From contig NZ_JAJTWT010000004.1 of NCBI RefSeq assembly GCF_021353235.1, positions 372,001 through 436,000 of the forward strand: a DNA stretch of 64,000 nt, given 5' to 3'. The notes under the pieces were generated by a model. The model had not been told where the DNA came from, did no database searches, and worked only from the letters and a program-made list of their open reading frames with translations. This document shows, one piece after another, positions 1-64,000 of the stretch. This DNA is from Pelomonas caseinilytica (lineage in GTDB: Bacteria; Pseudomonadota; Gammaproteobacteria; Burkholderiales; Burkholderiaceae_C). The position numbers were made by a program, and so were the translations under genes. The first letter of the stretch is position 1. Each line of letters starts with the position of its first letter.

Positions 1-1730
1 GGCGTGGGCGAAGGCGCCGGAGCCGGTGGCGCCGGCACCGGAATGCCCGTGCTTCCTTGCACGAGGCCGCAGCGGGTCAGGCCGCTGCTCTGCAGGCCCA
101 GCGAGCTGCGCGCCGGTGCGACGTAGCCCGCGGGGCTCAAGGCGTACTTCACCGCCTCGGCCGCATCGAGCAGGCCGGCGCCGCCGGTCGTCGCATTCAG
201 CGTGCAGCGCTTGTGGTTCAGGCTCGTGCAATAGCCCAGGGCATAAGCCGTCACATGGGGCCTGGCGCTCGCCTTGAGGCCGGTCTCCACCTGGGCCAGG
301 GTCAACGCGGGGTTGGCCGACCACATCAACGCCGCCGCGCCGGCCACCTGCGGCGCCGCGAAGCTGCTGCCGCTGACGGCGCCATAGCCTGCCGTGGCCG
401 GCGAGGTCGTGCCGGTGTTGGTCGTCGAGACGATGCCGGCATCGGCAAGTTCGGTGTCGCAGTCGGCGCCATTGCCGGCATCGCCTCCAGGCGCGGCCAG
501 CTGGACCTCCGAGCCGAAATTGGCGTAGATGGCCTTGAAGCCCTCGCGATTGGCCGCCGTCACGCCGAAGACGCCGGCGCAGTTGGCCGGTCGCCCGACC
601 GCCCCGCCCTGGTTGCCGGCGGCGGCCACCACCAGCACCCCCAGGTTGCGCAGTTCGGCCAGCGCGTCCGCGTACATCCGCGCAGCTGCGGCGACGTCGG
701 GGTCGGCGTCGGCGGGGTTGCAGGACACCGGCTTCACGCTCGCAAAGCCGATGACGAGGATGCGGGCCGGGTTGGGGTTGGCGGGCACGCCGGCCACGGG
801 AAGGCCGGCCGCCCAGCGCATGCCGTCGACCATGTCGGCCACCGAGGCGCCGCACTTGCCCGAGACCCTGACCGGCAGGATGCGGGCATTCCAGTTGATG
901 CCGGCCACGCCGCCGGCGTTGTTCGTCACGGCGCCGAGCTGGCCCGCGATCAAGGTGCCGTGCCAGCTGCTCACGGGGTTGACGATGCAGCCGTCCCACA
1001 GCGCCGCATTGGCATTGAACTCCGCCTGGCTCAGGGCATCGCCAGGGTCGTTGGCGCCCGCGCTGCGGCCGGTGCCGCCGTTGTTGGCGAACTCCGGACG
1101 GCTGACGAAGTTGTAGCCCGACAGCAGGTGGGCGTTCAGGTCGGCGTGCGAGGTGACGCCCGAATCCAGCACGGCGATGACGGGCGACGGCGACCCCTGG
1201 GTGGTGTCCCAGGCCTTGGTGAATCCGGCCGCGGCCGGATTGGTCGCATCGTTCTGGTCGTCCAGCCACCACTGGCTGTCGGTGGCCGCGGCGGCGCGGA
1301 ACAGCGGGTCGTTGGGCACGGCGGCGCGCTGCTCGCGCAGGTCGCCCATGGCATGGGCCAGGCGCCGGTCGCCGCGCAGGCGTGCCAGCCAGCCCGCGCG
1401 GCTCGCCGCGTCCGCCGCCACGCGGGCCTGCAGACGCCACCAGCCCGAACCCAGCGGTCGCTCGGCCTGCAGCGGAAGCCCGGCGTCGGCGAGCACCTGG
1501 CTCAGCTCGGCCCGCTGGCGCCGATCGTCGCCCTGCGCCTGAGCCAGCTTGACGATCAATGCCGATGGCGAGGCCGAGACGGCCGCCTGCGCCGGCTGCA
1601 GCCGCGAGGCCAGCCCCACGGCCGAAACGGCCACGGTGGCGACGGTGGCCATGGCCACGGCGCGGTTGAGTCCCAGGCTGCGCGGGGCGGGGAGGGGCGG
1701 CGGGGTGAGCGCGGGAGGTCGGGTCTTCAT
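1..1730 (-). CDS. S8 (subtilisin-like) secreted serine protease, C-terminus beyond window
   Basis: Secreted endopeptidase of the subtilase family. The reading frame starts at the ATG at 1730 and is still open at base 1, so the C-terminus is missing. An Ala/Val-rich hydrophobic segment near residues 23-45 looks like a signal sequence. The catalytic triad is readable: Asp189 in VIAVLDSGV, His257 in SSWHGTLIAG and Ser456 in SGSSFAAPQVAG. The oxyanion region VVAAAGNQGG is also present. The last visible residues ([13 protein letters not shown]) start a proline-rich linker, so a further domain probably lies outside the window. It is divergent from the type II secretion operon and is therefore a good candidate substrate of that system; this is inference from position. 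Family assignment is firm, substrate unknown. Confidence 0.93.
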   Translation of the reverse strand, partial: MKTRPPALTPPPLPAPRSLGLNRAVAMATVATVAVSAVGLASRLQPAQAAVSASPSALIVKLAQAQGDDRRQRAELSQVLADAGLPLQAERPLGSGWWRLQARVAADAASRAGWLARLRGDRRLAHAMGDLREQRAAVPNDPLFRAAAATDSQWWLDDQNDATNPAAAGFTKAWDTTQGSPSPVIAVLDSGVTSHADLNAHLLSGYNFVSRPEFANNGGTGRSAGANDPGDALSQAEFNANAALWDGCIVNPVSSWHGTLIAGQLGAVTNNAGGVAGINWNARILPVRVSGKCGASVADMVDGMRWAAGLPVAGVPANPNPARILVIGFASVKPVSCNPADADPDVAAAARMYADALAELRNLGVLVVAAAGNQGGAVGRPANCAGVFGVTAANREGFKAIYANFGSEVQLAAPGGDAGNGADCDTELADAGIVSTTNTGTTSPATAGYGAVSGSSFAAPQVAGAAALMWSANPALTLAQVETGLKASARPHVTAYALGYCTSLNHKRCTLNATTGGAGLLDAAEAVKYALSPAGYVAPARSSLGLQSSGLTRCGLVQGSTGIPVPAPPAPAPSPT

Positions 1731-1771
1731 CGCGCCGGCACGTTAGGTGGCCGCGGTGAAGGGGCCATGAC

Positions 1772-1789
1772 ATGAGCCGGACGGCCCAT
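1772..1789. promoter_or_regulatory. Palindrome between the S8 protease and gspG
   Basis: ATGAGCCG-GA-CGGCCCAT has arms that match at 7 of 8 positions. It lies in the 137-bp divergent spacer. An almost identical, perfect version occurs upstream of epsA (10707-10726). In both places a GTCAC...TTCCTAA block follows (GTCAC at 1823, TTCCTAA at 1834), with 11 bp between the starts of the two parts. A shared dimeric regulator site is inferred, not shown. Confidence 0.4.
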
Positions 1790-1867
1790 GCCGATGGTCA
1801 TCGTCCCGTCTTTCACGTCGCGGTCACCGCGCCTTCCTAACCTTCGCCGCCCTGACCCGTCCGGACC

Positions 1868-2293
1868 ATGACCGCCCACACCACCCTTCATCGCCGCCGC
1901 GGCTTCACGCTGCTGGAGCTGCTCGTCGTCATGGTCATCATCGGCCTGCTCGCCGGCTACGTCGGGCCCAAGTTCTTCGCCCAGATCGGCAAGAGCGAGG
2001 TCAAGGCCGCACGCGCCCAGATCGATGGCCTGCAGAAGGCGCTCGACCAGTACCGCCTGGACGTCGGCCACTATCCGAGCACCGAGCAGGGGCTCGGCGC
2101 CCTGGTGACGCGCCCGTCGGACGAGCCCCGCTGGGCTGGCCCCTATCTCGCCAAGGCCTTGCCCAGGGACCCCTGGGGCCACGACTACCAGTACCGCGCC
2201 CCCGGCGAGCACGGCGAGTACGACCTGCTGAGCCTCGGACGCGATGGCCGTCCCGGCGGCGAAGGCGAGGACGCGGACCTGACCAGTTGGTGA
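1868..2293 (+). CDS. gspG: Major pseudopilin GspG
   Basis: Main subunit of the periplasmic pseudopilus of a type II secretion system. The 141-residue product has the prepilin peptidase site RRGFTLLELLVV (cleavage after Gly, Glu at +5), followed by a hydrophobic helix. The globular part carries the GspG hallmarks: YRLDVGHYPSTEQGLGAL, then WGHDYQYRAPGEHGEYDLLSLGRDG, the calcium-binding region of this family. Length is normal. It is the first gene of a tightly packed operon; gspF begins 5 bp after its stop at ATG 2299, or overlaps the stop if GTG 2290 is used. The start at 1868 gives a short basic leader typical of pseudopilins. Confidence 0.95.
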   Translation: MTAHTTLHRRRGFTLLELLVVMVIIGLLAGYVGPKFFAQIGKSEVKAARAQIDGLQKALDQYRLDVGHYPSTEQGLGALVTRPSDEPRWAGPYLAKALPRDPWGHDYQYRAPGEHGEYDLLSLGRDGRPGGEGEDADLTSW

Positions 2294-2298
2294 CTCCG

Positions 2299-3483
2299 AT
2301 GCCCGAATTCCGCGTCCGTTACCTCGACGCCGCGCGCCAGCCCGCCGAAGCGTGCGTGCAGGCGGCGGACGTCGGCGGCATCGCCAAGGCCCTGGGGCTG
2401 CCGGCCGCATCGCTGCTGGCGATCGAGCCGGTCGCGGCACCCGCGCGCAGGGCCGCCACGGGCCGCTTCCCGCGCCGGCAGTTCGCCCAGCAGCTGGCCG
2501 TGCTGCTGCGCGCCGGCATCCCGCTGCTGGAGTCGCTGCAAACCCTGCAGTCCCAGGACAATCCGCCCGCGGTGGCCGCCGCGCTGGGGGGCATCGTCGA
2601 ACGCATCCGTCTGGGCGAAGCCTTCTCGGCGGCCCTGGCCACCCAACCGCAGGCCTTCGACGCCCTCTTCGTCGCCGTCGTCGAAGCCAGCGAGCGCAGC
2701 GGCCAGCTCGAACAGGCCCTCTTCGAACAGGCGGCCTACCTCGCCTGGCTGGAGCAGCTGCGCGGCAAGCTCGTCGCCGCGGCGGTCTACCCGGCGCTGT
2801 TGGTGACGGCCGGCTCGGCGGTGGTGATCTTCCTGCTCGTCTTCGTGGTGCCGCGCTTCGCGGGCCTGCTCGACGGCGTGGGCGGGGAGCTGCCGCTGGC
2901 CTCGCGGGCCCTGGTCGCGGTGGGCGCCTTCAGCGGCGCCCATCCCGGCCTGCTGCTGGCGCTGGCCGCCGCACTGGCGGCAGCGCCGGTGCTGGCCTGG
3001 CGGCACGGCCTGCGCGAGGCCCTGCAGTCGCGGCTGTGGCGGCTGCCCCTCCTGGGTCCCCGGCTGCACCTGCTGGCCCTGGCCCAGCTCTACCGCTGCC
3101 TGGCGATGCTGCTGCTGGCGGGCGTGCCCGTCGTGCCCGCCCTCACCAACGCGCGCGGCGTGGCCGCCGCCCACCTGCGCCAGGGCCTGGAGCGCGCCAT
3201 CGCCGCCGTGACCCTGGGCGAACGGCTCTCCGTGGCCTTGCAGCGCGAAGGCCTGGCCACGCCGGTGTCGCTGCGCATGCTGCGCGTGGGCGAACACAGC
3301 GGCGAGCTGGGCGCCATGCTGGCTCAAGCGGCGGGCTTCTACGACGAGGAGCTGTCGCGCCTGTCGGAGCTGGTGACGCGCCTGGTCAATCCAGTCTTGA
3401 TGCTGGTGATGGGCCTGGTCATCGGCACGGTGGTGGTGCTGATGTACCTGCCGATCTTCCAGCTCGTGGACCAGGTGCAATGA
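2299..3483 (+). CDS. gspF: Type II secretion inner-membrane platform protein GspF
   Basis: Polytopic platform protein that couples the GspE ATPase to pseudopilus assembly. About 394 residues, normal for GspF/PilC. The two repeated T2SSF domains are visible. The first contains RRQFAQQLAVLLRAGIPLLESL and the second LAQLYRCLAMLLLAGVPVVPAL. Membrane segments occur near residues 165-190, 215-235 and 370-392. ATG 2299 gives the usual MPxFxVRY beginning; in-frame GTG 2290 and TTG 2287 are possible but less likely. The stop overlaps the ATG of gspE, indicating translational coupling. Confidence 0.93.
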   Translation: MPEFRVRYLDAARQPAEACVQAADVGGIAKALGLPAASLLAIEPVAAPARRAATGRFPRRQFAQQLAVLLRAGIPLLESLQTLQSQDNPPAVAAALGGIVERIRLGEAFSAALATQPQAFDALFVAVVEASERSGQLEQALFEQAAYLAWLEQLRGKLVAAAVYPALLVTAGSAVVIFLLVFVVPRFAGLLDGVGGELPLASRALVAVGAFSGAHPGLLLALAAALAAAPVLAWRHGLREALQSRLWRLPLLGPRLHLLALAQLYRCLAMLLLAGVPVVPALTNARGVAAAHLRQGLERAIAAVTLGERLSVALQREGLATPVSLRMLRVGEHSGELGAMLAQAAGFYDEELSRLSELVTRLVNPVLMLVMGLVIGTVVVLMYLPIFQLVDQVQ

Positions 3484-5018
3484 GCGCCGTCGTGCAAGCC
3501 GATGCCGACGTGCTGGCGCGCCTGCCGGCCTCGGACGCGCCCTGGTCGCTGACCTTCGCGCCCTGGCCCCATGCCGAGGCCCAGCGCTGGCGCGCGGTGA
3601 TGGCCCAATCCAGCCAGGGCCGCCTGGCGCTGCTGGCCGACCGGCCGCTGGAGCCGCTGCTGAGGCTGCGCATCGAGTCCCAGCTCAGGAAGCCCATCCT
3701 CTGGTGGCCCTGCGAGCCGGCCGAGGTGCAGGCCCTGCTGGAAGCCGGCCAGGCCGGCTTTCGCGCGCTGGGCGAGGTGGACGGTGCCTTTGGCGGCGAC
3801 GCTGCGCGCGAGGCCGCGCAGGAGCTCTCTGCGCTGCACCTGGCCGAGCAGGCCAGCCCCGTCGTGCGCCTGCTCGACGCCACCCTGCACGACGCGCTGC
3901 AGGACGGTGCCAGCGATCTGCACTTCGAGTGCCAGCCGCGCGGCATGCGCATACGCAGCCGCGTCGACGGCGTGATGCTCGACGTCAAGCAGATCGAGGG
4001 CGTGCAGGCGGCCGAGCAGCTGGTGTCGCGGCTCAAGGTCATGGCCGAACTCGACATCGGCGAGCGCCGCCTGCCGCAGGACGGCCGCTTCAAGCTGCGC
4101 CTGCAAGGCCGCGAGGTGGACTTCCGCCTGTCCATCATGCCCAGCGTCTTCGGCGAGGACGCCGTCGTGCGCGTACTCGACCGCGCGCAGGTCCAGGCCG
4201 AGGGCGCGCTCACGCTGGACGCACTCGGCTTCGAACCCGAGGCACGCGCCCAGATCCGCACCCTGGCCCGCCAGCCCCACGGCATGCTGCTGGTCACCGG
4301 ACCGACGGGTTCGGGCAAGACGACGACCCTCTACGCCGCCATCAGCGAGGTCAACACCGGCCGCGACAAGATCATCACCATCGAGGACCCGGTCGAGTAC
4401 CAGCTCCAGGGTGTGGTCCAGATCCCGGTCAACGAGAAGAAGGGCCTGAGCTTCGCGCGCGGCCTGCGCTCGGTGCTGCGCCACGACCCCGACCGCGTCA
4501 TGGTCGGCGAGATCCGCGATGCCGAGACGGCGCAGATCGCCGTGCAGGCCGCGCTGACCGGCCACCTCGTCTTCAGCACCGTGCATGCAAACAATGCGTT
4601 CGACGTGGTCGGGCGCTTCATGCACATGGGGCTGGACCTCTACAACGTCGTCTCGGCCCTGAACGGCGTGCTCGCCCAGCGGCTGATGCGCATCAACTGC
4701 CGTCACTGCGCCGCACCGCTGGCCGTCACCGCCGAGCAGCGGCAGGCCCTCGGCCTGCCGGAAACGGCCGCGCTGCAGCAAGGCCGCGGCTGCAGCCACT
4801 GCCGCGGCACCGGCTACAAGGGCCGGCGGGCGGTCAGCGAGCTGCTGTGGCTGGACGACGAACTGCGCGACCTCATCGCCGGCCGCGCGCCCCTGGGCCG
4901 CATCAAGGAGGCGGCCCGCTCACGCGGCATGCGTTCGCTGCGCGAAGCGGCGGTGGCGCTGGTGCTGGCCGGCGAGTCCACGCCCGAGGAACTCGAACGT
5001 GTCACGCTCGCCGGTTGA
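3480..5018 (+). CDS. gspE: Type II secretion ATPase GspE
   Basis: Cytoplasmic hexameric ATPase that powers pseudopilus assembly. About 512 residues. Walker A is GPTGSGKT (Lys280). The Asp box and Walker B are in HDPDRVMVGEIRDAETA, followed by the His box TGHLVFSTVHANNAFD. A four-cysteine zinc site, CRHC...CSHC, follows, as in GspE/PilB proteins. The N-terminal domain is shorter and more divergent than in classical GspE. The start overlaps the gspF stop by 4 bp. Confidence 0.94.
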   Translation: MSAVVQADADVLARLPASDAPWSLTFAPWPHAEAQRWRAVMAQSSQGRLALLADRPLEPLLRLRIESQLRKPILWWPCEPAEVQALLEAGQAGFRALGEVDGAFGGDAAREAAQELSALHLAEQASPVVRLLDATLHDALQDGASDLHFECQPRGMRIRSRVDGVMLDVKQIEGVQAAEQLVSRLKVMAELDIGERRLPQDGRFKLRLQGREVDFRLSIMPSVFGEDAVVRVLDRAQVQAEGALTLDALGFEPEARAQIRTLARQPHGMLLVTGPTGSGKTTTLYAAISEVNTGRDKIITIEDPVEYQLQGVVQIPVNEKKGLSFARGLRSVLRHDPDRVMVGEIRDAETAQIAVQAALTGHLVFSTVHANNAFDVVGRFMHMGLDLYNVVSALNGVLAQRLMRINCRHCAAPLAVTAEQRQALGLPETAALQQGRGCSHCRGTGYKGRRAVSELLWLDDELRDLIAGRAPLGRIKEAARSRGMRSLREAAVALVLAGESTPEELERVTLAG

Positions 5019-6087
5019 GCGGCTGCTGTTGGGCGCCACCGGCCTGCTCGACGCGCGCGGCCGGACCTGGGCCGACTTCGGCGCCTGGTGCGCCGCCCAT
5101 GCCGGCGCGCGCGTGGAGCTGTTCGCCGGACCCGGGCGCATGCACAGCCTGCTCCTGCCCGCCGACCTGCCCCTGGCCGACGAGGACGCGCAGCTCGGCT
5201 ATGCGCGGCTGCAGTTCGCCCACTACCTCGGGCCCGCCGCCCAGGCCTGGCCCTTGGCCTCGTGGCCGGGCGGGGTCTGCGCCCTCGCCGAGGGAGACCC
5301 CGCGACGCTGCAGGCCACCGCCCGGACCCATCGCGTGCGCCTGCTCTCGCTGCGCCCGAGCTGGACGCTGGCGCCGAGTGACGACGGCCAGGCGGCCGTG
5401 CTCGACGACGGCATGCTGACCCGCCTCGTCCGCCGCGATGGCTGCCTCGTGACGCTGGAGCAGCGTCCCCTCGACGAGGCGCTGCTGGCCGAACTCGACG
5501 GCGCCAGCGTCTTCCACGCCGCCGCCCTGCTCTCGGGCCCCGGCGGACCGCCGTGGCCCGATTTCATCGCCAGGCCTCGGGCCGTGCGCACGCGCGCCCT
5601 GGTCTGGGCCTGGGCGGCCTCGGCCGCCGCCGCCTGCGCGCTGGTGGCCGTCCAGGCCCGTGAACTGCGGCAGGAGGCCGCCCGCCTGTCCGAGCAGTCC
5701 GCCGTGATCGACCGCCTGCAGCGCGCCGGCCGCCCGGCCGCGGCCACAGCCACCCTCGCCGCCCAGGCCTCGGCCGCCGCGGCAGGCGTTCGCGCGGCTG
5801 CCGCCGCCCGCCAGCTCGACACCGACTGGGCGGCCCTGTGGACGGACGTCGAGCGCGCCCTGCCTGCCGGGCTGCAGCTCGCGGCCCTCGACCTCGACCG
5901 GCGGGCCCTGCGGCTGGAGGGGCGGGCCGGTGACCCCGACGCGGTGACCCGCCTCGTCGACCGCCTGAGCCTGCAGGCCGCCCCTGGCGACGTGGTCGTG
6001 CTGACCCGGCTGCAGAAGGCCGACACGCCGGTCGACGGCGACGGCCTGCGTTTCGAAGTGATGCGGCGCCCCGGAGGTGCCCGATGA
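4999..6087 (+). CDS. GspL/PilN-like inner-membrane secretion protein
   Basis: Probable inner-membrane assembly component linking the ATPase to the periplasmic part. About 362 residues from a GTG start at 4999 that overlaps gspE by 20 bp. The N-terminal ~195 residues are a cytoplasmic domain without recognisable catalytic motifs. One membrane helix (ALVWAWAASAAAACALVAVQ, roughly residues 198-217) is followed by a coiled coil. The C-terminal periplasmic domain (LPAGLQLAALDLDRRALRLEG...VTRLVDRLS) looks like PilN/GspL. The following genes are PilO-like and PilP-like, so a type IV pilus style N-O-P platform is inferred. The exact start is uncertain. Confidence 0.72.
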   Translation: MSRSPVERLLLGATGLLDARGRTWADFGAWCAAHAGARVELFAGPGRMHSLLLPADLPLADEDAQLGYARLQFAHYLGPAAQAWPLASWPGGVCALAEGDPATLQATARTHRVRLLSLRPSWTLAPSDDGQAAVLDDGMLTRLVRRDGCLVTLEQRPLDEALLAELDGASVFHAAALLSGPGGPPWPDFIARPRAVRTRALVWAWAASAAAACALVAVQARELRQEAARLSEQSAVIDRLQRAGRPAAATATLAAQASAAAAGVRAAAAARQLDTDWAALWTDVERALPAGLQLAALDLDRRALRLEGRAGDPDAVTRLVDRLSLQAAPGDVVVLTRLQKADTPVDGDGLRFEVMRRPGGAR

Positions 6088-6608
6088 AGCTCTGGCTGAA
6101 GCGCTGGCGGCGGCTCGGCTGGCCAGCGGCGCTGGCGGCTCTGCTGACCCTGGCGGCGGCGCTGGGCGCAACCTGGCTGTCCCACGGGCAGGCCGGCCTG
6201 CAGGCGCAGCGCCACGACCTCGCGCGCCAGCGCGCTGCCCTCGCCGCCCGCCGGCTGCCTGCCGATGCCAAGGCCCGCGATGCCGAAAGCCTGCGCGCCG
6301 CCCTGCCGCCGGACAGCCAGCGCGCCGCGCGCACGGCCGCGCTGCTGGGCCTGGCCACCGAGCTCGGCCTGCCCTGGCCGCGCAGCGAGTTCCGCTACGA
6401 AGCCGACCGCGAGCTGGGCGTGGCGCAATACCGCGTCGCCATGCAGGTCGACGGCCGCTACGGCGCCGTGCGCGACTTCGTCGCCGAGGCCCTCAGGCGC
6501 GACCCCGCCCTCGCCCTGGACGGCGTGCACCTGCGCCGCGACGCGGCGCGCCCCGGCGAGGTCAGGGCCGAGCTGGCCTGGGTGCTGCTCATGCAGGGGG
6601 CGCGGTGA
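6084..6608 (+). CDS. GspM/PilO-like inner-membrane secretion protein
   Basis: Bitopic protein of 174 residues. It has a basic N-terminus, one membrane helix (about residues 12-32), a short coiled coil rich in Ala/Arg/Gln, and a small periplasmic alpha/beta domain (YRVAMQVDGRYGAVRDFVAEAL) of the PilO/GspM ferredoxin-like type. It starts at ATG 6084, overlapping the previous stop by 4 bp, and is overlapped in turn by the next gene. Assignment is from architecture and gene order rather than strong motifs. Confidence 0.68.
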   Translation: MKLWLKRWRRLGWPAALAALLTLAAALGATWLSHGQAGLQAQRHDLARQRAALAARRLPADAKARDAESLRAALPPDSQRAARTAALLGLATELGLPWPRSEFRYEADRELGVAQYRVAMQVDGRYGAVRDFVAEALRRDPALALDGVHLRRDAARPGEVRAELAWVLLMQGAR

Positions 6609-7126
6609 GCCGGCTGCCGCCGCGCCGCCTGGTGCTCTTCGGCGCCCTCGGCCTGAGCCTGGCGGCGACGGCCTGGTTCGCCGTCGAGGACGACGATGGC
6701 GCCACCGCCCCCGAGGCCTCGCAGCGCCCGGCCCGGACCGCATCCACCGGCACCCTGGCGACCGCGACGCCCCGCAGCCGCGGCGACTGGCCCGCGCCTG
6801 CCCCCCAGGCCCGCGCCGCCTGGGGGGAGGTTGCGCCTGTGGCCGCAGGGCCCGCCCTCCCGCCCGCCGCGCCGGCCGAGGCCGCCGACGAGCCCCCCGC
6901 ACCACCCGCCCCGCCGCCCTTTCCTTACCAGTTCGTCGGGCGCATGAGCGACGGCACGACGCGCGCCATCCTGACCAACGCCCTGCGCACCGCCGTCGTC
7001 GGCGTGGGCGAGGTCGTGGAGGGCCAGTGGCGGGTCGACGCCGTCGACGCCGGCGGCCTGCGCCTGACCTACCTGCCCCTGGGACAGGCCCAGTTCGTCC
7101 CTTTCGCCAGCAGCCCTTCCGCATGA
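6605..7126 (+). CDS. GspC/PilP-like periplasmic secretion protein
   Basis: About 173 residues from a GTG start at 6605 that overlaps the previous stop. An N-terminal membrane anchor (residues 7-25) is followed by a Pro/Ala-rich linker. The C-terminal small beta domain reads YQFVGRMSDG...RTAVVGVGEVVEGQWRV, which resembles the PilP/GspC homology region that contacts the secretin N0 domain. The secretin gene begins at its stop (ATG 7123), fitting that partnership. No PDZ domain is present, unlike many GspC proteins. Confidence 0.68.
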   Translation: MSRLPPRRLVLFGALGLSLAATAWFAVEDDDGATAPEASQRPARTASTGTLATATPRSRGDWPAPAPQARAAWGEVAPVAAGPALPPAAPAEAADEPPAPPAPPPFPYQFVGRMSDGTTRAILTNALRTAVVGVGEVVEGQWRVDAVDAGGLRLTYLPLGQAQFVPFASSPSA

Positions 7127-9291
7127 CCCGCATCGCCGCCTTCGCCCTTGCCGCCCTGCCCGCCCTGCTGCTGGCTGCCTGCGCCGCCAACCCTGCCCTG
7201 CGCGAGGCCGACGCCCTGGCCCGCCGCGGCGAGCACGAAAGCGCCTGGCGGCTGCTGAGCGAGGCCAGCCGCGCGGCGCCGCAGGACGCCGAGCTGCGCG
7301 TGGCGGCCCAGCGCCAGCGCGACCTCGGCCTGCTGGCCCTAGCCACGCAGGCCGAGAACGCCCGCGCCGGCGGCCAGCTCGACGTCGCCGACGAGCTGCT
7401 GCAGCGCATGCAGGCCCTCGACCCCCAGGCGCCGCGCACCCGCGCGCTGCAGTCCGCACTGCGCCGCGCCCGCAGCCACGAGGCCCGGCTGGCCTCGGCC
7501 TCGCAGCAGCTCCAGGCCGGCCAGCTCGACGCCGCACGCGAAGCGATCACCGCCGTGCTCGCCGAAGACCCCGGGCAGCCCCAGGCCCTGGCGCTGCAGC
7601 GCAAGCTGCGCCAGCGCTATGCGCCGCCACCCCTGCCGTCCACGCTGGCGGCGGCCTACCAGAAGCCCGTCAGCCTGGAGTTCCGCGACGCACCGCTGCG
7701 CACCGTCTTCGAGGCCCTTGGCCGCGGGGCCGGCATCAACTTCGTCTTCGACAAGGACGTGAAGGCGGACGCCCGCGTCAGCCTCTACCTCAAGGACGTG
7801 AGCGTCGACGAAGCCATGCGCGTGGTGCTCGGCACCCAGCAGCTGGAGCGCAAGCTGCTCAACGAGAACTCGGTGCTCATCTACCCCAACACGGCGCAGA
7901 AGCTGCGCGAGCACCAGGAGCTGGTGACGCGCAGCTTCTACCTCAACAACGCCGACGTGAAGCAGGCCCAGGCCCTGGTGCGCATGATGGCCAAGACGCG
8001 CGACCTCTTCATCGACGAGCGGCTCAACCTGCTCGTCGCGCGCGACACGCCCGAGGTCATCGCCATGATCGAGCAGCTCGTGGCCGGCCTGGACCTGCCC
8101 GAGCCCGAGGTCATGCTCGACGTGGAGGTGCTCGAGCTCGGCACCGACCGCACCGACGAGGCCGGCCTCAACTGGGCGACCGATGCCAGCTTCGGCAGCC
8201 TCGACGGCGCGGCCATGGTGCCCTGGAGCGCCCGCGGCAGCTTCCGCACCCTGGTGGCCAACCCCGTCGTCGCCGCACGGCTCAAGGGCGCCTCGGGTTC
8301 GAGCAACCTGCTCGCGAGCCCCAAGCTGCGCGCCCGCAACAAGGAAAAGGCGAAGATCCAGATCGGCGACCGCGTGCCGGTCTTCACCAGCACCTCGACG
8401 GCCAACGTCGGCGTGTCCACGGCCGTGACCTACATCGACGTGGGCCTCAAGCTGGAGGTCGAGCCCACCGTGCAGCTCGACAACGAGGTCATCATGAAGG
8501 TCAATCTCGAGGTGAGCAGCCTGGGCCCGAAGGAGAGCTCCGGCGGCCCTCAGCCGACCAGCGCCTACCGCATCGGCTCGCGCACGGCCTCGACCTCGCT
8601 GCGCCTGCGCGACGGCGAGACCCAGGTCCTCGCCGGCCTCATCAACGACGAGGACCGCAAGAACGTCAGCGGCCTGCCCTATGCCTCCGAGGCGCCGCTG
8701 CTGGGCCGCCTCTTCGGCGTGCACACCGACAGCCGCAAAAAGACCGAGATCGTGCTGCTCATCACGCCCCATGTGCTGCGCAACATCGGCCTGCCGGAGG
8801 CGAGCCAGACCATCCTGCCCTCCGGCTTCGACGCCAACCCCGGCGCACAGGGCCTGCGCCTGCGCTCGCCGGGCAGCGTCGCGGCGCCGCTGGCGGGCTC
8901 GCCACCGCACGCCGGCTCAGGCCCGGCTGCCGTGGCGCGCAGCCCGGGCGAAGCCGTCGTCGAGATGCAGACCAGCGCGAACGCGGCCGTCGGTGAGACG
9001 CTGAGCGTCGGCCTCACCAACACCGGCGCCGCCAGCGTCAAGGGCACGCTGACCTACGACGTGTCGCTGTTCACCCGCGCCGACGCCGGCGGGGCCGAGG
9101 CCAGCAGCGGCAGCGTCGACGTGGAGCTGCCGCCGCAGGGCCAGAAGGTCTTGCTGCTGCGCGCCCGCCCGGGCGCGGCGGGGCAGTCCGGCATGGTGGA
9201 GTTCGTCAACGCCAGGGCCGCCAATGCCAAGGGCGAGGCCCTGCCGGTGCGCGTGGAGGGCGAAGGCCATGTCGAAATCCGCGCCAACTGA
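7123..9291 (+). CDS. gspD: Lipoprotein secretin (GspD-like) with N-terminal TPR and C-terminal cohesin-like domain
   Basis: Outer-membrane secretin channel, about 722 residues. A lipobox (LLLAAC, Cys20) makes it a lipoprotein. Residues ~25-150 are TPR-like helical repeats. An STN/N0 domain follows (VSLEFRDAPLRTVFEALG, ~184-260), then an N1 domain and the secretin barrel (~340-550, including NLLASPKLRARNKEKAKIQIG and EIVLLITPHVL). The C-terminal ~110 residues (from AVVEMQTSANAAVGETLSVG, about residue 611) form an all-beta cohesin-like module not found in classical GspD. This arrangement is typical of the divergent Burkholderiales system rather than the Gsp/Xcp type. Secretin identity is firm; the cohesin call is by sequence appearance. 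Confidence 0.9.
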   Translation: MTRIAAFALAALPALLLAACAANPALREADALARRGEHESAWRLLSEASRAAPQDAELRVAAQRQRDLGLLALATQAENARAGGQLDVADELLQRMQALDPQAPRTRALQSALRRARSHEARLASASQQLQAGQLDAAREAITAVLAEDPGQPQALALQRKLRQRYAPPPLPSTLAAAYQKPVSLEFRDAPLRTVFEALGRGAGINFVFDKDVKADARVSLYLKDVSVDEAMRVVLGTQQLERKLLNENSVLIYPNTAQKLREHQELVTRSFYLNNADVKQAQALVRMMAKTRDLFIDERLNLLVARDTPEVIAMIEQLVAGLDLPEPEVMLDVEVLELGTDRTDEAGLNWATDASFGSLDGAAMVPWSARGSFRTLVANPVVAARLKGASGSSNLLASPKLRARNKEKAKIQIGDRVPVFTSTSTANVGVSTAVTYIDVGLKLEVEPTVQLDNEVIMKVNLEVSSLGPKESSGGPQPTSAYRIGSRTASTSLRLRDGETQVLAGLINDEDRKNVSGLPYASEAPLLGRLFGVHTDSRKKTEIVLLITPHVLRNIGLPEASQTILPSGFDANPGAQGLRLRSPGSVAAPLAGSPPHAGSGPAAVARSPGEAVVEMQTSANAAVGETLSVGLTNTGAASVKGTLTYDVSLFTRADAGGAEASSGSVDVELPPQGQKVLLLRARPGAAGQSGMVEFVNARAANAKGEALPVRVEGEGHVEIRAN

Positions 9292-9784
9292 CGCCCGGCC
9301 GCACCGCGCTCCGGGCCGGGCGCGCGGCTTCACCCTCGTCGAGGTGCTGGCGGTGGTCACCATCGTCGGCATCCTGGCCGCCGCCGCCCAGCCGCTGGCC
9401 GTCTGGGTGCACAAGCGCCAGCGCGAAAGCGAACTCCGCCAGGCGCTGCGCAGCCTGCGCGGCGGGCTGGACGCCTACTGGCAGGCCGCCCACGAGGGCC
9501 GCATCGCGCTGAAGGCCGGCGACAGCGGTTACCCGCCCGACCTCGACAGCCTCGTGCAGGGCGTGCCCGACGCCCGCGACCCGCAGCGCCGCCGGCGCCT
9601 GTACTTCCTGCGCCGCCTGCCCCGCGATCCCATGGCGGACGCCGCCCTGCCCGCAGCGGCGACCTGGGGCCTGCGCAGCTACGACAGCCCGCCGGAAGCC
9701 CCCGCCCCGGGCCGCGACGTCTTCGACGTGTACTCGCGCGCCGAGGGCACCGCCCTGGACGGCACGAGATACCGCGATTGGTGA
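9269..9784 (+). CDS. Pseudopilin (type II secretion, minor)
   Basis: About 171 residues from ATG 9269, overlapping the secretin by 23 bp. A 19-residue hydrophilic leader precedes the prepilin site RGFTLVEVLAVV (Glu at +5) and a hydrophobic helix. The rest is GspG-like: periodic helix, YPPDLDSLVQGV, RRLPRDPM and a C-terminal DVYSRAEG...YRDW ending. Probably a second, GspG-related pilin; its position in the fibre is unknown. Confidence 0.85.
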   Translation: MSKSAPTDARPHRAPGRARGFTLVEVLAVVTIVGILAAAAQPLAVWVHKRQRESELRQALRSLRGGLDAYWQAAHEGRIALKAGDSGYPPDLDSLVQGVPDARDPQRRRRLYFLRRLPRDPMADAALPAAATWGLRSYDSPPEAPAPGRDVFDVYSRAEGTALDGTRYRDW

Positions 9785-9789
9785 CGGCC

Positions 9790-10170
9790 ATGCGGGCTTC
9801 GCGCGGATTCACCCTCATCGAGCTCATCGTCGTGATGGCCATCGTGGCCCTGCTCGCCGGCATCGCCGCGCCGCGCTACTTCGCCGCCGTCGACCGCGCC
9901 AAGGCCAACAGCATGCGCTCCTCGCTGGCCGTCATGCGCGACGCACTGGACAAGTACGCCGCTGACAAGGGCCGTTATCCCGACTCGCTGGATCAGCTCG
10001 TGCAGGACCGTTACCTGCGCGCCGTGCCGGAAGACCCGCTGACCGGTTCTGCCGCGAGCTGGGTCCTGCTGCCGCCACCGCCCGCGGCCGATCTGCCCGG
10101 CCAGGTCGGCGACGTGCGCAGCGGCGCGGCCGGCCGTGCGCCCGACGGAAGCCTCTATGCCGACTGGTGA
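9790..10170 (+). CDS. Pseudopilin, GspG/PulG-like
   Basis: About 126 residues. The cleavage motif SRGFTLIELIVVMAIVALLAGIAAPRYF is nearly at the N-terminus. A helix and the short GspG-type region DKGRYPDSLDQLVQDRYLR...PEDPLTG follow. The product ends YADW, like its neighbours ending in -SW and -RDW. ATG 9790 gives a six-residue leader; an in-frame GTG at 9781 overlaps the previous stop and is an equally possible start. Confidence 0.87.
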   Translation: MRASRGFTLIELIVVMAIVALLAGIAAPRYFAAVDRAKANSMRSSLAVMRDALDKYAADKGRYPDSLDQLVQDRYLRAVPEDPLTGSAASWVLLPPPPAADLPGQVGDVRSGAAGRAPDGSLYADW

Positions 10171-10711
10171 AGCGGCGCGCCTGTCGCGGCCCGGCGGCCA
10201 GCGCGGCTTCACCTATCTGTGGCTGCTCTTCGCCCTCGCCCTGGGCGGCGTGGCGCTGGCGGCCCTGGGCGAGCAGGAGCTGACCCGCCAGCGCCGCGAC
10301 CGCGAGGCCGAGCTGCGCTTCCGCGGCGAGGCCATTGCCACGGCCCTGGGGCGTTATGCCGAGGCCACGCCCGCCGGGCACCTGCCCTTGCCGCAACGCC
10401 TGGAGGACCTGCTGGCCGACCGGCGCTTCCCGCGCGAGCGCCGCCACCTGCGCCAGCTCTATCCCGACCCCTTCACCGGCCAGGCGGATTGGGAGGTCGT
10501 GACGGGCCAGGCGCAGGTCGTGGGGCGGGCGGCCGGCGAGGGCGGCGCTTCCCCGAGCCCGACCACGCCGGCCGTGGGTACCGGGATCGTCGGCGTGCGC
10601 AGCCGCTCGGCCCGGCCGCTGCTGGCCAGCGCCGGCCACGCCACGGCGCACGACTGGGTCTTCATGGCGGCGCCGGCCGCCCCCGCCGCGCCGGCCGCGA
10701 CGCAGCCATGA
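10157..10711 (+). CDS. Pilin-like protein with non-canonical processing site
   Basis: About 184 residues; the last gene of the secretion operon. After a leader ending RPGGQRG it has GFTYLWLLFALALGGVALAAL, where the normally invariant Glu at +5 of the mature protein is replaced (GFTYLW). A long coiled-coil helix follows and then a small domain with YPDPFTGQADWEVV. Lack of Glu5 is a known feature of GspK-type tip pseudopilins, so a tip role is a reasonable inference, but this protein is much shorter than GspK. ATG 10157 is preferred over the upstream GTG 10136. Confidence 0.75.
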   Translation: MPTGEAARLSRPGGQRGFTYLWLLFALALGGVALAALGEQELTRQRRDREAELRFRGEAIATALGRYAEATPAGHLPLPQRLEDLLADRRFPRERRHLRQLYPDPFTGQADWEVVTGQAQVVGRAAGEGGASPSPTTPAVGTGIVGVRSRSARPLLASAGHATAHDWVFMAAPAAPAAPAATQP

Positions 10712-10726
10712 GCCGAACGGCTCATG
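10707..10726. promoter_or_regulatory. Perfect 20-bp palindrome upstream of epsA
   Basis: CATGAGCCGAACGGCTCATG: 9-bp arms around AA. It overlaps the stop of the last secretion gene and lies 104 bp upstream of the epsA start. The same arms occur upstream of gspG (1772-1789) and, degenerate, upstream of the first PEP-CTERM gene (14651-14673). A two-base loop and no T-run argue against a terminator. Confidence 0.45.
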
Positions 10727-10786
10727 CCTTCGGCAAGCCTTCAAAGCCCAGTCACGCGCCGTTCCTAAAGTTTCCGCTTCGTGAGC

Positions 10787-10808
10787 GCGTTACGAAGATT
10801 TGTAACGC
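10787..10808. promoter_or_regulatory. Inverted repeat just upstream of epsA
   Basis: GCGTTAC, 8 bp (GAAGATTT), GTAACGC: a perfect 7-bp dyad, 22 bp before the epsA start. The position suits an operator, perhaps autoregulatory, but could also be a short leader hairpin. Confidence 0.3.
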
Positions 10809-10830
10809 CTTCCTCCTTCCCGGGCCCTCC

Positions 10831-11646
10831 ATGACACTCAACGAAGCCGAGCCCGCCAACCCATCCCTGCACGACCCGGTCGAAGCCATCGTCCGCGCGG
10901 CCGAATCCGCGCTGACGGTGCGGCGGCGTTACCAGTTCTTCGTCTGGACCCAGAGCTACCTCAGCCGGCTGGTGCCCCACCAGCTGGCCGTCTGTGGCTG
11001 CTACGACCGTGCGGCGCGCGAGCTGCTGTTCGACGTCTTCAACAGCGTCAGCCTCGAGCCGGTGCTGATGGACGCCCTGGCCGACGGCCGCAGCCTCCTC
11101 ATGCGCCACCTGCAGGCCTGCTGGCTCGACGCCCGCGGCAGGCCCGCCGCCGTGCAGGCCGCCGAGCTGCCCTTCGCGTCGCTCGGCAACGTCCGCGACG
11201 CGCTGCTGGCGGCGCGCTTCGCCACCTTGCTGGTGCACGGCGTCTCGCGGCCCCAGCGCCCGCAGGAGATCGAGAGCTTCTTCGTTTTCGCCGTACAGGA
11301 CTGCGCGCCGCCGGACTCGCACATGAGCCGGCTGGAGCTGCTCATCCCCCATGTCCATGGCGCCTGGCAACGGGTCCAGGCGGTGGAGCGCGACTTCGGC
11401 GGCATCGCGCCGGCGCAGGTGCCCGCCGCCAAGGCCGGTGGCGTGACGCAGCGCGAGCGCGAGATCCTCCGCTGGCTGCGCGAGGGCAAGAGCAACCAGC
11501 AGATCGCCGAGCAGTTGGGCATCAGCGCGCTGACGGTGAAGAACCACGTGCAGAAGATCCTGCGCAAGCTCGGCGCTGCCAACCGCACGCAGGCCGTGGC
11601 GCAGGCCATGTCGCTGCAGTTGCTCGAACGCGGTCCCCGCTCCTGA
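10831..11646 (+). CDS. epsA: LuxR-family transcriptional regulator EpsA (PEP-CTERM/EPS associated)
   Basis: DNA-binding regulator of 271 residues. The N-terminal domain has the EpsA-type beginning VRRRYQFFVWTQSYLSRLVPHQLAVCG, then a ligand- or partner-binding-like region. The C-terminal LuxR helix-turn-helix spans residues ~205-260 (TQREREILRWLREGKSNQQIAEQLGISALTVKNHV). EpsA proteins are associated in betaproteobacteria with exopolysaccharide and PEP-CTERM/exosortase loci. That fits the PEP-CTERM genes 3-7 kb downstream, although no exosortase lies in this window. No receiver domain is present. Start chosen at ATG 10831. Confidence 0.82.
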   Translation: MTLNEAEPANPSLHDPVEAIVRAAESALTVRRRYQFFVWTQSYLSRLVPHQLAVCGCYDRAARELLFDVFNSVSLEPVLMDALADGRSLLMRHLQACWLDARGRPAAVQAAELPFASLGNVRDALLAARFATLLVHGVSRPQRPQEIESFFVFAVQDCAPPDSHMSRLELLIPHVHGAWQRVQAVERDFGGIAPAQVPAAKAGGVTQREREILRWLREGKSNQQIAEQLGISALTVKNHVQKILRKLGAANRTQAVAQAMSLQLLERGPRS

Positions 11647-11672
11647 AACAAGCGCCGGCCGTCTGGAGAAAA

Positions 11673-11703
11673 CGCCCGCAGCAATCCACGATCACTGCGG
11701 GCG
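11673..11703 (-). terminator. Hairpin after epsA (T-run on minus strand)
   Basis: CGCCCGCAG, 13-nt loop, CTGCGGGCG, 27 bp after the epsA stop. On the minus strand the stem is followed by TTTTCTCC; on the plus strand only by AAATCC. It may end plus-strand transcription as a bidirectional hairpin. Confidence 0.45.
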
Positions 11704-12011
11704 AAATCCACCGAGGCGGTGGAGGAGACAACGGGTCGCCGCGTGCATATTGCAGTGCAGCAATTTCGTCAGCTTGAGGGACGAACATGTCGTATTCATG
11801 TCAGCGCCACTCACTCGGTGGCGATGCGCACAACGGTCCAGGGGCCCTAGTGACTTCTCATGACGTCTGGATGAATTTCGCGGGATTCCACTGATCCCAT
11901 TCCAGCGAAAACCCTGTCACCAAATTGAGGGACATCCATGGTCAGAATGCGCCGCGATTCGGGGCATTGCAGTCACGACGCAGCAGTAGGAGCGGGTCGC
12001 GCCCGGCCATC
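11704..12011. other. Non-coding spacer before the chemotaxis gene
   Basis: 308 bp, less GC-rich than its surroundings. The block TTGAGGGAC occurs twice (around 11775 and 11925), each copy shortly before an ATG that does not open a convincing gene. It presumably holds the promoter of the chemotaxis gene, but no clear -35/-10 pair was found. Confidence 0.35.
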
Positions 12012-13928
12012 ATGGAAAGACTTGTTCAAGCCTTCGACGGCGTGACCCTGCGCCAGCGGCTGGTGCTCGTTGCGGCGCTGTGCGCCTTGTTGTGCGCGGT
12101 GCCCACCTGGCGCTTGGGCCAGCAGGCCAGCGTGCGGCTAAAGGCCGTCTCGGTCGAGCGCGCCGCGCTGCCGGCCAACAAGGCTTGGCAGAAGCTGCTT
12201 TCGGCCTTGAGCGCGCATCGGCTGGCGGCCACCGTCGTTCGTGCAGCATCTGACGGAGAAACCGCGCGCCAGCGAGCTGCCGACGGCACCGACCGTGCGT
12301 TCGCGGACGTCGAAGCAGCGCTGGCCAATGCGTCGCAAGAACGGCGCGACCGACTGCAGACCATCCGCGCCGACTTCAAGGCGCTCAGCAGCACGGCGGC
12401 GCAGGGGGCCCTGCAGTTTCCGATGCTGCTGAAACGGCACCGCGCCCTGGCGGATCGCGTCATCGACGAGATCGAACAGCTGAACGCCGAGGCGGGGCTG
12501 CTCGTCGATGCCGATGCCGGCACGCACTACGCGATCCTGGCGGGTTTGCAGGTCGCGCCGCAGATCGGCGACGCGCTGTCGGAACTGGGCTCGATCGCCG
12601 CAGCAGCCTCGGTCGACGACGTAGCCAATGTGGCGGCCGCCGCCGGGCGCTACAACGCCAGCAGCCATCGCCTGATCCAGATCCTCGAGCTGGCGGCGCG
12701 ACTGGAGCCCGACCGCAAGGCAGATCAACTCGCCACGCGTGACGCCGCGGTGAAGCAGCAGGCGATGGTCAACGACACGCTGAACGCGTCCGCCGCCGAC
12801 GTGAACTACCCGTTGGACAAGATGAGCGCCACCTTCGTCGAGGCAGCCAACCTGCAGGCGCAGTTGGGAAGCCAGGTGCTCGGCGCCGTAGACGAGCGGC
12901 TGGACGCGCGCGAGCGCGGGCTGCAGCGCGATGCCCTGGTGCTGCTCGGCACCGTGACGGCCGGACTCGGCGTCGTGGGCCTGCTGCTGTGGCGCACCAT
13001 CGTCGGCATCCTGCGGCCCGTCATGCAGGCGATCGAAGCCACCGAGCGCATCGCGTCCGGCGACTTGAGCACCCAGGTCGACACCGACCGGCGCGATGAG
13101 ATGGGGCGCGTGCTGCACGCCATCGAGGCCATGCAGCAACGCTTGCGCCGGCTGGTGCGCAAACTGCAGGAGGCCTCGGGCGAAATCCACGTGGCCGCCG
13201 ACGAGATCGCATCCGGCAACCAGGACCTGAGCCGGCGCAGCGAGCAATCGGCAGCGCAGATGGAAATGGCGGCCAGCAATGTCGAGGCCTTGAGCGAAAC
13301 CGTGGCGGCCACGGCCAAGGCGGCGGACGAAGCCAGCCGCCTGGCGCAGGCCGCATCGCGCTCGGCAGACGCCGGCGGCCAGGTGGTGGGGCAATTCCTG
13401 TCCACGATGACGAGCATCAGCGACGGGTCGCGCCGCATCGCCGAGATCATCGGCGTCATCGATGGCATCGCGTTCCAGACGAACATCCTGGCGCTGAACG
13501 CGGCCGTCGAGGCCGCCCGCGCCGGTGAGCAGGGGCGCGGCTTCGCCGTCGTGGCGTCAGAGGTGCGCGCGCTGGCGCAACGCAGCGCCACCGCGGCGCG
13601 CGAAATCAAGGTGCTGATCGAGGCGTCGGCCACGCAGGTCGAGAACGGCTCGAGGCAGATCGGCGAAGCCAATGCCGCGATGACCCGCGTCACCCAGGGC
13701 ATCGACCAGGTCAGCATGATGATCCGCGGCATCGCCACCGATGCATCCCAGGAGTCGGCACGCATGCACGACCTCAGCGGGACCATCATGAAGATCGACC
13801 AGATGACCCAGCAGAACGCGGCGCTCGTCGAGCAGTCGGCGGCGGCGGCGCATTCCATGAACGATCAAGCCGAACAGATGTCCACGCTGGCCTCGGGTTT
13901 TCGCCTGACGAGTCGGTCGTCGCCCTGA
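12012..13928 (+). CDS. Methyl-accepting chemotaxis protein
   Basis: Transmembrane chemoreceptor of about 638 residues. TM1 is near residues 16-36 and TM2 near 308-330, enclosing a ~270-residue, mostly helical sensor region. A HAMP domain follows ([20 protein letters not shown]). The cytoplasmic signalling hairpin has the highly conserved tip [20 protein letters not shown] through [19 protein letters not shown] (~481-525). No C-terminal CheR-tethering pentapeptide is seen. ATG 12012 is chosen; the frame is open further upstream to a TTG at 11925. The gene stands alone, so the ligand is unknown. Confidence 0.93.
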
Positions 13929-14063
13929 AGGAACTCGCGCAGCCGCAACGACGGCTGGCAGGCCGATATGCGGAGCACGTCACGCTCTTGCACGGCTTCA
14001 ACGCATTGTCATCAGCGCCTCAACCGCGCTGGACACCATGCGCGCGCATCCCCGGAGCCCGCC

Positions 14064-14570
14064 ATGTCGTCAAGCTCGCATCCCGTCAAGACCCGCGCCG
14101 CCCGCGTGCTGCTGGCGGGCTCCCGTTCCACGCTCAGCGCGCAGATGCGTATGCTCCTGATCAACGTCAACGGGCAGCGTGGCGCCGCGGAACTGCAGGA
14201 CATCGCACGCGCGCTGAACCTGGGCCCGCAGGCGCTTGAGGAACTCCAGCGCGAGGGCTACGTCACCGGCCTGCCGGAAGCGGCCTCCGCGCCGCTCGTT
14301 GCGGAGCCTCCTGCAGCGGCACCGAAGGCCGCCACGGCATCGGCAGGCGACGAGCTGCGGCGCCTGATGAAGGCCAAGATGTTCGCGTTCGACCTGGCGT
14401 GCCGCATGCTGGCGGGCCGTGATGCCGACCTGCGCGCCGGCGCGCGCGAGGTCAACAGCGAGTCTCGTTTCCTGGATTGGCTGTCGGATGCTTCGGCCCG
14501 CATCGAAGCCGCGTCCGGCGCCGAGAGGGCGCAGTTGTTCCGCGAGCGCGTCGCGCAGGCCGCGGCCTGA
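14064..14570 (+). CDS. Hypothetical protein with winged-helix-like N-terminal part
   Basis: 168 residues, not recognised. The N-terminal third (RSTLSAQMRMLLINVNGQRGAAELQDIARALNLGPQALEELQREGYV) is patterned like a winged-helix domain. An Ala/Pro-rich linker and a helical C-terminal part (DELRRLMKAKMFAFDLACRML) follow. It starts 135 bp after the chemoreceptor, same strand, without a clear terminator between, so the two may be cotranscribed. A regulatory role is only a guess. Confidence 0.6.
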   Translation: MSSSSHPVKTRAARVLLAGSRSTLSAQMRMLLINVNGQRGAAELQDIARALNLGPQALEELQREGYVTGLPEAASAPLVAEPPAAAPKAATASAGDELRRLMKAKMFAFDLACRMLAGRDADLRAGAREVNSESRFLDWLSDASARIEAASGAERAQLFRERVAQAAA

Positions 14571-14914
14571 CCCGCCGACGGTCTTGCCCGTTGCCCGTCA
14601 CCCGCGCCATTGCACATGGCTGCGGCCCCTGCCGTCGAAACCGGCCAGAGACCCGTGCCGAACGGCTCACGGGTTTGCGCGTAGTCCTTTCGGACTGCTA
14701 ATCCCACGTTGCCCAGGTGCGGATGTCACCGCATGCCAGAAGAATGCCCGCTGAACGATCTTTCGATCACCGCTCTTTGATCGGGTCACCCGACCCAGGC
14801 GCCCAAGGCCACCGCCGATTGCACGACGCGATCCAGGGGAGGCAGCCAGGCGTGACGGACCGCCGCCCATCCCGGGCTGACGTCCCATCACTACTGACCA
14901 ACGGAGAACCTTCC
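14571..14914. other. 344-bp promoter region of the first PEP-CTERM gene
   Basis: No convincing gene. It contains a degenerate copy of the GAGCCG palindrome (ACCCGTGCCG-AA-CGGCTCACGGGT, 14651-14673) and a small hairpin TAGTCC-TTTC-GGACTGCTA. A ribosome-binding site ACGGAGAA lies just before the ATG at 14915. No GG-N10-GC sigma-54 pattern was found when I looked for one. Confidence 0.4.
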
Positions 14915-15670
14915 ATGAAGTTCCATTCCATCGCCCTGGCCGCCCTGGCCGCCGTCGCCGCTCCCGCTTTCGCCACCGTCCAGACGGGCGGCACGATCGG
15001 TCAGGCCGAATACGTGTTCATCGCCACCAACGCGGCCGGCTCCTACTTTCAGGATCTCGGCACCTCGACCGACGCCGTCGCCGCCCTGATGAATTCCACG
15101 GGCAGCTTCAGTCAATCCGTTGCCGGCACCGAGTGGAACAAGTTCCTGGCCTTCGGCGGCACGGGCACGACCTGGGCCATCATCGCCGCCCAGCCGCTGG
15201 ACGTGGGCTTCAACCCCGGCGAAATCAACGCCTGGACGACCCGCAACGTCAACCAGCCCCTGGGCACGATCCAGAACAGCCAGTCCAATGACGGCACGAA
15301 CAACCTGGCCACCTGGTTCCTGCAGGCCGACAACGCCGCCAACCCGAAGGTTGCCAACAACCGCCAAGCCGCGGCCTTCGGCACGCCGACCTACTTCGAC
15401 AACGGCGTGACCTCGTTCAACGGCTTCTTCAACGCGCGCAACGCGGTCGGCACCGCGGCCCAGATGGTCTATCTGACGCCGTCCAGCGACACGAGCGACG
15501 CCCCCTCGCAATACAACGTGCTGGCCAACAGCGCCGGCAACGCCTATACCGCCAACTTCGACGGCACCCACGTGACGATCACGGCCGCCGTTCCCGAGCC
15601 CAGCAGCTACGCCATGCTGGCTGCCGGCCTGGCCGCCATCGGCTTCATGGTCCGCCGCCGCAAGGCCTGA
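14915..15670 (+). CDS. PEP-CTERM surface protein
   Basis: Secreted protein of 251 residues. The signal peptide is MKFHSIALAALAAVAAPAFA. An extracellular domain rich in Asn, Thr, Ser and Ala follows. The C-terminal sorting signal is VPEP, then a hydrophobic helix, then RRRKA (residues ~226-251). PEP-CTERM proteins are cut by an exosortase and placed on the surface or in the exopolysaccharide matrix. ATG 14915 is supported by the signal peptide and the ACGGAGAA ribosome-binding site. The body is similar in style to the protein at 17404 (both have TTWAIIAAQP / NQIWAVIAVS-type strands), so the two may be paralogues. Confidence 0.92.
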   Translation: MKFHSIALAALAAVAAPAFATVQTGGTIGQAEYVFIATNAAGSYFQDLGTSTDAVAALMNSTGSFSQSVAGTEWNKFLAFGGTGTTWAIIAAQPLDVGFNPGEINAWTTRNVNQPLGTIQNSQSNDGTNNLATWFLQADNAANPKVANNRQAAAFGTPTYFDNGVTSFNGFFNARNAVGTAAQMVYLTPSSDTSDAPSQYNVLANSAGNAYTANFDGTHVTITAAVPEPSSYAMLAAGLAAIGFMVRRRKA

Positions 15671-15683
15671 GGCCTGCCGACCC

Positions 15684-15703
15684 GCCGGGCCGTGCGGCCC
15701 GGC
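15684..15703 (+). terminator. GC-rich hairpin after the PEP-CTERM gene
   Basis: GCCGGGCC-GTGC-GGCCCGGC, a perfect 8-bp stem starting 13 bp after the stop, followed by a pyrimidine-rich but not T-only run (CTCTCCCGCTT). Confidence 0.6.
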
Positions 15704-15789
15704 CTCTCCCGCTTCGACCGCCAGCCGTCCCCGCTCCAGGGGCCGGCCTGGCGGAGCACTGTCCGAACGTCTCTCACGAAAGACCCATC

Positions 15790-17244
15790 ATGAAGCTCCG
15801 TTCCTCCCTGATCGCTCTGGCCTGCCTGGCCTCCTTCGGTGCCGCCCACGCCCTGACCCCGACCGAGATCGCCGCGGCTCGCGCCGACGGCTCGCTCAAG
15901 GAAATCCGCCTGGCCGGCGCCTCGGCCCTGCGCCTGATGGTCGGCGCCTACATCCAGTCCGACCTGGCCCAGCCCGCCACCTTCGACGTCTTCTTCGACT
16001 CGGCCACCGGCTCCAACCACCGCGCCTACTCCTTCAAGACCAAGGTCGCCATCGGCGGCTGGCCCGTCGGCACGCCGGTGCTGATCACCAAGCGTGACGC
16101 CGGCGGCTCCGCCCAGGGCGTGACGCCGCTGCTGAACGGCGGCGACGCCACCCAGGCCCACATGCTGGTCGACGCCAGCTGCACGGCCGCGTCCGGCGGC
16201 GTCTCGCCCGCGACCGACATCCAGAAGGCTGGCTTCATCTGCTCCGGCACGACGACCGGCCTGGCCACCGCCGGCTTCTCCGACGTCGAGCCCGCCCTGC
16301 TGCAGGCCACCGTCAACGGCGGCACCGGCCTCGACGTCTCCGGCCTCGACGCCGCCGGCTTCGTGCAGAACATCTTCGCCGTCGGCGTGAACAAGAAGCT
16401 CTACCTGGCCCTTCAGAAGGCCCAGGGCCTGGTGGCCGCGGGCGCGACCGACATCGACGAGTCGGCCGCCGCCCAGCCCAGCATCCCGAAGAGCTTCATC
16501 GCCGGCGCCCTGACGGGCCAGCTGCTCGGCAGCTCCTCCAACAAGAAGGGCTGGAACCTGCTGATCCCGGCCTCGGTCGACAGCAACATCAACAACAAGC
16601 GCATCAACGTCTGCCGCCGCACGCCCGGCTCCGGCACGCAGGCCGCGTCCAACCTCTACTTCGCCAACAACCCCTGCGGCGGCACGGCCAACCAGTTCGT
16701 CCCGACCGCCGGCACGACGACCGCCACGCTGGCCGTGACGGGCTCGCTGACCACGCTGCAGAACAGCAGCACCGGCGCCGTCGAGACGTGCCTGGGCACG
16801 GTCGAGGGCCTGGCCGACAGCACCGGCGGCGGCTATGCCTTCGGCGTGCTGGGTCGTGAGAACAACCCGCAGGCCGTCGTCAACGGAGTGCCCAGCGAGA
16901 AGGGCTACCGCTACGTCAAGCTCAGCGGCGCCACGCCGAGCCGTGCCGCCCTGATCTCGGGCGAGTACGACTTCGCCGTCGAGGCCTCGATGCAATGGCC
17001 CAAGGCCGGCGCCGCCAACGCCCCGTCCGCCGACGCCCTGGCCCTGCTGACCAAGATGCGCAGCGAGATGGGCAAGGCCGCGATCCTGCAGGGCCTCGAC
17101 CCCGACCTGCAGAACGGCCTGGCCGCCCTGCCGTCGACCGTGTCCGGCGCCTGGTCCGACCTCGACGCCACGACCAAGAGCTACACCTCGCACACGAACC
17201 GCATCAGCGCCAACAGCTGCTCGTTCGTGCGCATGACGAAGTAA
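15790..17244 (+). CDS. Secreted PstS-like (periplasmic-binding-protein fold) protein
   Basis: 484 residues with signal peptide MKLRSSLIALACLASFGAAHA. The mature part starts like a phosphate-binding-type protein (KEIRLAGASALRLMVGAYI, then KRDAGGSAQGV). Four or more cysteines suggest disulfides. The block CRRTPGSGTQAASNLYF resembles the ligand loop of PstS-like proteins. No membrane partner or ABC permease is nearby, so an uptake role is doubtful. Its position between two PEP-CTERM genes suggests a surface or matrix function. Family call by motif appearance only. Confidence 0.65.
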   Translation: MKLRSSLIALACLASFGAAHALTPTEIAAARADGSLKEIRLAGASALRLMVGAYIQSDLAQPATFDVFFDSATGSNHRAYSFKTKVAIGGWPVGTPVLITKRDAGGSAQGVTPLLNGGDATQAHMLVDASCTAASGGVSPATDIQKAGFICSGTTTGLATAGFSDVEPALLQATVNGGTGLDVSGLDAAGFVQNIFAVGVNKKLYLALQKAQGLVAAGATDIDESAAAQPSIPKSFIAGALTGQLLGSSSNKKGWNLLIPASVDSNINNKRINVCRRTPGSGTQAASNLYFANNPCGGTANQFVPTAGTTTATLAVTGSLTTLQNSSTGAVETCLGTVEGLADSTGGGYAFGVLGRENNPQAVVNGVPSEKGYRYVKLSGATPSRAALISGEYDFAVEASMQWPKAGAANAPSADALALLTKMRSEMGKAAILQGLDPDLQNGLAALPSTVSGAWSDLDATTKSYTSHTNRISANSCSFVRMTK

Positions 17245-17262
17245 TCGACCGGCAGTCCCCGG

Positions 17263-17288
17263 GCGCGAAGGGCTTCGGCCCTTCGCGC
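17263..17288 (+). terminator. Intrinsic terminator with UUCG tetraloop
   Basis: GCGCGAAGGGC-TTCG-GCCCTTCGCGC: a perfect 11-bp stem closed by a C(UUCG)G tetraloop, 18 bp after the stop, followed by TGCTTTCC. Confidence 0.8.
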
Positions 17289-17403
17289 TGCTTTCCGTCA
17301 AGGCAATGCAATTTCTTCGGCATGCGCGCCACCCGGCAGGCATGCCAAAGCAATCCGCCCGCGTCCGATGGCTCATCCCGACAGTCCACGATCGCCCAAG
17401 CCC

Positions 17404-18504
17404 ATGAACTTCCACCGTCCGCCCTTCATCGTCCGACTCGCGATCTCGACGACCTTTCTCGCCTGCGCAGCGCAGGCCCATGCCGCGCTGCGCGTCGGCG
17501 ATTCCACGCCCGAAGGCGTGGCTGCGGGCAACACGCCGGAACTCGCGCTCATCATCTGGGACCCGGTCAAAGAGGTCTCCTACACCAAGGACCTGGGCAT
17601 CGCCGTCTACAAGGAAAACTACGCTGGCGGCGATCCGTCGACCAACCTGTTCATCTACGGCCAGCAGGACGCCGGCTACCAGAAGCTGTTCGACCCGCTC
17701 AACACCGACGCGAACTTCCAGTCCTTCTTGTCCAAGTCGACGGACGTCGCCAACCAGATCTGGGCGGTCATCGCGGTCTCGAACGACCCCAATGCGCCCG
17801 CGTTCGCGGGGGGGACTTCGTTCTTCACGACGCTCAACGCCGCGACGCCGACGGGAACACTCAACCCGCAATACACCTACCTGCTCGGCTTGCCCAACAG
17901 CGACTTCGCCAACGGCGCGGGCACGCTCGCCCAGAGCTTCGGCGACATCAGCGCCCAGGCCGGGAGCTGCTCGGGCGCTTGTGCCACGGACTACGGCAAC
18001 AACAGCTCTTACCTCAACGTCAAGGGCCAGACCGCGTATGCCGGCAGCATCTTCAGGGCCGACCACACGCTGTCGGGCGCTGGCGACCACGCGCCGAACA
18101 TCTTCAATCCCGTCAACCGCTCGTCCTGGTTCTACACCGCCACGGTGACCAGCGACAACAGCACCGAACCCATCGCCGTCGACGAGTTCGACAACGGCAC
18201 GATCGCCGGCGGCGGCCATGACGCCTACTGGGGCCTGGGCGTCGACGGCAGCGGCAACTACATCCTCAGCTACACGCTCGAGGCCGCAGTGACGCCGACC
18301 AGCACCGCCGCAGGCGCTCTGCTGCGCCTGCGCACCGATTTCGCCGCCGCCTATGGCCGCACGCGCCTGATCGCGTCGCCGGCCGGCGACACGCTCGATC
18401 TCGGCGGCAGCCACAACGTCACCGCCGTCCCCGAGCCGGCCACCTGGGGCCTGATGGGCCTGGGCCTGGCCGTGGTGGGCCTGCGTGCACGCCGCCGCCG
18501 CTGA
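17404..18504 (+). CDS. PEP-CTERM surface protein
   Basis: 366 residues from ATG 17404 (an in-frame ATG at 17368 would only lengthen the leader). The signal peptide ends at AQAHA. The extracellular part is rich in Asn/Ser/Thr/Gly with two cysteines in GSCSGACATDYG. The C-terminal signal is VPEPATWG, a hydrophobic helix and RARRRR (residues ~342-366). Exosortase processing is expected, but the exosortase must be encoded elsewhere. A strong terminator follows, separating it from the two-partner secretion genes. Confidence 0.9.
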   Translation: MNFHRPPFIVRLAISTTFLACAAQAHAALRVGDSTPEGVAAGNTPELALIIWDPVKEVSYTKDLGIAVYKENYAGGDPSTNLFIYGQQDAGYQKLFDPLNTDANFQSFLSKSTDVANQIWAVIAVSNDPNAPAFAGGTSFFTTLNAATPTGTLNPQYTYLLGLPNSDFANGAGTLAQSFGDISAQAGSCSGACATDYGNNSSYLNVKGQTAYAGSIFRADHTLSGAGDHAPNIFNPVNRSSWFYTATVTSDNSTEPIAVDEFDNGTIAGGGHDAYWGLGVDGSGNYILSYTLEAAVTPTSTAAGALLRLRTDFAAAYGRTRLIASPAGDTLDLGGSHNVTAVPEPATWGLMGLGLAVVGLRARRRR

Positions 18505-18528
18505 GCGCGCTTCGCCGCCGCATGCATG

Positions 18529-18556
18529 GGCCGCCCCCTGGGCGGCCACCGTTTTT
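18529..18556 (+). terminator. Intrinsic terminator before the two-partner secretion operon
   Basis: GGCCGCCC-CCT-GGGCGGCC with an ACC spacer and then TTTTT after a G (18529-18556). It ends the PEP-CTERM transcript 37 bp before the TpsB start. Confidence 0.8.
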
Positions 18557-18592
18557 CACGACCGATTCACCCGCCCTCGGGACACTGACTTC

Positions 18593-20245
18593 ATGGACGC
18601 CGCTTCGACGCGCGCCCGCCCGCGGGCCCGCTGGTTCTTCTTGCTCGCGATGGCGATGGTGCTGTGTGCCCATGGCCTGACGGCCCTCGCCCAATCCAAC
18701 CTCCGCTTCGACATCCTCGAGTTCGAGATCGAAGGCAACACGCGGCTGAGCGCACTGCAGGTCGAGGCCGCCGTGATGCCCTTTCTGGGCGAGGGCCGCG
18801 ACATGGCCGCCATCGAGGGCGCGCGCGCCGCGCTGGAGAAGGCCTACCAGGGCGCCGGCTACCTGACCGTCTTCGTCGACGTGCCGGAGCAGCGCATCGA
18901 AGGCGGCCTCGTGCGGCTGGCGGTGCTGGAGGGCCGCGTCGACAAGCTCTACGTGACCGGCTCGCGCTACTACGACCAAGGCCGCATCCGCGCCGTGGCG
19001 ACGGAGCTGGCCGAGGGCCAGGTGCCGAACTTCAACGTCGTGCAGCAGCAGGTGGCCGCACTGAGCCAGACACCCGAACGCCGAGTCCAGCCGGTGCTCA
19101 GGCCGGGCCGCGAGCCCGGCACGGTCGAGGCCGAACTCAAGGTCAGCGACAAGCTGCCCCTGGGCGGCAGCGTGGAGGTGAACAACGCCGCCCCCGCCGA
19201 CACCGAAGCCCTGCGCACCGCCGTCAACCTGCACTACGACAACCTCTTCCAGCGCGAGCACTCGCTGTCGCTGACCGCGCTGACGGCCCCGATGCGGCCC
19301 AGCCAGTCGCAGGTGCTCGTCCTCAACTACCTCGTGCCCCTGGGCGACGGCGACTCGCTGAGCTTCACCGGCGTGCACAGCAGCAGCGACGTCGACACCC
19401 TGGGCGGCACACGTGTGCTCGGCAAGGGCACGACTCTGGGATTTCGCTATGGCATGAACCGCCTGGACGCCAACGCCGCCCACGGCCTTCAGCTGGGCTT
19501 CGACGTCAAGGACCTGAAGGAAGACGTGCAGACCAGCGCCGGCGCCATCAGCACCCCGCTGCGCTACGCGCCGCTGCAGCTGGCCTACAACGGCAACTGG
19601 TGGGGCGAGCAGGGCAGGCAGCAGCAGCTCAGCGTCAACGCCACCTTCGGGCTGCGCCCGGTGTGGCAGCAGGACCGCCAGGACTGCCAGCTCGCCGACG
19701 GCAGCTTCGGCACGGCCGACCAGTTCGCCTGCAAGCGCCGCGGCGCGGACGGCGGCTTCACGACGCTCAAGCTCGACTGGCGCGGCAGCCGCCGTGTCGG
19801 TCCGAGCGAATGGGCGCTGCGCGTGGCCGGGCAGATCGCCAGCCAGCCCCTGGTCAGCGCCGAGCAGTTCGCCGTCGGCGGCGCCGAGACCGTGCGCGGC
19901 TATCCCGAGGCCGCCGTGTCGGCCGACTACGGCGTGCTGGCGTCCTTCGAGCTGCGCAGCCGCAATCTCGCGCCGGCTCTGCTGTCCGCCTTCGAGGGCG
20001 CCAGCCTGCCGCCCTTCACCGAGCTCGTCTTCTTCGGCTTCGGCGACGTGGCCCGCGTGGCCCTGATCCAACCCGAGCCCGGCCAGCCCCATCGCAGCAC
20101 GTTGATGGGCAGCGGCGTGGGCGTGCGCCTGGGCCTGCAGCCGGGGCTGAGCCTGGCCCTGGACTGGGCGCGCCGCCACCGCGACGTCGCCGGCCGGGGC
20201 CTGCCTTCCGAACGCGTGCACGTGCGCGCCGCCCTGCGTTTCTAG
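18593..20245 (+). CDS. Two-partner secretion outer-membrane transporter (TpsB, ShlB/FhaC family)
   Basis: Omp85-superfamily translocator that exports the TpsA protein across the outer membrane. 550 residues from ATG 18593. An N-terminal hydrophobic signal (FFLLAMAMVLCAHGLTALA) is followed by two POTRA domains (LRFDILEFEIEGNTRLSALQ..., then VRLAVLEGRVDKLYVTGSRYYD) and a ~360-residue beta barrel. The conserved L6 loop motif VRGYPEAAVSADYG sits at about residue 434. The barrel ends in an aromatic residue (AALRF), as expected for BAM recognition. The tpsA gene begins 9 bp downstream. Confidence 0.95.
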   Translation: MDAASTRARPRARWFFLLAMAMVLCAHGLTALAQSNLRFDILEFEIEGNTRLSALQVEAAVMPFLGEGRDMAAIEGARAALEKAYQGAGYLTVFVDVPEQRIEGGLVRLAVLEGRVDKLYVTGSRYYDQGRIRAVATELAEGQVPNFNVVQQQVAALSQTPERRVQPVLRPGREPGTVEAELKVSDKLPLGGSVEVNNAAPADTEALRTAVNLHYDNLFQREHSLSLTALTAPMRPSQSQVLVLNYLVPLGDGDSLSFTGVHSSSDVDTLGGTRVLGKGTTLGFRYGMNRLDANAAHGLQLGFDVKDLKEDVQTSAGAISTPLRYAPLQLAYNGNWWGEQGRQQQLSVNATFGLRPVWQQDRQDCQLADGSFGTADQFACKRRGADGGFTTLKLDWRGSRRVGPSEWALRVAGQIASQPLVSAEQFAVGGAETVRGYPEAAVSADYGVLASFELRSRNLAPALLSAFEGASLPPFTELVFFGFGDVARVALIQPEPGQPHRSTLMGSGVGVRLGLQPGLSLALDWARRHRDVAGRGLPSERVHVRAALRF

Positions 20246-20254
20246 AGCCGCGCC

Positions 20255-23200
20255 ATGTCCAACACCGCCGTTCCGCGCAAGACCGCCCTCCTGCTGACGC
20301 CTCTCGTCGCCGCGCTGGCGGCCAGCCTGCCGCTGGCCGCCCTGGCGCAGGCACCGGTGGCGGCACCGCCCCCGCCGCCGATCAACCGCGTGCCCCTGCC
20401 GGCCCCGGGCTGGCGGGTCTACGGCAGCGGCAGCAGCGCGCCGGTCAACGTGAGCAACACGCGCGGCGGCGTGGACATGACCATCGGCCAGACAAGCCAG
20501 CGCGCCATCTACAAGTGGCAGAGCTTCGACATCGGCGCGGCCAGCTCGGTCACCTTCGACATGGCCCAGCCCGGCTCCAGTGCGCTCAACCGCATCGGCA
20601 GCGTCAGCCCCAGCCTGATCTTCGGCCAGCTCAAGGCCACCAACGGCGGCGAGATCCTGCTCTACAACCGCAACGGCATCCTGTTCGGCAGGGATGCGCG
20701 CGTGGACGTCGGCGCGCTGATGGCCACGACGCTGGCCCCGAAGGACAGCGACTACGTCAATGGCTTCGTCACTGCCATCACGGGTGGCAATCCGGCCCTG
20801 AGCATCCGCAACGAGGACGAGGCCAACCCGGGGAGCCTTTACACCGGCAGCTTCGTCCGCATCGAGACGGGCGCCGAGATCAAGACGGCCGAGGGCGGAC
20901 GCATCCAGCTCTATGCCAGGCAGGTGGAGAACGCCGGCACGCTCGCGGCGCCTGGCGGCCAGGTGATCCTGGGCGGGGGCGCCGAGGTCTTCTACAAGCT
21001 GCCGACCGCCGAGCCGCTCTACGCGTCCGAATCCAACCCCAATGTGCCGGCGCTGCGCGGCCTGCTGGTGGAGGTGGGCCGGGCCGACCTGGACTCGGGC
21101 CAGGGCAGGGTCATGAACACCGGCACGATCAGCGTCCCGCGAGGCAACGCCACGCTGGTGGGCCTGGCCGTCAACCAGGCCGGACGCATCAGCGCGACGA
21201 CCAGCGTGTCGCAGAACGGCTCCATCCTGCTGCTCGCGCAGGGGGATGCCGGCACGACCTATCTGGACGGCGGCGCGGTGGTCCCGAGCGGCGACCGGAG
21301 CACCTACAAGCAGGCCGTTCGCAGCGGCCAGTTGACACTGGCCGCGGGCAGCGTCACCGAGATCACGCCGGACAACAACGGCGCGGACGGCAAGCCGCTC
21401 ACCAGCGATGACAGCGCCACGTTCACGCGGTCGCGGCTGGACCTGGCGGGCGGCCAGATCACCTTGGCCCGGGGCGCCAAGGTCGTCGCGCCCGGCGCCG
21501 TCGCGGAACTGCGCGCCCTGGACAAGCCGGCACCGCTCGGCGACCTGCTCGGCAGCGGCAACCCCTTGAACGCGACGGGCGGGCGCATCGTCGTCGAGAC
21601 CGGCGCCGGCATCGACGTCTCCGGCACGAGGGACACCACGGTCAGCGCCGCCCGCAACTTCGTGACGACCGAACTGCTGGGCAGCAACGACCTCAAGGAT
21701 GCGCCGCTGCAGAAGGACGGCCTGCTCTACCGCAACAAGGTCACCCTCGACATCCGCGAGACCTCGCCCATCCTCGGCGACCTGTCCAACTACCGCTCCG
21801 CCGTGCAGCGCACGGCCGGCGAGCGCCTGGCCAGCGGCGGCAGCCTGCGGCTGATCGCCGGCGAGGCGGTGCTGGCGCAGGCCGGCTCCAGCCTGCGCGT
21901 CGACGGCGGCCAGGTGACCTATACCGAGGCGCTGGTCTCGCCCACTCAGCTGTACAGCAGCACCGGCGCGGCCTACACGCTCAACACCGCGCCCAGGGAC
22001 CTCGTCTACACGGCCATCGGCAATGCCGGCACCAGCAAGGCGCGCTATGACCGCTGGGGGCCGGTCGTCAACTACGGCAGTGCCATCCCGGCACGCCTGG
22101 AGGCGGGCTATGTGGACGGCAAAGCCGGCGGCAGCCTGACGCTGGTCGCGCCGACCGTGGTGGTCGACGGCCAGGTCAGCGGCAGCACGCTGACGGGCCA
22201 GCGCCAGCTGCTCGGGCGCGACGCCCTGGCCGCGGCAGGCCGGCTCGCCATCGGCGCCCTCCAGCATGTGGCGGCCTTCGGCGACGGCAGCTACAGGGGC
22301 GCCGTGCTCGGCAGCTTCGCCCTGTCGGCCGATGCCACGCCGCGCCTGGGGGCCGGCGCCCTTCCTGCATCGCTGGACGGCATCGCCTCCGGCCTGTCGC
22401 TCGACACCCTGCGACACGCCGGCTTCGGCTCGGTCAGCATCACGGCCGTCGGCGACGTCAAGCTCCGCGGGGCGCTGAACCTGCCGGCGACCGGCGCGCT
22501 GCGCCTGCAGTCCGAGAGCGGCACGGTCGAGGTGGACGGCTCGGTCCATGCGACCGGCGGCCAGCTCGTGCTGCGCAGCCTGACCGGCGACGTCAGGCTC
22601 GCCGAGCAGGTGAAGCTCGACGTCTCCGGCGCCTGGATCAACGCGGCGCTGGACCCGCTGGGCGCGCAGTCGGCGCCACGGACCGCCATCCAGGGCGGCA
22701 GCCTGACGGTGCAGGCCGGCGGCGACGTCTCGCTGGCCAGCGGCAGCGTGCTGGACGTGTCCGGCGGCGGCTTGGTCGGCACCAGCCAGGCCGTGACGGG
22801 CGCCGCGGCCGGCAGCCTGACCCTGTCCGCCGGGCCGGGCGTGGTGACGCAGGGCCCCGTCCACACCCTCACGCTTGACGGCGAACTGCGGGGTTATTCC
22901 TTCACCCAGGGCGGCAGCCTCGGCATCACGGCCCCGGCCCTGCGCTTCGGCAGCGCGCCCGCCACCCCCGATGCGGCCGGCACGCTGCGGCTCGACGCCG
23001 GCTTCCTCAACCGCGGCGGCTTCCAGAACCTGGCTTTCGAGGGCCGCGAGTCCCTGGTCGTCGAGGCCGGTACCGCGCTCGCACCGCGGCTGCAGCTGTG
23101 GCAGGCCTCGGCCGCGAGCCGCTTCGTGCCCAGCGGCAGCGACGACTGGCGCAGGACGCTGACCTTGAGCGCACCGGCGACCGGCTATGCCAGGCCCGTC

Positions 23201-26200
23201 AACCTGAACCTCGCGTCCAATGGCTACCGGGCCGCCGACCCGCAGGGAACGCTGGTGGTGGCGCAGGGCGCCAGCATCTCGCTGGATCCGACGGCCACCC
23301 TCGGCCTGAACGCGCGCAACCGGCTGAGCCTGGACGGCAGCCTGCTCGTGCCCGGCGGCAAGGTCAGCCTCGGCCTGAAAAGCGACAACGGCAATGCGGG
23401 CCAGGCGCGGTTCCTTTGGCTGGGCAGCTCGGCCCGCATCGACGTGGCCGGCCTGCGCCAGCTGCAGCCCACGCAGGACGGCCTGCTGACCGGCCGGGTG
23501 CTCGCGGGCGGCAGCATCAGCCTGGACGCCGGCGCAGGCGACCTCGCCTTCAGGACCAGCCTGGTGGTGCAGCAGGGCGCCCAGCTCGACGTCTCCGGCG
23601 CCGCCGGCCTGCTGGACGTGCGCGAGCGCGCCGAAGGCGGCGACCGCGTGACGCGCCAGCGGATCGGCAGCTCGGCCGGCAGCCTGTCGGTACGCGGCAA
23701 CGGGCTGATGCTGCTCGAAGGCGACCTGAAGGCCCAGGCCGGCGCGGCCGGACAGAGCGGCGGCAAGCTGCAGGTACGCCTGGAAGCCGGCCTGGTTCGC
23801 GATGCCAGCCTGCCGGAGGTGCAAAGCCTGGTGCTGGCCGCGGGCGACGGCCGGCTCACCGGCGCGCTGGTGGCCGACGACCTGGGCCGCGCGGCCGGCG
23901 TCGAGGCCCTGGCCCGCGTCGATGCGACCTGGGTGGCCCGCTCGGGCGTCGCCGACTTCACCCTCAGCGCCCGCGAGCGCATCGCCGTCGACGGCGGCGT
24001 GTCGCTGGACCTGTCGCGCGCCCTCACCTTGGATTCGCAGGCCCTGGCCGTCACGCCGCAGTCCGGCAAGACCGCCGCACGCCTGTCGGCGCCCTGGATC
24101 AGCTGGGCCGACACCCAGGGGCAGCCGCTGACGGTGGACCAGACCACCCGGGCCCTGCCGGCCGCCAGTGGTGGCAGCGCCAGCCTTGTGCTGCAGGCCG
24201 GCGAGCGACTGGACCTCAACGGCCGCGTCGTCAGCCAGGGCATCGGCGAGCTGGCGCTGCAAAGCCAGGGCGACCTGGTGCTGCAACGACCCACCCCCAG
24301 CGACGAAGGGCGGCTCGCGACCGCGGCCGACCTGGTGCTGAACGCGCGCCAGGTCTACCCGGCCACCGATACCGCCTACACCCTCGACGCAACGGGCCGC
24401 AGCGTCACCATCGGCCAGCCGGCGGGCGAGGCGCCGGACCTGCCCTGGAGCGCCGGGGGCCGGCTCGACGTGCAGGCCGCGACCATCGTGCAAGGCGGCC
24501 GGCTGCGCGCGCCCGAAGGCAGCATCACGCTCAAGGCCAGCGAGGCGGTGCAGCTGCTGGACGGCAGCGAAACCTCGGTCACCGCCAAGGGCCGCAGTGC
24601 TCTCTTCGGCAACTGGAACGGCGAGCTCTGGGCCGCCCCCGGCAGCCTGCCCGGCAAGACCAGCGGCGCCGCGCCGGCCAAGGCCATCGTGCTCGACGCG
24701 CCCAAGGTCGACATCGCCGCGGGCGCCACGCTGGACCTCAGCGGCGGCGGCCAGTTGCTCGGCTGGCAGTTCGTCGCCGGCCCGGGCGGCTCGGCCGACA
24801 TCTTCAGCGCCGCCGACGGCAGCTACGCCATCGTGCCCGGCGTGCAGAGCACCGGCGCGGCCGACAACTCGCTGCCGGGGCTGCCGGCGCTCGGTCGCCA
24901 GATCCATTTCGGCAGCGGCCTGGCCCTGCCCGACGGCACCGTGCTCAGCGGCAGCTACACCCTGCTGCCGGCGCGCTTCGCGCTGCTGCCCGGCGCCCTG
25001 CTCGTGCGTCCGGCCAGCGGCACCGCCCTGGCCCTGGGCCGCGCCATCGCTCGCGACAACGGCAGCCTGCTCGTCGGCGCCCGGCTCGGCCAGGCTGGCA
25101 CGACGGTGCTGGACGCGCTGACCAGCAACTGGCAAGTCCTGACCCCGGCCCAGGCCCGGCGCTACAGCGAGATCCGCCTGGCCGGCGCCGACGCCTTCTT
25201 CAGCGCCCTCGCCGTGCGCAACGACCAGCCCACGCCGGCGCTCAACCGCGATGCCGGCGCCCTCGTCGTGTCGGCCCGGCAGGCCGACATCCGCGGCACG
25301 CTGCGCTTCACCACCGGCAAGGCGAGCAGCGGCGAGGCGGGCCGCGGCGGCAGCGCCTATTTCGGTGCCGAAGACATCCACGTCGGCACGGGCGGCAGCA
25401 GCGGCGGCCTGCAGCTCGACGCGCGGCAGCTCAGCGGCCTGGGCGTCGACAGCCTCGTGCTCGGCGCCGTGCCCATCGACCTGCAGCACCCCGGCAGCCT
25501 CGACGTGCGCGCCACGACGCTGAGCGTCGAGGCCGGCGAGAACCTGGTCGCGCCGACCCTGCTGCTCGCGGCCCGCCAGTCGCTGGACCTGGGCGGCACG
25601 CTCAAGGCCGAGGGCAACGGCGCCACGGCCACCGACTGGCGGCTGAGCGGCGACGGCGCCGCCGTGCTCGCCAGCGCGCGCAGCGACAGCCAGCTTCTGC
25701 GCCAGGGCGCCACGCTGGACGGCGGCAGCCTCACGCTGCGCGCCGGCGCCGCGCTGCGAGCCAGCGGCGGCCTGGTGCAGCTCGACGCCACCAGCCACAC
25801 CGCCATGGCCGACGGCGCCACGCTGGATGCGGCAGCCCTGGGTATCGGCGTGCCCCGCCTGCAGCTCGGCGGCACCCAGCCGCTGGCCGGCGACAGCCTG
25901 GTGATCGGCAGCGACCTGCTGGGCCAGCTCGGCCGTGCCGCCAACCTGCTGCTGCGCAGCTACTCCAGCCTCGACCTCGTCGGCGCCCTGGACTTCGGAC
26001 GCGACGCCGCCGGCCAGACCACCCTCGGCCGCCTGACCCTGGACACGCCGGCCCTGCGCGCCGCGACGGCGGACGACGCCGCGAGCATCTCAGCCCGGTC
26101 CCTGGTGCTGACCAACAGCACCGGCCGCGAAGCCACTGGCGCCGGCGGCGGCGGGCAGATCAGGCTCGCCAGCGGCGCCACGCTGCAGGTGGGGCCCGGC

Positions 26201-29200
26201 AGCCAGGCCTGGCAGGCCGCGAAGACCTCGCTCGGCGCGCCCGACGGTATCGTCCTCAGCGGCGACAGCCAGGTCGCCGCGGCCGGCGAGGTCAACGCCA
26301 CGACGAGCGTCGTCGGCGCCAGCGCGGCCGGCACGGCCGCGGCGCGAAGCCGCTGGACCGTGCAGGGCGGCCTGCAGCTCCTCGGCACCGGCGCCGCCGC
26401 TCCCGCCGCCGCCCGCGGCGCTGCCGCCCAGCTGGCCCTGGCGGCCCAGTCCATGGACATCGCCACCGACATCGACCTGCCCGCCGGGCAGCTCGTGCTC
26501 AACGCCATCGGCGACCTCAGCATCAGCGGCGGCCGGCTCAGCGTGGCTGGCCGCAGCGACCTCATCGCCAGCGGCGACCACGCCGTGCGCACCGACCTTG
26601 CCGCGGGCAGCCTGACGGCCAGCAGCAGCACCGGCAACCTCGTACTGGGCGCCGGCGCCCGGCTCGACGTCTCGGCGGCCGGCGACGGCGATGGCGGCCA
26701 GCTCAGCCTGAACGCGCCGCAGGGCCGCCTCGCCCTGGGCGGCCAGTTGAGCGCAGCGGCCTCCGACGCCGCCGTCACGGCGGCCAGCCTGGCCCTGGAC
26801 AGCAAGGAGGCCATCGATCTCGGCGCGCTGGCCGCGGCCATCGGCGGTGCCGGCCACCGCGCTTTCGAACAGCGCATCGCCGTGCGCAACCGCAGCGGCG
26901 ACCAGGCCTTGCCCGTCGGCGCCCGCCTGGCGGCCCGGTCCCTGGAACTCAGCAGCGACACCGGCAACCTCGCCATCGCCGGCGACCTGGTCGCGCTGGC
27001 ATCGGCCAGCGGCGGCGGCCAGATGTCCCTCAACGCCGGCGGCGACCTCGTCATCGCCGACGGCGCCCGCCTGCTGGCCCGCAGCGCCGGCAGCGCCGGC
27101 GACCTGGACCCCGGCCGCATCGCGCTCAACAGCAGCGCCGGCTGGCTGCGGCTGCAGGGCGGCAGCATCGACCTCGAAGGCGGCGAACTCGCGCTGCGCG
27201 CGCTGCGCGAGGGCCAGGACGTGCGGATCGCGGAGCTGCAGACCCGGCTGAACCAGGTCGGCAGCGTCGACGTCGAGGCCGTCAAGGTCTACGACGGCAT
27301 CGAGCAACTGGTGGACCAACTGGCCCCGGCGCCTGCCCCCGCGCCGACGCCGACGCCGACGCCGACACCCATCCCTTCGCCTTCGCCTTCGCCTTCGCCC
27401 GGCCCGAGCCCTGCTCCGGTGCCCACGGCTCCAGATCCTGCGCAAGGCAACGGCCCGAGCACGGGCGACGCCCAGCCGCCGGCGCCGCCCATGACCGCGC
27501 CGCCCAAGCCGACGGCCACCGCAGTCAAGGCCCTGGCCGTCGCAGCCGCCTCGAACTCACTGTCGACGCCGTCGGACGGCAACGGCCCGACCACGGGCGA
27601 CACCCAACCCCCGGCACCTCCGACGGCGCCGGCGCCCGTCCCGGCGCCCTCGCCGACGCCTGCTCCATCGCCCTCACCGTCGCCGGCACCTTCGCCCGCG
27701 CCGGCACCTTCGCCCGCGCCGGCACCTTCGCCCGCGCCAGCACCTTCGCCCGCGCCGGCACCTTCGCCCACGCCGGCACCTTCGCCCGCGCCAGCACCTT
27801 CGCCCACGCCGGCACCTGCTCCCATGCCGGCACCTGCGCCCGCACCAGCACCTGCGCCCGCACCAGCACCTGCGCCCGCACCAGCACCTGCGCCCGCGCC
27901 GGCACCTTCGCCCGCACCAGCACCTTCGCCCGCACCAGCACCTTCGCCCGCACCAGCGCCTTCGCCCGCACCAGCACCTTCGCCCACACCAGCACCTTCG
28001 CCCACGCCAGCACCTTCGCCCACGCCGGCACCCTCGCCCGCGCCAGCACCTGCGCCCACGCCAGCACCTTCGCCCACGCCGGCACCTGCGCCCGCGCCGG
28101 CACCTTCGCCCACGCCAGCACCTTCGCCATCCAATCCCGCGCCGGGCAATGGTCCGTCGACGGGCGGTACCCAGCCTCCCTCTCCGCCGCTGCCACCAGC
28201 CCCCGCGCCCACCCCGTCGCCCAGCCCATCGCCGACGCCCTCACCGGCGCAACCTGCGCCGGGCAATGGTCCGTCGACGGGCAATACACAGCCGCCCTCT
28301 CCACCGCTGACGCCGAGCCCCGCCCCATCGCCAAGCCCGTCGCCGTCGCCTTCGCCCAACCCCGTGCCTTCGCCCAGTCCGGCGCCTTCGCCCAGCCCTT
28401 CGCCATCGCCCAGTCCGGCACCTTCGCCCAGCCCCGCGCCCTCGCCCAGCCCGGCACCATCACCTGGCCCGTCGCCATCGCCCAGCCCCGCGCCGTCCAA
28501 CCAGCTGCTGCTCAACCAAGTCGCGGCCGACAACGCGGCCTTCATGGGCGAGGCCCAGCAGACGGCCCAGGCCATCGCGGCTCGGCTGAGCGCGGGCCAG
28601 TCCGCGCTGATGCCCGCCATGCGGGTGCGCCCGGGCGTCGAGGTGCGGTCCCAGGCCGACCTCAGCCTGACGGCCGGCTGGCGCCAGCCCACGCTGACCG
28701 CCGCGCAGCAGGCCGCCGCGCCGAATGCCGCCGAGGCGGCCGTGACCCTGCGTGCCGCCGGCGACGTGAAGCTGCAGGCCAGTCTCGCCACCGGCCTGCG
28801 CGAATCGCCGACGAATGCCGGCGAATGGATAGGCACCTCCGCCCGCGCCGGCGCCATCCGCATCGCGGCCGGGGCCGACCTGGGCGCCGCGAACGTCATG
28901 ACCACGCGCAGCGACGCCTCGGCCGGTTCGCTGTCGATCGGCGTGGCCGGCTCCGACGCCGCGCCGGTGCAGCTGCGCAGCACCACCGGCCGCATCGAGC
29001 TGGCGGCGGCGCAGGACATCCGCTGGCTGGACGGCCGCGCCACCATCGCCACCCTCGGGGTTCCGGTCGGCGCGATGCCGGCTGGCGCACCTGCTCCTTC
29101 CGCCGCGCCTCCCGCCGTGCCCTCGGCCGCCCAGGCGCATGCGACCGCGCTGGCCGCCACGGCGGGAGGCGGCGCGCCCTCCGAGGGCAACGGCAACACC

Positions 29201-32179
29201 ACCGGCAACGTGCAGCCGCCGCCCCCGCCGGGCGCCGATACGTCGGCACCCGCGCCGGGCCCCTCCCCGAGCCCGTCGCCCAGTCCCGCGCCCAGCCCTG
29301 CGCCGGCGCCCGACACCCCCGACCCGCTGCCCTCGACGCCCTTCAATTCGCTGCTCGAGAACCTCGCCCCGGCGCTGGACACCTCGGGCCTGCTGCCCTT
29401 CACGCAGCAGGGCGGCGCCGTGAGGCTGACGGCCGGCCGCGACGTCGTCGGCCAGGCGGGCAATGCCAGCCAGCGCTATGCCACCGGCTGGCTGTGGCGA
29501 GCCAAGGGCACGCTGGACGACACGGTGGCCTGGTTCGGCCGGACCGACCTGTTCGCCCAGGGCGTGGCCACCTTCGGCGGCGGCTCGGTGCAGGTGCAGG
29601 CTGGGCGCGACGCCGTCCATCTGCACGCCGCGGCGGCGAGTTCGGGCTTCATCGCCCCCACGGGCAGCGATGCGCAGGGGCTGCCGAGCGGCCTGCAGCA
29701 GTTCGGCGGCGGCAGCGTGCAGCTGCGCGCCGGCCGCGACGTGGTCAGCGGCCAGCTGCTCGCCTCGCATGGCATCGACGTGGCCGCCGGCGGCGCGGTG
29801 CGTACCGAGTCCGGCGCCGACCTCAACCTCGACCCGGGCCTGCAGCTGCTCTACCAGAACGGCGCGATCCGCGTGCAGGCCGGCGGTGACGTGACGCTGG
29901 CCAACGCCCGCAATCTGGCGCTGGCTCTGCCCTCCAAGGCCAACAACGACGCTCAGGGCCAGAACGTCGCATTGCCCATGCTCGATGCAGACGCCCGGCT
30001 GTTGGCGCAAAGCGGCAGCGGCTCGGTCACCTACCTGGGTTCCCTGCAGCCGCTGGAAACCGGCAGCAGCGGGTTGACCACGCCGGGGAAGGTCGTGCCG
30101 GTGGATGTGCGCCTGCTGGCCCCCCAGGGCAGCGTCGGCGCCACCAGCCTGTGGCAGTGGAGCACCGCGGCCGACCCGCTGCAGGCGCGCACCTGGATCG
30201 CCGGCCGCGACGCCGTCAGCGTCAACGACGTGCGGGCACTGGCCCTCGGCTCGCCCCTGGCGCCCCAGGCCACCTCGATGCTCACGCTGGCCGACGAAAG
30301 CCTGCCCAATGCCCGCCTGCCGGAGGCCCAGTTCTTCTCGCGCAACGCCTTGGGCCAGGCCCAGCTCGACCAGAGTTCGCGCGACCCGGTGCTGGTGCTG
30401 TCGGCCCAGGACGACGTGACGTTGAACGACCTGCGCTCGACACGCAGCCTCGTGGTCTCCGCCGGTCGCGACGTGCGGCTGTCGCAGGTGAGCGTGCAGC
30501 ACCAGGGCGCCGCCGCCGGCAGCCCCAGCGACCTGAGCCAGCTGCGGGCGGGCCGCGACGTGCGCTTCACGAGCGGCACCGGCCTGGAAGTCGCCGGCCC
30601 CGGCGACGTGCTGGTGCTGGCCGGCCGCGATGTCGACCTCGGCAACAGCACCGGCATCATCGCCCGCGGCAACCTGTCCAACAGTGCCTTGCTGCCCGAG
30701 GGCGGTGCTCGGCTGACCGTGGTCGCCGGCCTGGGCGCCGACGGCGACGACTACGCCCGCGCCAGTGCCGCGGGCTTCCAGGTCCTCGGCGCCACGGGCC
30801 TGGCAGGCAAGCTCGGCCAGGCCTGGGTGCTGCTCGGCGGCAGCGGCACGGCCGCCGCCTTCGACGCCGCCTCGCCGCCCCGGCAGCTGGACCTGCTGCG
30901 CCAGCGCTTCGGCACCGCGCTGGTGGACCGCCTCGTCATCGAACAGGTACGCGCCCAGCCGGCCCGCGCCGAGGCCGGCGACCAGCGCGCCCGCATGGCC
31001 GCGCTGCTCGGCAAGCCGGTGGACGACCCGGCCGTCACGGAGGCGCTGAAAGGCCAGGCCAGCCTGCTGCAGCCGGCCTGGTCGGCCCTCGACGATGCGG
31101 CGGCCCTGGCCCAGCTCGACAGGCTCGGCACCGCCCAGCAGGCCCTCCTCGTCAGCCGCGTGCTGATGAATGGCCTGGCCGCGCAAAGTCCGCATGCCCG
31201 CGCCTCGGCGCTGTCCCAACTCGCGGCCCCGGCCGACCTCGCCAGGCTGGCCGACTATGTCGCCCAGATGGGCGGCCAGCGGGGCGCGGATGCGGCGGAC
31301 ACGCTGCGCCTGTTCGAGGCCCTGCCGCTGGCGCGGCAGATCCCCTGGCTCAACCGGGTGCTGATGGGCGAGCTGCGCAGCGCCGGCCGCGCCGCCGCTG
31401 AGCTGGAGGGCGACGAGCGCTGGGCCGCCTATGCGCGCGGCTACCAGGCCATCGACCTGCTCTTCCCGCTGGGCGACGCGCCGTCGCGCCCCGCCGCCCA
31501 GGTCCGCATGCCGACCAGCCAGATCAAGACGCTGCAGAACGCCGACATCACGCTGATCAACGCTGGCGGCGGCGTCAATGCCGGCGAGGTGGCGGCGGGC
31601 AGCAAGGCGCCGACCGAGCTGGGCATCGTCACCGTCAACGGCGGCGACGTGTCGGCCGTCGTCGCGCAGAACTTCGACGTCAACCAGTCGCGCGTCTTCA
31701 CCCTCGGCAAGGGCAACCTGCTGATGTGGTCGTCGGGCGGCAACATCGATGCGGGCCGCGGCGCCAAGACCGTCACCGGCGCCCCGGCGCCCGTGCTGCG
31801 CCTGGACTCGAACGGCAACCTGGTGTTCGACACCTCGGGCTCCTTCAGCGGCTCGGGCATCGCCGTGCTGTCGGCCGGCAATGACCTCGACCTCTACGCC
31901 CCCACCGGCGAGATCAACGCCGGCGAGGCAGGCATCCGCTCCAAGGGCAATGCCTTCCTCGGCGCCGAGCGGCTGGTCAATGCCAACGACATCCAGGTGT
32001 CGGGCGCCCGCGCCGGCACCACCGCCGAGGTGGCCATCACGCCGCCCGTCGCCGTGCCGGTGACCCAACCCGCAGCCGCTCCATCCGCCGGCAATGCCGA
32101 CACCGAGAAGGACAAGGACGAGCGCCGCCGCCGTCGCCGCCAACTGTTGCTGGAGTTCCTCGGCTTCGGCACTTCCTGA
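20255..32179 (+). CDS. Giant filamentous haemagglutinin-family exoprotein (TpsA)
   Basis: Secreted beta-helical exoprotein of 3,974 residues, exported by the TpsB just upstream. The signal peptide covers residues 1-32. The TPS secretion domain spans about 35-300 ([49 protein letters not shown]). A long Gly/Ala/Leu/Asp-rich beta-helical region follows. Residues ~2357-2748 form an almost pure Pro/Ala/Ser/Thr linker, with a second short one at ~2942-3026. The last ~950 residues carry repeated AGRDV strands and resemble the DUF3739-type tail. The C-terminus is very basic (ERRRRRRQ) and ends [10 protein letters not shown]. No toxin domain or immunity gene is seen, so an adhesin or matrix protein is likelier than a contact-dependent toxin. 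The downstream ExbB/ExbD/TonB genes suggest an energy-linked step. Confidence 0.93.
27325..28497 (+). repeat. Tandem 6/12/18-bp repeats encoding the proline-rich linker of TpsA
   Basis: About 1.2 kb of degenerate tandem repeats. The clearest unit is an 18-mer like GCACCTTCGCCCGCGCCG (peptide APSPAP), many copies between ~27660 and 28130. It also holds runs of CCGACG (27346-27370) and CCTTCG (27374-27400). All periods are multiples of three, so copy-number change would keep the frame. Four of five copies of a GNGP(S/T)TG...QPPxPP motif punctuate it. Confidence 0.85.
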
Positions 32180-32198
32180 TCCCCGAAAGACCGCCACC

Positions 32199-33890
32199 AT
32201 GATGCGCAAAGCACTCACCGCACTCGCCCTCGCCACGCTGTTGCCCGCCACCGCCCATGCCTGGTGGAACGCCGACTGGAGCGAGCGCGCCAAGGTCACG
32301 CTCAACACCTCGGCCCAGGGGCTGGAAACCAAGGAGGCCGCCGCGGGCGTGGCCGTCGCGGTGCGCCTGCACTCCGGCAACTTCGACTTCACCGCGGCCA
32401 AGGAGGACGGCGGCGACCTGCGCGTCGTCGCCGCCGACGACAAGACGCCGCTGAAGTTCAGCATCGAGCGCTTCGACGCGGTCAATGAACTGGCCGTGCT
32501 GTGGGTGCAACTGCCCAGCGTGCTGCCCGGCACCGACAAGAACGTCTTCTACGTCTACGCCGGCAATGCCAAGGCGGCGGCCGAGGGCGCCGATGGCGGC
32601 GGCTTCGACGCGGCCACCGTCGTCGCCCTGCACTTCAGTGACAAGCCCGCCGGTGGCGACCAGCTCGGCGCCATCAGGCCCCAGTCCCCGCCGGCCATCG
32701 AGCCCAACGGACTGCTCGCCGCCAGCGCCAAGCTCGCCGGCGAGCCCATCGTCTATGCCCTGTCCGACAAGGCCGTCACCGACGCCGGCAACCAGCTGAC
32801 GGCCAGCCTGTGGGTGAAGCTGGACGACGTGCAGCGGGCCACGCTGCTGCAATGGGGCGGCCTGACGCTCGGCCTGAGCGGCGGGCGCCTGGTCGTGCGG
32901 GCGGACCGCGCGGAGGTCTCGGGGGGCGAGGTGCCGGTCGCGCGCTGGACCCAGGTCGCCGTGCGCCTCGGCCTGGGCAAGGCCACGCTCTTCGTCAACG
33001 GGGCGCAGGTCGCGCAGGGCGACCTCGCCACCCCGGCCCTGGGCAGCAGCCTGCGCCTGGGCGAAGGCGCCCGCGGACTGATGGACGAGGTGCAGCTCTC
33101 CGCCGCGCTGCGCAGCGCCGACTGGATCGCCGTCGCCGCCGGCGCCCAGGGCGGCGAGAGCCGGCTCGTAGCCTCCGCGCGCGAAGCGAAGGACGCCGTT
33201 GAGGCCGAGGGCGAGAGCCACGGCTACATGGGCATCCTGGTCAAGAACCTGACGCCCGACGCCTGGGCCGTCATCGGCATCCTGGCCGTCATGTTCGCCA
33301 TCGCGGCCTGGGTGATGGTGACCAAGGGCTTGCTGGTCAACCGGGTCGCCAGGGCCAACCGCAGCTTCGTGCTGCGCTTCCGGGACGCCAGCGACGAGCT
33401 CCTACACCTGGAGCAGCACGCGCCGCATCCGCAGTCCCCGATCTACCGCCTCTACCAGGCCGGTGTGCGCGAGCTGGCCAAGCGCAGGGTCGGCGAGGCG
33501 GGCAGCGCGCCGCTGTCGGGCGCGTCGCTGGACGCCGTCAAGGCCTCGGTCGATGCCGACTACGTGCGCGAGAACGCGCAGCTCAACTCGGGCATGGTGC
33601 TGCTGACCATCGCGATCTCGGGCGGCCCCTTCCTCGGCCTGCTGGGCACGGTGGTGGGCGTGATGATCACCTTCGCGGCCATCGCCGCGGCCGGCGACGT
33701 CAACGTCAACGCCATCGCCCCCGGCATCGCCGCGGCCCTGCTGGCGACCGTGGCGGGCCTGGGCGTCGCCATCCCGAGCCTGTTTGGCTACAACTACCTG
33801 GCGTCGCAGATCAAGAACGCGACGTCGGACATGCAGATCTTCATCGACGAGTTCATCACCCGCGTGGCCGAGCTCTACGGCGCGCGTTGA
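32199..33890 (+). CDS. exbB: DUF2341/LamG-like domain fused to MotA/TolQ/ExbB proton channel
   Basis: ExbB-type inner-membrane proton channel subunit with an unusual large N-terminal extracytoplasmic part; 563 residues. The signal peptide ends at TAHA. A DUF2341 domain follows (WWNADWSERAKVTLNTS..., ~22-150), then a LamG/concanavalin-like region (TASLWVKLDDVQRATLLQWGG, ~200-320). TM1 is near residues 350-372. The ExbB core is in the last 220 residues: LTIAISGGPFLGLLGTVVGV and IAPGIAAALLATVAGLGVAI (TM2 and TM3). It starts 19 bp after tpsA, and two exbD genes and tonB follow. The N-terminal domains could bind exoprotein or glycan in the periplasm; that is inference. Confidence 0.9.
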   Translation: MMRKALTALALATLLPATAHAWWNADWSERAKVTLNTSAQGLETKEAAAGVAVAVRLHSGNFDFTAAKEDGGDLRVVAADDKTPLKFSIERFDAVNELAVLWVQLPSVLPGTDKNVFYVYAGNAKAAAEGADGGGFDAATVVALHFSDKPAGGDQLGAIRPQSPPAIEPNGLLAASAKLAGEPIVYALSDKAVTDAGNQLTASLWVKLDDVQRATLLQWGGLTLGLSGGRLVVRADRAEVSGGEVPVARWTQVAVRLGLGKATLFVNGAQVAQGDLATPALGSSLRLGEGARGLMDEVQLSAALRSADWIAVAAGAQGGESRLVASAREAKDAVEAEGESHGYMGILVKNLTPDAWAVIGILAVMFAIAAWVMVTKGLLVNRVARANRSFVLRFRDASDELLHLEQHAPHPQSPIYRLYQAGVRELAKRRVGEAGSAPLSGASLDAVKASVDADYVRENAQLNSGMVLLTIAISGGPFLGLLGTVVGVMITFAAIAAAGDVNVNAIAPGIAAALLATVAGLGVAIPSLFGYNYLASQIKNATSDMQIFIDEFITRVAELYGAR

Positions 33891-33913
33891 AGCGATGACA
33901 TCGGGAGAGCGCC

Positions 33914-34327
33914 ATGGCCGGTGACGTCAAGACCGACAACCAGCCCTACGACGACATCAACGTCACGCCGATGCTGGACCTGGCCTACGTGCTGCTGGTC
34001 GTCTTCATCATCCTGACGACGGCGTCGGTGCAGGGCGTGAAGGTGAGGTCGCCCGAGACGCAGGCGGCCAACAACCTCGCCAAGCCGCAGACGCGGGCCA
34101 TCACCATCACCGCCGACGGTGCCGTCTACCTGGACGCCTATCCGGTGGACATGGAGCAGCTGCGCACGACGCTGGCCCAGTACAAGTCGGCCAACCCTTC
34201 GCTGCCGGTCGTGCTGAAGGCGGATGCGTCGGCGCAGTACGAGAAGGTGATGCAGGTGCTGGAGGTGGCCAAGAAGCTGGACATCACCGAGATCGGGCTG
34301 GTGACGAAGCGGGCGGGGGCGGAATGA
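33914..34327 (+). CDS. exbD: ExbD-family biopolymer transport protein (first copy)
   Basis: 137-residue partner of the ExbB channel. A cytoplasmic N-terminus (YDDINVTPMLDLAYVLLVVF) carries the conserved Asp at the start of the single membrane helix, thought to be the proton-carrying residue. A ~90-residue periplasmic domain follows (AITITADGAVYLDAYPVD...VVLKADASAQYEKVMQVLE), typical of ExbD/TolR. A ribosome-binding site GGGAGAG precedes the ATG. A hairpin-rich element separates it from the second exbD. Confidence 0.93.
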   Translation: MAGDVKTDNQPYDDINVTPMLDLAYVLLVVFIILTTASVQGVKVRSPETQAANNLAKPQTRAITITADGAVYLDAYPVDMEQLRTTLAQYKSANPSLPVVLKADASAQYEKVMQVLEVAKKLDITEIGLVTKRAGAE

Positions 34328-34369
34328 TGGCGCTCCTGCTGCGTCGTGGTGCAGCCGGCAGGGTCTGTG

Positions 34370-35105
34370 GGGGGCTTTTGCTACGAGCCTCTGGACTCGG
34401 TGCACCGTGCCGGGAATTCGCCCCGGCAGGCGACCTACTTTGGCTTCGCCGAAACCTTCGGTTTTCTGGCCCGCCAGAAAGTAGGCAAAGAGCGGCCCCT
34501 GCAAAACCGCCCACCCGCGATCCGGGTGGGTGCCCTGCGTGCCTTGCCGCTTGCATGCGGCAAGGCGTTCGGCAGGCGTCGCACAGCACGCAGGTGCTGT
34601 GCTCGGTCCAGCCTCACTGCGTCGAACTCCGAGGCTCGCGCCGTACTCGCTTCGTTCGCTGCGCTCACTGCGCTCAGACAACGGCGCGAAGTCAGAGCTT
34701 GAAGCGCGCTGCGCGCGCGCCTCGGAGTTCTGCGCTTCTCGGCGGTTTAGAAGGGGAGACCCCGAACAGCCGAAACAGCCAACAGCCAAACGCCGCATCC
34801 CTGCGGTCGCGGCTGTTCCTTCACTCCCCCTTTGAGCCCGCCGAGGAGCGCAGCACCTTGAGGCCGCGCGCGCAGCGCGCTTCAACAACTGACTCCGCGC
34901 AACTGTCTGAGCGGAGCGTAGCGGAGCGAGTTTTGCGCGGCGCCTCAAGGTGCGAGCACCGCAGGGAACCCCGCCGCGCAGCGGCGGGGCGGGCGGTTCG
35001 GGGGCGGTTTCTTTGCCTACTTTCTTGGGCGCCCAAGAAAGTAGGTCGCCCGCCGGGGCGAACTCCCGGCATGGGCCTGGCCACCGAGGCACTGCAAATA
35101 GAAGC
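34370..35105. repeat. Long hairpin-rich intergenic element, copy 1
   Basis: About 735 bp without a credible gene, lying between two exbD genes. The ends are imperfect inverted repeats: left 34409-34491, right 35010-35072, sharing GCCGGGA(A/G)TTCGCCCCGGC and GGCGACCTACTTT...AGAAAGTAGGCAAAG. The right end contains a perfect 30-bp palindrome at 35016-35045 (half: CCTACTTTCTTGGGC). Inside are several further perfect dyads: GAACTCCGAGGC (34624) with GCCTCGGAGTTC (~34719), GCACCTTGAGGC (34854) with GCCTCAAGGTGC (34942), and CCTTGCCGC-TTGCAT-GCGGCAAGG. Its left end matches that of the element at 61.85 kb, so this is a dispersed family. It could be a MITE-like non-autonomous element or a structured RNA; no transposase is present. 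Confidence 0.75.
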
Positions 35106-35152
35106 ACCCAAGCCCAGGCACTCTTGCCCAAGCCTCCGAAGGAGCGCCTGAC

Positions 35153-35554
35153 ATGCAAGTCAACCAGGACGCCAAGCCCTACGACAGCATCAACGTGACG
35201 CCGATGCTCGACCTCGCCTACGTGCTCCTCGTCGTCTTCATCCTGATGACGACGGCCTCGGTGCAGGGTCTGTCCATCACCATGCCCAAGCCGAGCAACA
35301 AGCCCAGCACCGAGAAGCATGAGCTCAAGATCGTGCAGGTGATGCCGGACGGCGGCGTGCTGCTCAACGGTGTCGGCGTGAGCCTCGCGGAGCTGGAGGC
35401 CCAACTGAACGCCGCCAAGGCGCGCGATGCCGGCATGTCGGTGGCCATCAAGGGCGATGCGCGCACGCAGTACGCCAGCGTCGTGGCGGTCATCGACCTG
35501 TGCAACCGGCTTCAGGTCAACATGGGCTTGGTGACGAGCCGGATCGGCACGTGA
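35153..35554 (+). CDS. exbD: ExbD-family biopolymer transport protein (second copy)
   Basis: 133 residues, clearly paralogous to the first copy in the N-terminal half (YDSINVTPMLDLAYVLLVVFILMTTASVQG) but divergent in the periplasmic half (LKIVQVMPDGGVLLNGVGV...VAIKGDARTQYASVVAVIDLC). The membrane Asp is conserved. AAGGAG lies just upstream of ATG 35153. Its stop overlaps the tonB start (TGATG). Two different ExbD subunits suggest a hetero-dimer in the channel. Confidence 0.93.
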   Translation: MQVNQDAKPYDSINVTPMLDLAYVLLVVFILMTTASVQGLSITMPKPSNKPSTEKHELKIVQVMPDGGVLLNGVGVSLAELEAQLNAAKARDAGMSVAIKGDARTQYASVVAVIDLCNRLQVNMGLVTSRIGT

Positions 35555-36225
35555 TGAAGCCGCTGCACCTCAAGCTCATCGCCGCCGCGGCCTTCGTGCT
35601 GCTCGCCTTCGCGGCCTGGTGGGCCCTCAGCCACATGAAGGCCGAAGGGCCCAGGCGCCAGGTGGCAAAGATCTCCATCCTGCCCGACACGCCGCCGCCC
35701 CCGCCGCCCCCCAAGCAAGAGAAGAAGCCCGAGCCGCCCAAGGACGAGCCCAAGCAGGTGATGCGCGAGGAGCAGGCCAAGCCGGTCGAGGCGCCCAAGC
35801 CGGCCGAGGCGATCAAGATGGAAGGCGCTGCCGGCGACGGGCCGAGCGCCTTCTCGTCGGGCAGCGTGTCGCGCGACTATGCCGGCGGCACGCCCGTCAC
35901 CGGCGCCGGCGGTCCCGCCGGCACGGTCACCGACCGAGCGCAGGAGCGCTTCTACGCCAACACCGCGCGCCAGTTGCTGCAGGGCGAGATCGAGCGCCAC
36001 CTGAAGGCCGACGCCGACCAGCTGACCGCGACCTTCGCCATCTGGCTGGACAAGGACGGCGCCATCCAGCGCTTCGAGCTGAGCGCCAGTGGCAACGACG
36101 GCAACGATGCCGCCTTGCGCGCCGCCCTCGACGAGACCCGCCGCCAATTCAAGTTGCCGCCGCCGCCGGCGCTCGCGCTGTCGCAGCCGATGCGCTTCCG
36201 GCTCAGCGTGCGACCCCAAGCCTAA
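35554..36225 (+). CDS. tonB: TonB-like energy transducer
   Basis: 223 residues. A membrane anchor (LKLIAAAAFVLLAFAAWWAL) is followed by a Pro/Lys/Glu-rich periplasmic stretch (PPPPPPPKQEKKPEPPKDEPK) and a small C-terminal TonB-type domain (EIERHLKADADQLTATFAIWLDKDGAI...FKLPPPPALALSQPMRFRL). It would carry proton-motive-force energy from the ExbBD complex to an outer-membrane partner. No TonB-dependent receptor is in the locus; the candidates are the porin downstream or the TpsB/TpsA pair. ATG 35554 overlaps the exbD stop; GTG 35551 is also possible. Confidence 0.85.
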   Translation: MKPLHLKLIAAAAFVLLAFAAWWALSHMKAEGPRRQVAKISILPDTPPPPPPPKQEKKPEPPKDEPKQVMREEQAKPVEAPKPAEAIKMEGAAGDGPSAFSSGSVSRDYAGGTPVTGAGGPAGTVTDRAQERFYANTARQLLQGEIERHLKADADQLTATFAIWLDKDGAIQRFELSASGNDGNDAALRAALDETRRQFKLPPPPALALSQPMRFRLSVRPQA

Positions 36226-36242
36226 GCCTCCAACCGCCGCCC

Positions 36243-37937
36243 ATGAAGCCCATCCTGACGCCGCTGCTCGCCAGCCTCATCCTCGCCGCCGCCCTGCCCG
36301 CCGGCGCCCAGACCTCTGACAAGGAGGAGATCGCCCGGTTGCGTGCGACGACCCAGGCCCTCATCGACGCCCTCGTCGCCCAGGGCCTGCTCACCCGCGA
36401 CAAGGCCGAGGCCATCCTGAAGCAGGCGCAGGCGTCTGCCACGGCGCCCGCGGCCGCCCCGCCAGCGCCCCGGGCGGAAGCCAGCGCGACGCCCAAGGTG
36501 CTGCGCATTCCCTACGTGCCCGAAACCGTGCGCCAGCAGATGCGCGACGAGATCAAGGCCGAGGTGCTGGCCCAGGCCAGGGGCGAGCGCTGGGGCCAGC
36601 CCGATGCGCTGCCGGACTGGATCGGCCGCATCAAGGTCGGCGGCGACCTGCGCGTGCGGGCGCAAGGCGAGTTCTTCGACAAGACCAACGTCGCCGCGGA
36701 GGTCTATCGCGCCCAGGCCGCCTCGCCGGCCTGGGCCCCCGACCTGAGCAACACGACCACCGATCGACAGCGCCTGACGTTGCGGGGTCGCCTCGAAGTG
36801 GACGCCAGGCTCAGCGACCAGGTGCTGGCCAGCATGCGCCTGGCCACCGGCAGCACCAGCAACGGCGCGACGTCGACCACCCAGACCCTGGGCAACGACT
36901 TCAACCGCTACACCCTCGGCCTGGACCGGGCCTACATCCGCTGGCAACAGGGGCTGACGGGCGACGGCCTGTCCGCCGATCTCGGCCGCATGCCCAACCC
37001 CTTCTACAGCACCGATCTCGCCTGGCCCGACGACCTCGCCTTCGACGGCGTGGCGGCGAAGATCGGCCGCGCCTTCACGCCCCAGCGCAGCCTCTTCGCC
37101 ACGGCCGGCGTCTTTCCGCTGGAGGAACTCAACCTGTCGACCAAGGACAAGTGGCTGCTGGGCGCGCAACTGGGCGGCGAGATGGATCTCGCGCGCGGCG
37201 TGCAGTTCAGGCTCGGCCTGGCGGCCTACGACTTCCGCCACATGGAAGGCCAGCGCGAAAGCAGCCCGCCGCCGGCCGGCCCCCTGAACGGGGCGACCAG
37301 CTACTTCGCCTCGCAATACGGCGCAGGGCTGCGCCTGAAGGGCAACACGCTGATCAACCTCAACGACCCCACCAGCACGGCCGCGCCGACCTGGGGCCTG
37401 GCGTCCAGGTTCCGGCCCGTCAACCTGACCGTCGGCCTGCAGCTCGACGCCAGCGTGCTGCCCGTGCCGGTCGGCCTGACGTTGGACTGGATCAAGAACA
37501 CCGGCTTCGACATCGCCGACATCGAGCGGCGCGCGGGCGAGTCCCTCCGTGACCCGGTCCACCCCGAGAAGACCATCGTCGACAGGACCCATGCCGTGCA
37601 GGCCCGCATCCTCGTCGGCAATCCCACGCTGGCGCGTCGCGGCGACTGGCAGGGATTTGCCGCCTACCGACTGGTGCAGCGCGACGCCTGGATCGACGGT
37701 TTCACGGACACGACCTGGCACCTCGGCGGCACCAACTACAAGGGCTGGAGCATCGGCGGCAACGTCGGCCTGGACCGCAACTTCTGGCTGAGCGCCCGCT
37801 GGACCAGCACGCGCAACCTCGACGACGGGGTGCGCTTCCTGGCCGTGCCGGGCGACGCCACCTCGCTGAGCGGCAACCTCAGCAGTGCGCCGCTCAAGAT
37901 CGAGGTGCTGCAGCTCGACCTGAACGCGAGGTTCTGA
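36243..37937 (+). CDS. Putative outer-membrane porin
   Basis: 564 residues with signal peptide MKPILTPLLASLILAAALPAGA. A short coiled coil (KEEIARLRATTQALIDALVAQGLLTRDKAEAIL) and an Ala/Pro linker follow, then RIPYVPETVRQQMRDEIKAEV before the barrel. The rest alternates as beta strands (RIKVGGDLRVRAQGEFF...RQRLTLRGRLEVDARLSDQVLASMRLATG) and ends LQLDLNARF with a terminal Phe. This matches the 'putative porin' family often found with ExbB/ExbD genes. Separated from tonB by 17 bp, so in the same operon. Confidence 0.87.
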   Translation: MKPILTPLLASLILAAALPAGAQTSDKEEIARLRATTQALIDALVAQGLLTRDKAEAILKQAQASATAPAAAPPAPRAEASATPKVLRIPYVPETVRQQMRDEIKAEVLAQARGERWGQPDALPDWIGRIKVGGDLRVRAQGEFFDKTNVAAEVYRAQAASPAWAPDLSNTTTDRQRLTLRGRLEVDARLSDQVLASMRLATGSTSNGATSTTQTLGNDFNRYTLGLDRAYIRWQQGLTGDGLSADLGRMPNPFYSTDLAWPDDLAFDGVAAKIGRAFTPQRSLFATAGVFPLEELNLSTKDKWLLGAQLGGEMDLARGVQFRLGLAAYDFRHMEGQRESSPPPAGPLNGATSYFASQYGAGLRLKGNTLINLNDPTSTAAPTWGLASRFRPVNLTVGLQLDASVLPVPVGLTLDWIKNTGFDIADIERRAGESLRDPVHPEKTIVDRTHAVQARILVGNPTLARRGDWQGFAAYRLVQRDAWIDGFTDTTWHLGGTNYKGWSIGGNVGLDRNFWLSARWTSTRNLDDGVRFLAVPGDATSLSGNLSSAPLKIEVLQLDLNARF

Positions 37938-37939
37938 CC

Positions 37940-38572
37940 ATGAAGCGCATCGCCCTCGCCTGCCTGCTCGCGGCCAGCCTGAGCATCCAGGCCCAGGAGG
38001 CCAAGCCTTCGAAGGAACGCGAGGCCCTGCGCCGCGCCCAGGCCGCGCTGCGGGCGGCCCAGGAGCAGCAGGCGACCCTGCAGGCCGACAAGGCGAGGTC
38101 GGACGCCGAAGCGGCCACGGCGCAAAGGGCAGCGGCCTCGGCGCGCAGCCAGGCGGCCGGCAGCGCGGCCCGGCTCAAGGCCAGGGAGTCCGAGCTGCAG
38201 GCGCTGCGATCGCAACTCCAGGCCGGCGAGGATGCGCGGCGGCAGGCCGAGACCCGCGCCGCCGAGGCCGAACAGGCCTGCCAGCAGGAACTCCTTGCCG
38301 CGCGGCAGGACCTCGCCGCCCGCCAGCAGGCCAACCAGGCCCTCGTCCAGCTGCTGGAGCGCAGCACCCGGGCCCTGGCCGATGCCGAGGCCAGGAACCG
38401 CCAGCTCTACACCGTCGGCCAGGACCTGGTGCAGCGCGCCCTCGGCCGCTCGCCGCTGGACACCGCCGCGCTGCAGGAGCCGCTGCTCGGCCTGGCTGCC
38501 GTGCGCGCCGAAGACGAGGCCGAGAAGCTGCGCGCGGAGCTGGCCGCCCTGCGCACCACCGGCTCACACTGA
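37940..38572 (+). CDS. Periplasmic coiled-coil protein
   Basis: 210 residues with signal peptide MKRIALACLLAASLSIQA. Nearly all of the mature protein is an Ala/Glu/Arg/Gln-rich coiled coil (~20-155, heptad pattern). A short C-terminal part follows (RQLYTVGQDLVQRALGRSPLDTAALQEPLLGLAAVRAEDEAEKLRAEL). It starts 2 bp after the porin stop and closes the TPS-ExbBD-TonB-porin run. Function unknown; a periplasmic scaffold or chaperone for the exoprotein is a guess. Confidence 0.8.
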   Translation: MKRIALACLLAASLSIQAQEAKPSKEREALRRAQAALRAAQEQQATLQADKARSDAEAATAQRAAASARSQAAGSAARLKARESELQALRSQLQAGEDARRQAETRAAEAEQACQQELLAARQDLAARQQANQALVQLLERSTRALADAEARNRQLYTVGQDLVQRALGRSPLDTAALQEPLLGLAAVRAEDEAEKLRAELAALRTTGSH

Positions 38573-38639
38573 CTTCCGGGCCTGGCTCGCCGCGGCCCCA
38601 CAGGCGGCGCAGCCTTCTTCACGCAACTACAGTCGTTGC

Positions 38640-38903
38640 ATGAAACGAGACAGCCGCACAGCCGCCTTTCCGGCGTCCTGCACGTGCTGCTGCACATGGC
38701 CGAGTCGGCCGGCCAGGACGGGCGGGCGCCGGCCGACATCGTCGCCGACGCCAGGGCGCAACGGCTGGCCTACCCGAACGTCCGCTGGATCGACGCCCTC
38801 GCGAACGGTGCACTGACCCTGCCTGGTGGCCGCCGCCATCGGGACCGCGGGCCTGCTGGTGATCAGCACCCTGCGTTTGCGCCGGGCCAGCCATCTGGAA
38901 TGA
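38640..38903 (+). pseudogene. Frameshifted remnant with Rrf2-like N-terminus
   Basis: The ATG at 38640 opens MKRDSR, then an 8-bp tandem duplication (ACAGCCGC twice, 38652-38667) shifts the frame. Without one copy it would read MKRDSRLSGVLHVLLHMAES, the usual beginning of an Rrf2-family regulator. What follows (VRWIDALANGAL, then in another frame GTAGLLVISTLRLRRASHLE) is not Rrf2-like and appears to be the end of an unrelated membrane protein. I read this as a decayed fusion of two gene remnants. Confidence 0.45.
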
Positions 38904-39050
38904 CCCTTCAAACCGGCTGAGCTGCAAAACTTGCCGAAATCAGGGGCACCAGGGGGGACAGCGGAGGCGCGGGCCTTTGCGGGACCCGGGCATCGCACTT
39001 GCCCAATCCGGGGAGTCGGCGTTTCGCCGGCTCAGTGATAGGAGATCCAG

Positions 39051-39260
39051 ATGAACCAGCAATCCCGCAATGAGTCCCAGCGCAATCAGCAAGGCGGCGC
39101 ACGCAGCAATCAGGAGCAGCAGCAGCAAGGCCAGCAGCGTGACAACCAGCAAGGCCAGCGCGGCCAGGGCCAGCAGCAGGACATCAGCCGCGGCAGCGAT
39201 TCCAGCCGCAACAACCAGGGCTCGAGCCATGACTCCGGCCAGGGCCGCCAGCAGCGCTGA
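39051..39260 (+). CDS. Small Gln/Asn/Ser/Arg-rich disordered protein
   Basis: 69 residues, starting MNQQSRNESQRNQQGG, with runs of Gln and a C-terminal DSSRNNQGSSHDSGQGRQQR. No hydrophobic core, no signal peptide, no Cys; it should be intrinsically disordered. It is real as judged by a good ribosome-binding site (AGGAGA, 8 bp before the ATG) and a strong terminator right after it, in an isolated single-gene unit. An imperfect dyad GAGTCGGCG-TTT-CGCCGGCTC lies upstream at ~39013-39033. Function unknown; small hydrophilic proteins of this kind are often stress-induced, which is only a suggestion. Confidence 0.7.
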   Translation: MNQQSRNESQRNQQGGARSNQEQQQQGQQRDNQQGQRGQGQQQDISRGSDSSRNNQGSSHDSGQGRQQR

Positions 39261-39275
39261 CGCCCCCCTGACCCC

Positions 39276-39329
39276 GCGCCGCGGCGCAGCGAGGCCCGTT
39301 CCCGGTGCCCGCTGCGCCGCGGCGCTTTT
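39276..39329 (+). terminator. Strong intrinsic terminator of the Gln-rich gene
   Basis: GCGCCGCGGCGCAGCG, 18-nt loop, CGCTGCGCCGCGGCGC and TTTT: a perfect 16-bp stem, 15 bp after the stop codon. Confidence 0.85.
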
Positions 39330-39533
39330 GAAGGCATGAAAGGACCGCCACCATGGAAAGCAGAGGCGGGAATGCGCCGGCGCGCCCTCTTTATTTGATA
39401 AAAACAGCATAGCCGTCAGGCGGCGGCGGACTGACCTGGGTACGAGCGGCACCCCATCGCATGACGGGCACCGTCGGATCTGCGCTCAGCTGAGGAGTTT
39501 TGCCGGTTTGGGCCGACGGCAGGTTGCGCCGCC

Positions 39534-39569
39534 AAATTTGATACATCTGATAATTCAGGAATCAAATTC
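39534..39569. promoter_or_regulatory. AT-rich inverted repeat upstream of the receiver/HD-GYP operon
   Basis: AATTTGAT (39535-39542) and ATCAAATT (39561-39568), 18 bp apart, in an AT-rich patch that stands out from ~70% GC surroundings and ends 11 bp before the ATG at 39580. The rest of 39330-39579 holds no gene; it contains another AT-rich stretch (TTTATTTGATAAAAAC near 39400). Promoter/operator role inferred. Confidence 0.45.
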
Positions 39570-39579
39570 AAGGCGAGCC

Positions 39580-39951
39580 ATGAAGAAGATCCTGATCGTC
39601 GACGACCACGCCGACATCCGCCGGCTGCTGCGCATGACGCTGGAGTTCGAGGACTACGAGATCGAAGAAGCCCCCGACGGCGAATCGGCCCTGGCGGCCG
39701 CCACGGCGCGACGGCCCGACCTGGTGCTGCTGGACGTGATGATGCCCGGCGCCCTCGACGGCCTGGCGCTGTGCCGGCAACTGCGAGAGCGCTTCGGCAG
39801 CCGCGGCCCCAAGGTGGTGATGCTCAGCGCCCGCGGCCAGGCGCGCGACCGCGAGGCGGGCCTGCAGGCCGGTGCCGACGCCTACCTCGTCAAGCCCTTC
39901 AGCCCGCTGCAGCTCATCGGCTGCATCGCCGACCTGTGGGCACCGGCCTGA
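39580..39951 (+). CDS. Single-domain response regulator (receiver only)
   Basis: 123-residue CheY-like receiver. The acidic pair is in LIVDDH, the phospho-acceptor is Asp52 in LVLLDVMMPG, the conserved Ser/Thr is in VVMLSARG and Lys in YLVKPFSP. No output domain. Its stop overlaps the start of the HD-GYP gene (TGATG), so it probably controls that enzyme in trans or forms its split receiver. Confidence 0.94.
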   Translation: MKKILIVDDHADIRRLLRMTLEFEDYEIEEAPDGESALAAATARRPDLVLLDVMMPGALDGLALCRQLRERFGSRGPKVVMLSARGQARDREAGLQAGADAYLVKPFSPLQLIGCIADLWAPA

Positions 39952-40697
39952 TGGACGCCGCCCTGCCCGGCCGCAGCTTCGACGACGCCGCCGCGGCGCA
40001 GATGGAGCGCATCGTCGTGGACCTGCGCCGCATGTACCACGAGCGCAACGAGGCGCTGCGCGAGGTCACGCGCGCGCATCACGAGGCCCTGCTGCGCCTC
40101 GCGCTGGCCGCCGAGCTCCGCGACGACGACACCGGCGTGCACATGGCACGCATCGGCTATCTCGCCGAACGCCTGGCCCTCGCCCTGGGCCAGCCGGCCT
40201 CCTTCGCCCGCATGCTCAGGCGCGCCGCGCCCATGCACGACGTCGGCAAGATCGGCATCCCCGACGACGTCCTGAAGAAGCCGGGCGGCTACTCCGCCGA
40301 CGAGCGCCGGATGATGAACCAGCATGCCGAGATGGGCGCCGACATGCTCGGCCGCTCGCGGGTGCCGCTGTTCCAGCTGGCCGCCGAGGTCGCGCTGACC
40401 CACCACGAGCGCTGGGACGGCAGCGGCTACCCGCGCGGCCTGGCCGGCGAAGCCATCCCGCTGTCGGGCCGCATCGTCGCCGTGGTGGACTTCTTCGATG
40501 CCCTCACCATGGACCGCTGCTACCGGCCGGCCTTCGGCGACGACGTGGCACTGCGCATGCTGGCCGAGCAGCGCGGCGCGGGCTTCGACCCGCGCGTCGT
40601 CGACACCTTCATCGACAACGCCGCCGCCCTCATCGAGCTGCGCGAGAGCATCAACCGCGCGCCGCCGAGCTTCGACGACCTCGTCGCCTTCGAATGA
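39951..40697 (+). CDS. HD-GYP domain phosphodiesterase
   Basis: Probable cyclic-di-GMP phosphodiesterase, 248 residues. A coiled-coil start (MYHERNEALREVTRAHHEALLRLALAAELRDDDTGVHMARIG) leads into the HD domain with His96-Asp97 (MHDVGKIGIPD). HHERWDGSGYPRGL carries the GYP signature (159-161). Such domains usually follow a receiver in one chain; here the receiver is a separate, overlapping gene. Antagonistic to the GGDEF-EAL protein at 46.97-50.33 kb in c-di-GMP turnover, at least potentially. Confidence 0.93.
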   Translation: MDAALPGRSFDDAAAAQMERIVVDLRRMYHERNEALREVTRAHHEALLRLALAAELRDDDTGVHMARIGYLAERLALALGQPASFARMLRRAAPMHDVGKIGIPDDVLKKPGGYSADERRMMNQHAEMGADMLGRSRVPLFQLAAEVALTHHERWDGSGYPRGLAGEAIPLSGRIVAVVDFFDALTMDRCYRPAFGDDVALRMLAEQRGAGFDPRVVDTFIDNAAALIELRESINRAPPSFDDLVAFE

Positions 40698-41503
40698 CAG
40701 CCTCCCCCGCCATGTCCTCGACGCGCCGCCTGCTCCTGCTGCTCGCCGCGCTCGTGCTCGGCCTCCCGCCCGCCGCGGCCCAGACCCTGGACCGCGTGCG
40801 CGCCAGCGGCACCCTGCGCGTGTGCATCTGGCCCGACTACTACGGCATCACCTACCGCAGCCCCCGGACCCAGCAGCTCGGCGGCATCGACATCGACCTC
40901 AGCGCCGAGCTGGCCCGCGACCTGAACGTCGGCCTGGAGTACGTCGACTCGTCGTTCCCGCAGCTCGTGGGCGACCTCAACGCCGGCCGCTGCGACGTCG
41001 CCATGTTCGCCATCGGCATGCTGCCCAGCCGCAAGGAGCAACTGGCCTTCACCGAGCCCTATCTGCAAAGCGACATCTACGGCGTCACCACCCGGGGCAG
41101 CCGCACCGTGCGCCAGTGGTCCGACATCGACCAGCCCGGCGTGCTGGTGGCCGTGCAGGCCGGCACCTTCATGGAGCCCGTGATGCAGAACGCCCTCAAG
41201 CAGGCGCGCATGGTCGTCATCCGCCCGCCGGCCACGCGCGAGCAGGAGCTGGAGGCCGGCCGGGTGGATGTCTTCATGACCGACTACCCGTACAGCCGCC
41301 GCCTGCTCGACAACGCCGACTGGGCCCGCCTCGTCGCGCCGCCCAAGCCCTTCTTCGTGCTGCCCTACGCCTATGCCGCCAAGCACGGCGACGCCCGCTG
41401 GCTGGCGCGGCTGGACGAATTCGTCGCCGCCATCAAGCACGACGGCCGCCTGCTGGCCGCGGCCCGCCGCCACGGCCTGGCCGACATCGCCCTGTTGCGC
41501 TGA
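40694..41503 (+). CDS. Periplasmic solute-binding protein (family 3), likely sensor partner
   Basis: 269 residues from ATG 40694, overlapping the HD-GYP stop by 4 bp (ATG 40712 is the alternative). A signal peptide ends PPAAA. The family-3 amino-acid-binding fold is seen in RVRASGTLRVCIWPDYYGITYR, IDIDLSAELARDLNV, MLPSRKEQLAFTEPYLQS and LEAGRVDVFMTDYPYSRRLL. No ABC permease or ATPase follows. Instead a sensor kinase starts 3 bp downstream, so signalling rather than transport is likely. Confidence 0.87.
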   Translation: MTASPAMSSTRRLLLLLAALVLGLPPAAAQTLDRVRASGTLRVCIWPDYYGITYRSPRTQQLGGIDIDLSAELARDLNVGLEYVDSSFPQLVGDLNAGRCDVAMFAIGMLPSRKEQLAFTEPYLQSDIYGVTTRGSRTVRQWSDIDQPGVLVAVQAGTFMEPVMQNALKQARMVVIRPPATREQELEAGRVDVFMTDYPYSRRLLDNADWARLVAPPKPFFVLPYAYAAKHGDARWLARLDEFVAAIKHDGRLLAAARRHGLADIALLR

Positions 41504-41506
41504 GGC

Positions 41507-44032
41507 ATGGCCCGCCAGCGCCCCGACGACCCGCCGCCGGCCCGGCCCATGCTCGGCCGCGCCGGGCTGCTGGCCCAGGGCCTGGCGGCCTTGCTGGCCC
41601 TGGCCGTGCTCGCCGCGCTGGCCGCGCTGGCCAGCTTCGAGCGCCGCGAGGCCCTGGACAACGCCCGCGACCGCGCCGCGCTCGTGGCCCGCACGCTGGA
41701 GGACCACGTCACCCGCACCGTCGAGTCGGCCTCGCTGCTGCTGCAGACCCTGGGCGACGGCATCGCCCAGCAGGCCTCGGCCGAACCCGCGCGGCTGCAG
41801 CCCCTGCTCGGCCGCAGCCTGCTCAGCGGCCTGCCCTTCCTGCGCGGCGCCGCGGTGCTGGACGAGCACGGCACCGTGCTGGCCAGCTCGGTCGCCGGCG
41901 AGGCCGGACTGCGCGTCGACCTGCGCCGCCTCGGCCCGCTGCCCGCCGACGGGCGCGAGGCGCTGCTGCCGCTGTTGGCCGGGCGCAGCCTGGCCGACCT
42001 CGCCAGCCCGGCCCGCACGCCGCGCGCCGCCGGCGTCGGCATGCTGCCCTTGCTGCGCACCGTGCAGTTCGGCGGCCGGCGGCTGCTGCTGGTGGCCCTC
42101 GTCAACCCCGGGGCTCTGGCCAATTTCCAGCAGGTGGCGCTCGCGGACGGCGGCGGCCTGGCCGCGCTCGCCGGCCTGGGCGGCCAGCTGATCGCGGCCA
42201 GCGACGAGCTGCCGCTGCAGCCCGGCCAGCGCCTGCAGGCCCACCCCGTCTTCGACAGCTGGCTGCCCGAGCGCGAACACGGCGACTACATCGGCCCCGG
42301 CCTGCTGCCCGGCCGGCAGGTGGTGGCCTTTCGCGCCTCGCGCAGCCGGCCCCTGGTCGTCATGGTCGAGATGGCCGAGACGGCGGTGCTGCACGCGTGG
42401 TACGAGCGGCTGAGGTGGCTGGGCGTCATCGGCCTGCTGGCCCTGGCTGCCGTGGCCGGCGGCACCGCCGCGCTGCTGCGCGAGATGCGCGCCCGCGAGC
42501 AGGCCCGCCACGCCCTGGACGGCGCCCATGAACAGGTGGCCCTGCGCGAGCGCGAACTCAGCGTGCTGCTCAAGAGCGTGCAGGAACTGATCTTCCGCAC
42601 CGATGCCGATGGCGCCATCACCTTCGTCAATGCGCGCTGGGCCGCCATCAGCGACGAAAGCCCGAGCCAGGCGCGGGGCCGGCGATTCGCGGACCTCGCC
42701 GCGCCGGCCGATCGCCAGCGCACCGCCGAGCTGTTCCGCCGCGACGACCGCACCAGCGTGCGCCAGACCCAGATCTGCATCCCTTGCCGCGACGGCCATC
42801 CGCGCCACTTCCTCATCGCCGTCGTGCCGCTGTACGTCGAAGGCCGCATCGTCGGCTTCGCGGGCAGCGCCATGGACGTGAGCGAACGCGTGGCGTCGGA
42901 CCAGCAGCTCCAGCACCAGCTCGCGTTCACGGGCCTGCTGCTGGAGATCAGCCCGCTGCCGGTGTCCATGTTCGACACCGCGGGCCGCTACCTGATGGTC
43001 AACCAGGCCTGGGAAGAACTGGTGGGCCACACGCGCGAGGAAGTCATCGGCAGCCCCGTGGGCGACTTCCTGTCCGCCGGCGACCCCGGCGCCCAGGCGC
43101 GGCAGGACGCCCGGCTGATGGCCGGCGGCGGGCGGCTGCGCTACGAGGCCCAGGTGCGCCACCGCGACGGCTCGCGGCGCGACGTCGTCATCACCCAGGT
43201 GCCCGTTCCCGGGGAAGGCGGCGGCACCGCGGGCATCCTGTGCACGCTGATGGACGTGAGCGAGTTCCGCGACGCCGAGCGGGCCACGCGCGAGGCGCGG
43301 GACGCGGCGGAGGAGGCCTCCCGCTCGAAGTCGGAGTTCGTGGCCAACATCAGCCACGAGCTGCGCACGCCGCTGCAGGCCATCCTCGGCTTCTCGGAGC
43401 TGGGCTTCGTCCGCGGGCGCGACCAGCCCCGCCTGGCCGCCATGTTCACCGACATCCACAACTCCGGCCAGCGCATGCTCGCCCTGGTCAACGACCTGCT
43501 GGACGTGTCCAAGATCGAAAGCGCCGTCGGCACCTTCGACCTCGAGCGCTGCGACCTGCGCACCCTGGTACAGGCGGTGCTCAGCGAGCTGGACCCGCTG
43601 CTCGGCCAGCGCCGGCTGCGCCTGGACCTGCGCCTGCCCGAGGAGCCGCTGTCCGCCAAGGTCGACCCCATGCGCATCCACCAGGCCATCCGCAACGTCG
43701 TCGCCAACGCCATCAAGTTCTCGCCCGAGGGCGGCACGCTGCAGATCGAGGCCGTCGCCCTGACGCCCGAGGAATGCCGGATCAGCGTGGCCGACCGCGG
43801 CCCGGGCATCCCGCCGGCGGAGCTCGACGCCATCTTCGAGGCCTTCGTGCAGTCCAGCCAGACCAAGGACGGCTCCGGAGGCACCGGCCTGGGCCTGGCC
43901 ATCGCCCGCAAGATTCTCGAAGTGCACGGCGGTCGCATCACGGCGGAGAACCGCGTGGGCGGCGGCGCCATCTTCCGCATGCACCTGCCCCTGCGCGTGC
44001 CCGGCGACTCGCAACTGCATACCACTTACTGA
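41507..44032 (+). CDS. PAS-containing membrane sensor histidine kinase
   Basis: 841 residues. TM1 near 20-42, a periplasmic dCache-like sensor of ~260 residues, TM2 near 307-330, a coiled coil and two PAS domains (ELIFRTDADGAITFVNARW; LLEISPLPVSMFDTAGRYLMVNQAW). The HisKA box NISHELRTPLQAILGF has phospho-acceptor His617. The HATPase domain is intact, with N box VVANAIKFSPEGG, G1 VADRGPGIP and G2 GGTGLGLAIARKI. No receiver domain. Last gene of the receiver-HD-GYP-SBP-kinase operon; it may phosphorylate the stand-alone receiver at 39580. Confidence 0.94.
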   Translation: MARQRPDDPPPARPMLGRAGLLAQGLAALLALAVLAALAALASFERREALDNARDRAALVARTLEDHVTRTVESASLLLQTLGDGIAQQASAEPARLQPLLGRSLLSGLPFLRGAAVLDEHGTVLASSVAGEAGLRVDLRRLGPLPADGREALLPLLAGRSLADLASPARTPRAAGVGMLPLLRTVQFGGRRLLLVALVNPGALANFQQVALADGGGLAALAGLGGQLIAASDELPLQPGQRLQAHPVFDSWLPEREHGDYIGPGLLPGRQVVAFRASRSRPLVVMVEMAETAVLHAWYERLRWLGVIGLLALAAVAGGTAALLREMRAREQARHALDGAHEQVALRERELSVLLKSVQELIFRTDADGAITFVNARWAAISDESPSQARGRRFADLAAPADRQRTAELFRRDDRTSVRQTQICIPCRDGHPRHFLIAVVPLYVEGRIVGFAGSAMDVSERVASDQQLQHQLAFTGLLLEISPLPVSMFDTAGRYLMVNQAWEELVGHTREEVIGSPVGDFLSAGDPGAQARQDARLMAGGGRLRYEAQVRHRDGSRRDVVITQVPVPGEGGGTAGILCTLMDVSEFRDAERATREARDAAEEASRSKSEFVANISHELRTPLQAILGFSELGFVRGRDQPRLAAMFTDIHNSGQRMLALVNDLLDVSKIESAVGTFDLERCDLRTLVQAVLSELDPLLGQRRLRLDLRLPEEPLSAKVDPMRIHQAIRNVVANAIKFSPEGGTLQIEAVALTPEECRISVADRGPGIPPAELDAIFEAFVQSSQTKDGSGGTGLGLAIARKILEVHGGRITAENRVGGGAIFRMHLPLRVPGDSQLHTTY

Positions 44033-44061
44033 GCACTTACGGGGAGTGACCGCGCCCTGCC

Positions 44062-44075
44062 TTGATCCTGATCAA
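44062..44075. promoter_or_regulatory. FNR/ANR-type box upstream of the OmpR-family regulator
   Basis: TTGAT-CCTG-ATCAA is a perfect FNR consensus. Its centre is 67 bp before the GTG start. A class II arrangement (box at -41.5) would put transcription start near 44110, a sensible 26-nt leader. An FNR-family gene lies 6 kb away at 50388-51194. Confidence 0.7.
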
Positions 44076-44135
44076 AGGCGCACAGTTCGGTGCAAGAATG
44101 TTTGCACGCCATAACGCACCAGCCACGACGAAGCC

Positions 44136-46972
<2,837 letters not shown>

Positions 46973-46987
<15 letters not shown>

Positions 46988-49900
46988 GGCGCCGCGCTGC
47001 GCCGTCAGCTGCGCCTGCAGCGCAGCCGCCGGCTCGGGCCGGCCGAAGTGGTAACCCTGCATCTCGTCGCAGCCCTGGCGGCGCAGGTGGTCGCGCTGCG
47101 TGCTGGTCTCCACGCCTTCGGCGACGACGCGCAGGCGCAGCCGGTGGGCCAGGCCGATGACGGCATCCACCAGCGCCGCGCCGTCGGGCACCTCGCCGAT
47201 GCGCTTGACGAAGGACTGGTCGATCTTGAGCGCGTCGATGGGGAACTGGTGCAGGTAGGCCAGGCTGGAATAGCCCGTGCCGAAGTCGTCCAGCGACACC
47301 TTGACGCCCAGGTTGCGCAGGCGCTGCAGCATCTGCGTGCCTTCCTGTGGGTTGCTGATGAGCATGCCTTCGGTCAGCTCGAGTTCCAGGCAGTCGGCGG
47401 GCACGTCGTGACGCTCCAGCGCGCGGGCGACGACCACGTCGAGGTCGCCGGCTGCGAACTGCCGCGCGGCCACGTTGACGGCGATGCGCACGATCGGCAG
47501 GCCGGCATCCATCCAGTGGCGCAGCTGCAGGCAGACGGCGTCGATGACCCAGGCGCCGATGTCGAGGATGAGGCTGCTGTTCTCGGCCATGGGGATGAAC
47601 TGGGCCGGCGCCACCAGGCCGGCGCCGCCGCGCTCCCAGCGCAGCAGGGCCTCGGCACCGATGATGGCGCCGCTGCGCGCATCGACCTTGGGCTGGTAGA
47701 ACAGGCGCAGCTCGTCGCGCTCGATGGCGCGGCTGAGCGCGGCCTCCAGCTCCAGCTTGGCCATGGCGGAGGCATTCATGTCGCCGGTGTAGAAGCTGAA
47801 GCAGTTGCGGCCCATCTCCTTGGCGCGGTACATGGCCGCGTCGGCGTCGCGCAGCAGCTCGACCGCCGTGGGGCTGCCGTCCTCAGGGAACATGCTGATG
47901 CCGATGCTGGCCGTCAGGTAGGCGTCCTGGCCGACCGACAGGGCCACCGGCGCCGACACGGCGGCGAGCAGGTCGCGGGCCAGGGTGTCGATGGCGCAGC
48001 CCTCGGTCGGCGCCTCGACGATGACGAGGAATTCGTCGCCGCCGAGCCGCCCGAGGAAGTCCTCGTGGCGCAGCCGCGCCTGCAGGCGCTTGGCGATGCA
48101 GACGAGCACCTCGTCGCCGGCCGGGTGGCCGAGGCTGTCGTTGACGGTCTTGAAGCCGTCCAGGTCGATGACCAGCAGCACGGCGCGCGTCTCGTGGCGG
48201 CGCGAGCGCGCCAGGGCCTCTTCCAGCCGCCGCTGCAGGTGCAGCCGGTTGGGCAGGCGGGTCAGGGGGTCGTGGTTGACCAGCCAGTCGTTCTGGGCTT
48301 CGCTGTGCTTGAGGCGGCTGATGTCGGTGAAGACGCCGACGTAGTTGGTGACGGCGCCGTCGTGGTCGTCGCGCACGGCGCTGATGGTCAGCCACTCGGG
48401 ATAGATCTCGCCGCTCTTGCGGCGGTTCCAGATCTCGCCCTGCCAATGGCCGTCGGCGTTGATCGCCGCCCACATCTGGCGGTAGAAGTCCGGCCCGTGG
48501 CGGCCCGACTTGAGCAGGTTCAGGCCCGAGCCGATGGCCTCGTCGGCGGCATAGCCGGTGATGGTGGTGAAGGCGCGATTGACGGCCTGCACGCGGCCGA
48601 GGGAATCGGCGATGACGACGCCGTCGCGCACGTCCTCGAAGGCCGTGGCCCATTGGCGCATGCGCTGCTGCAGGTCGCGCCGCTCGGTGATGTCGCTGCT
48701 GACGCCGTAGACCCCGATGGTGCGCCCCTCGTCATCCAGCAGCCGGCCCTTGGTGCAGGCATGGATGCGTTCGCCCTCGGGCGTGGCCAGGCGCAGCTCG
48801 ACGCAGACCGGCTTGTCGGCGCGCAGCACGGCGGCATCGTCCTGGAGGAACCGGTGCATCTGCTCCTTCGGCACCCGGTCGCTCAGGTCCTTGCCGACGA
48901 GTTCCTCCGCGCTGCGTCCGGCGATGCGGCACATCTCGCGGTTGACGAACAGATAGCGGCCCTGCAGGTCCTTGGCGAAGATGGCGTCGCTGGAGCAGTT
49001 GGCGATGGCCTCGGCGATCTTCCAGGCCCGCACGCCCTCCTCGCGGTGCTCGGCCACGCGGGAGGTGGCTCGGTGCTCGCGGCGCCGCTGCGCGGTGTAG
49101 AGCACGCCGCCGGCGGCCAGCAGGGCCAGCACGTCGGTCACGGCCAGGGCGGCCGCGCCGCTCCAGAAGGCGTCGTCGATGCGGTCCCGCGGCGTCTGCA
49201 CGGCCACGTACCAGCCGGAGCGACGCACCGCCGCCGCGACGGCCAGGCGGGCTTCACCGCTGCCGTCGTCCAGCCCGCCGAGCAAGCTGCCGGCCAGGCT
49301 GGCGCGGCCGGCCAGGTCGGCCAGCGAAGGCTTGCGGGCAGGCGCCGGCCGCTGCTGGGCCGCGTCGCTGCCGCCGATGCCGAAGGCCAGCACACCCGTC
49401 GGCGAGGGATACAACAGCAGGGTCTCGGGCGCGCCGCTGGTGGCGCGCATCAGCAGTTGCGGCAGCAGCTGTGTCCGCGGCGCCGTGCGCAGCACCAGCA
49501 CGGCGTCGGGATGGCCATCGGCGCCGGCCAGCGGCACCATCAGGTCCATGTGCAGGTTGGGGGCATCGCCGTCGGCGGTGTAGAAGTCGGTGCTCTCCGG
49601 GGCGCCGCGGGCGAAGGCGCGTTGCACGCCGCGGCTGAGTTCGGGCCCGAAGCGGCGGGCGGCGCCGTCGGGCGCGAGCAGCAGGGCGGCACTGCCGTCC
49701 ACCAGCACGGCATCGGCGTAGCGGCCGGCCGAAGCCAGGGTCTTGAGATAGCGGCGCAGCGCCTGGGCCGAGGCCTCGCTGCCGGTGCGGCGCCAGCGCA
49801 GCAGGCTGTCGCGCAGCAGGGCGTCGCCGGTCAGCTGGCCGGCCTCTTCGGCGCGTTGGTCGATCCAGCCCTGCACGATGCCGGCCTTGAGCTCGGCCTC

Positions 49901-50332
49901 CTGGCGGAGCTGGCCCACCTGCTGCTCGTGCGCTCGGTGGGCGGCCGTGGCGTAGCTGACGAGGCTGGCCAGCACGATGGCGGCGGCCAGCAGGCCGAAG
50001 ACCCAGGGCAGCGCATCGCGCTCCTCGCCGCGTGAGGCCTCGACGCGCGGGCCCGCCGGCGCGTGGCGGGCGGCGACCAGGTAGATGAGTCCGCTGGTGA
50101 CGAGGATGAAGGCCACGCCCTTGCCCAGGCCGACGGCCGACAGGGTCGCCACGTCGGGCGCCACCAGCTGCATCAGCCGGTCGGACAGCAGCACCCAGGC
50201 CAGGCCGAAGAAGGCATAGGCCAGGGCGGTCAGCGCGGGGCCCGAGGGCCTGGGCCAGCGGCGCCACGGCGCGCCCCGCGTGCGGGGCGGGTCTTGGTGC
50301 GCCGTGTCGGGAACAAGGTTCGGCGGCGTCAT
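46973..50332 (-). CDS. Membrane PAS-GGDEF-EAL protein (c-di-GMP turnover)
   Basis: 1,119 residues. N-terminal membrane segments near 31-52, 65-86 and 107-130 precede a ~250-residue extracytoplasmic sensor region and another TM near 390-412. Two PAS domains follow (SSDAIFAKDLQGRYLFVNREM; VRDGVVIADSLGRVQAVNRAF). GGDEF (764-768, LGGDEFLVIV) is intact with DLDGFKTVNDSLGH. EAL (Glu894 in GAEALLRWE) keeps DDFGTGYSSLAYL and the downstream KIDQSF, so phosphodiesterase activity is likely. ELTEG replaces the more usual ELTES. No c-di-GMP inhibitory RxxD is seen before GGDEF (the sequence is EDFLGRLGGDEF). Confidence 0.94.
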
Positions 50333-50387
50333 CCGGATCTCCCTGAATCTTCTTGGTCTCGGGGTCGCCGGCGCGCCGGCCGCGCGT

Positions 50388-51194
50388 TCAGTGCAGGCCG
50401 GCAGCGGCCTCGCGGCGCTGGATAAAGGCGTCCAGCGCGTGGAAGTCGGGGATGCAGATGTCGCGGCGGTTGCGCTCGTTGAAGGCGATGAGCTGGGCGC
50501 GCGCCAGCTTGGACAGCACGCGGCTGACCGTCTCCAGCGTGAGGCCCAGGTAGTTGCCGATCTCGGCGCGGGTCAGGCGCAGGCTGATCTGGTCGGTGCG
50601 CAGGCCACGGCTGGCCAGCGAGTCGGCCCAGTAGTGCAGGAAGGCGACCACGCGGGCGTCGGCCGGCAGCGTGCAGATGGAGATGAGCACATCGCGGTCG
50701 CGCATCATCTCGTGGCTCATGGCCGCATGCATGACCTCCATCAGCTCGGGATGCTCGGCGCAGGCGCGCAGCAGGGCGTCGTAGCGAACGGTCCAGACTT
50801 CGCCGGTGTCCATGGCCACGGCGTCGCAGGTGTAGCGGCCCTTGGCGATGCCGCAGAAGCCCAGCCAGTCGCCGCGAAAGCGCAGGCCCACGACCTGCTC
50901 GCGGCCCTCGGCGGACGAGCTGAGCAGCTTGAACAGGCCCGAGTTGAGGATGTGCAGGCTGGTGAAGGCCTCGCCCGCACGGTAGACCAGGTCGCCGGCG
51001 CGCACCACGCGGCGCTTGACCTCCAGCACCTCGACCAGCAGCTTCATCGTCTCGGCGATGCGCGCCGCGGTGTCGGGGTCGGCCCGGCGCTGGGCACCCT
51101 CGCCGGACGGCACCGCGAATTCGCGGCGGGCGGGGATGCCGCGGGTCAGGGGGGCGATGGCGGGCGTGGTGACGATGGGGGCGGCGGTCTGCAT
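50388..51194 (-). CDS. CRP/FNR-family transcriptional regulator without N-terminal Fe-S cysteines
   Basis: 268 residues from ATG 51194. A cyclic-nucleotide-binding-like beta-roll (VYRAGEAFTSLHILNSGLFKLL...GREQVVGLRFRGDWLGFCGIAKGRYTCDAVAMDTGEVW), dimer helix and FNR-type helix-turn-helix (TRAEIGNYLGLTLETVSRVLSKL). The recognition helix ETVSRV is the E--SR type that reads TTGAT half-sites. The N-terminal region (residues 1-50) has no cysteine, so the classical 4Fe-4S oxygen sensor is missing; the only Cys residues are internal. It is likely the regulator of the FNR boxes at 44062 and 51343. A longer start at 51224 is possible. Confidence 0.9.
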   Translation of the reverse strand: MQTAAPIVTTPAIAPLTRGIPARREFAVPSGEGAQRRADPDTAARIAETMKLLVEVLEVKRRVVRAGDLVYRAGEAFTSLHILNSGLFKLLSSSAEGREQVVGLRFRGDWLGFCGIAKGRYTCDAVAMDTGEVWTVRYDALLRACAEHPELMEVMHAAMSHEMMRDRDVLISICTLPADARVVAFLHYWADSLASRGLRTDQISLRLTRAEIGNYLGLTLETVSRVLSKLARAQLIAFNERNRRDICIPDFHALDAFIQRREAAAGLH

Positions 51195-51342
51195 GGCGAT
51201 GTCCGTGTGTTGGCTCGATGGCATCGATGCTAGGCAGGGCCCGGCAATGCAGTGCCAATGCGAGACATCGCTCGGTAGCGCTGGGTAACGCTGGGTAAAC
51301 AGACGGTGACGAAGAGGCAACACCAAACGACATCCACCCGAG

Positions 51343-51356
51343 TTGACCTCCGTCAA
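51343..51356. promoter_or_regulatory. FNR-like box between the FNR-family gene and the carbamoyltransferase-like gene
   Basis: TTGAC-CTCC-GTCAA, a symmetrical FNR/DNR-type site in the divergent spacer, 35 bp before ATG 51391 and ~150 bp from the regulator start. It could autoregulate the regulator (start near 51308 if class II) or control the rightward gene. Confidence 0.6.
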
Positions 51357-51390
51357 GGCTCGGGCAGATCGCTCCGATACGCTGCCGCCA

Positions 51391-51885
51391 ATGCGTTTCA
51401 GAGCTCGTCAAGGTACCGCCGGTACCGATTTCCAGGACCCCAAGCAAGCCGCCGCCGTGCTGTCGCAGGCGCGCGTCCTTGCGAGCGCCGATGGCGCCGG
51501 CCTGAAGCTGATGAGCGGCAAGCGCCTGGCCCTGCTGTCGCCGGAGAAGGGCGACGAAGGCGCCACCGCCTTCGTGCAGGCGGCCACGGATCTCGGCGCC
51601 CACGTGTCCTTCGTGCAGCCCAGCCTGGACGAAGCCAGCAGCGCCAGCCAAGTCGCCGACACGGCGCGCATGCTGGGCCAGCTCTACGACGCGGTCGAGT
51701 GCCAACACCTGCCGATCTCGCTGGTCAAGCGCATCGCCAGCAACGCGGGCATCCCCGTCTTCGCGGGCCTGGCCACGGCCAGCCACCCGACCTGCGCCCT
51801 GGCGACCGAACTCCAAGGTGACGCGCCAGTCGAGGTCAAGCGTCGTCGCATCCTGCAAGCCGCCTTGCTCGTCAGCATGGGCTGA
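51391..51885 (+). CDS. Carbamoyltransferase N-terminal-domain protein (OTCase-like, half length)
   Basis: 164 residues, only as long as the carbamoyl-phosphate-binding half of aspartate/ornithine carbamoyltransferases. Recognisable blocks are GKRLALLSPEKGDEGATAFVQAATDLGAHVSFV, QVADTARMLGQLYDAVEC and GIPVFAGLATASHPTCALATEL. The last corresponds to the catalytic HPxQ region but with Cys at the Gln position. The STRTR-type phosphate loop is also altered (SPEKGDEG). A classical enzyme activity is therefore unlikely; a sensor or regulatory role is possible. The start at 51391 is chosen; the frame is open upstream to 51343. Confidence 0.7.
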   Translation: MRFRARQGTAGTDFQDPKQAAAVLSQARVLASADGAGLKLMSGKRLALLSPEKGDEGATAFVQAATDLGAHVSFVQPSLDEASSASQVADTARMLGQLYDAVECQHLPISLVKRIASNAGIPVFAGLATASHPTCALATELQGDAPVEVKRRRILQAALLVSMG

Positions 51886-52242
51886 GGGCTTCGCGCCGAG
51901 GGCGCAAGCGGCCGAGCGGTCGAGCCGGCCCGGCCGGTCCAAACGGTCCGACAGGCCAGGCAGTGACGTCATGGGTCCGGGGTCGTGCTGCAAGGCGCGC
52001 AGCCTAGGGGTGTGCGCCGCTTAACGCCTTGATCCAGCGCAAGAGGCCGGGGCGCCAGCCCTCACCGCGGGCCGGAGGCGGCCGAGCCTGACGGCGGCTG
52101 CGTGGCCCCACCGCCGCCGGGCTCGATGCCGCTGCCGGCCAGCGGCGCGGCAGCGCCGCTCGCCCGCGCCCCAGGGAGCTTGGGCATGGTGGAGTCCGGT
52201 TGCGAGGCGCCTGCCGGCGATGCAGGTGCCCGAGGGCCCGCT
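51886..52242. other. Spacer between convergent genes
   Basis: 357 bp with no convincing gene. It holds GC-rich imperfect dyads (GGCTTCGCGCCGAGGGCGCAAGC near 51887 and GGCCGAGCGGTCGAGCCGGCC). These may serve as bidirectional terminators for the carbamoyltransferase-like gene and the convergent cation exporter, but neither has a T-run. Confidence 0.3.
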
Positions 52243-53163
52243 TCAGCCGCCGGCGAGCAAGCCGAGGTAGACGCGGGTCAGCATGGGGTAGCGCTCGCGG
52301 ATTTCGCCGCGCAGCGCCGCGGCCACCTGCGCGGCCCGCTCGGCGCTCACACCGGGCGCAAACCCCAGCTCCATCACGAGCAGCGCCTCCTTGGGGCCGA
52401 TGTACATGCTCAGCACCGGCCCGGTGGCGACGACCTCGACATGCGCCCGCGCCAAGGCCACGAGGGCCTCGGCAGTGTGGGGCTGCACGCCCTCGCCGAC
52501 GAGCAGGCCGCGCGCCTCGCGCACCAGCAACAGGGCCACGCCAGCCAGCAGCAGGCCGATCACCATCGAGGCCAGGGCGTCGATTTCCGGGCGGCCGAGC
52601 GCCTCGGCCAGGGCGATGCCCGCGGCCGCGACGAGCAGCCCCAGCAGGGCGGCGGCGTCCTCGGCCACGACGGTGTAGGTGGTGGGGTCCTTGCTCAGGC
52701 GCAGCGCCGCCCACGTCGGCCGGTCGCGCGCCTCGCGGCGGAACTGCCGCCAGGCGATGGCGAAGCTCGTCCCCTCGAACAGCAGGGCCGCGCCGAGTAC
52801 GACGTAGTTCCAGAACGGCTGCTGGGCCGGTAGCGGATGTCGCAGGTGGCGAACACCCTCGTAGAAGGACACGCCGCCGCCCAGGCCGAAGATCAGCACC
52901 GCGACGATGAGGCTCCAGAAGTAGAGCTCGCGGCCATGGCCGAACGGGTGGACGGCGTTGGGTGGCCGGCGGCTGCGGTGCAGGCCGAACAGCATCAGCA
53001 GGCCGTTACCGGTGTCCACCGTCGAGTGCACCGCCTCCGACAGCATGGCCGAGCTGCCGGTGTGGGCGGCGACGGCGAACTTGGTCACCGCGATGGCGAC
53101 GTTGGCGGCGATGGCACCGTACAGCACCACGGGCGATTCGCGGGAGCGGAGTTCGGACGGCAT
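52243..53163 (-). CDS. Cation diffusion facilitator (CDF) metal exporter
   Basis: Proton-coupled divalent metal exporter, 306 residues from ATG 53163. Six membrane helices with the metal-site signatures SEAVHSTVDTGNGLLMLFG (TM2) and VVAEDAAALLGLLVAAAG (TM5). The TM2-TM3 loop VHPFGHGRELYFW is a CDF hallmark. The C-terminal cytoplasmic domain (VVATGPVLSMYIGPKEALLVMELGF) is truncated relative to FieF but present. Closest in style to the Fe/Zn group. The P-type ATPase at 53993-56257 is on the same strand upstream, so both may serve metal resistance. Confidence 0.9.
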   Translation of the reverse strand: MPSELRSRESPVVLYGAIAANVAIAVTKFAVAAHTGSSAMLSEAVHSTVDTGNGLLMLFGLHRSRRPPNAVHPFGHGRELYFWSLIVAVLIFGLGGGVSFYEGVRHLRHPLPAQQPFWNYVVLGAALLFEGTSFAIAWRQFRREARDRPTWAALRLSKDPTTYTVVAEDAAALLGLLVAAAGIALAEALGRPEIDALASMVIGLLLAGVALLLVREARGLLVGEGVQPHTAEALVALARAHVEVVATGPVLSMYIGPKEALLVMELGFAPGVSAERAAQVAAALRGEIRERYPMLTRVYLGLLAGG

Positions 53164-53619
53164 GCCGGCTCGGAGCAAGCCGCATACCGGCGGCGGGATT
53201 TGCCGCAAGCCGCTCCGTGGGGCAAGCGGCGCGCCTCGCCGGCATCCCCCTTTCGCGCGCACAGGGAAAGCGGATTGCCTCCGGAGCCGGCAGCCCAGGA
53301 GGACCGGCGGCACCACGGTGCGACCATGGCGCTGACGCGGCGCTCGCCCGCTGGCAGTGGCAGCACAGCGTGGCGCCGGTGCAGGCGCTGCGCTGGCCCA
53401 TCACCTTCCGCACGCGCCGCTGAGCCGCTGCAGCTCGCTGCCTTGCCGAACAGGGTCGCGCGCAGCGGCTCGGGCGCGGCAGTGTGGCGCTGGATGCGGG
53501 CGGCATCGTAGAAGAAGGCCACCGCGTCGCCGCCGGCCAGGCACAGGTCGGCTCGCCGACGGCACCCGGCCAAGTCGTTGCCATCGGGAACCGGCGTCCC
53601 GCAGGCCGCGGGTGGCCGC
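53164..53619. other. Gap with possible gene relic
   Basis: 456 bp without an intact gene. On the minus strand, about 53400-53600 shows coding-like third-base GC bias (reading ADLCLAGGDAVAFFYDAARIQRH) but no plausible start, length or recognised family, so it may be a relic. The promoter of the CDF gene should lie near 53170-53220. Confidence 0.3.
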
Positions 53620-53892
53620 TCAGGCGCCGCGCGCGTAATCGGCGAAGCCGGGCCGCGGCCGGTCGGCATCGGCGTGGCGGTCGGCCGGCATGCCGGCCTC
53701 CAGCGAACGCAGCGGCAGGTCGCGCGTGAGCGCATCGGGGTCGGCGGCGGGATCGCGGCCCAGGCCGTCCGGCATGAGGCCGTCCGACGTGGGCAGGGAT
53801 ACGCGGTCGGCCATGGCGCGGGCGGACAGGGAGCGCCAGATCAGCGTGCCGACCGTGGCAGCAGCCGCAAGGACGAGGAGACGCGAAGGCAT
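53620..53892 (-). CDS. Small membrane-anchored hypothetical protein
   Basis: 90 residues. MPSRLLVLAAAATVGTLIWRSL is a signal anchor. The hydrophilic remainder is rich in Asp, Pro, Arg and Leu (SDGLMPDGLGRDPAADPDALTRDLPLRSLEAGMPADRH). AAAGGAAC lies just before the ATG at 53892. It starts 100 bp downstream of the ATPase stop, same strand. Family not recognised. Confidence 0.55.
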   Translation of the reverse strand: MPSRLLVLAAAATVGTLIWRSLSARAMADRVSLPTSDGLMPDGLGRDPAADPDALTRDLPLRSLEAGMPADRHADADRPRPGFADYARGA

Positions 53893-53992
53893 GGGAGTTC
53901 CTTTCGGGAAGGCCAGGGAATGGCGCCGCTGGCGCCGCGGTCGTGCGGCCCCGGCAAGGCCCGTTCCGGTCGCCCGGCCGTCGAAGCCGCCG

Positions 53993-56257
53993 TCAGCGAG
54001 CGGCCGGGGCCCGCAGCAGCCTCAGGCCGTTGAACACCACCAGCAGGCTCGCCCCCATGTCGGCGAAGACGGCCATCCACATCGTGGCGCTGCCGAACAC
54101 GGCCAAGGCGAAGAACACCATCTTGATGCCCAGCGCGATGGCGATGTTCTGCCAGAGCACGGCATGGGTCCGCCGGGACAGGCGGATGGTCTCGGGCACC
54201 TTGCGGAGGTCGTCGTTCATGATGAGCACGTCGGCCGCTTCCTTGGCCGTGTCGGTGCCGGCACCGCCCATCGAGAAGCCCACGGCCGCCGCGGCGAGGC
54301 TGGGCGAATCGTTGACGCCGTCGCCCACCATGCCCACCCGCCGGGTGGTACCCAGGTCGGCGATGACATCGAGCTTGTCCTGCGGCAGCAGATGGGCTCG
54401 CACGTCGTCGATGCCAACCTGGCTGGCGATCGCCTTCGCCGTCGAGGGGTTGTCGCCCGTCAGCATGATGGTGCGGATGCCCAGGGCCTTCAGCTCGGCC
54501 ACGGCCTGCCGGCTGGACGCCTTCACGGTGTCCGCGACGGCGAACAGCGTCAGCACGCCGTCTTCGTCCGCGAGCAGGGACAGCATCAGGCCGGCCGCCT
54601 CGTGCTCCTCCAGCCGCGACTCCAGCTCGGCGGAGCACAGGCCGCGCTCGTGCACCCAGCGATGGTTGCCGAGGAAATAGCGGCGGCCGGCGACCGTGCC
54701 GTGGACGCCGCGTCCCATCTGGGCGCCGAAGTCCTGGACGGCCAGCGCCTGCCCACCCAGCCCGGCCGCGACGGCCTGGGACACCGGGTGGTCGGAGCGG
54801 GACGCGAGGCTCTTCGCGACCTGCATCACCTCGGCTTCGGGCCGCGCCTGCGACAGGGCCGCGTGGGCGACGAGGCGCGGCCTGCCTTCGGTCAGCGTGC
54901 CGGTCTTGTCGAGCGCCATCACGCTGAGCCTGCGGGCCTCCTCCAGGTGGACGCCGCCCTTGATGAGGATGCCGCGACGCGCGGCGGCAGCCAACCCGCT
55001 GACGACGGTCACGGGCGTCGAGATGACGAGGGCGCAGGGGCAGGCGATGACGAGCAGCACCAGGGCCTTGTAGACCGCCGCCGGCCACGGCCAGCCCATG
55101 AGCAGCGGCGTGCCCACGGCGACCGCGAGGGCCAGCGCGAAGACGGCCGGGGTGTAGACGGCGGCGAAGCGGTCGACGAAGCGCTGCGTCGGTGCGCGCT
55201 GGCCCTGGGCCTGCTCGACGGCATGGATGATGCGCGCCAGCGTCGTGTCGCCCGCCGGCTTGGTAACTTCGAATTCAAGGGCGCCGCTCTGGTTGATGGT
55301 GCCGGCGAAGACCTCGTCGCCCGGCAGCTTGTCCACGGGGATGCTCTCGCCGGTGACGGGCGACTGGTCGACGGCGCCCTGGCCCGCCGTGACCCGTCCG
55401 TCGAGCGCAAAGCGCTCGCCCGGCTTGACGCGGGCCAGGGCCCCCACGGCCACGGACTTGGCCGCCACGCTGGCCCAGCTGCCGTCGGCCTGGCGCACTT
55501 CCACGCGGGGTGGCGACAGCGCGAGAAGCCCGGTGATGGCCTTGCGCGCCCGCTCGACCGAACGGGCCTCGATGAGTTCGGCGAGGGAGTACAGCGCCAT
55601 CACCATCGCGGCTTCGGGCCACTGGCCGATGACGAAGGCGCCCAGCACGGCCACCGACATCAGGGCGTTGATGTTGAGCTGCCCGCGCAGCAGCGACGAC
55701 AGGCCCTTGCGGAGCACCGCGAGGCCGGAGAGGGCGATGGCGGCGCCCGCCAGGGCCATGCCGGCGAGTTTCCAGGCCAGCGCGTCCGGCGCCGAGAAAT
55801 GAACCGTCTCAGCACCCAGGGCCACGAGCAGCGCCGCCAGCAGCCGCGCCCACTCGCCGCGCCGCGCCTTGGACGTGTCCTCGGCCGCCGGGGGAACGGA
55901 CAAGGTCTCGGTCTCGAAGCCGAGGGCACGGATGGCCGCGGCCACCGGTTCCCAACTGGCCGGCGGGGCGTCGATGCTCAGCGTGCGGGCGCCCAGGTCG
56001 AAGCGCAGCCCGCGGATCTCCGTGAAGCGCTCCAGCGCGCGGCGGATCTGCCCCTCTTCCGTGGGGCAGTCCATCGCGGGAATACGCAACAACAGCCCGC
56101 CGGCTGAAGGAGGCGTCAGCGTCGTCGCGACCGGCGAGGCGCAGGTGGGGCCGCAGCAGGGCACCGCATGATCGTGGTCGCGGTCGTGCCCCGAGCCATG
56201 GGCGTGGTCATGTGCGTGGTGGTGATCGGCAGGCGCGCCGTGGTCGTGGGTGCTCAT
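53993..56257 (-). CDS. cadA: Heavy-metal P1B-type ATPase (Zn/Cd/Pb exporter)
   Basis: ATP-driven export of Zn2+, Cd2+ and/or Pb2+ across the inner membrane; 754 residues. The N-terminus is His-rich (DHHHAHDHAHGSGHDRDHDH) with PCCGPTC, probably a metal-binding tail. One HMA-like domain has DCPTEE (Cys64) rather than CxxC, as in Zn/Cd/Pb pumps. Then the actuator TGES (SPVTGESIP), the intramembrane CPC motif (406-408, ACPCALVIS), phosphorylation site DKTGT (Asp450) and GDGVNDSPSLAAA. ATG 56257 is chosen because an upstream in-frame TTG (56293) lies inside the promoter. Divergent from its regulator gene. Confidence 0.94.
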   Translation of the reverse strand: MSTHDHGAPADHHHAHDHAHGSGHDRDHDHAVPCCGPTCASPVATTLTPPSAGGLLLRIPAMDCPTEEGQIRRALERFTEIRGLRFDLGARTLSIDAPPASWEPVAAAIRALGFETETLSVPPAAEDTSKARRGEWARLLAALLVALGAETVHFSAPDALAWKLAGMALAGAAIALSGLAVLRKGLSSLLRGQLNINALMSVAVLGAFVIGQWPEAAMVMALYSLAELIEARSVERARKAITGLLALSPPRVEVRQADGSWASVAAKSVAVGALARVKPGERFALDGRVTAGQGAVDQSPVTGESIPVDKLPGDEVFAGTINQSGALEFEVTKPAGDTTLARIIHAVEQAQGQRAPTQRFVDRFAAVYTPAVFALALAVAVGTPLLMGWPWPAAVYKALVLLVIACPCALVISTPVTVVSGLAAAARRGILIKGGVHLEEARRLSVMALDKTGTLTEGRPRLVAHAALSQARPEAEVMQVAKSLASRSDHPVSQAVAAGLGGQALAVQDFGAQMGRGVHGTVAGRRYFLGNHRWVHERGLCSAELESRLEEHEAAGLMLSLLADEDGVLTLFAVADTVKASSRQAVAELKALGIRTIMLTGDNPSTAKAIASQVGIDDVRAHLLPQDKLDVIADLGTTRRVGMVGDGVNDSPSLAAAAVGFSMGGAGTDTAKEAADVLIMNDDLRKVPETIRLSRRTHAVLWQNIAIALGIKMVFFALAVFGSATMWMAVFADMGASLLVVFNGLRLLRAPAAR

Positions 56258-56284
56258 GCGGGATGGATCGTCAGGTGCAAGGGC

Positions 56285-56315
56285 ATTTGACAATCTGTAG
56301 CTGCTACAGAGTCAA
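56285..56315 (-). promoter_or_regulatory. MerR/CadR-type promoter and operator of the P-type ATPase
   Basis: On the minus strand, -35 TTGACT (56315-56310), a 19-bp spacer, then -10 TCAAAT (56290-56285). The spacer contains the dyad CTGTAGC-A-GCTACAG. An over-long 19-bp spacer with a central dyad is the hallmark of MerR-family activated promoters, in which the metal-bound regulator untwists the DNA. Confidence 0.85.
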
Positions 56316-56354
56316 GTCCCTACACTCGGCCGATGGCGAACCCAGGGGCCCATC

Positions 56355-56807
56355 ATGAAGATCGGTGAGTTGTCCGCTGCCTCGGCCACCGCCGTCGAGA
56401 CTATCCGTTATTACGAACGCGAGGGCCTGCTTCCCGCGCCGGCCCGCACCCAGGGCAACTTTCGCGTCTACGAGACCCGGCACCTGGAGCGGCTGCAGTT
56501 CATCCGCTACTGCCGGGGCCTGGACATGTCGCTGGACGAAGTGCGCATCCTCCTCAAGGTCAAGGACGCGCCGCACGAAAGCTGCGGCGACGTGAACCTC
56601 CTGCTGGACGAGCACATCGAACACGTCACCCAGCGGATCCGCGAACTGCGCGCGCTCGAAAAGGCGCTGAAGTCCTTGCGCGAGCGCTGCGGCGACGCCC
56701 GGCCGTCCGACCAATGCGGCATCCTCTCCGGCCTGTCCGACGCGTCCAGAGAGGCGACCGCCGCCAAGGCGGTTTCAAAGCATCTGCGGTCGGTTCATTC
56801 CGGCTGA
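56355..56807 (+). CDS. cadR: MerR-family Cd(II)/Pb(II)-responsive regulator (CadR/PbrR type)
   Basis: 150 residues. The winged helix-turn-helix MKIGELSAASATAVETIRYYEREGLLP is followed by the wing NFRVYETRHLERLQFIRYCR and a long dimer helix. Three metal-binding cysteines sit at 77 (HESCGD), 112 (RERCGD) and 121 (SDQCGIL), the CadR/PbrR/ZntR arrangement. There is no His-rich tail of the Pseudomonas CadR kind. Divergent from the ATPase gene with the cognate promoter between them. Confidence 0.92.
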   Translation: MKIGELSAASATAVETIRYYEREGLLPAPARTQGNFRVYETRHLERLQFIRYCRGLDMSLDEVRILLKVKDAPHESCGDVNLLLDEHIEHVTQRIRELRALEKALKSLRERCGDARPSDQCGILSGLSDASREATAAKAVSKHLRSVHSG

Positions 56808-56876
56808 GGCGGACGCCGGACGGTGACTGCAGTCGAGAACACCGCCTGCGAGCGGGCCCGAAGACATTGAGCTGGC

Positions 56877-56936
56877 GAAATGGAAAAACCCGCTGAGCGG
56901 CTGGCACTCAGCGGGTTTCCGGATTTGGTTGCGGGG
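56877..56936. repeat. Left (distal) att-like direct repeat
   Basis: AAACCCGCTGAG, 9-nt loop, CTCAGCGGGTTT, then TGGTTGCGGGG (56926-56936). It parallels the natural tRNA terminator plus tRNA 3' end at 58793-58855 with several mismatches. After TGGTTGCGGGG the similarity to the tRNA stops, so only the 3' tip is duplicated. Confidence 0.6.
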
Positions 56937-57025
56937 CGCGCAATTCCTCCCGGAGACGCCTCTATTTCCCCAGGTGAACCGCCCTGGCGGTGGCCGCAGC
57001 ATCGCCGAACCCCTACCATTCGCCT

Positions 57026-57202
57026 ATGCCTTTGCAACCCGATGAAGCGGCCGCCCCGCAGCAGCTCACCGACGCCCAGCGTGCCGAGCTGCGCGCGCGC
57101 CTGGCCCACCATCAGGCCAATCCGGGTGAGCGCGGCGTCTCCATGCACGAGCTGAGGGCCAAGCTACTGGGCGCTGACAAAACGCCCCAGCCGTCACCAT
57201 GA
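57026..57202 (+). CDS. Small hydrophilic protein, possible addiction-module component
   Basis: 58 residues: MPLQPDEAAAPQQLTDAQRAELRARLAHHQAN... followed by MHELRAKLLGADK. The LTDAQRAELRARLAHHQ helix resembles the short antitoxin-like proteins of addiction modules, but no family is certain. It ends 13 bp before the antitoxin gene at 57216 and is probably cotranscribed with it. Confidence 0.5.
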   Translation: MPLQPDEAAAPQQLTDAQRAELRARLAHHQANPGERGVSMHELRAKLLGADKTPQPSP

Positions 57203-57215
57203 GAAGATCGCACGT

Positions 57216-57443
57216 ATGAAAAGCGTTCTCTTAGCCAAGAGCCGTGCCAAACCCAAGCCTATCGGCCTGAAAAAGGTCGAGGGCATCGGTTTCTACGAGG
57301 TGCCCAGCAGCGCGCCGCGCCTGACCTCGGAAGAGATTCGGGCAAGGCTGGACGCGTTCTATGCCAAGCATCCTCGCCGGACCCTGAAGAAGGGCCAGAA
57401 GAGCATCGTCGAGCAGCTCCGCGAAGACCGTGATCGTCGTTGA
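57216..57443 (+). CDS. Putative antitoxin of a VapC-type module
   Basis: 75 residues, strongly basic, MKSVLLAKSRAKPKPIGLKKVEG... with ApRLTSEEIRARLDAFY near the middle and LKKGQKSIVEQLREDRDRR at the end. Not obviously an AbrB or ribbon-helix-helix protein. The antitoxin call rests on its 14-bp overlap with the downstream PIN-domain toxin gene. Confidence 0.65.
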   Translation: MKSVLLAKSRAKPKPIGLKKVEGIGFYEVPSSAPRLTSEEIRARLDAFYAKHPRRTLKKGQKSIVEQLREDRDRR

Positions 57444-57846
57444 TGCCTCCGTCGCGCTCGCCTGGGTGCTGGACGAATCGGAGGTCAATCACCAGTACGC
57501 GGCGGATGTGGCCGCCGCGAAGCTGGAAGGCGACGAAGAGCTGATCGCGCCCATGCTCATGGCGCAGGAATGCAGCTACCGGCTGTTGAAGATCGGGCGC
57601 ACCAAGCGCTGGGGCGAGGCCCTGGTTGCAGAGTACGGCGAGACCATCGACATGATCGGCGTCCGCTACCTGGATCAGCTGTCCACCGTCTCGGGCCTGG
57701 TGCGCTTCGCCGTGCGCCGGCACGTTCAAGGCTATGACGCCGTGTATCTGGCGCTGGCACTCGCCACGGGCGCCAAGCTCGCTACCCTGGATGGTGGACT
57801 GAAGACCGCGGCGCGCGCGGCCGGCGTCGAACTCTTCTCCGCCTGA
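57430..57846 (+). CDS. vapC: PIN-domain toxin ribonuclease (VapC family)
   Basis: 138 residues from a GTG start inside the antitoxin gene. The PIN fold acidic residues are visible: Asp5 in MIVVDAS, Glu in LMAQECSYRLL, Asp in GYDAVYLALALATGAKLATLDGGL. VapC toxins are Mg-dependent RNases that often cut initiator tRNA-fMet. By coincidence or not, this one sits in an island inserted at a tRNA-fMet gene. Confidence 0.88.
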   Translation: MIVVDASVALAWVLDESEVNHQYAADVAAAKLEGDEELIAPMLMAQECSYRLLKIGRTKRWGEALVAEYGETIDMIGVRYLDQLSTVSGLVRFAVRRHVQGYDAVYLALALATGAKLATLDGGLKTAARAAGVELFSA

Positions 57847-57892
57847 ACGACTGCGGCCGGGAGGCCAACCTGCGCCGCGTCCCCTACTCACT

Positions 57893-58921
<1,029 letters not shown>

Positions 58922-58933
58922 ACTGAAGCTGAA

Positions 58934-58963
58934 AGTGTAGCACGATTTTCCTGGTCCGGGCAA
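58934..58963 (-). promoter_or_regulatory. Sigma-70 promoter of tRNA-fMet
   Basis: -35 TTGCCC (58963-58958), 18-bp spacer, -10 TACACT (58939-58934), 12 bp before the tRNA 5' end. Confidence 0.7.
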
Positions 58964-59115
58964 GGTGCTCGCCAGGGCGAGGCAGGCGGGAGCACGGCGG
59001 CGGGCGAGAGGTTGTCGGCCAGGGCCTCGAAGCCGCGTCGTCGCAGCCCCCGGCAGCGCGCAGGCCGTCGGCGCGATGCGCACGTGGGCATCGAGGCATT
59101 GGGCACACTGTGGCG

Positions 59116-60144
59116 ATGCCCGATCTGGTCACGCGCCGCCCGGAAGGCCTTTACTGCGACGCCGGAGGCTTCTACATCGATCCCTGGTTGCCGGTGGACC
59201 GGGCCGTCGTCACGCACGCCCATGCCGACCACTGCCGGCCGGGCCATGGCGCCTATCTCGCCCAGCGCGACGCCCTCGGCCTGATGCGTTCGCGCCTGGG
59301 TGACGACGCGACCCTCGAAGGCCTGGCCTATGGCGAGCCCCGCCGCATCGGCGACGTGACGCTGAGCCTGCATCCCGCCGGCCACGTCCTCGGTTCCGCG
59401 CAGGTCCGCATCGAGCATCGCGGCGAGGTCTGGGTCGTGTCGGGTGATTACTTCGTCAGTGGGGCCGGCGACGTCAACACCACCTGCGCGCCCTTCGAAC
59501 CGGTGCGCTGCGACTGCTTCGTCACCGAAAGTACCTTCGGCCTGCCCATCTACCGCTGGGCGCCTCAGCAGGAGGTGCTGGCCGAAATGCGCGCGTGGTG
59601 GGCGGCGTGCGCGGCCGAGGGCCGGCATGCGCTGCTGATGGGTTACAGCCTCGGCAAGGCGCAGCGACTGCTCGCCGGGCTGGCCACGGCCGATGCGCCG
59701 GGCCCGGTGCTCGTGCACGCCGCCGTCGCGCGCCTGAACGCAGCCTATCGAGACGCCGGCGTCGCCCTGCCCGCGGCCGAGACGGTCACGCCAGAGACCT
59801 CGTTCAAGGCGCTGCGCGGCGCCCTCGTCATCGCGCCGCCGGCGGTTCAGGACAGCCGCTGGGCGCGCGCCCTGGGCCCGCATGGCGACGCCTTCGCCAG
59901 CGGCTGGATGCGCCTGCGCGGCGCGCGGCGGCGGCGCAGCGTCGATCGCGGCTTCGTCTTCAGCGACCACGCCGACTGGCCGGGCCTGCTGTCGGCCATC
60001 CGCGCCACCGGCACCGAGCGGGTCATCGTCACGCACGGCGACGAAGGCGCCCTGGTGCGCTATCTGAGCGAACTCGGCCTGCGCGCCGAGGCCTTCGCGA
60101 CCGAGTACGGCGACGAGGCGCAGGCCGGCGAGGGCGAGGCATGA
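59116..60144 (+). CDS. Ligase-associated DNA exonuclease (metallo-beta-lactamase/beta-CASP type)
   Basis: 342 residues. The metallo-beta-lactamase motif VVTHAHADHCRPGHG binds the catalytic metals; HPAGHVLGSAQV, VSGDYFV and VFSDHADWPGLL complete the fold, and CFVTESTFGLPIYRW is the beta-CASP marker. Family members sit beside an ATP-dependent ligase and a Lhr-type helicase, as here, and are thought to process DNA ends for repair. ATG 59116 preferred over GTG 59110. Overlaps the ligase start by 4 bp. Confidence 0.93.
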   Translation: MPDLVTRRPEGLYCDAGGFYIDPWLPVDRAVVTHAHADHCRPGHGAYLAQRDALGLMRSRLGDDATLEGLAYGEPRRIGDVTLSLHPAGHVLGSAQVRIEHRGEVWVVSGDYFVSGAGDVNTTCAPFEPVRCDCFVTESTFGLPIYRWAPQQEVLAEMRAWWAACAAEGRHALLMGYSLGKAQRLLAGLATADAPGPVLVHAAVARLNAAYRDAGVALPAAETVTPETSFKALRGALVIAPPAVQDSRWARALGPHGDAFASGWMRLRGARRRRSVDRGFVFSDHADWPGLLSAIRATGTERVIVTHGDEGALVRYLSELGLRAEAFATEYGDEAQAGEGEA

Positions 60145-61784
60145 AGCGCTTCGTCGCCCTCTACCTCGCGCTGGACGCCAGCACCTCCACGCTCGCCAAG
60201 GTCGCAGCCCTCAAGCGCTACCTCGCCCAGGCGCCCGCTCGCGACGCGGCCTGGGCCGTCTACCTGCTGGCCGGCGGCACGCCAAGGCGGGCCGTGCCCA
60301 CCAACGAACTGCGCGCCCTGGCCTGCGAGGCGGCCGGCCTGCCGGAGTGGCTGTTCGAGGCGGGCTACGCTGCCACGGGCGACCTCGCCGAGGCCATCGC
60401 CTACGTGCTGCCCGACCCGGCAGACCGGCTGGACGAGCCGCTGGCGGACTGGATGCAGGGGCGCATCCTGCCGCTGCGCGCCCTGGACGCTGCCGCCCGG
60501 CGCGAGGCGGTGCTGGCCGCCTGGAACGGCCTGTCTGCGGACGAGCGCTTCATGTTCGTCAAGCTCGTCGGCGGCGGCTTTCGCGTTGGCGTCAGCAAGC
60601 TGCTGGTGCAGCGGGCGCTGGCCGAATGGTCGGGCGCGGATGCCGCCGGCATCGCCCAGCGCATGATGGGCTACACGGACATCGACACGCCGCCGACGGC
60701 CGAGCGCTTCCTGGCCCTGCTGCGGGAGCCTGAGGACGGCGCACGCGGCGGCCAGCCCTACCCTTTCTTCCTGGCGCATCCGCTGCCGGGCGACCCGGCT
60801 GAACTCGGCGCCAGGAGCGACTGGCTGGCCGAGTGGAAGTACGACGGCATCCGCGCCCAGGTCGTCAAGCGTGGCGGGCAGGTGTGGATCTGGTCGCGCG
60901 GCGAGGAACTCGTCACCGAGCGCTTCCCTGAAGTGCTGGCGGAGGCCGCCACCTGGCCCGATGGCACGGTGGTGGATGGAGAACTGCTGGCCTGGCTGCC
61001 GGGCGAAGCCGGTCCCGCACCCTTCGCCCTGCTGCAAAAGCGCATCGGCCGAACCAAGCTGTCCAAGGCCATCTTGGCCGAGGCACCGGTTCGGCTGTTG
61101 GCCTACGACCTGCTCGAAAGCGAAGGCGTGGACCGTCGGCACGAGCCGATGCACCTGCGGCGCGCGCGGCTGGAGGCCCTGGGCATCACGACCTCGCCGC
61201 TGGTGGAGGCCGCCGACTGGCCCGGCCTCGCGACGGCGCGCGAGGGCTCGCGCGAGCGGCGCGTCGAGGGGCTGATGCTCAAGCACCGCGACTCGCCCTA
61301 TGGGATCGGTCGCACGGGCAGCGCTTGGTGGAAGTGGAAGATCGCGCCGCTGAGCGTGGACGCCGTGCTGATCTACGCCCAGGCCGGCCACGGCCGCCGC
61401 GCCAGCCTCTACACCGACTACAGCTTCGCGGTGTGGAGCCGGTCGCCGCGCGATGCCGCCGAGGCGCAGGCGGCGCTCGACGGCAGCGTCAGCGCCCTGG
61501 CGCTGGTGCCCTTCGCCAAGGCCTATTCGGGGCTGACCGACGAGGAGATCAAGCGCGTGGACCGGGTGGTGCGGCAGACGACGGTGGAGAAGTTCGGGCC
61601 GGTACGGCGGGTCCGGCCGACGCTGGTGTTCGAGCTGGGCTTCGAGGGCATCCAGGCGAGCACGCGGCACAAGAGCGGCATCGCGGTGAGGTTTCCGCGG
61701 ATGCTGAGGATCCGGGAGGACAAGCCTTTGCATGAGGCGGATACGCTGGATTCGTTGAGGGCGTTGATGGAGGTGGTGGGGTGA
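60141..61784 (+). CDS. ATP-dependent DNA ligase
   Basis: 547 residues. An N-terminal helical DNA-binding domain (ASTSTLAKVAALKRYLAQAP...FMFVKLVGGGFRVGVSKLLVQRAL) precedes the nucleotidyl-transferase core. Active-site Lys is in WLAEWKYDGIRAQ (motif I), with WSRGEEL (motif III), DGELLAW (IIIa), EGLMLKH (IV) and WWKWK (V). The OB domain follows, ending RFPRMLRIREDK. It belongs to the ligase-exonuclease-helicase set, a repair system distinct from Ku/LigD. The helicase gene is now separated from it by a 550-bp repeat element. Confidence 0.94.
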   Translation: MKRFVALYLALDASTSTLAKVAALKRYLAQAPARDAAWAVYLLAGGTPRRAVPTNELRALACEAAGLPEWLFEAGYAATGDLAEAIAYVLPDPADRLDEPLADWMQGRILPLRALDAAARREAVLAAWNGLSADERFMFVKLVGGGFRVGVSKLLVQRALAEWSGADAAGIAQRMMGYTDIDTPPTAERFLALLREPEDGARGGQPYPFFLAHPLPGDPAELGARSDWLAEWKYDGIRAQVVKRGGQVWIWSRGEELVTERFPEVLAEAATWPDGTVVDGELLAWLPGEAGPAPFALLQKRIGRTKLSKAILAEAPVRLLAYDLLESEGVDRRHEPMHLRRARLEALGITTSPLVEAADWPGLATAREGSRERRVEGLMLKHRDSPYGIGRTGSAWWKWKIAPLSVDAVLIYAQAGHGRRASLYTDYSFAVWSRSPRDAAEAQAALDGSVSALALVPFAKAYSGLTDEEIKRVDRVVRQTTVEKFGPVRRVRPTLVFELGFEGIQASTRHKSGIAVRFPRMLRIREDKPLHEADTLDSLRALMEVVG

Positions 61785-61851
61785 GGGGGGCGCGCTGACG
61801 ATGGTTGTTTTTGCTTTGAGCCTTTCGGCTCGGTGCGCTGTGTTGTTGGGC

Positions 61852-62400
61852 GCTCTTGCATGGAGCCTTTCGACTCGGTGCACCGAGCCGGGAGTCCGCC
61901 CCGGCGGGCGGGTAACTTTTCTCTGTCGCGCCAGAAGAAAGTCACCAAAAGAGAGGCGCCCTCAATCCGGTGCCCTGACGCGCTTAGAGCTCGGACCGTC
62001 CCAGAAGCGACCCGCTTCGCTCTCGCCGCTGTCCCTATCCAGAGCCCGAGCCATCGGACCTTCGCGCCGGTTAACGCCGGCTGCACGCCGGGCTCACCAA
62101 TGAAGCCACCACATGCCCCGACGCGCCGCCCGAGCGGCGCTTGTATTCCTACTCGTGAGCACGGCGTGCAGCCGCGCGTTAGGCGGGCTGGCGGTGGATG
62201 GATGGGGCTCGGGATAGGGACAGCAGCGAGAGCGAAGCGGTTCGCCTGGGGGCGCTTCTTGGCGTTCAACACATCAGGGCCCTCGATTTATGGCGCCTCT
62301 TCTTTGGTGACTTTCTTCTGGCGCGACAGAAGAAAGTTACCCGCCCTCGCGGGGCGGATTCCCGCGGCGGTGCAGAGAGTCGCAAAGGCTAGATGCAAAA
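61852..62400. repeat. Long inverted-repeat intergenic element, copy 2
   Basis: About 550 bp that is one near-full-length imperfect inverted repeat. The outer arms match over ~90 bp (61871-61960 with 62293-62382). Both contain GGGTAACTTT, TCTGTCGCGCCAGAAGAAAG and TCACC, and each arm holds its own hairpin ACTTTCTTCTG...CAGAAGAAAGT. Inner blocks also pair, e.g. GCTTCGCTCTCGC-GCTGTCCCTATCC (~62010) with its complement (~62215), and CGGCTGCACGCC-G (~62079) with GGCGTGCAGCCG (~62164). The left end (GACTCGGTGCACCG-GCCGGGA-TCCGCCCCGGC) matches that of the element at 34.37 kb. No gene inside. Confidence 0.8.
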
Positions 62401-62422
62401 GCAACCTCAAAAGGCCCGCGGC

Positions 62423-64000
62423 ATGAAGACCGCCACCACCACCGCCTGGCTCAACGCCAAAGGCTGGAAAGCCTTCCCCTTCCAGCGCTCCGTCTGGAAG
62501 GCAATGAGCCAGGGCCGATCGGGCCTGCTGCACGCCACCACCGGCGCTGGCAAGACCCTCGCCGTCTGGCTCGGCGCGCTGCAGGCCTTCGCTGACGCCG
62601 AGGCTCCGCTGACCGTGCTCTGGGTGACCCCCATGCGAGCCCTCAGCCATGACACCCTGCTCGCCCTGCAGGACGCCGCCTCCGCCCTCGCGCCCCACTG
62701 GACGCTGGCCGCCCGCACCGGCGACACCACCTCCACCGAGCGCGCCGCGCAGCAGCGCCGCTGGCCGACCGCCCTCGTCACGACGCCCGAGTCGCTGAGC
62801 CTCATGCTGTCGCGCGCCGACGCGCCGGACATCCTGAGCCGGGTGCGCCTCGTCGTCGTCGACGAATGGCACGAGCTGCTGGGCACCAAGCGCGGCGTGC
62901 AGGCGCAGCTGGCCCTGGCCCGGCTGCGGCGCTGGAACCGCGGGCTCATGACCTGGGGCCTGTCCGCCACGCTGGCCAACCTGGACGAGGCCCGGGACAC
63001 GCTCGCGCCCCAGGCCGTGATCGTGCGCGGCGCGCAGGACAAGAAGATCGCCATCGAGACCCTGCTGCCCGCGCGCATCGAGCGCTTCGCCTGGGGCGGC
63101 CACATGGGGCTGACCATGCTGCCGGCCGTCGTCGAGCTGATCGACTCGGCCGCCAGCAGCCTCGTCTTCACCAACACCCGCTCGCAGAGCGAGCGCTGGT
63201 TCCAGGCCCTGCTCGACGCGCGGCCCGACTGGGCCGGCGCCATCGCCCTGCACCACGGCTCCATCGACGCCGAACTGCGCCGCTGGGTGGAGGCGGCGAT
63301 GAAGTCGGGTCAGCTCAAATGCGTCGTCTGCACCGCCAGCCTCGACCTGGGCGTGGATTTCCTGCCGGTGGACCAGGTGCTGCAGATCGGCTCGGCCAAG
63401 GGCGTGGCCCGGCTGCTGCAGCGGGCCGGCCGCAGCGGCCATGCGCCGGGGCGCCGGTCCAGGGTCACCATGGTGCCCACGCACAGCCTGGAGATCGTCG
63501 AGGCCTCGGCGCTGCGCGCCGCCGTGCAGGCCGGCCGCATCGAGCCGCGTCGGCCGCCCGTGGCGCCGCTGGACGTGCTGGTGCAGCACCTCGTGACGGT
63601 GGCGCTGGGCGGCGGCTTCCGGCCCGACGAACTGCTGGCCGAGGTGCGCACCGCGCCGTCCTACCGCATGCTCACCGACGAGGCCTGGCAATGGGCCCTG
63701 GCCTTCGTGCGCCACGGCGGCGAGAGCCTGCGCGCCTACCCGGACTTCCAGCGCGTCGTGCCCGACGACGACGGCGTCTGGCGCGTGCCCGACGTGCGGC
63801 TCGCGCGGCGCCACCGCAGCAACATCGGCACCATCGTGTCGGACGCCGTCATGAGCGTGCAATTCCTCACCGGCGGGCGCATCGCGACGGTGGAGGAAAA
63901 CTTCATCGCAAGGCTCAAGCCGGGTGACGTCTTCCTGCTCGGCGGGCGGGCGCTGGAGCTGGTGCGCACCGAAGGCCTGACGGCCTATGTGCGCGTCGCC
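62423..64000 (+). CDS. Ligase-associated Lhr-like DEAD/DEAH helicase, C-terminus beyond window
   Basis: First 526 codons; runs off the right edge. Superfamily 2 helicase: Q-like motif [11 protein letters not shown], Walker [13 protein letters not shown], motif Ia [14 protein letters not shown] box [11 protein letters not shown], motif [11 protein letters not shown], motif [13 protein letters not shown], motif [13 protein letters not shown]. It is the third member of the exonuclease-ligase-helicase set. An in-frame ATG at 62393 lies in the end of the repeat element, so 62423 ([10 protein letters not shown]) is preferred; the element insertion probably supplied the new upstream sequence. Confidence 0.93.

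What the first reader, a model, noticed from the sequence alone, without database searches (positions are those of the whole stretch)
18593..38572. Two-partner secretion locus wired to its own ExbB-ExbD-ExbD-TonB motor and porin
TpsB and a giant TpsA are followed, within short gaps, by a DUF2341/LamG-ExbB fusion, two different ExbD, a TonB, a porin and a coiled-coil periplasmic protein, all on one strand. Classical two-partner secretion needs no TonB energy, and no TonB-dependent receptor is here. This suggests a proton-motive-force-driven step in export, anchoring or release of the exoprotein, or in uptake of something it binds. The fusion of a carbohydrate-binding-like domain to ExbB on the periplasmic side is especially unusual.
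Basis: partly seen in the sequence, partly recalled or inferred. Interest (0 to 1): 0.78.

Follow-up and report, generated by a model that had tools for sequence, protein, structure and literature searches.

The report
Protein-export locus with dedicated proton motor
One class of giant surface-protein export systems, long described as needing no energy source, comes with its own proton-driven motor, a special porin and a conserved tail on the exported protein, which suggests that the motor acts on that protein.

Summary
In detail: tpsB, a 3,974-aa tpsA, a DUF2341/LamG-ExbB fusion, two exbD, a TonB/TolA-like gene, Porin_5 and a coiled-coil gene follow on one strand, 18593-38572. Corrections: the exbD genes lie 825 bp apart, split by a dispersed repeat; the motor scores nearer TolQ/TolR/TolA than ExbB/ExbD/TonB, below every NCBIfam Tol/Exb cut-off.

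The linkage is not chance. In 274 class genomes all 18 with DUF3739 (the TpsA type) are among the 19 with full-length Porin_5; in 299 phylum genomes it is 9 and the same 9. TonB is next to Porin_5 in 18 of 19 fetched loci; 20 other TpsB loci show no motor part. DUF3739 TpsA end in a conserved strand-like tail (~hTVEVLGFG): 21 of 23 held-out cases against 1.5 expected. Against exclusivity: 3 of 20 class copies of the ExbB fusion stand, with exbD and tonB, away from tpsB and Porin_5, one inside a type II secretion locus.

Not wholly new: P. aeruginosa pdtA/pdtB-exbB2-exbD2-tonB4-PA0696-PA0697 has this gene set; the TPS/ExbBD association was printed in 2009. New here: near-obligate linkage, the tail, the Porin_5 N-terminus. 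Best reading: a pmf-driven step in TpsA export, anchoring or release (about 0.5); uptake and a Tol-like tether remain open.

The parts
18593..20245 (+). TpsB, Omp85-type outer-membrane transporter (POTRA_2 + ShlB); POTRA begins soon after the signal sequence, no FhaC-like N-terminal plug helix apparent to me
20255..32179 (+). TpsA, 3,974 aa exoprotein: TPS domain at N-terminus, long Pro-rich stretches, DUF3739 near the C-terminus
32144..32170 (+). conserved C-terminal tail of TpsA (LLLEFLGFG) after an acidic and Arg-rich linker
32199..33890 (+). signal sequence - DUF2341 - LamG-like jelly roll - ExbB/TolQ-type motor subunit; fused domain on the periplasmic side by ExbB topology
33914..34327 (+). 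ExbD/TolR-like 1, membrane Asp present (NVTPMLD)
34330..35152 (+). dispersed repeat between the exbD genes (not part of the machine)
35153..35554 (+). ExbD/TolR-like 2, membrane Asp present (NVTPMLD)
35554..36225 (+). TonB/TolA-like protein: N-terminal hydrophobic helix and Pro-rich stretch (my reading), TonB_2 C-terminal domain; start overlaps exbD2 stop by one base
36243..37937 (+). Porin_5: N-terminal helices, conserved VLRIPYVPE segment, 16-strand barrel (model)
36498..36524 (+). conserved extended segment VLRIPYVPE of Porin_5, candidate docking strand
37940..38572 (+). secreted, coiled-coil-like protein (my reading; position of PA0697)

Best explanation
The locus encodes a distinct, conserved subclass of two-partner secretion in which a DUF3739-type TpsA is made together with a pmf-driven Tol/Exb-type motor, a Porin_5 with a periplasmic N-terminus and a coiled-coil periplasmic protein. 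Proposed mechanism: TpsB threads TpsA outward in the usual way. The last part of TpsA, a disordered linker ending in a conserved strand-like tail (hTVEVLGFG), stays in the periplasm. The motor, through the TonB-like protein and/or the jelly-roll domain that crowns the ExbB ring, engages that tail or TpsB/Porin_5 and uses the proton gradient to finish, hold or release the exoprotein. Shown: genes, domains, co-occurrence, tail conservation, motor Asp. Inferred: periplasmic position of the tail, the contact, the energised step.
For: Near-obligate co-occurrence: DUF3739 over cut-off in 18 of 274 class genomes, full-length Porin_5 (E<1e-100) in 19, all 18 shared, Fisher p 2.8e-27; 9 of 299 phylum genomes have DUF3739 and the same 9 full-length Porin_5. 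Genomes are related, so p is a guide; the 18 lie in 14 families. 114 of 274 class genomes have a ShlB transporter over cut-off, so this is one TPS subclass. Neighbourhood: TonB adjacent to Porin_5 in 18 of 19 fetched class loci; 0 of 20 other TpsB loci show an ExbB, ExbD, TonB, Porin_5 or coiled-coil match of 18 bits or more in the up to 20 kb fetched. Tail: 50 of 56 TpsA match a tail pattern in the last 110 aa, 7 matches in the other 112,991 aa (partly circular); held-out profile test 21 of 23 against 1.5 expected. Several TpsA but one Porin_5 in G565 (three TpsA) and G643 (two), and these paralogues keep the same tail, IIVEVLGFG and ISVQVLGFG, as expected if the tail docks on shared machinery. 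Motor looks functional: 121 of 123 ExbD-like ORFs fit [NDS][VIL][TVI]P[LMF]xD and both misses still show the Asp (a few of the 123 are paralogues outside such loci). C-terminal retention of a TpsA is known for CdrA (PMC7616799, passages).
Against: No experiment links the motor to secretion. In other type V systems translocation works without an energy source, including into liposomes (PMC5422565, passages). The export model does not by itself explain the porin. The motor is not exclusive to TPS: in the class sample 3 of 20 DUF2341 matches in ExbB-length frames (G240, G223, G254, each with a TPS-linked copy elsewhere) are exbB-exbD-tonB trios with no tpsB or Porin_5 in 20 kb; one lies in a type II secretion gene cluster beside a 214-aa TPS-domain protein. 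G208 has Porin_5 without a DUF3739 match, and G327 a sub-cut-off DUF3739 match without Porin_5. In P. aeruginosa the locus is phosphate-starvation controlled together with a phosphatase secretion system (PMC7035377, PMC4971064), which suits uptake. A PA0695 (tonB homologue) insertion mutant was as virulent as wild type in zebrafish, but so were tpsA and tpsB mutants (PMC2729926). No tail-TonB complex could be computed here. Two of 23 held-out TpsA lack a top-scoring tail (L115, L122), though L122 lies beside a full motor.
Confidence: 0.5

Rival explanations
1. Uptake system: TpsA is a surface trap for a nutrient (phosphorus compound, metal or glycan), Porin_5 is the channel, and the motor gates Porin_5 through its conserved N-terminal VxRVPYVPE segment, which would act like a TonB box.
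For: Porin_5 sits directly after tonB in 18 of 19 fetched class loci. Its N-terminal extension is present in the full-length family (58 sequences), while all weaker, partial Porin_5 matches begin at profile position 142 or later. P. aeruginosa expresses the locus under phosphate starvation; two alkaline phosphatase genes lie near the motor on the Methylomagnum plasmid.
Against: The predicted barrel is an ordinary 16-strand porin without a plug domain. Known TonB targets (recalled) are plugged 22-strand receptors. It leaves the TpsA tail unexplained. Motor trios occur without an adjacent Porin_5 (Methylomagnum plasmid; L135-L137).
Confidence: 0.22
2. Tol-Pal-like envelope tether: the motor couples the inner membrane to an outer-membrane partner (Porin_5, coiled-coil protein, or in other loci a type II secretion apparatus) to organise or brace the envelope where very large proteins leave.
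For: Motor subunits score best against tolQ, tolR and tolA models; the ExbB model resembles TolQ structures; the nearest solved structure to Porin_5 is OmpM1, an 'outer membrane attachment porin'; a paralogous trio sits in a type II secretion cluster.
Against: All scores are below the NCBIfam cut-offs. Porin_5 shows no SLH domain. Pfam named no peptidoglycan-binding domain in the parts scanned.
Confidence: 0.17
3. Signalling: motor and TpsA tail report on secretion to a PUMA3-type cell-surface signalling system (VreA-like proteins with a TonB-like C-terminus).
For: Published association of PUMA3 with TPS/ExbBD in several genera (PMC2729926, passages); weak TonB-model matches near tpsA in L114, L119, L123, L124.
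Against: No such gene was recognised around this window's locus (not all gene calls were scanned). [quoted passage not shown] aeruginosa (PMC7035377, passages).
Confidence: 0.06
4. Bystander: motor and TPS pair travel together as an island without acting on each other.
For: Occurrence on plasmids; motor trios also exist alone.
Against: The set is kept in genomes of 14 families in the class sample, also where its parts lie apart, as in G628 and G114.
Confidence: 0.05

Closest known systems
Pseudomonas aeruginosa pdtA-phdA-pdtB-exbB2-exbD2-tonB4-PA0696-PA0697 locus (PUMA3/VreI-PhoB regulon)
   Same: Same gene set, and the same order from exbB on: ExbB, ExbD, TonB, putative porin, further protein (PMC2729926, PMC7035377, passages). 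Plasmid loci of Klebsiella and Cupriavidus show tpsB-exbB-exbD-tonB-porin-hypothetical-YbjN with a PPIase gene near, like PA0692-PA0699; their ExbB carries the DUF2341-LamG part by my model.
   Different: Window has tpsB before tpsA, two exbD genes, no recognised vreAIR, PEP-CTERM genes upstream. No P. aeruginosa sequence was compared directly.
Classical two-partner secretion (FHA/FhaC, HMW1, CdiA/CdiB, CdrA/CdrB)
   Same: TPS domain, POTRA/ShlB transporter, giant exoprotein; C-terminal retention known for CdrA.
   Different: No motor or Porin_5 beside 20 control TpsB genes, and no such tail in the 4 complete control TpsA seen.
HxuABC haem-haemopexin system
   Same: TPS pair with a TonB connection (PMC5422565, passages).
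   Different: HxuC is a TonB-dependent transporter; here there is none, and the motor itself is encoded in the locus.
Tol-Pal and Ton motors (TolQRA, ExbBD-TonB)
   Same: MotA_ExbB and ExbD domains, membrane Asp, TonB_2-type C-terminal domain.
   Different: Large DUF2341-LamG fusion on the ExbB subunit; below the NCBIfam cut-offs of all Tol and Exb models matched.
OmpM attachment porins (Veillonella)
   Same: Nearest solved barrel to Porin_5; both have N-terminal periplasmic parts (for OmpM recalled).
   Different: No SLH domain found; about 14% identity.

Membership tests
Two-partner secretion (type Vb) | TpsB with POTRA_2 and ShlB barrel | tested here: met
   E 7.5e-16 and 9.8e-18
Two-partner secretion (type Vb) | TpsA with N-terminal TPS domain | tested here: met
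   E 8.5e-21; TIGR01901
Two-partner secretion (type Vb) | transport without external energy | not testable with these tools
   needs secretion assays; the motor makes it doubtful here
ExbB/TolQ-ExbD/TolR motor | MotA_ExbB and ExbD domains with membrane Asp | tested here: met
ExbB-ExbD-TonB proper | score above NCBIfam exbB, ExbD_1/ExbD_2, tonB_Cterm cut-offs | tested here: not met
   exbB 72 of 206, ExbD_2 66 of 123, tonB_Cterm 15 of 27 bits
TolQ-TolR-TolA proper | score above NCBIfam tolQ, tolR, tolA cut-offs | tested here: not met
   tolQ 125 of 221, tolR 84 of 127, tolA 24 of 59 bits
TonB-dependent receptor system | Plug-domain receptor in the locus | tested here: not met
   none in the window, 57 elsewhere in the genome
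pdt/PUMA3-type TPS-motor locus | TpsA, TpsB, ExbB, ExbD, TonB, porin in one cluster | tested here: met
   same cluster in relatives
pdt/PUMA3-type TPS-motor locus | vreAIR-like regulator nearby | tested here: inconclusive
   none recognised among window gene calls, but only part of them was scanned against Pfam
pdt/PUMA3-type TPS-motor locus | direct sequence homology to PA0690-PA0697 | not tested
   no named P. aeruginosa chromosome was at hand
OmpM attachment porin | SLH domain | tested here: not met
   only Porin_5 found

The most novel reading that the evidence does not exclude
A proton-motive-force-driven form of two-partner secretion: a TonB/TolA-like arm, driven by an ExbB ring crowned with lectin-like domains, grips a conserved C-terminal strand of the exoprotein (a 'TonB box' on a secreted substrate rather than on a receptor) and pulls, locks or releases it.
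Probability: 0.3. Interest if true: 0.92.

Novelty: new variant of a known kind. Interest (0 to 1): 0.68.

Why it matters
[quoted passage not shown] A TPS subclass that was hardly ever seen here without its own proton motor is the natural place to test that. If the motor acts on TpsA, it would be an energised type V system, and a TonB-like motor whose client is a secreted protein (new to my knowledge; recalled, not searched for). The conserved tail and the Porin_5 segment give two short, deletable handles that make the question testable, also in P. aeruginosa, where this TonB system was called still uncharacterised in 2020 (PMC7035377, passages).

Tried and rejected
Rejected: that the gene set is a chance neighbourhood. 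Rejected: that ORF 34324-35151 is a gene; it has no Pfam family and lies in a multi-copy repeat. Rejected: a TonB-dependent receptor hidden in the window. The 484-aa protein at 15790-17244 found no Pfam family and no convincing solved relative (best E 0.046).

Paper searches: 23 of 23 papers listed; 2 of 2; 25 of 37; 15 of 126; 6 of 6; 8 of 35; 12 of 43; 20 of 156. In these listings (titles and starts of abstracts) I saw no paper that tests this motor in TpsA secretion; papers beyond the listed ones were not seen. Passages only were read of PMC2729926, PMC12505986, PMC7035377, PMC5422565, PMC4971064 and PMC7616799. The library lacks most subscription journals, among them the PdtA paper of Faure et al. 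(known only from citations).

Rows dropped before counts: one search built its models from hits of 60 bits or more and left out segments with an internal stop; searches left out TpsA ORFs cut by a locus end, those at 80 bits or less for the TpsA_C model, and duplicates with the same last 60 residues; 3 of 44 training tails did not fit the pattern used to build the profile (41 used, 18 distinct). The tail pattern was designed on the first batch of loci, so one search is partly circular; one search is the held-out test. The 20 control TpsB loci were picked by hand from the listed part (its list was cut), mostly among stronger matches, not at random; 14 are in genomes without a DUF3739 match and 6 in genomes that have one elsewhere. 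'Full-length Porin_5' means E<1e-100 with profile ends 1-5 and 532-535; weaker, partial matches were not counted. All 19 such class matches other than the window's were fetched. Alignments A1 and A2 begin three residues and one residue before the Met of the window protein, so model residue numbers are shifted by that much.
Full report
What is there. Spacing, from the coordinates: tpsB-tpsA 9 bp, tpsA-exbB 19, exbB-exbD1 23, exbD1-exbD2 825, exbD2-tonB overlapping by one base, tonB-porin 17, porin-last gene 2. The 825-bp gap holds a dispersed repeat: 96 matching pieces in this genome, about 15 long ones besides this copy, often matched on both strands at one place, so the element has inverted repeats. 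Translated matches to it lie at the same position in two relatives, L017 and L020, and there is no room for it between the exbD genes of L018, L019 and L021. The POTRA domain of TpsB starts about 38 residues after the Met at 18593; I see no FhaC-like plug helix before it.

The motor. P0003 has a signal sequence, DUF2341, a LamG-like domain and then a MotA/TolQ/ExbB unit. The AlphaFold2 model built on 62 sequences (mean pLDDT 87.1, pTM 0.59) is mostly beta up to about residue 330 and then long helices; by ExbB topology (established, recalled) the beta part sits in the periplasm. Foldseek finds TolQ/ExbB structures and generic lectin-like jelly rolls. NCBIfam ranks tolQ, tolR and tolA first but below cut-off, so 'ExbB-ExbD-TonB' is a label of convenience. 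Both ExbD keep the membrane Asp, and 121 of 123 ExbD-like ORFs in the collected loci fit the pattern around it.

The porin. The AlphaFold2 model on 55 sequences (mean pLDDT 80.8) has 16 barrel strands by my count of the strand list, preceded by three helices after the signal; the segment VLRIPYVPE lies in an extended stretch before the third helix. Nearest solved barrels: Veillonella OmpM1, then AlgE and general porins. In 58 family members the consensus around the segment is vvRvpYVPe, with Tyr 98% and Arg 91%. All partial Porin_5 matches, some of them in the same genomes, start at profile position 142 or later, so these other porins seem to lack this N-terminus.

Is the linkage real? (a) Named loci: a genome scan with the ExbB fusion gave 45 loci, mostly Roseateles/Pelomonas/Paucibacter/Aquabacterium relatives, with some Verrucomicrobiota, Methylomonas and Gallionellaceae. 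43 of 45 carry tpsA or tpsB sequence; L035 and L057 do not, and both contigs begin inside exbB. (b) Samples not chosen by the window's sequence: of 274 class genomes, 18 have DUF3739 over cut-off, 19 have full-length Porin_5, and all 18 are among the 19; the extra one, G208, is 85% complete, and G327 has a DUF3739 match below cut-off without Porin_5. 17 of the 19 have a DUF2341 match in an ExbB-length frame; of the other two, G205 has an ExbB end at a contig edge and G304 is 64% complete. 114 of 274 have a ShlB transporter over cut-off, so most TPS transporters have no such partner. (c) Of 299 phylum genomes, 9 have DUF3739 and the same 9 have full-length Porin_5; two of them (G000, G211) are also in the class sample. 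For the seven others, ExbB, ExbD and TonB matches were found in all, in G628 on another contig than Porin_5 and in G643 with exbB cut by a contig end. (d) Neighbourhood: of 19 fetched class Porin_5 loci, 18 have TonB next to Porin_5; the exception, G114, has the exbB-exbD-tonB trio about 25 kb away on the same contig. TpsA or TpsB lies in the fetched stretch in 13 of 19; five of the other six are short contigs (L072, L074, L078, L079, L080), and in the sixth, L063, DUF3739 lies about 15 kb from Porin_5. (e) Control: of 20 other TpsB loci, 0 show an ExbB, ExbD, TonB, Porin_5 or coiled-coil match. Fisher tests are; kinship of genomes makes them a guide only.

Against exclusivity. In the class sample 20 DUF2341 matches lie in ExbB-length frames (587-728 aa): 17 are those of the TPS genomes above and 3 are second copies in G240, G223 and G254. 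The one in G223 lies among type II secretion genes (secretin, T2SSE, T2SSF, T2SSG) and beside a 214-aa protein with a TPS domain; the one in G240 is next to an A/V-type ATPase gene; the surroundings of the third were not identified. So the trio can be used apart from TpsB and Porin_5, while DUF3739 TpsA over cut-off was never found without a full-length Porin_5 in the same genome in the two samples.

A conserved tail. TpsA proteins of this family end, after a low-complexity linker, in a short motif, in Roseateles relatives acidic-(K/R)[10 protein letters not shown], elsewhere hTVEVLGFG, with up to about 75 further residues in some. A pattern made on the first loci matches 50 of 56 tails and occurs 7 times in the remaining 112,991 residues. 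A profile made only from the first batch puts its best hit in the last 110 residues of 21 of 23 held-out TpsA (expected 1.5); the misses are L115, whose tail variant ranks sixth, and L122, whose variant ranks second. Genomes with several TpsA but one Porin_5 (G565: three TpsA, G643: two) keep the same tail in all of them. Four complete TpsA from control loci lack it.

What is known. In P. aeruginosa, pdtA-phdA-pdtB-exbB2-exbD2-tonB4-PA0696-PA0697 has this content, with tpsA and tpsB in the other order and one exbD. The 2009 paper already reported that the PUMA3 cluster goes with TPS, ExbBD and PA0696 homologues in several genera (PMC2729926, passages). The 2020 paper calls exbB2-exbD2-tonB4 a still uncharacterised putative TonB system and PA0696 a putative porin (PMC7035377, passages); one promoter transcribes phdA through PA0701 (PMC4971064, passages). 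A Klebsiella and a Cupriavidus plasmid show exbB-exbD-tonB-porin-hypothetical-YbjN after tpsB (interrupted in the Klebsiella case). I could not compare P. aeruginosa sequence directly. The TPS review mentions TonB once, for HxuC (PMC5422565, find in main text).

How it may work. The constant linkage of one TPS subclass to one motor and porin, together with a tail conserved in that subclass and shared among paralogues in one genome, is best explained by the motor (or its porin partner) handling the exoprotein's C-terminus. Since the C-terminus leaves last, a docked tail would hold TpsA at the surface, as the CdrA cysteine hook does (PMC7616799, passages), and the proton gradient could then drive completion or release. 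The contact itself is inference. Uptake through Porin_5 and a Tol-like tether explain the porin better and are kept as rivals; the trio found in a type II secretion cluster fits an export or envelope role better than uptake through Porin_5, but shows that TpsA need not be its only client.

Verdict. A real, conserved and little-studied system, of a kind already glimpsed in P. aeruginosa; the new points are its near-obligate character, the TpsA tail and the motor-linked Porin_5 N-terminus.

Noticed in passing
34330-35152: Dispersed repeat with inverted parts, 96 matching pieces in this genome, between exbD1 and exbD2; similar sequence at the same place in L017 and L020.
   Followed up: partly
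1868-10711: Type II secretion-like genes upstream (GspG- and GspF-like and pseudopilins by my reading, a secretin at 6265-9291 by Pfam), recalling the T2SS beside the P. aeruginosa pdt and the Cupriavidus plasmid loci.
   Followed up: no
14717-15670 and 17368-18504: Two PEP-CTERM proteins just upstream of tpsB.
   Followed up: no
15790-17244: 484-aa secreted-looking protein with no Pfam family and no convincing solved relative.
   Followed up: partly
L136 3948-17827: DUF2341-ExbB, ExbD and TonB-like genes inside a type II secretion gene cluster, beside a 214-aa TPS-domain protein and a DsbC-like protein.
   Followed up: partly
L081 2097-5247: Klebsiella pneumoniae plasmid copy of the locus has an interrupted TpsB frame and a TpsA C-terminal piece upstream of it, with uninterrupted motor and porin genes.
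   Followed up: no
L113, L114, L115, L119, L123, L124: Weak TonB-model matches near several tpsA or motor genes; possibly VreA-like signalling proteins.
   Followed up: no
window 33914-35554 and L017-L045: Two exbD genes occur in the window and most of its close relatives; the fetched class loci and distant relatives mostly show one.
   Followed up: partly
L121, L122 (G520): One genome with two TPS-motor-porin sets and two differing TpsA tails; could serve as a natural pairing test.
   Followed up: no
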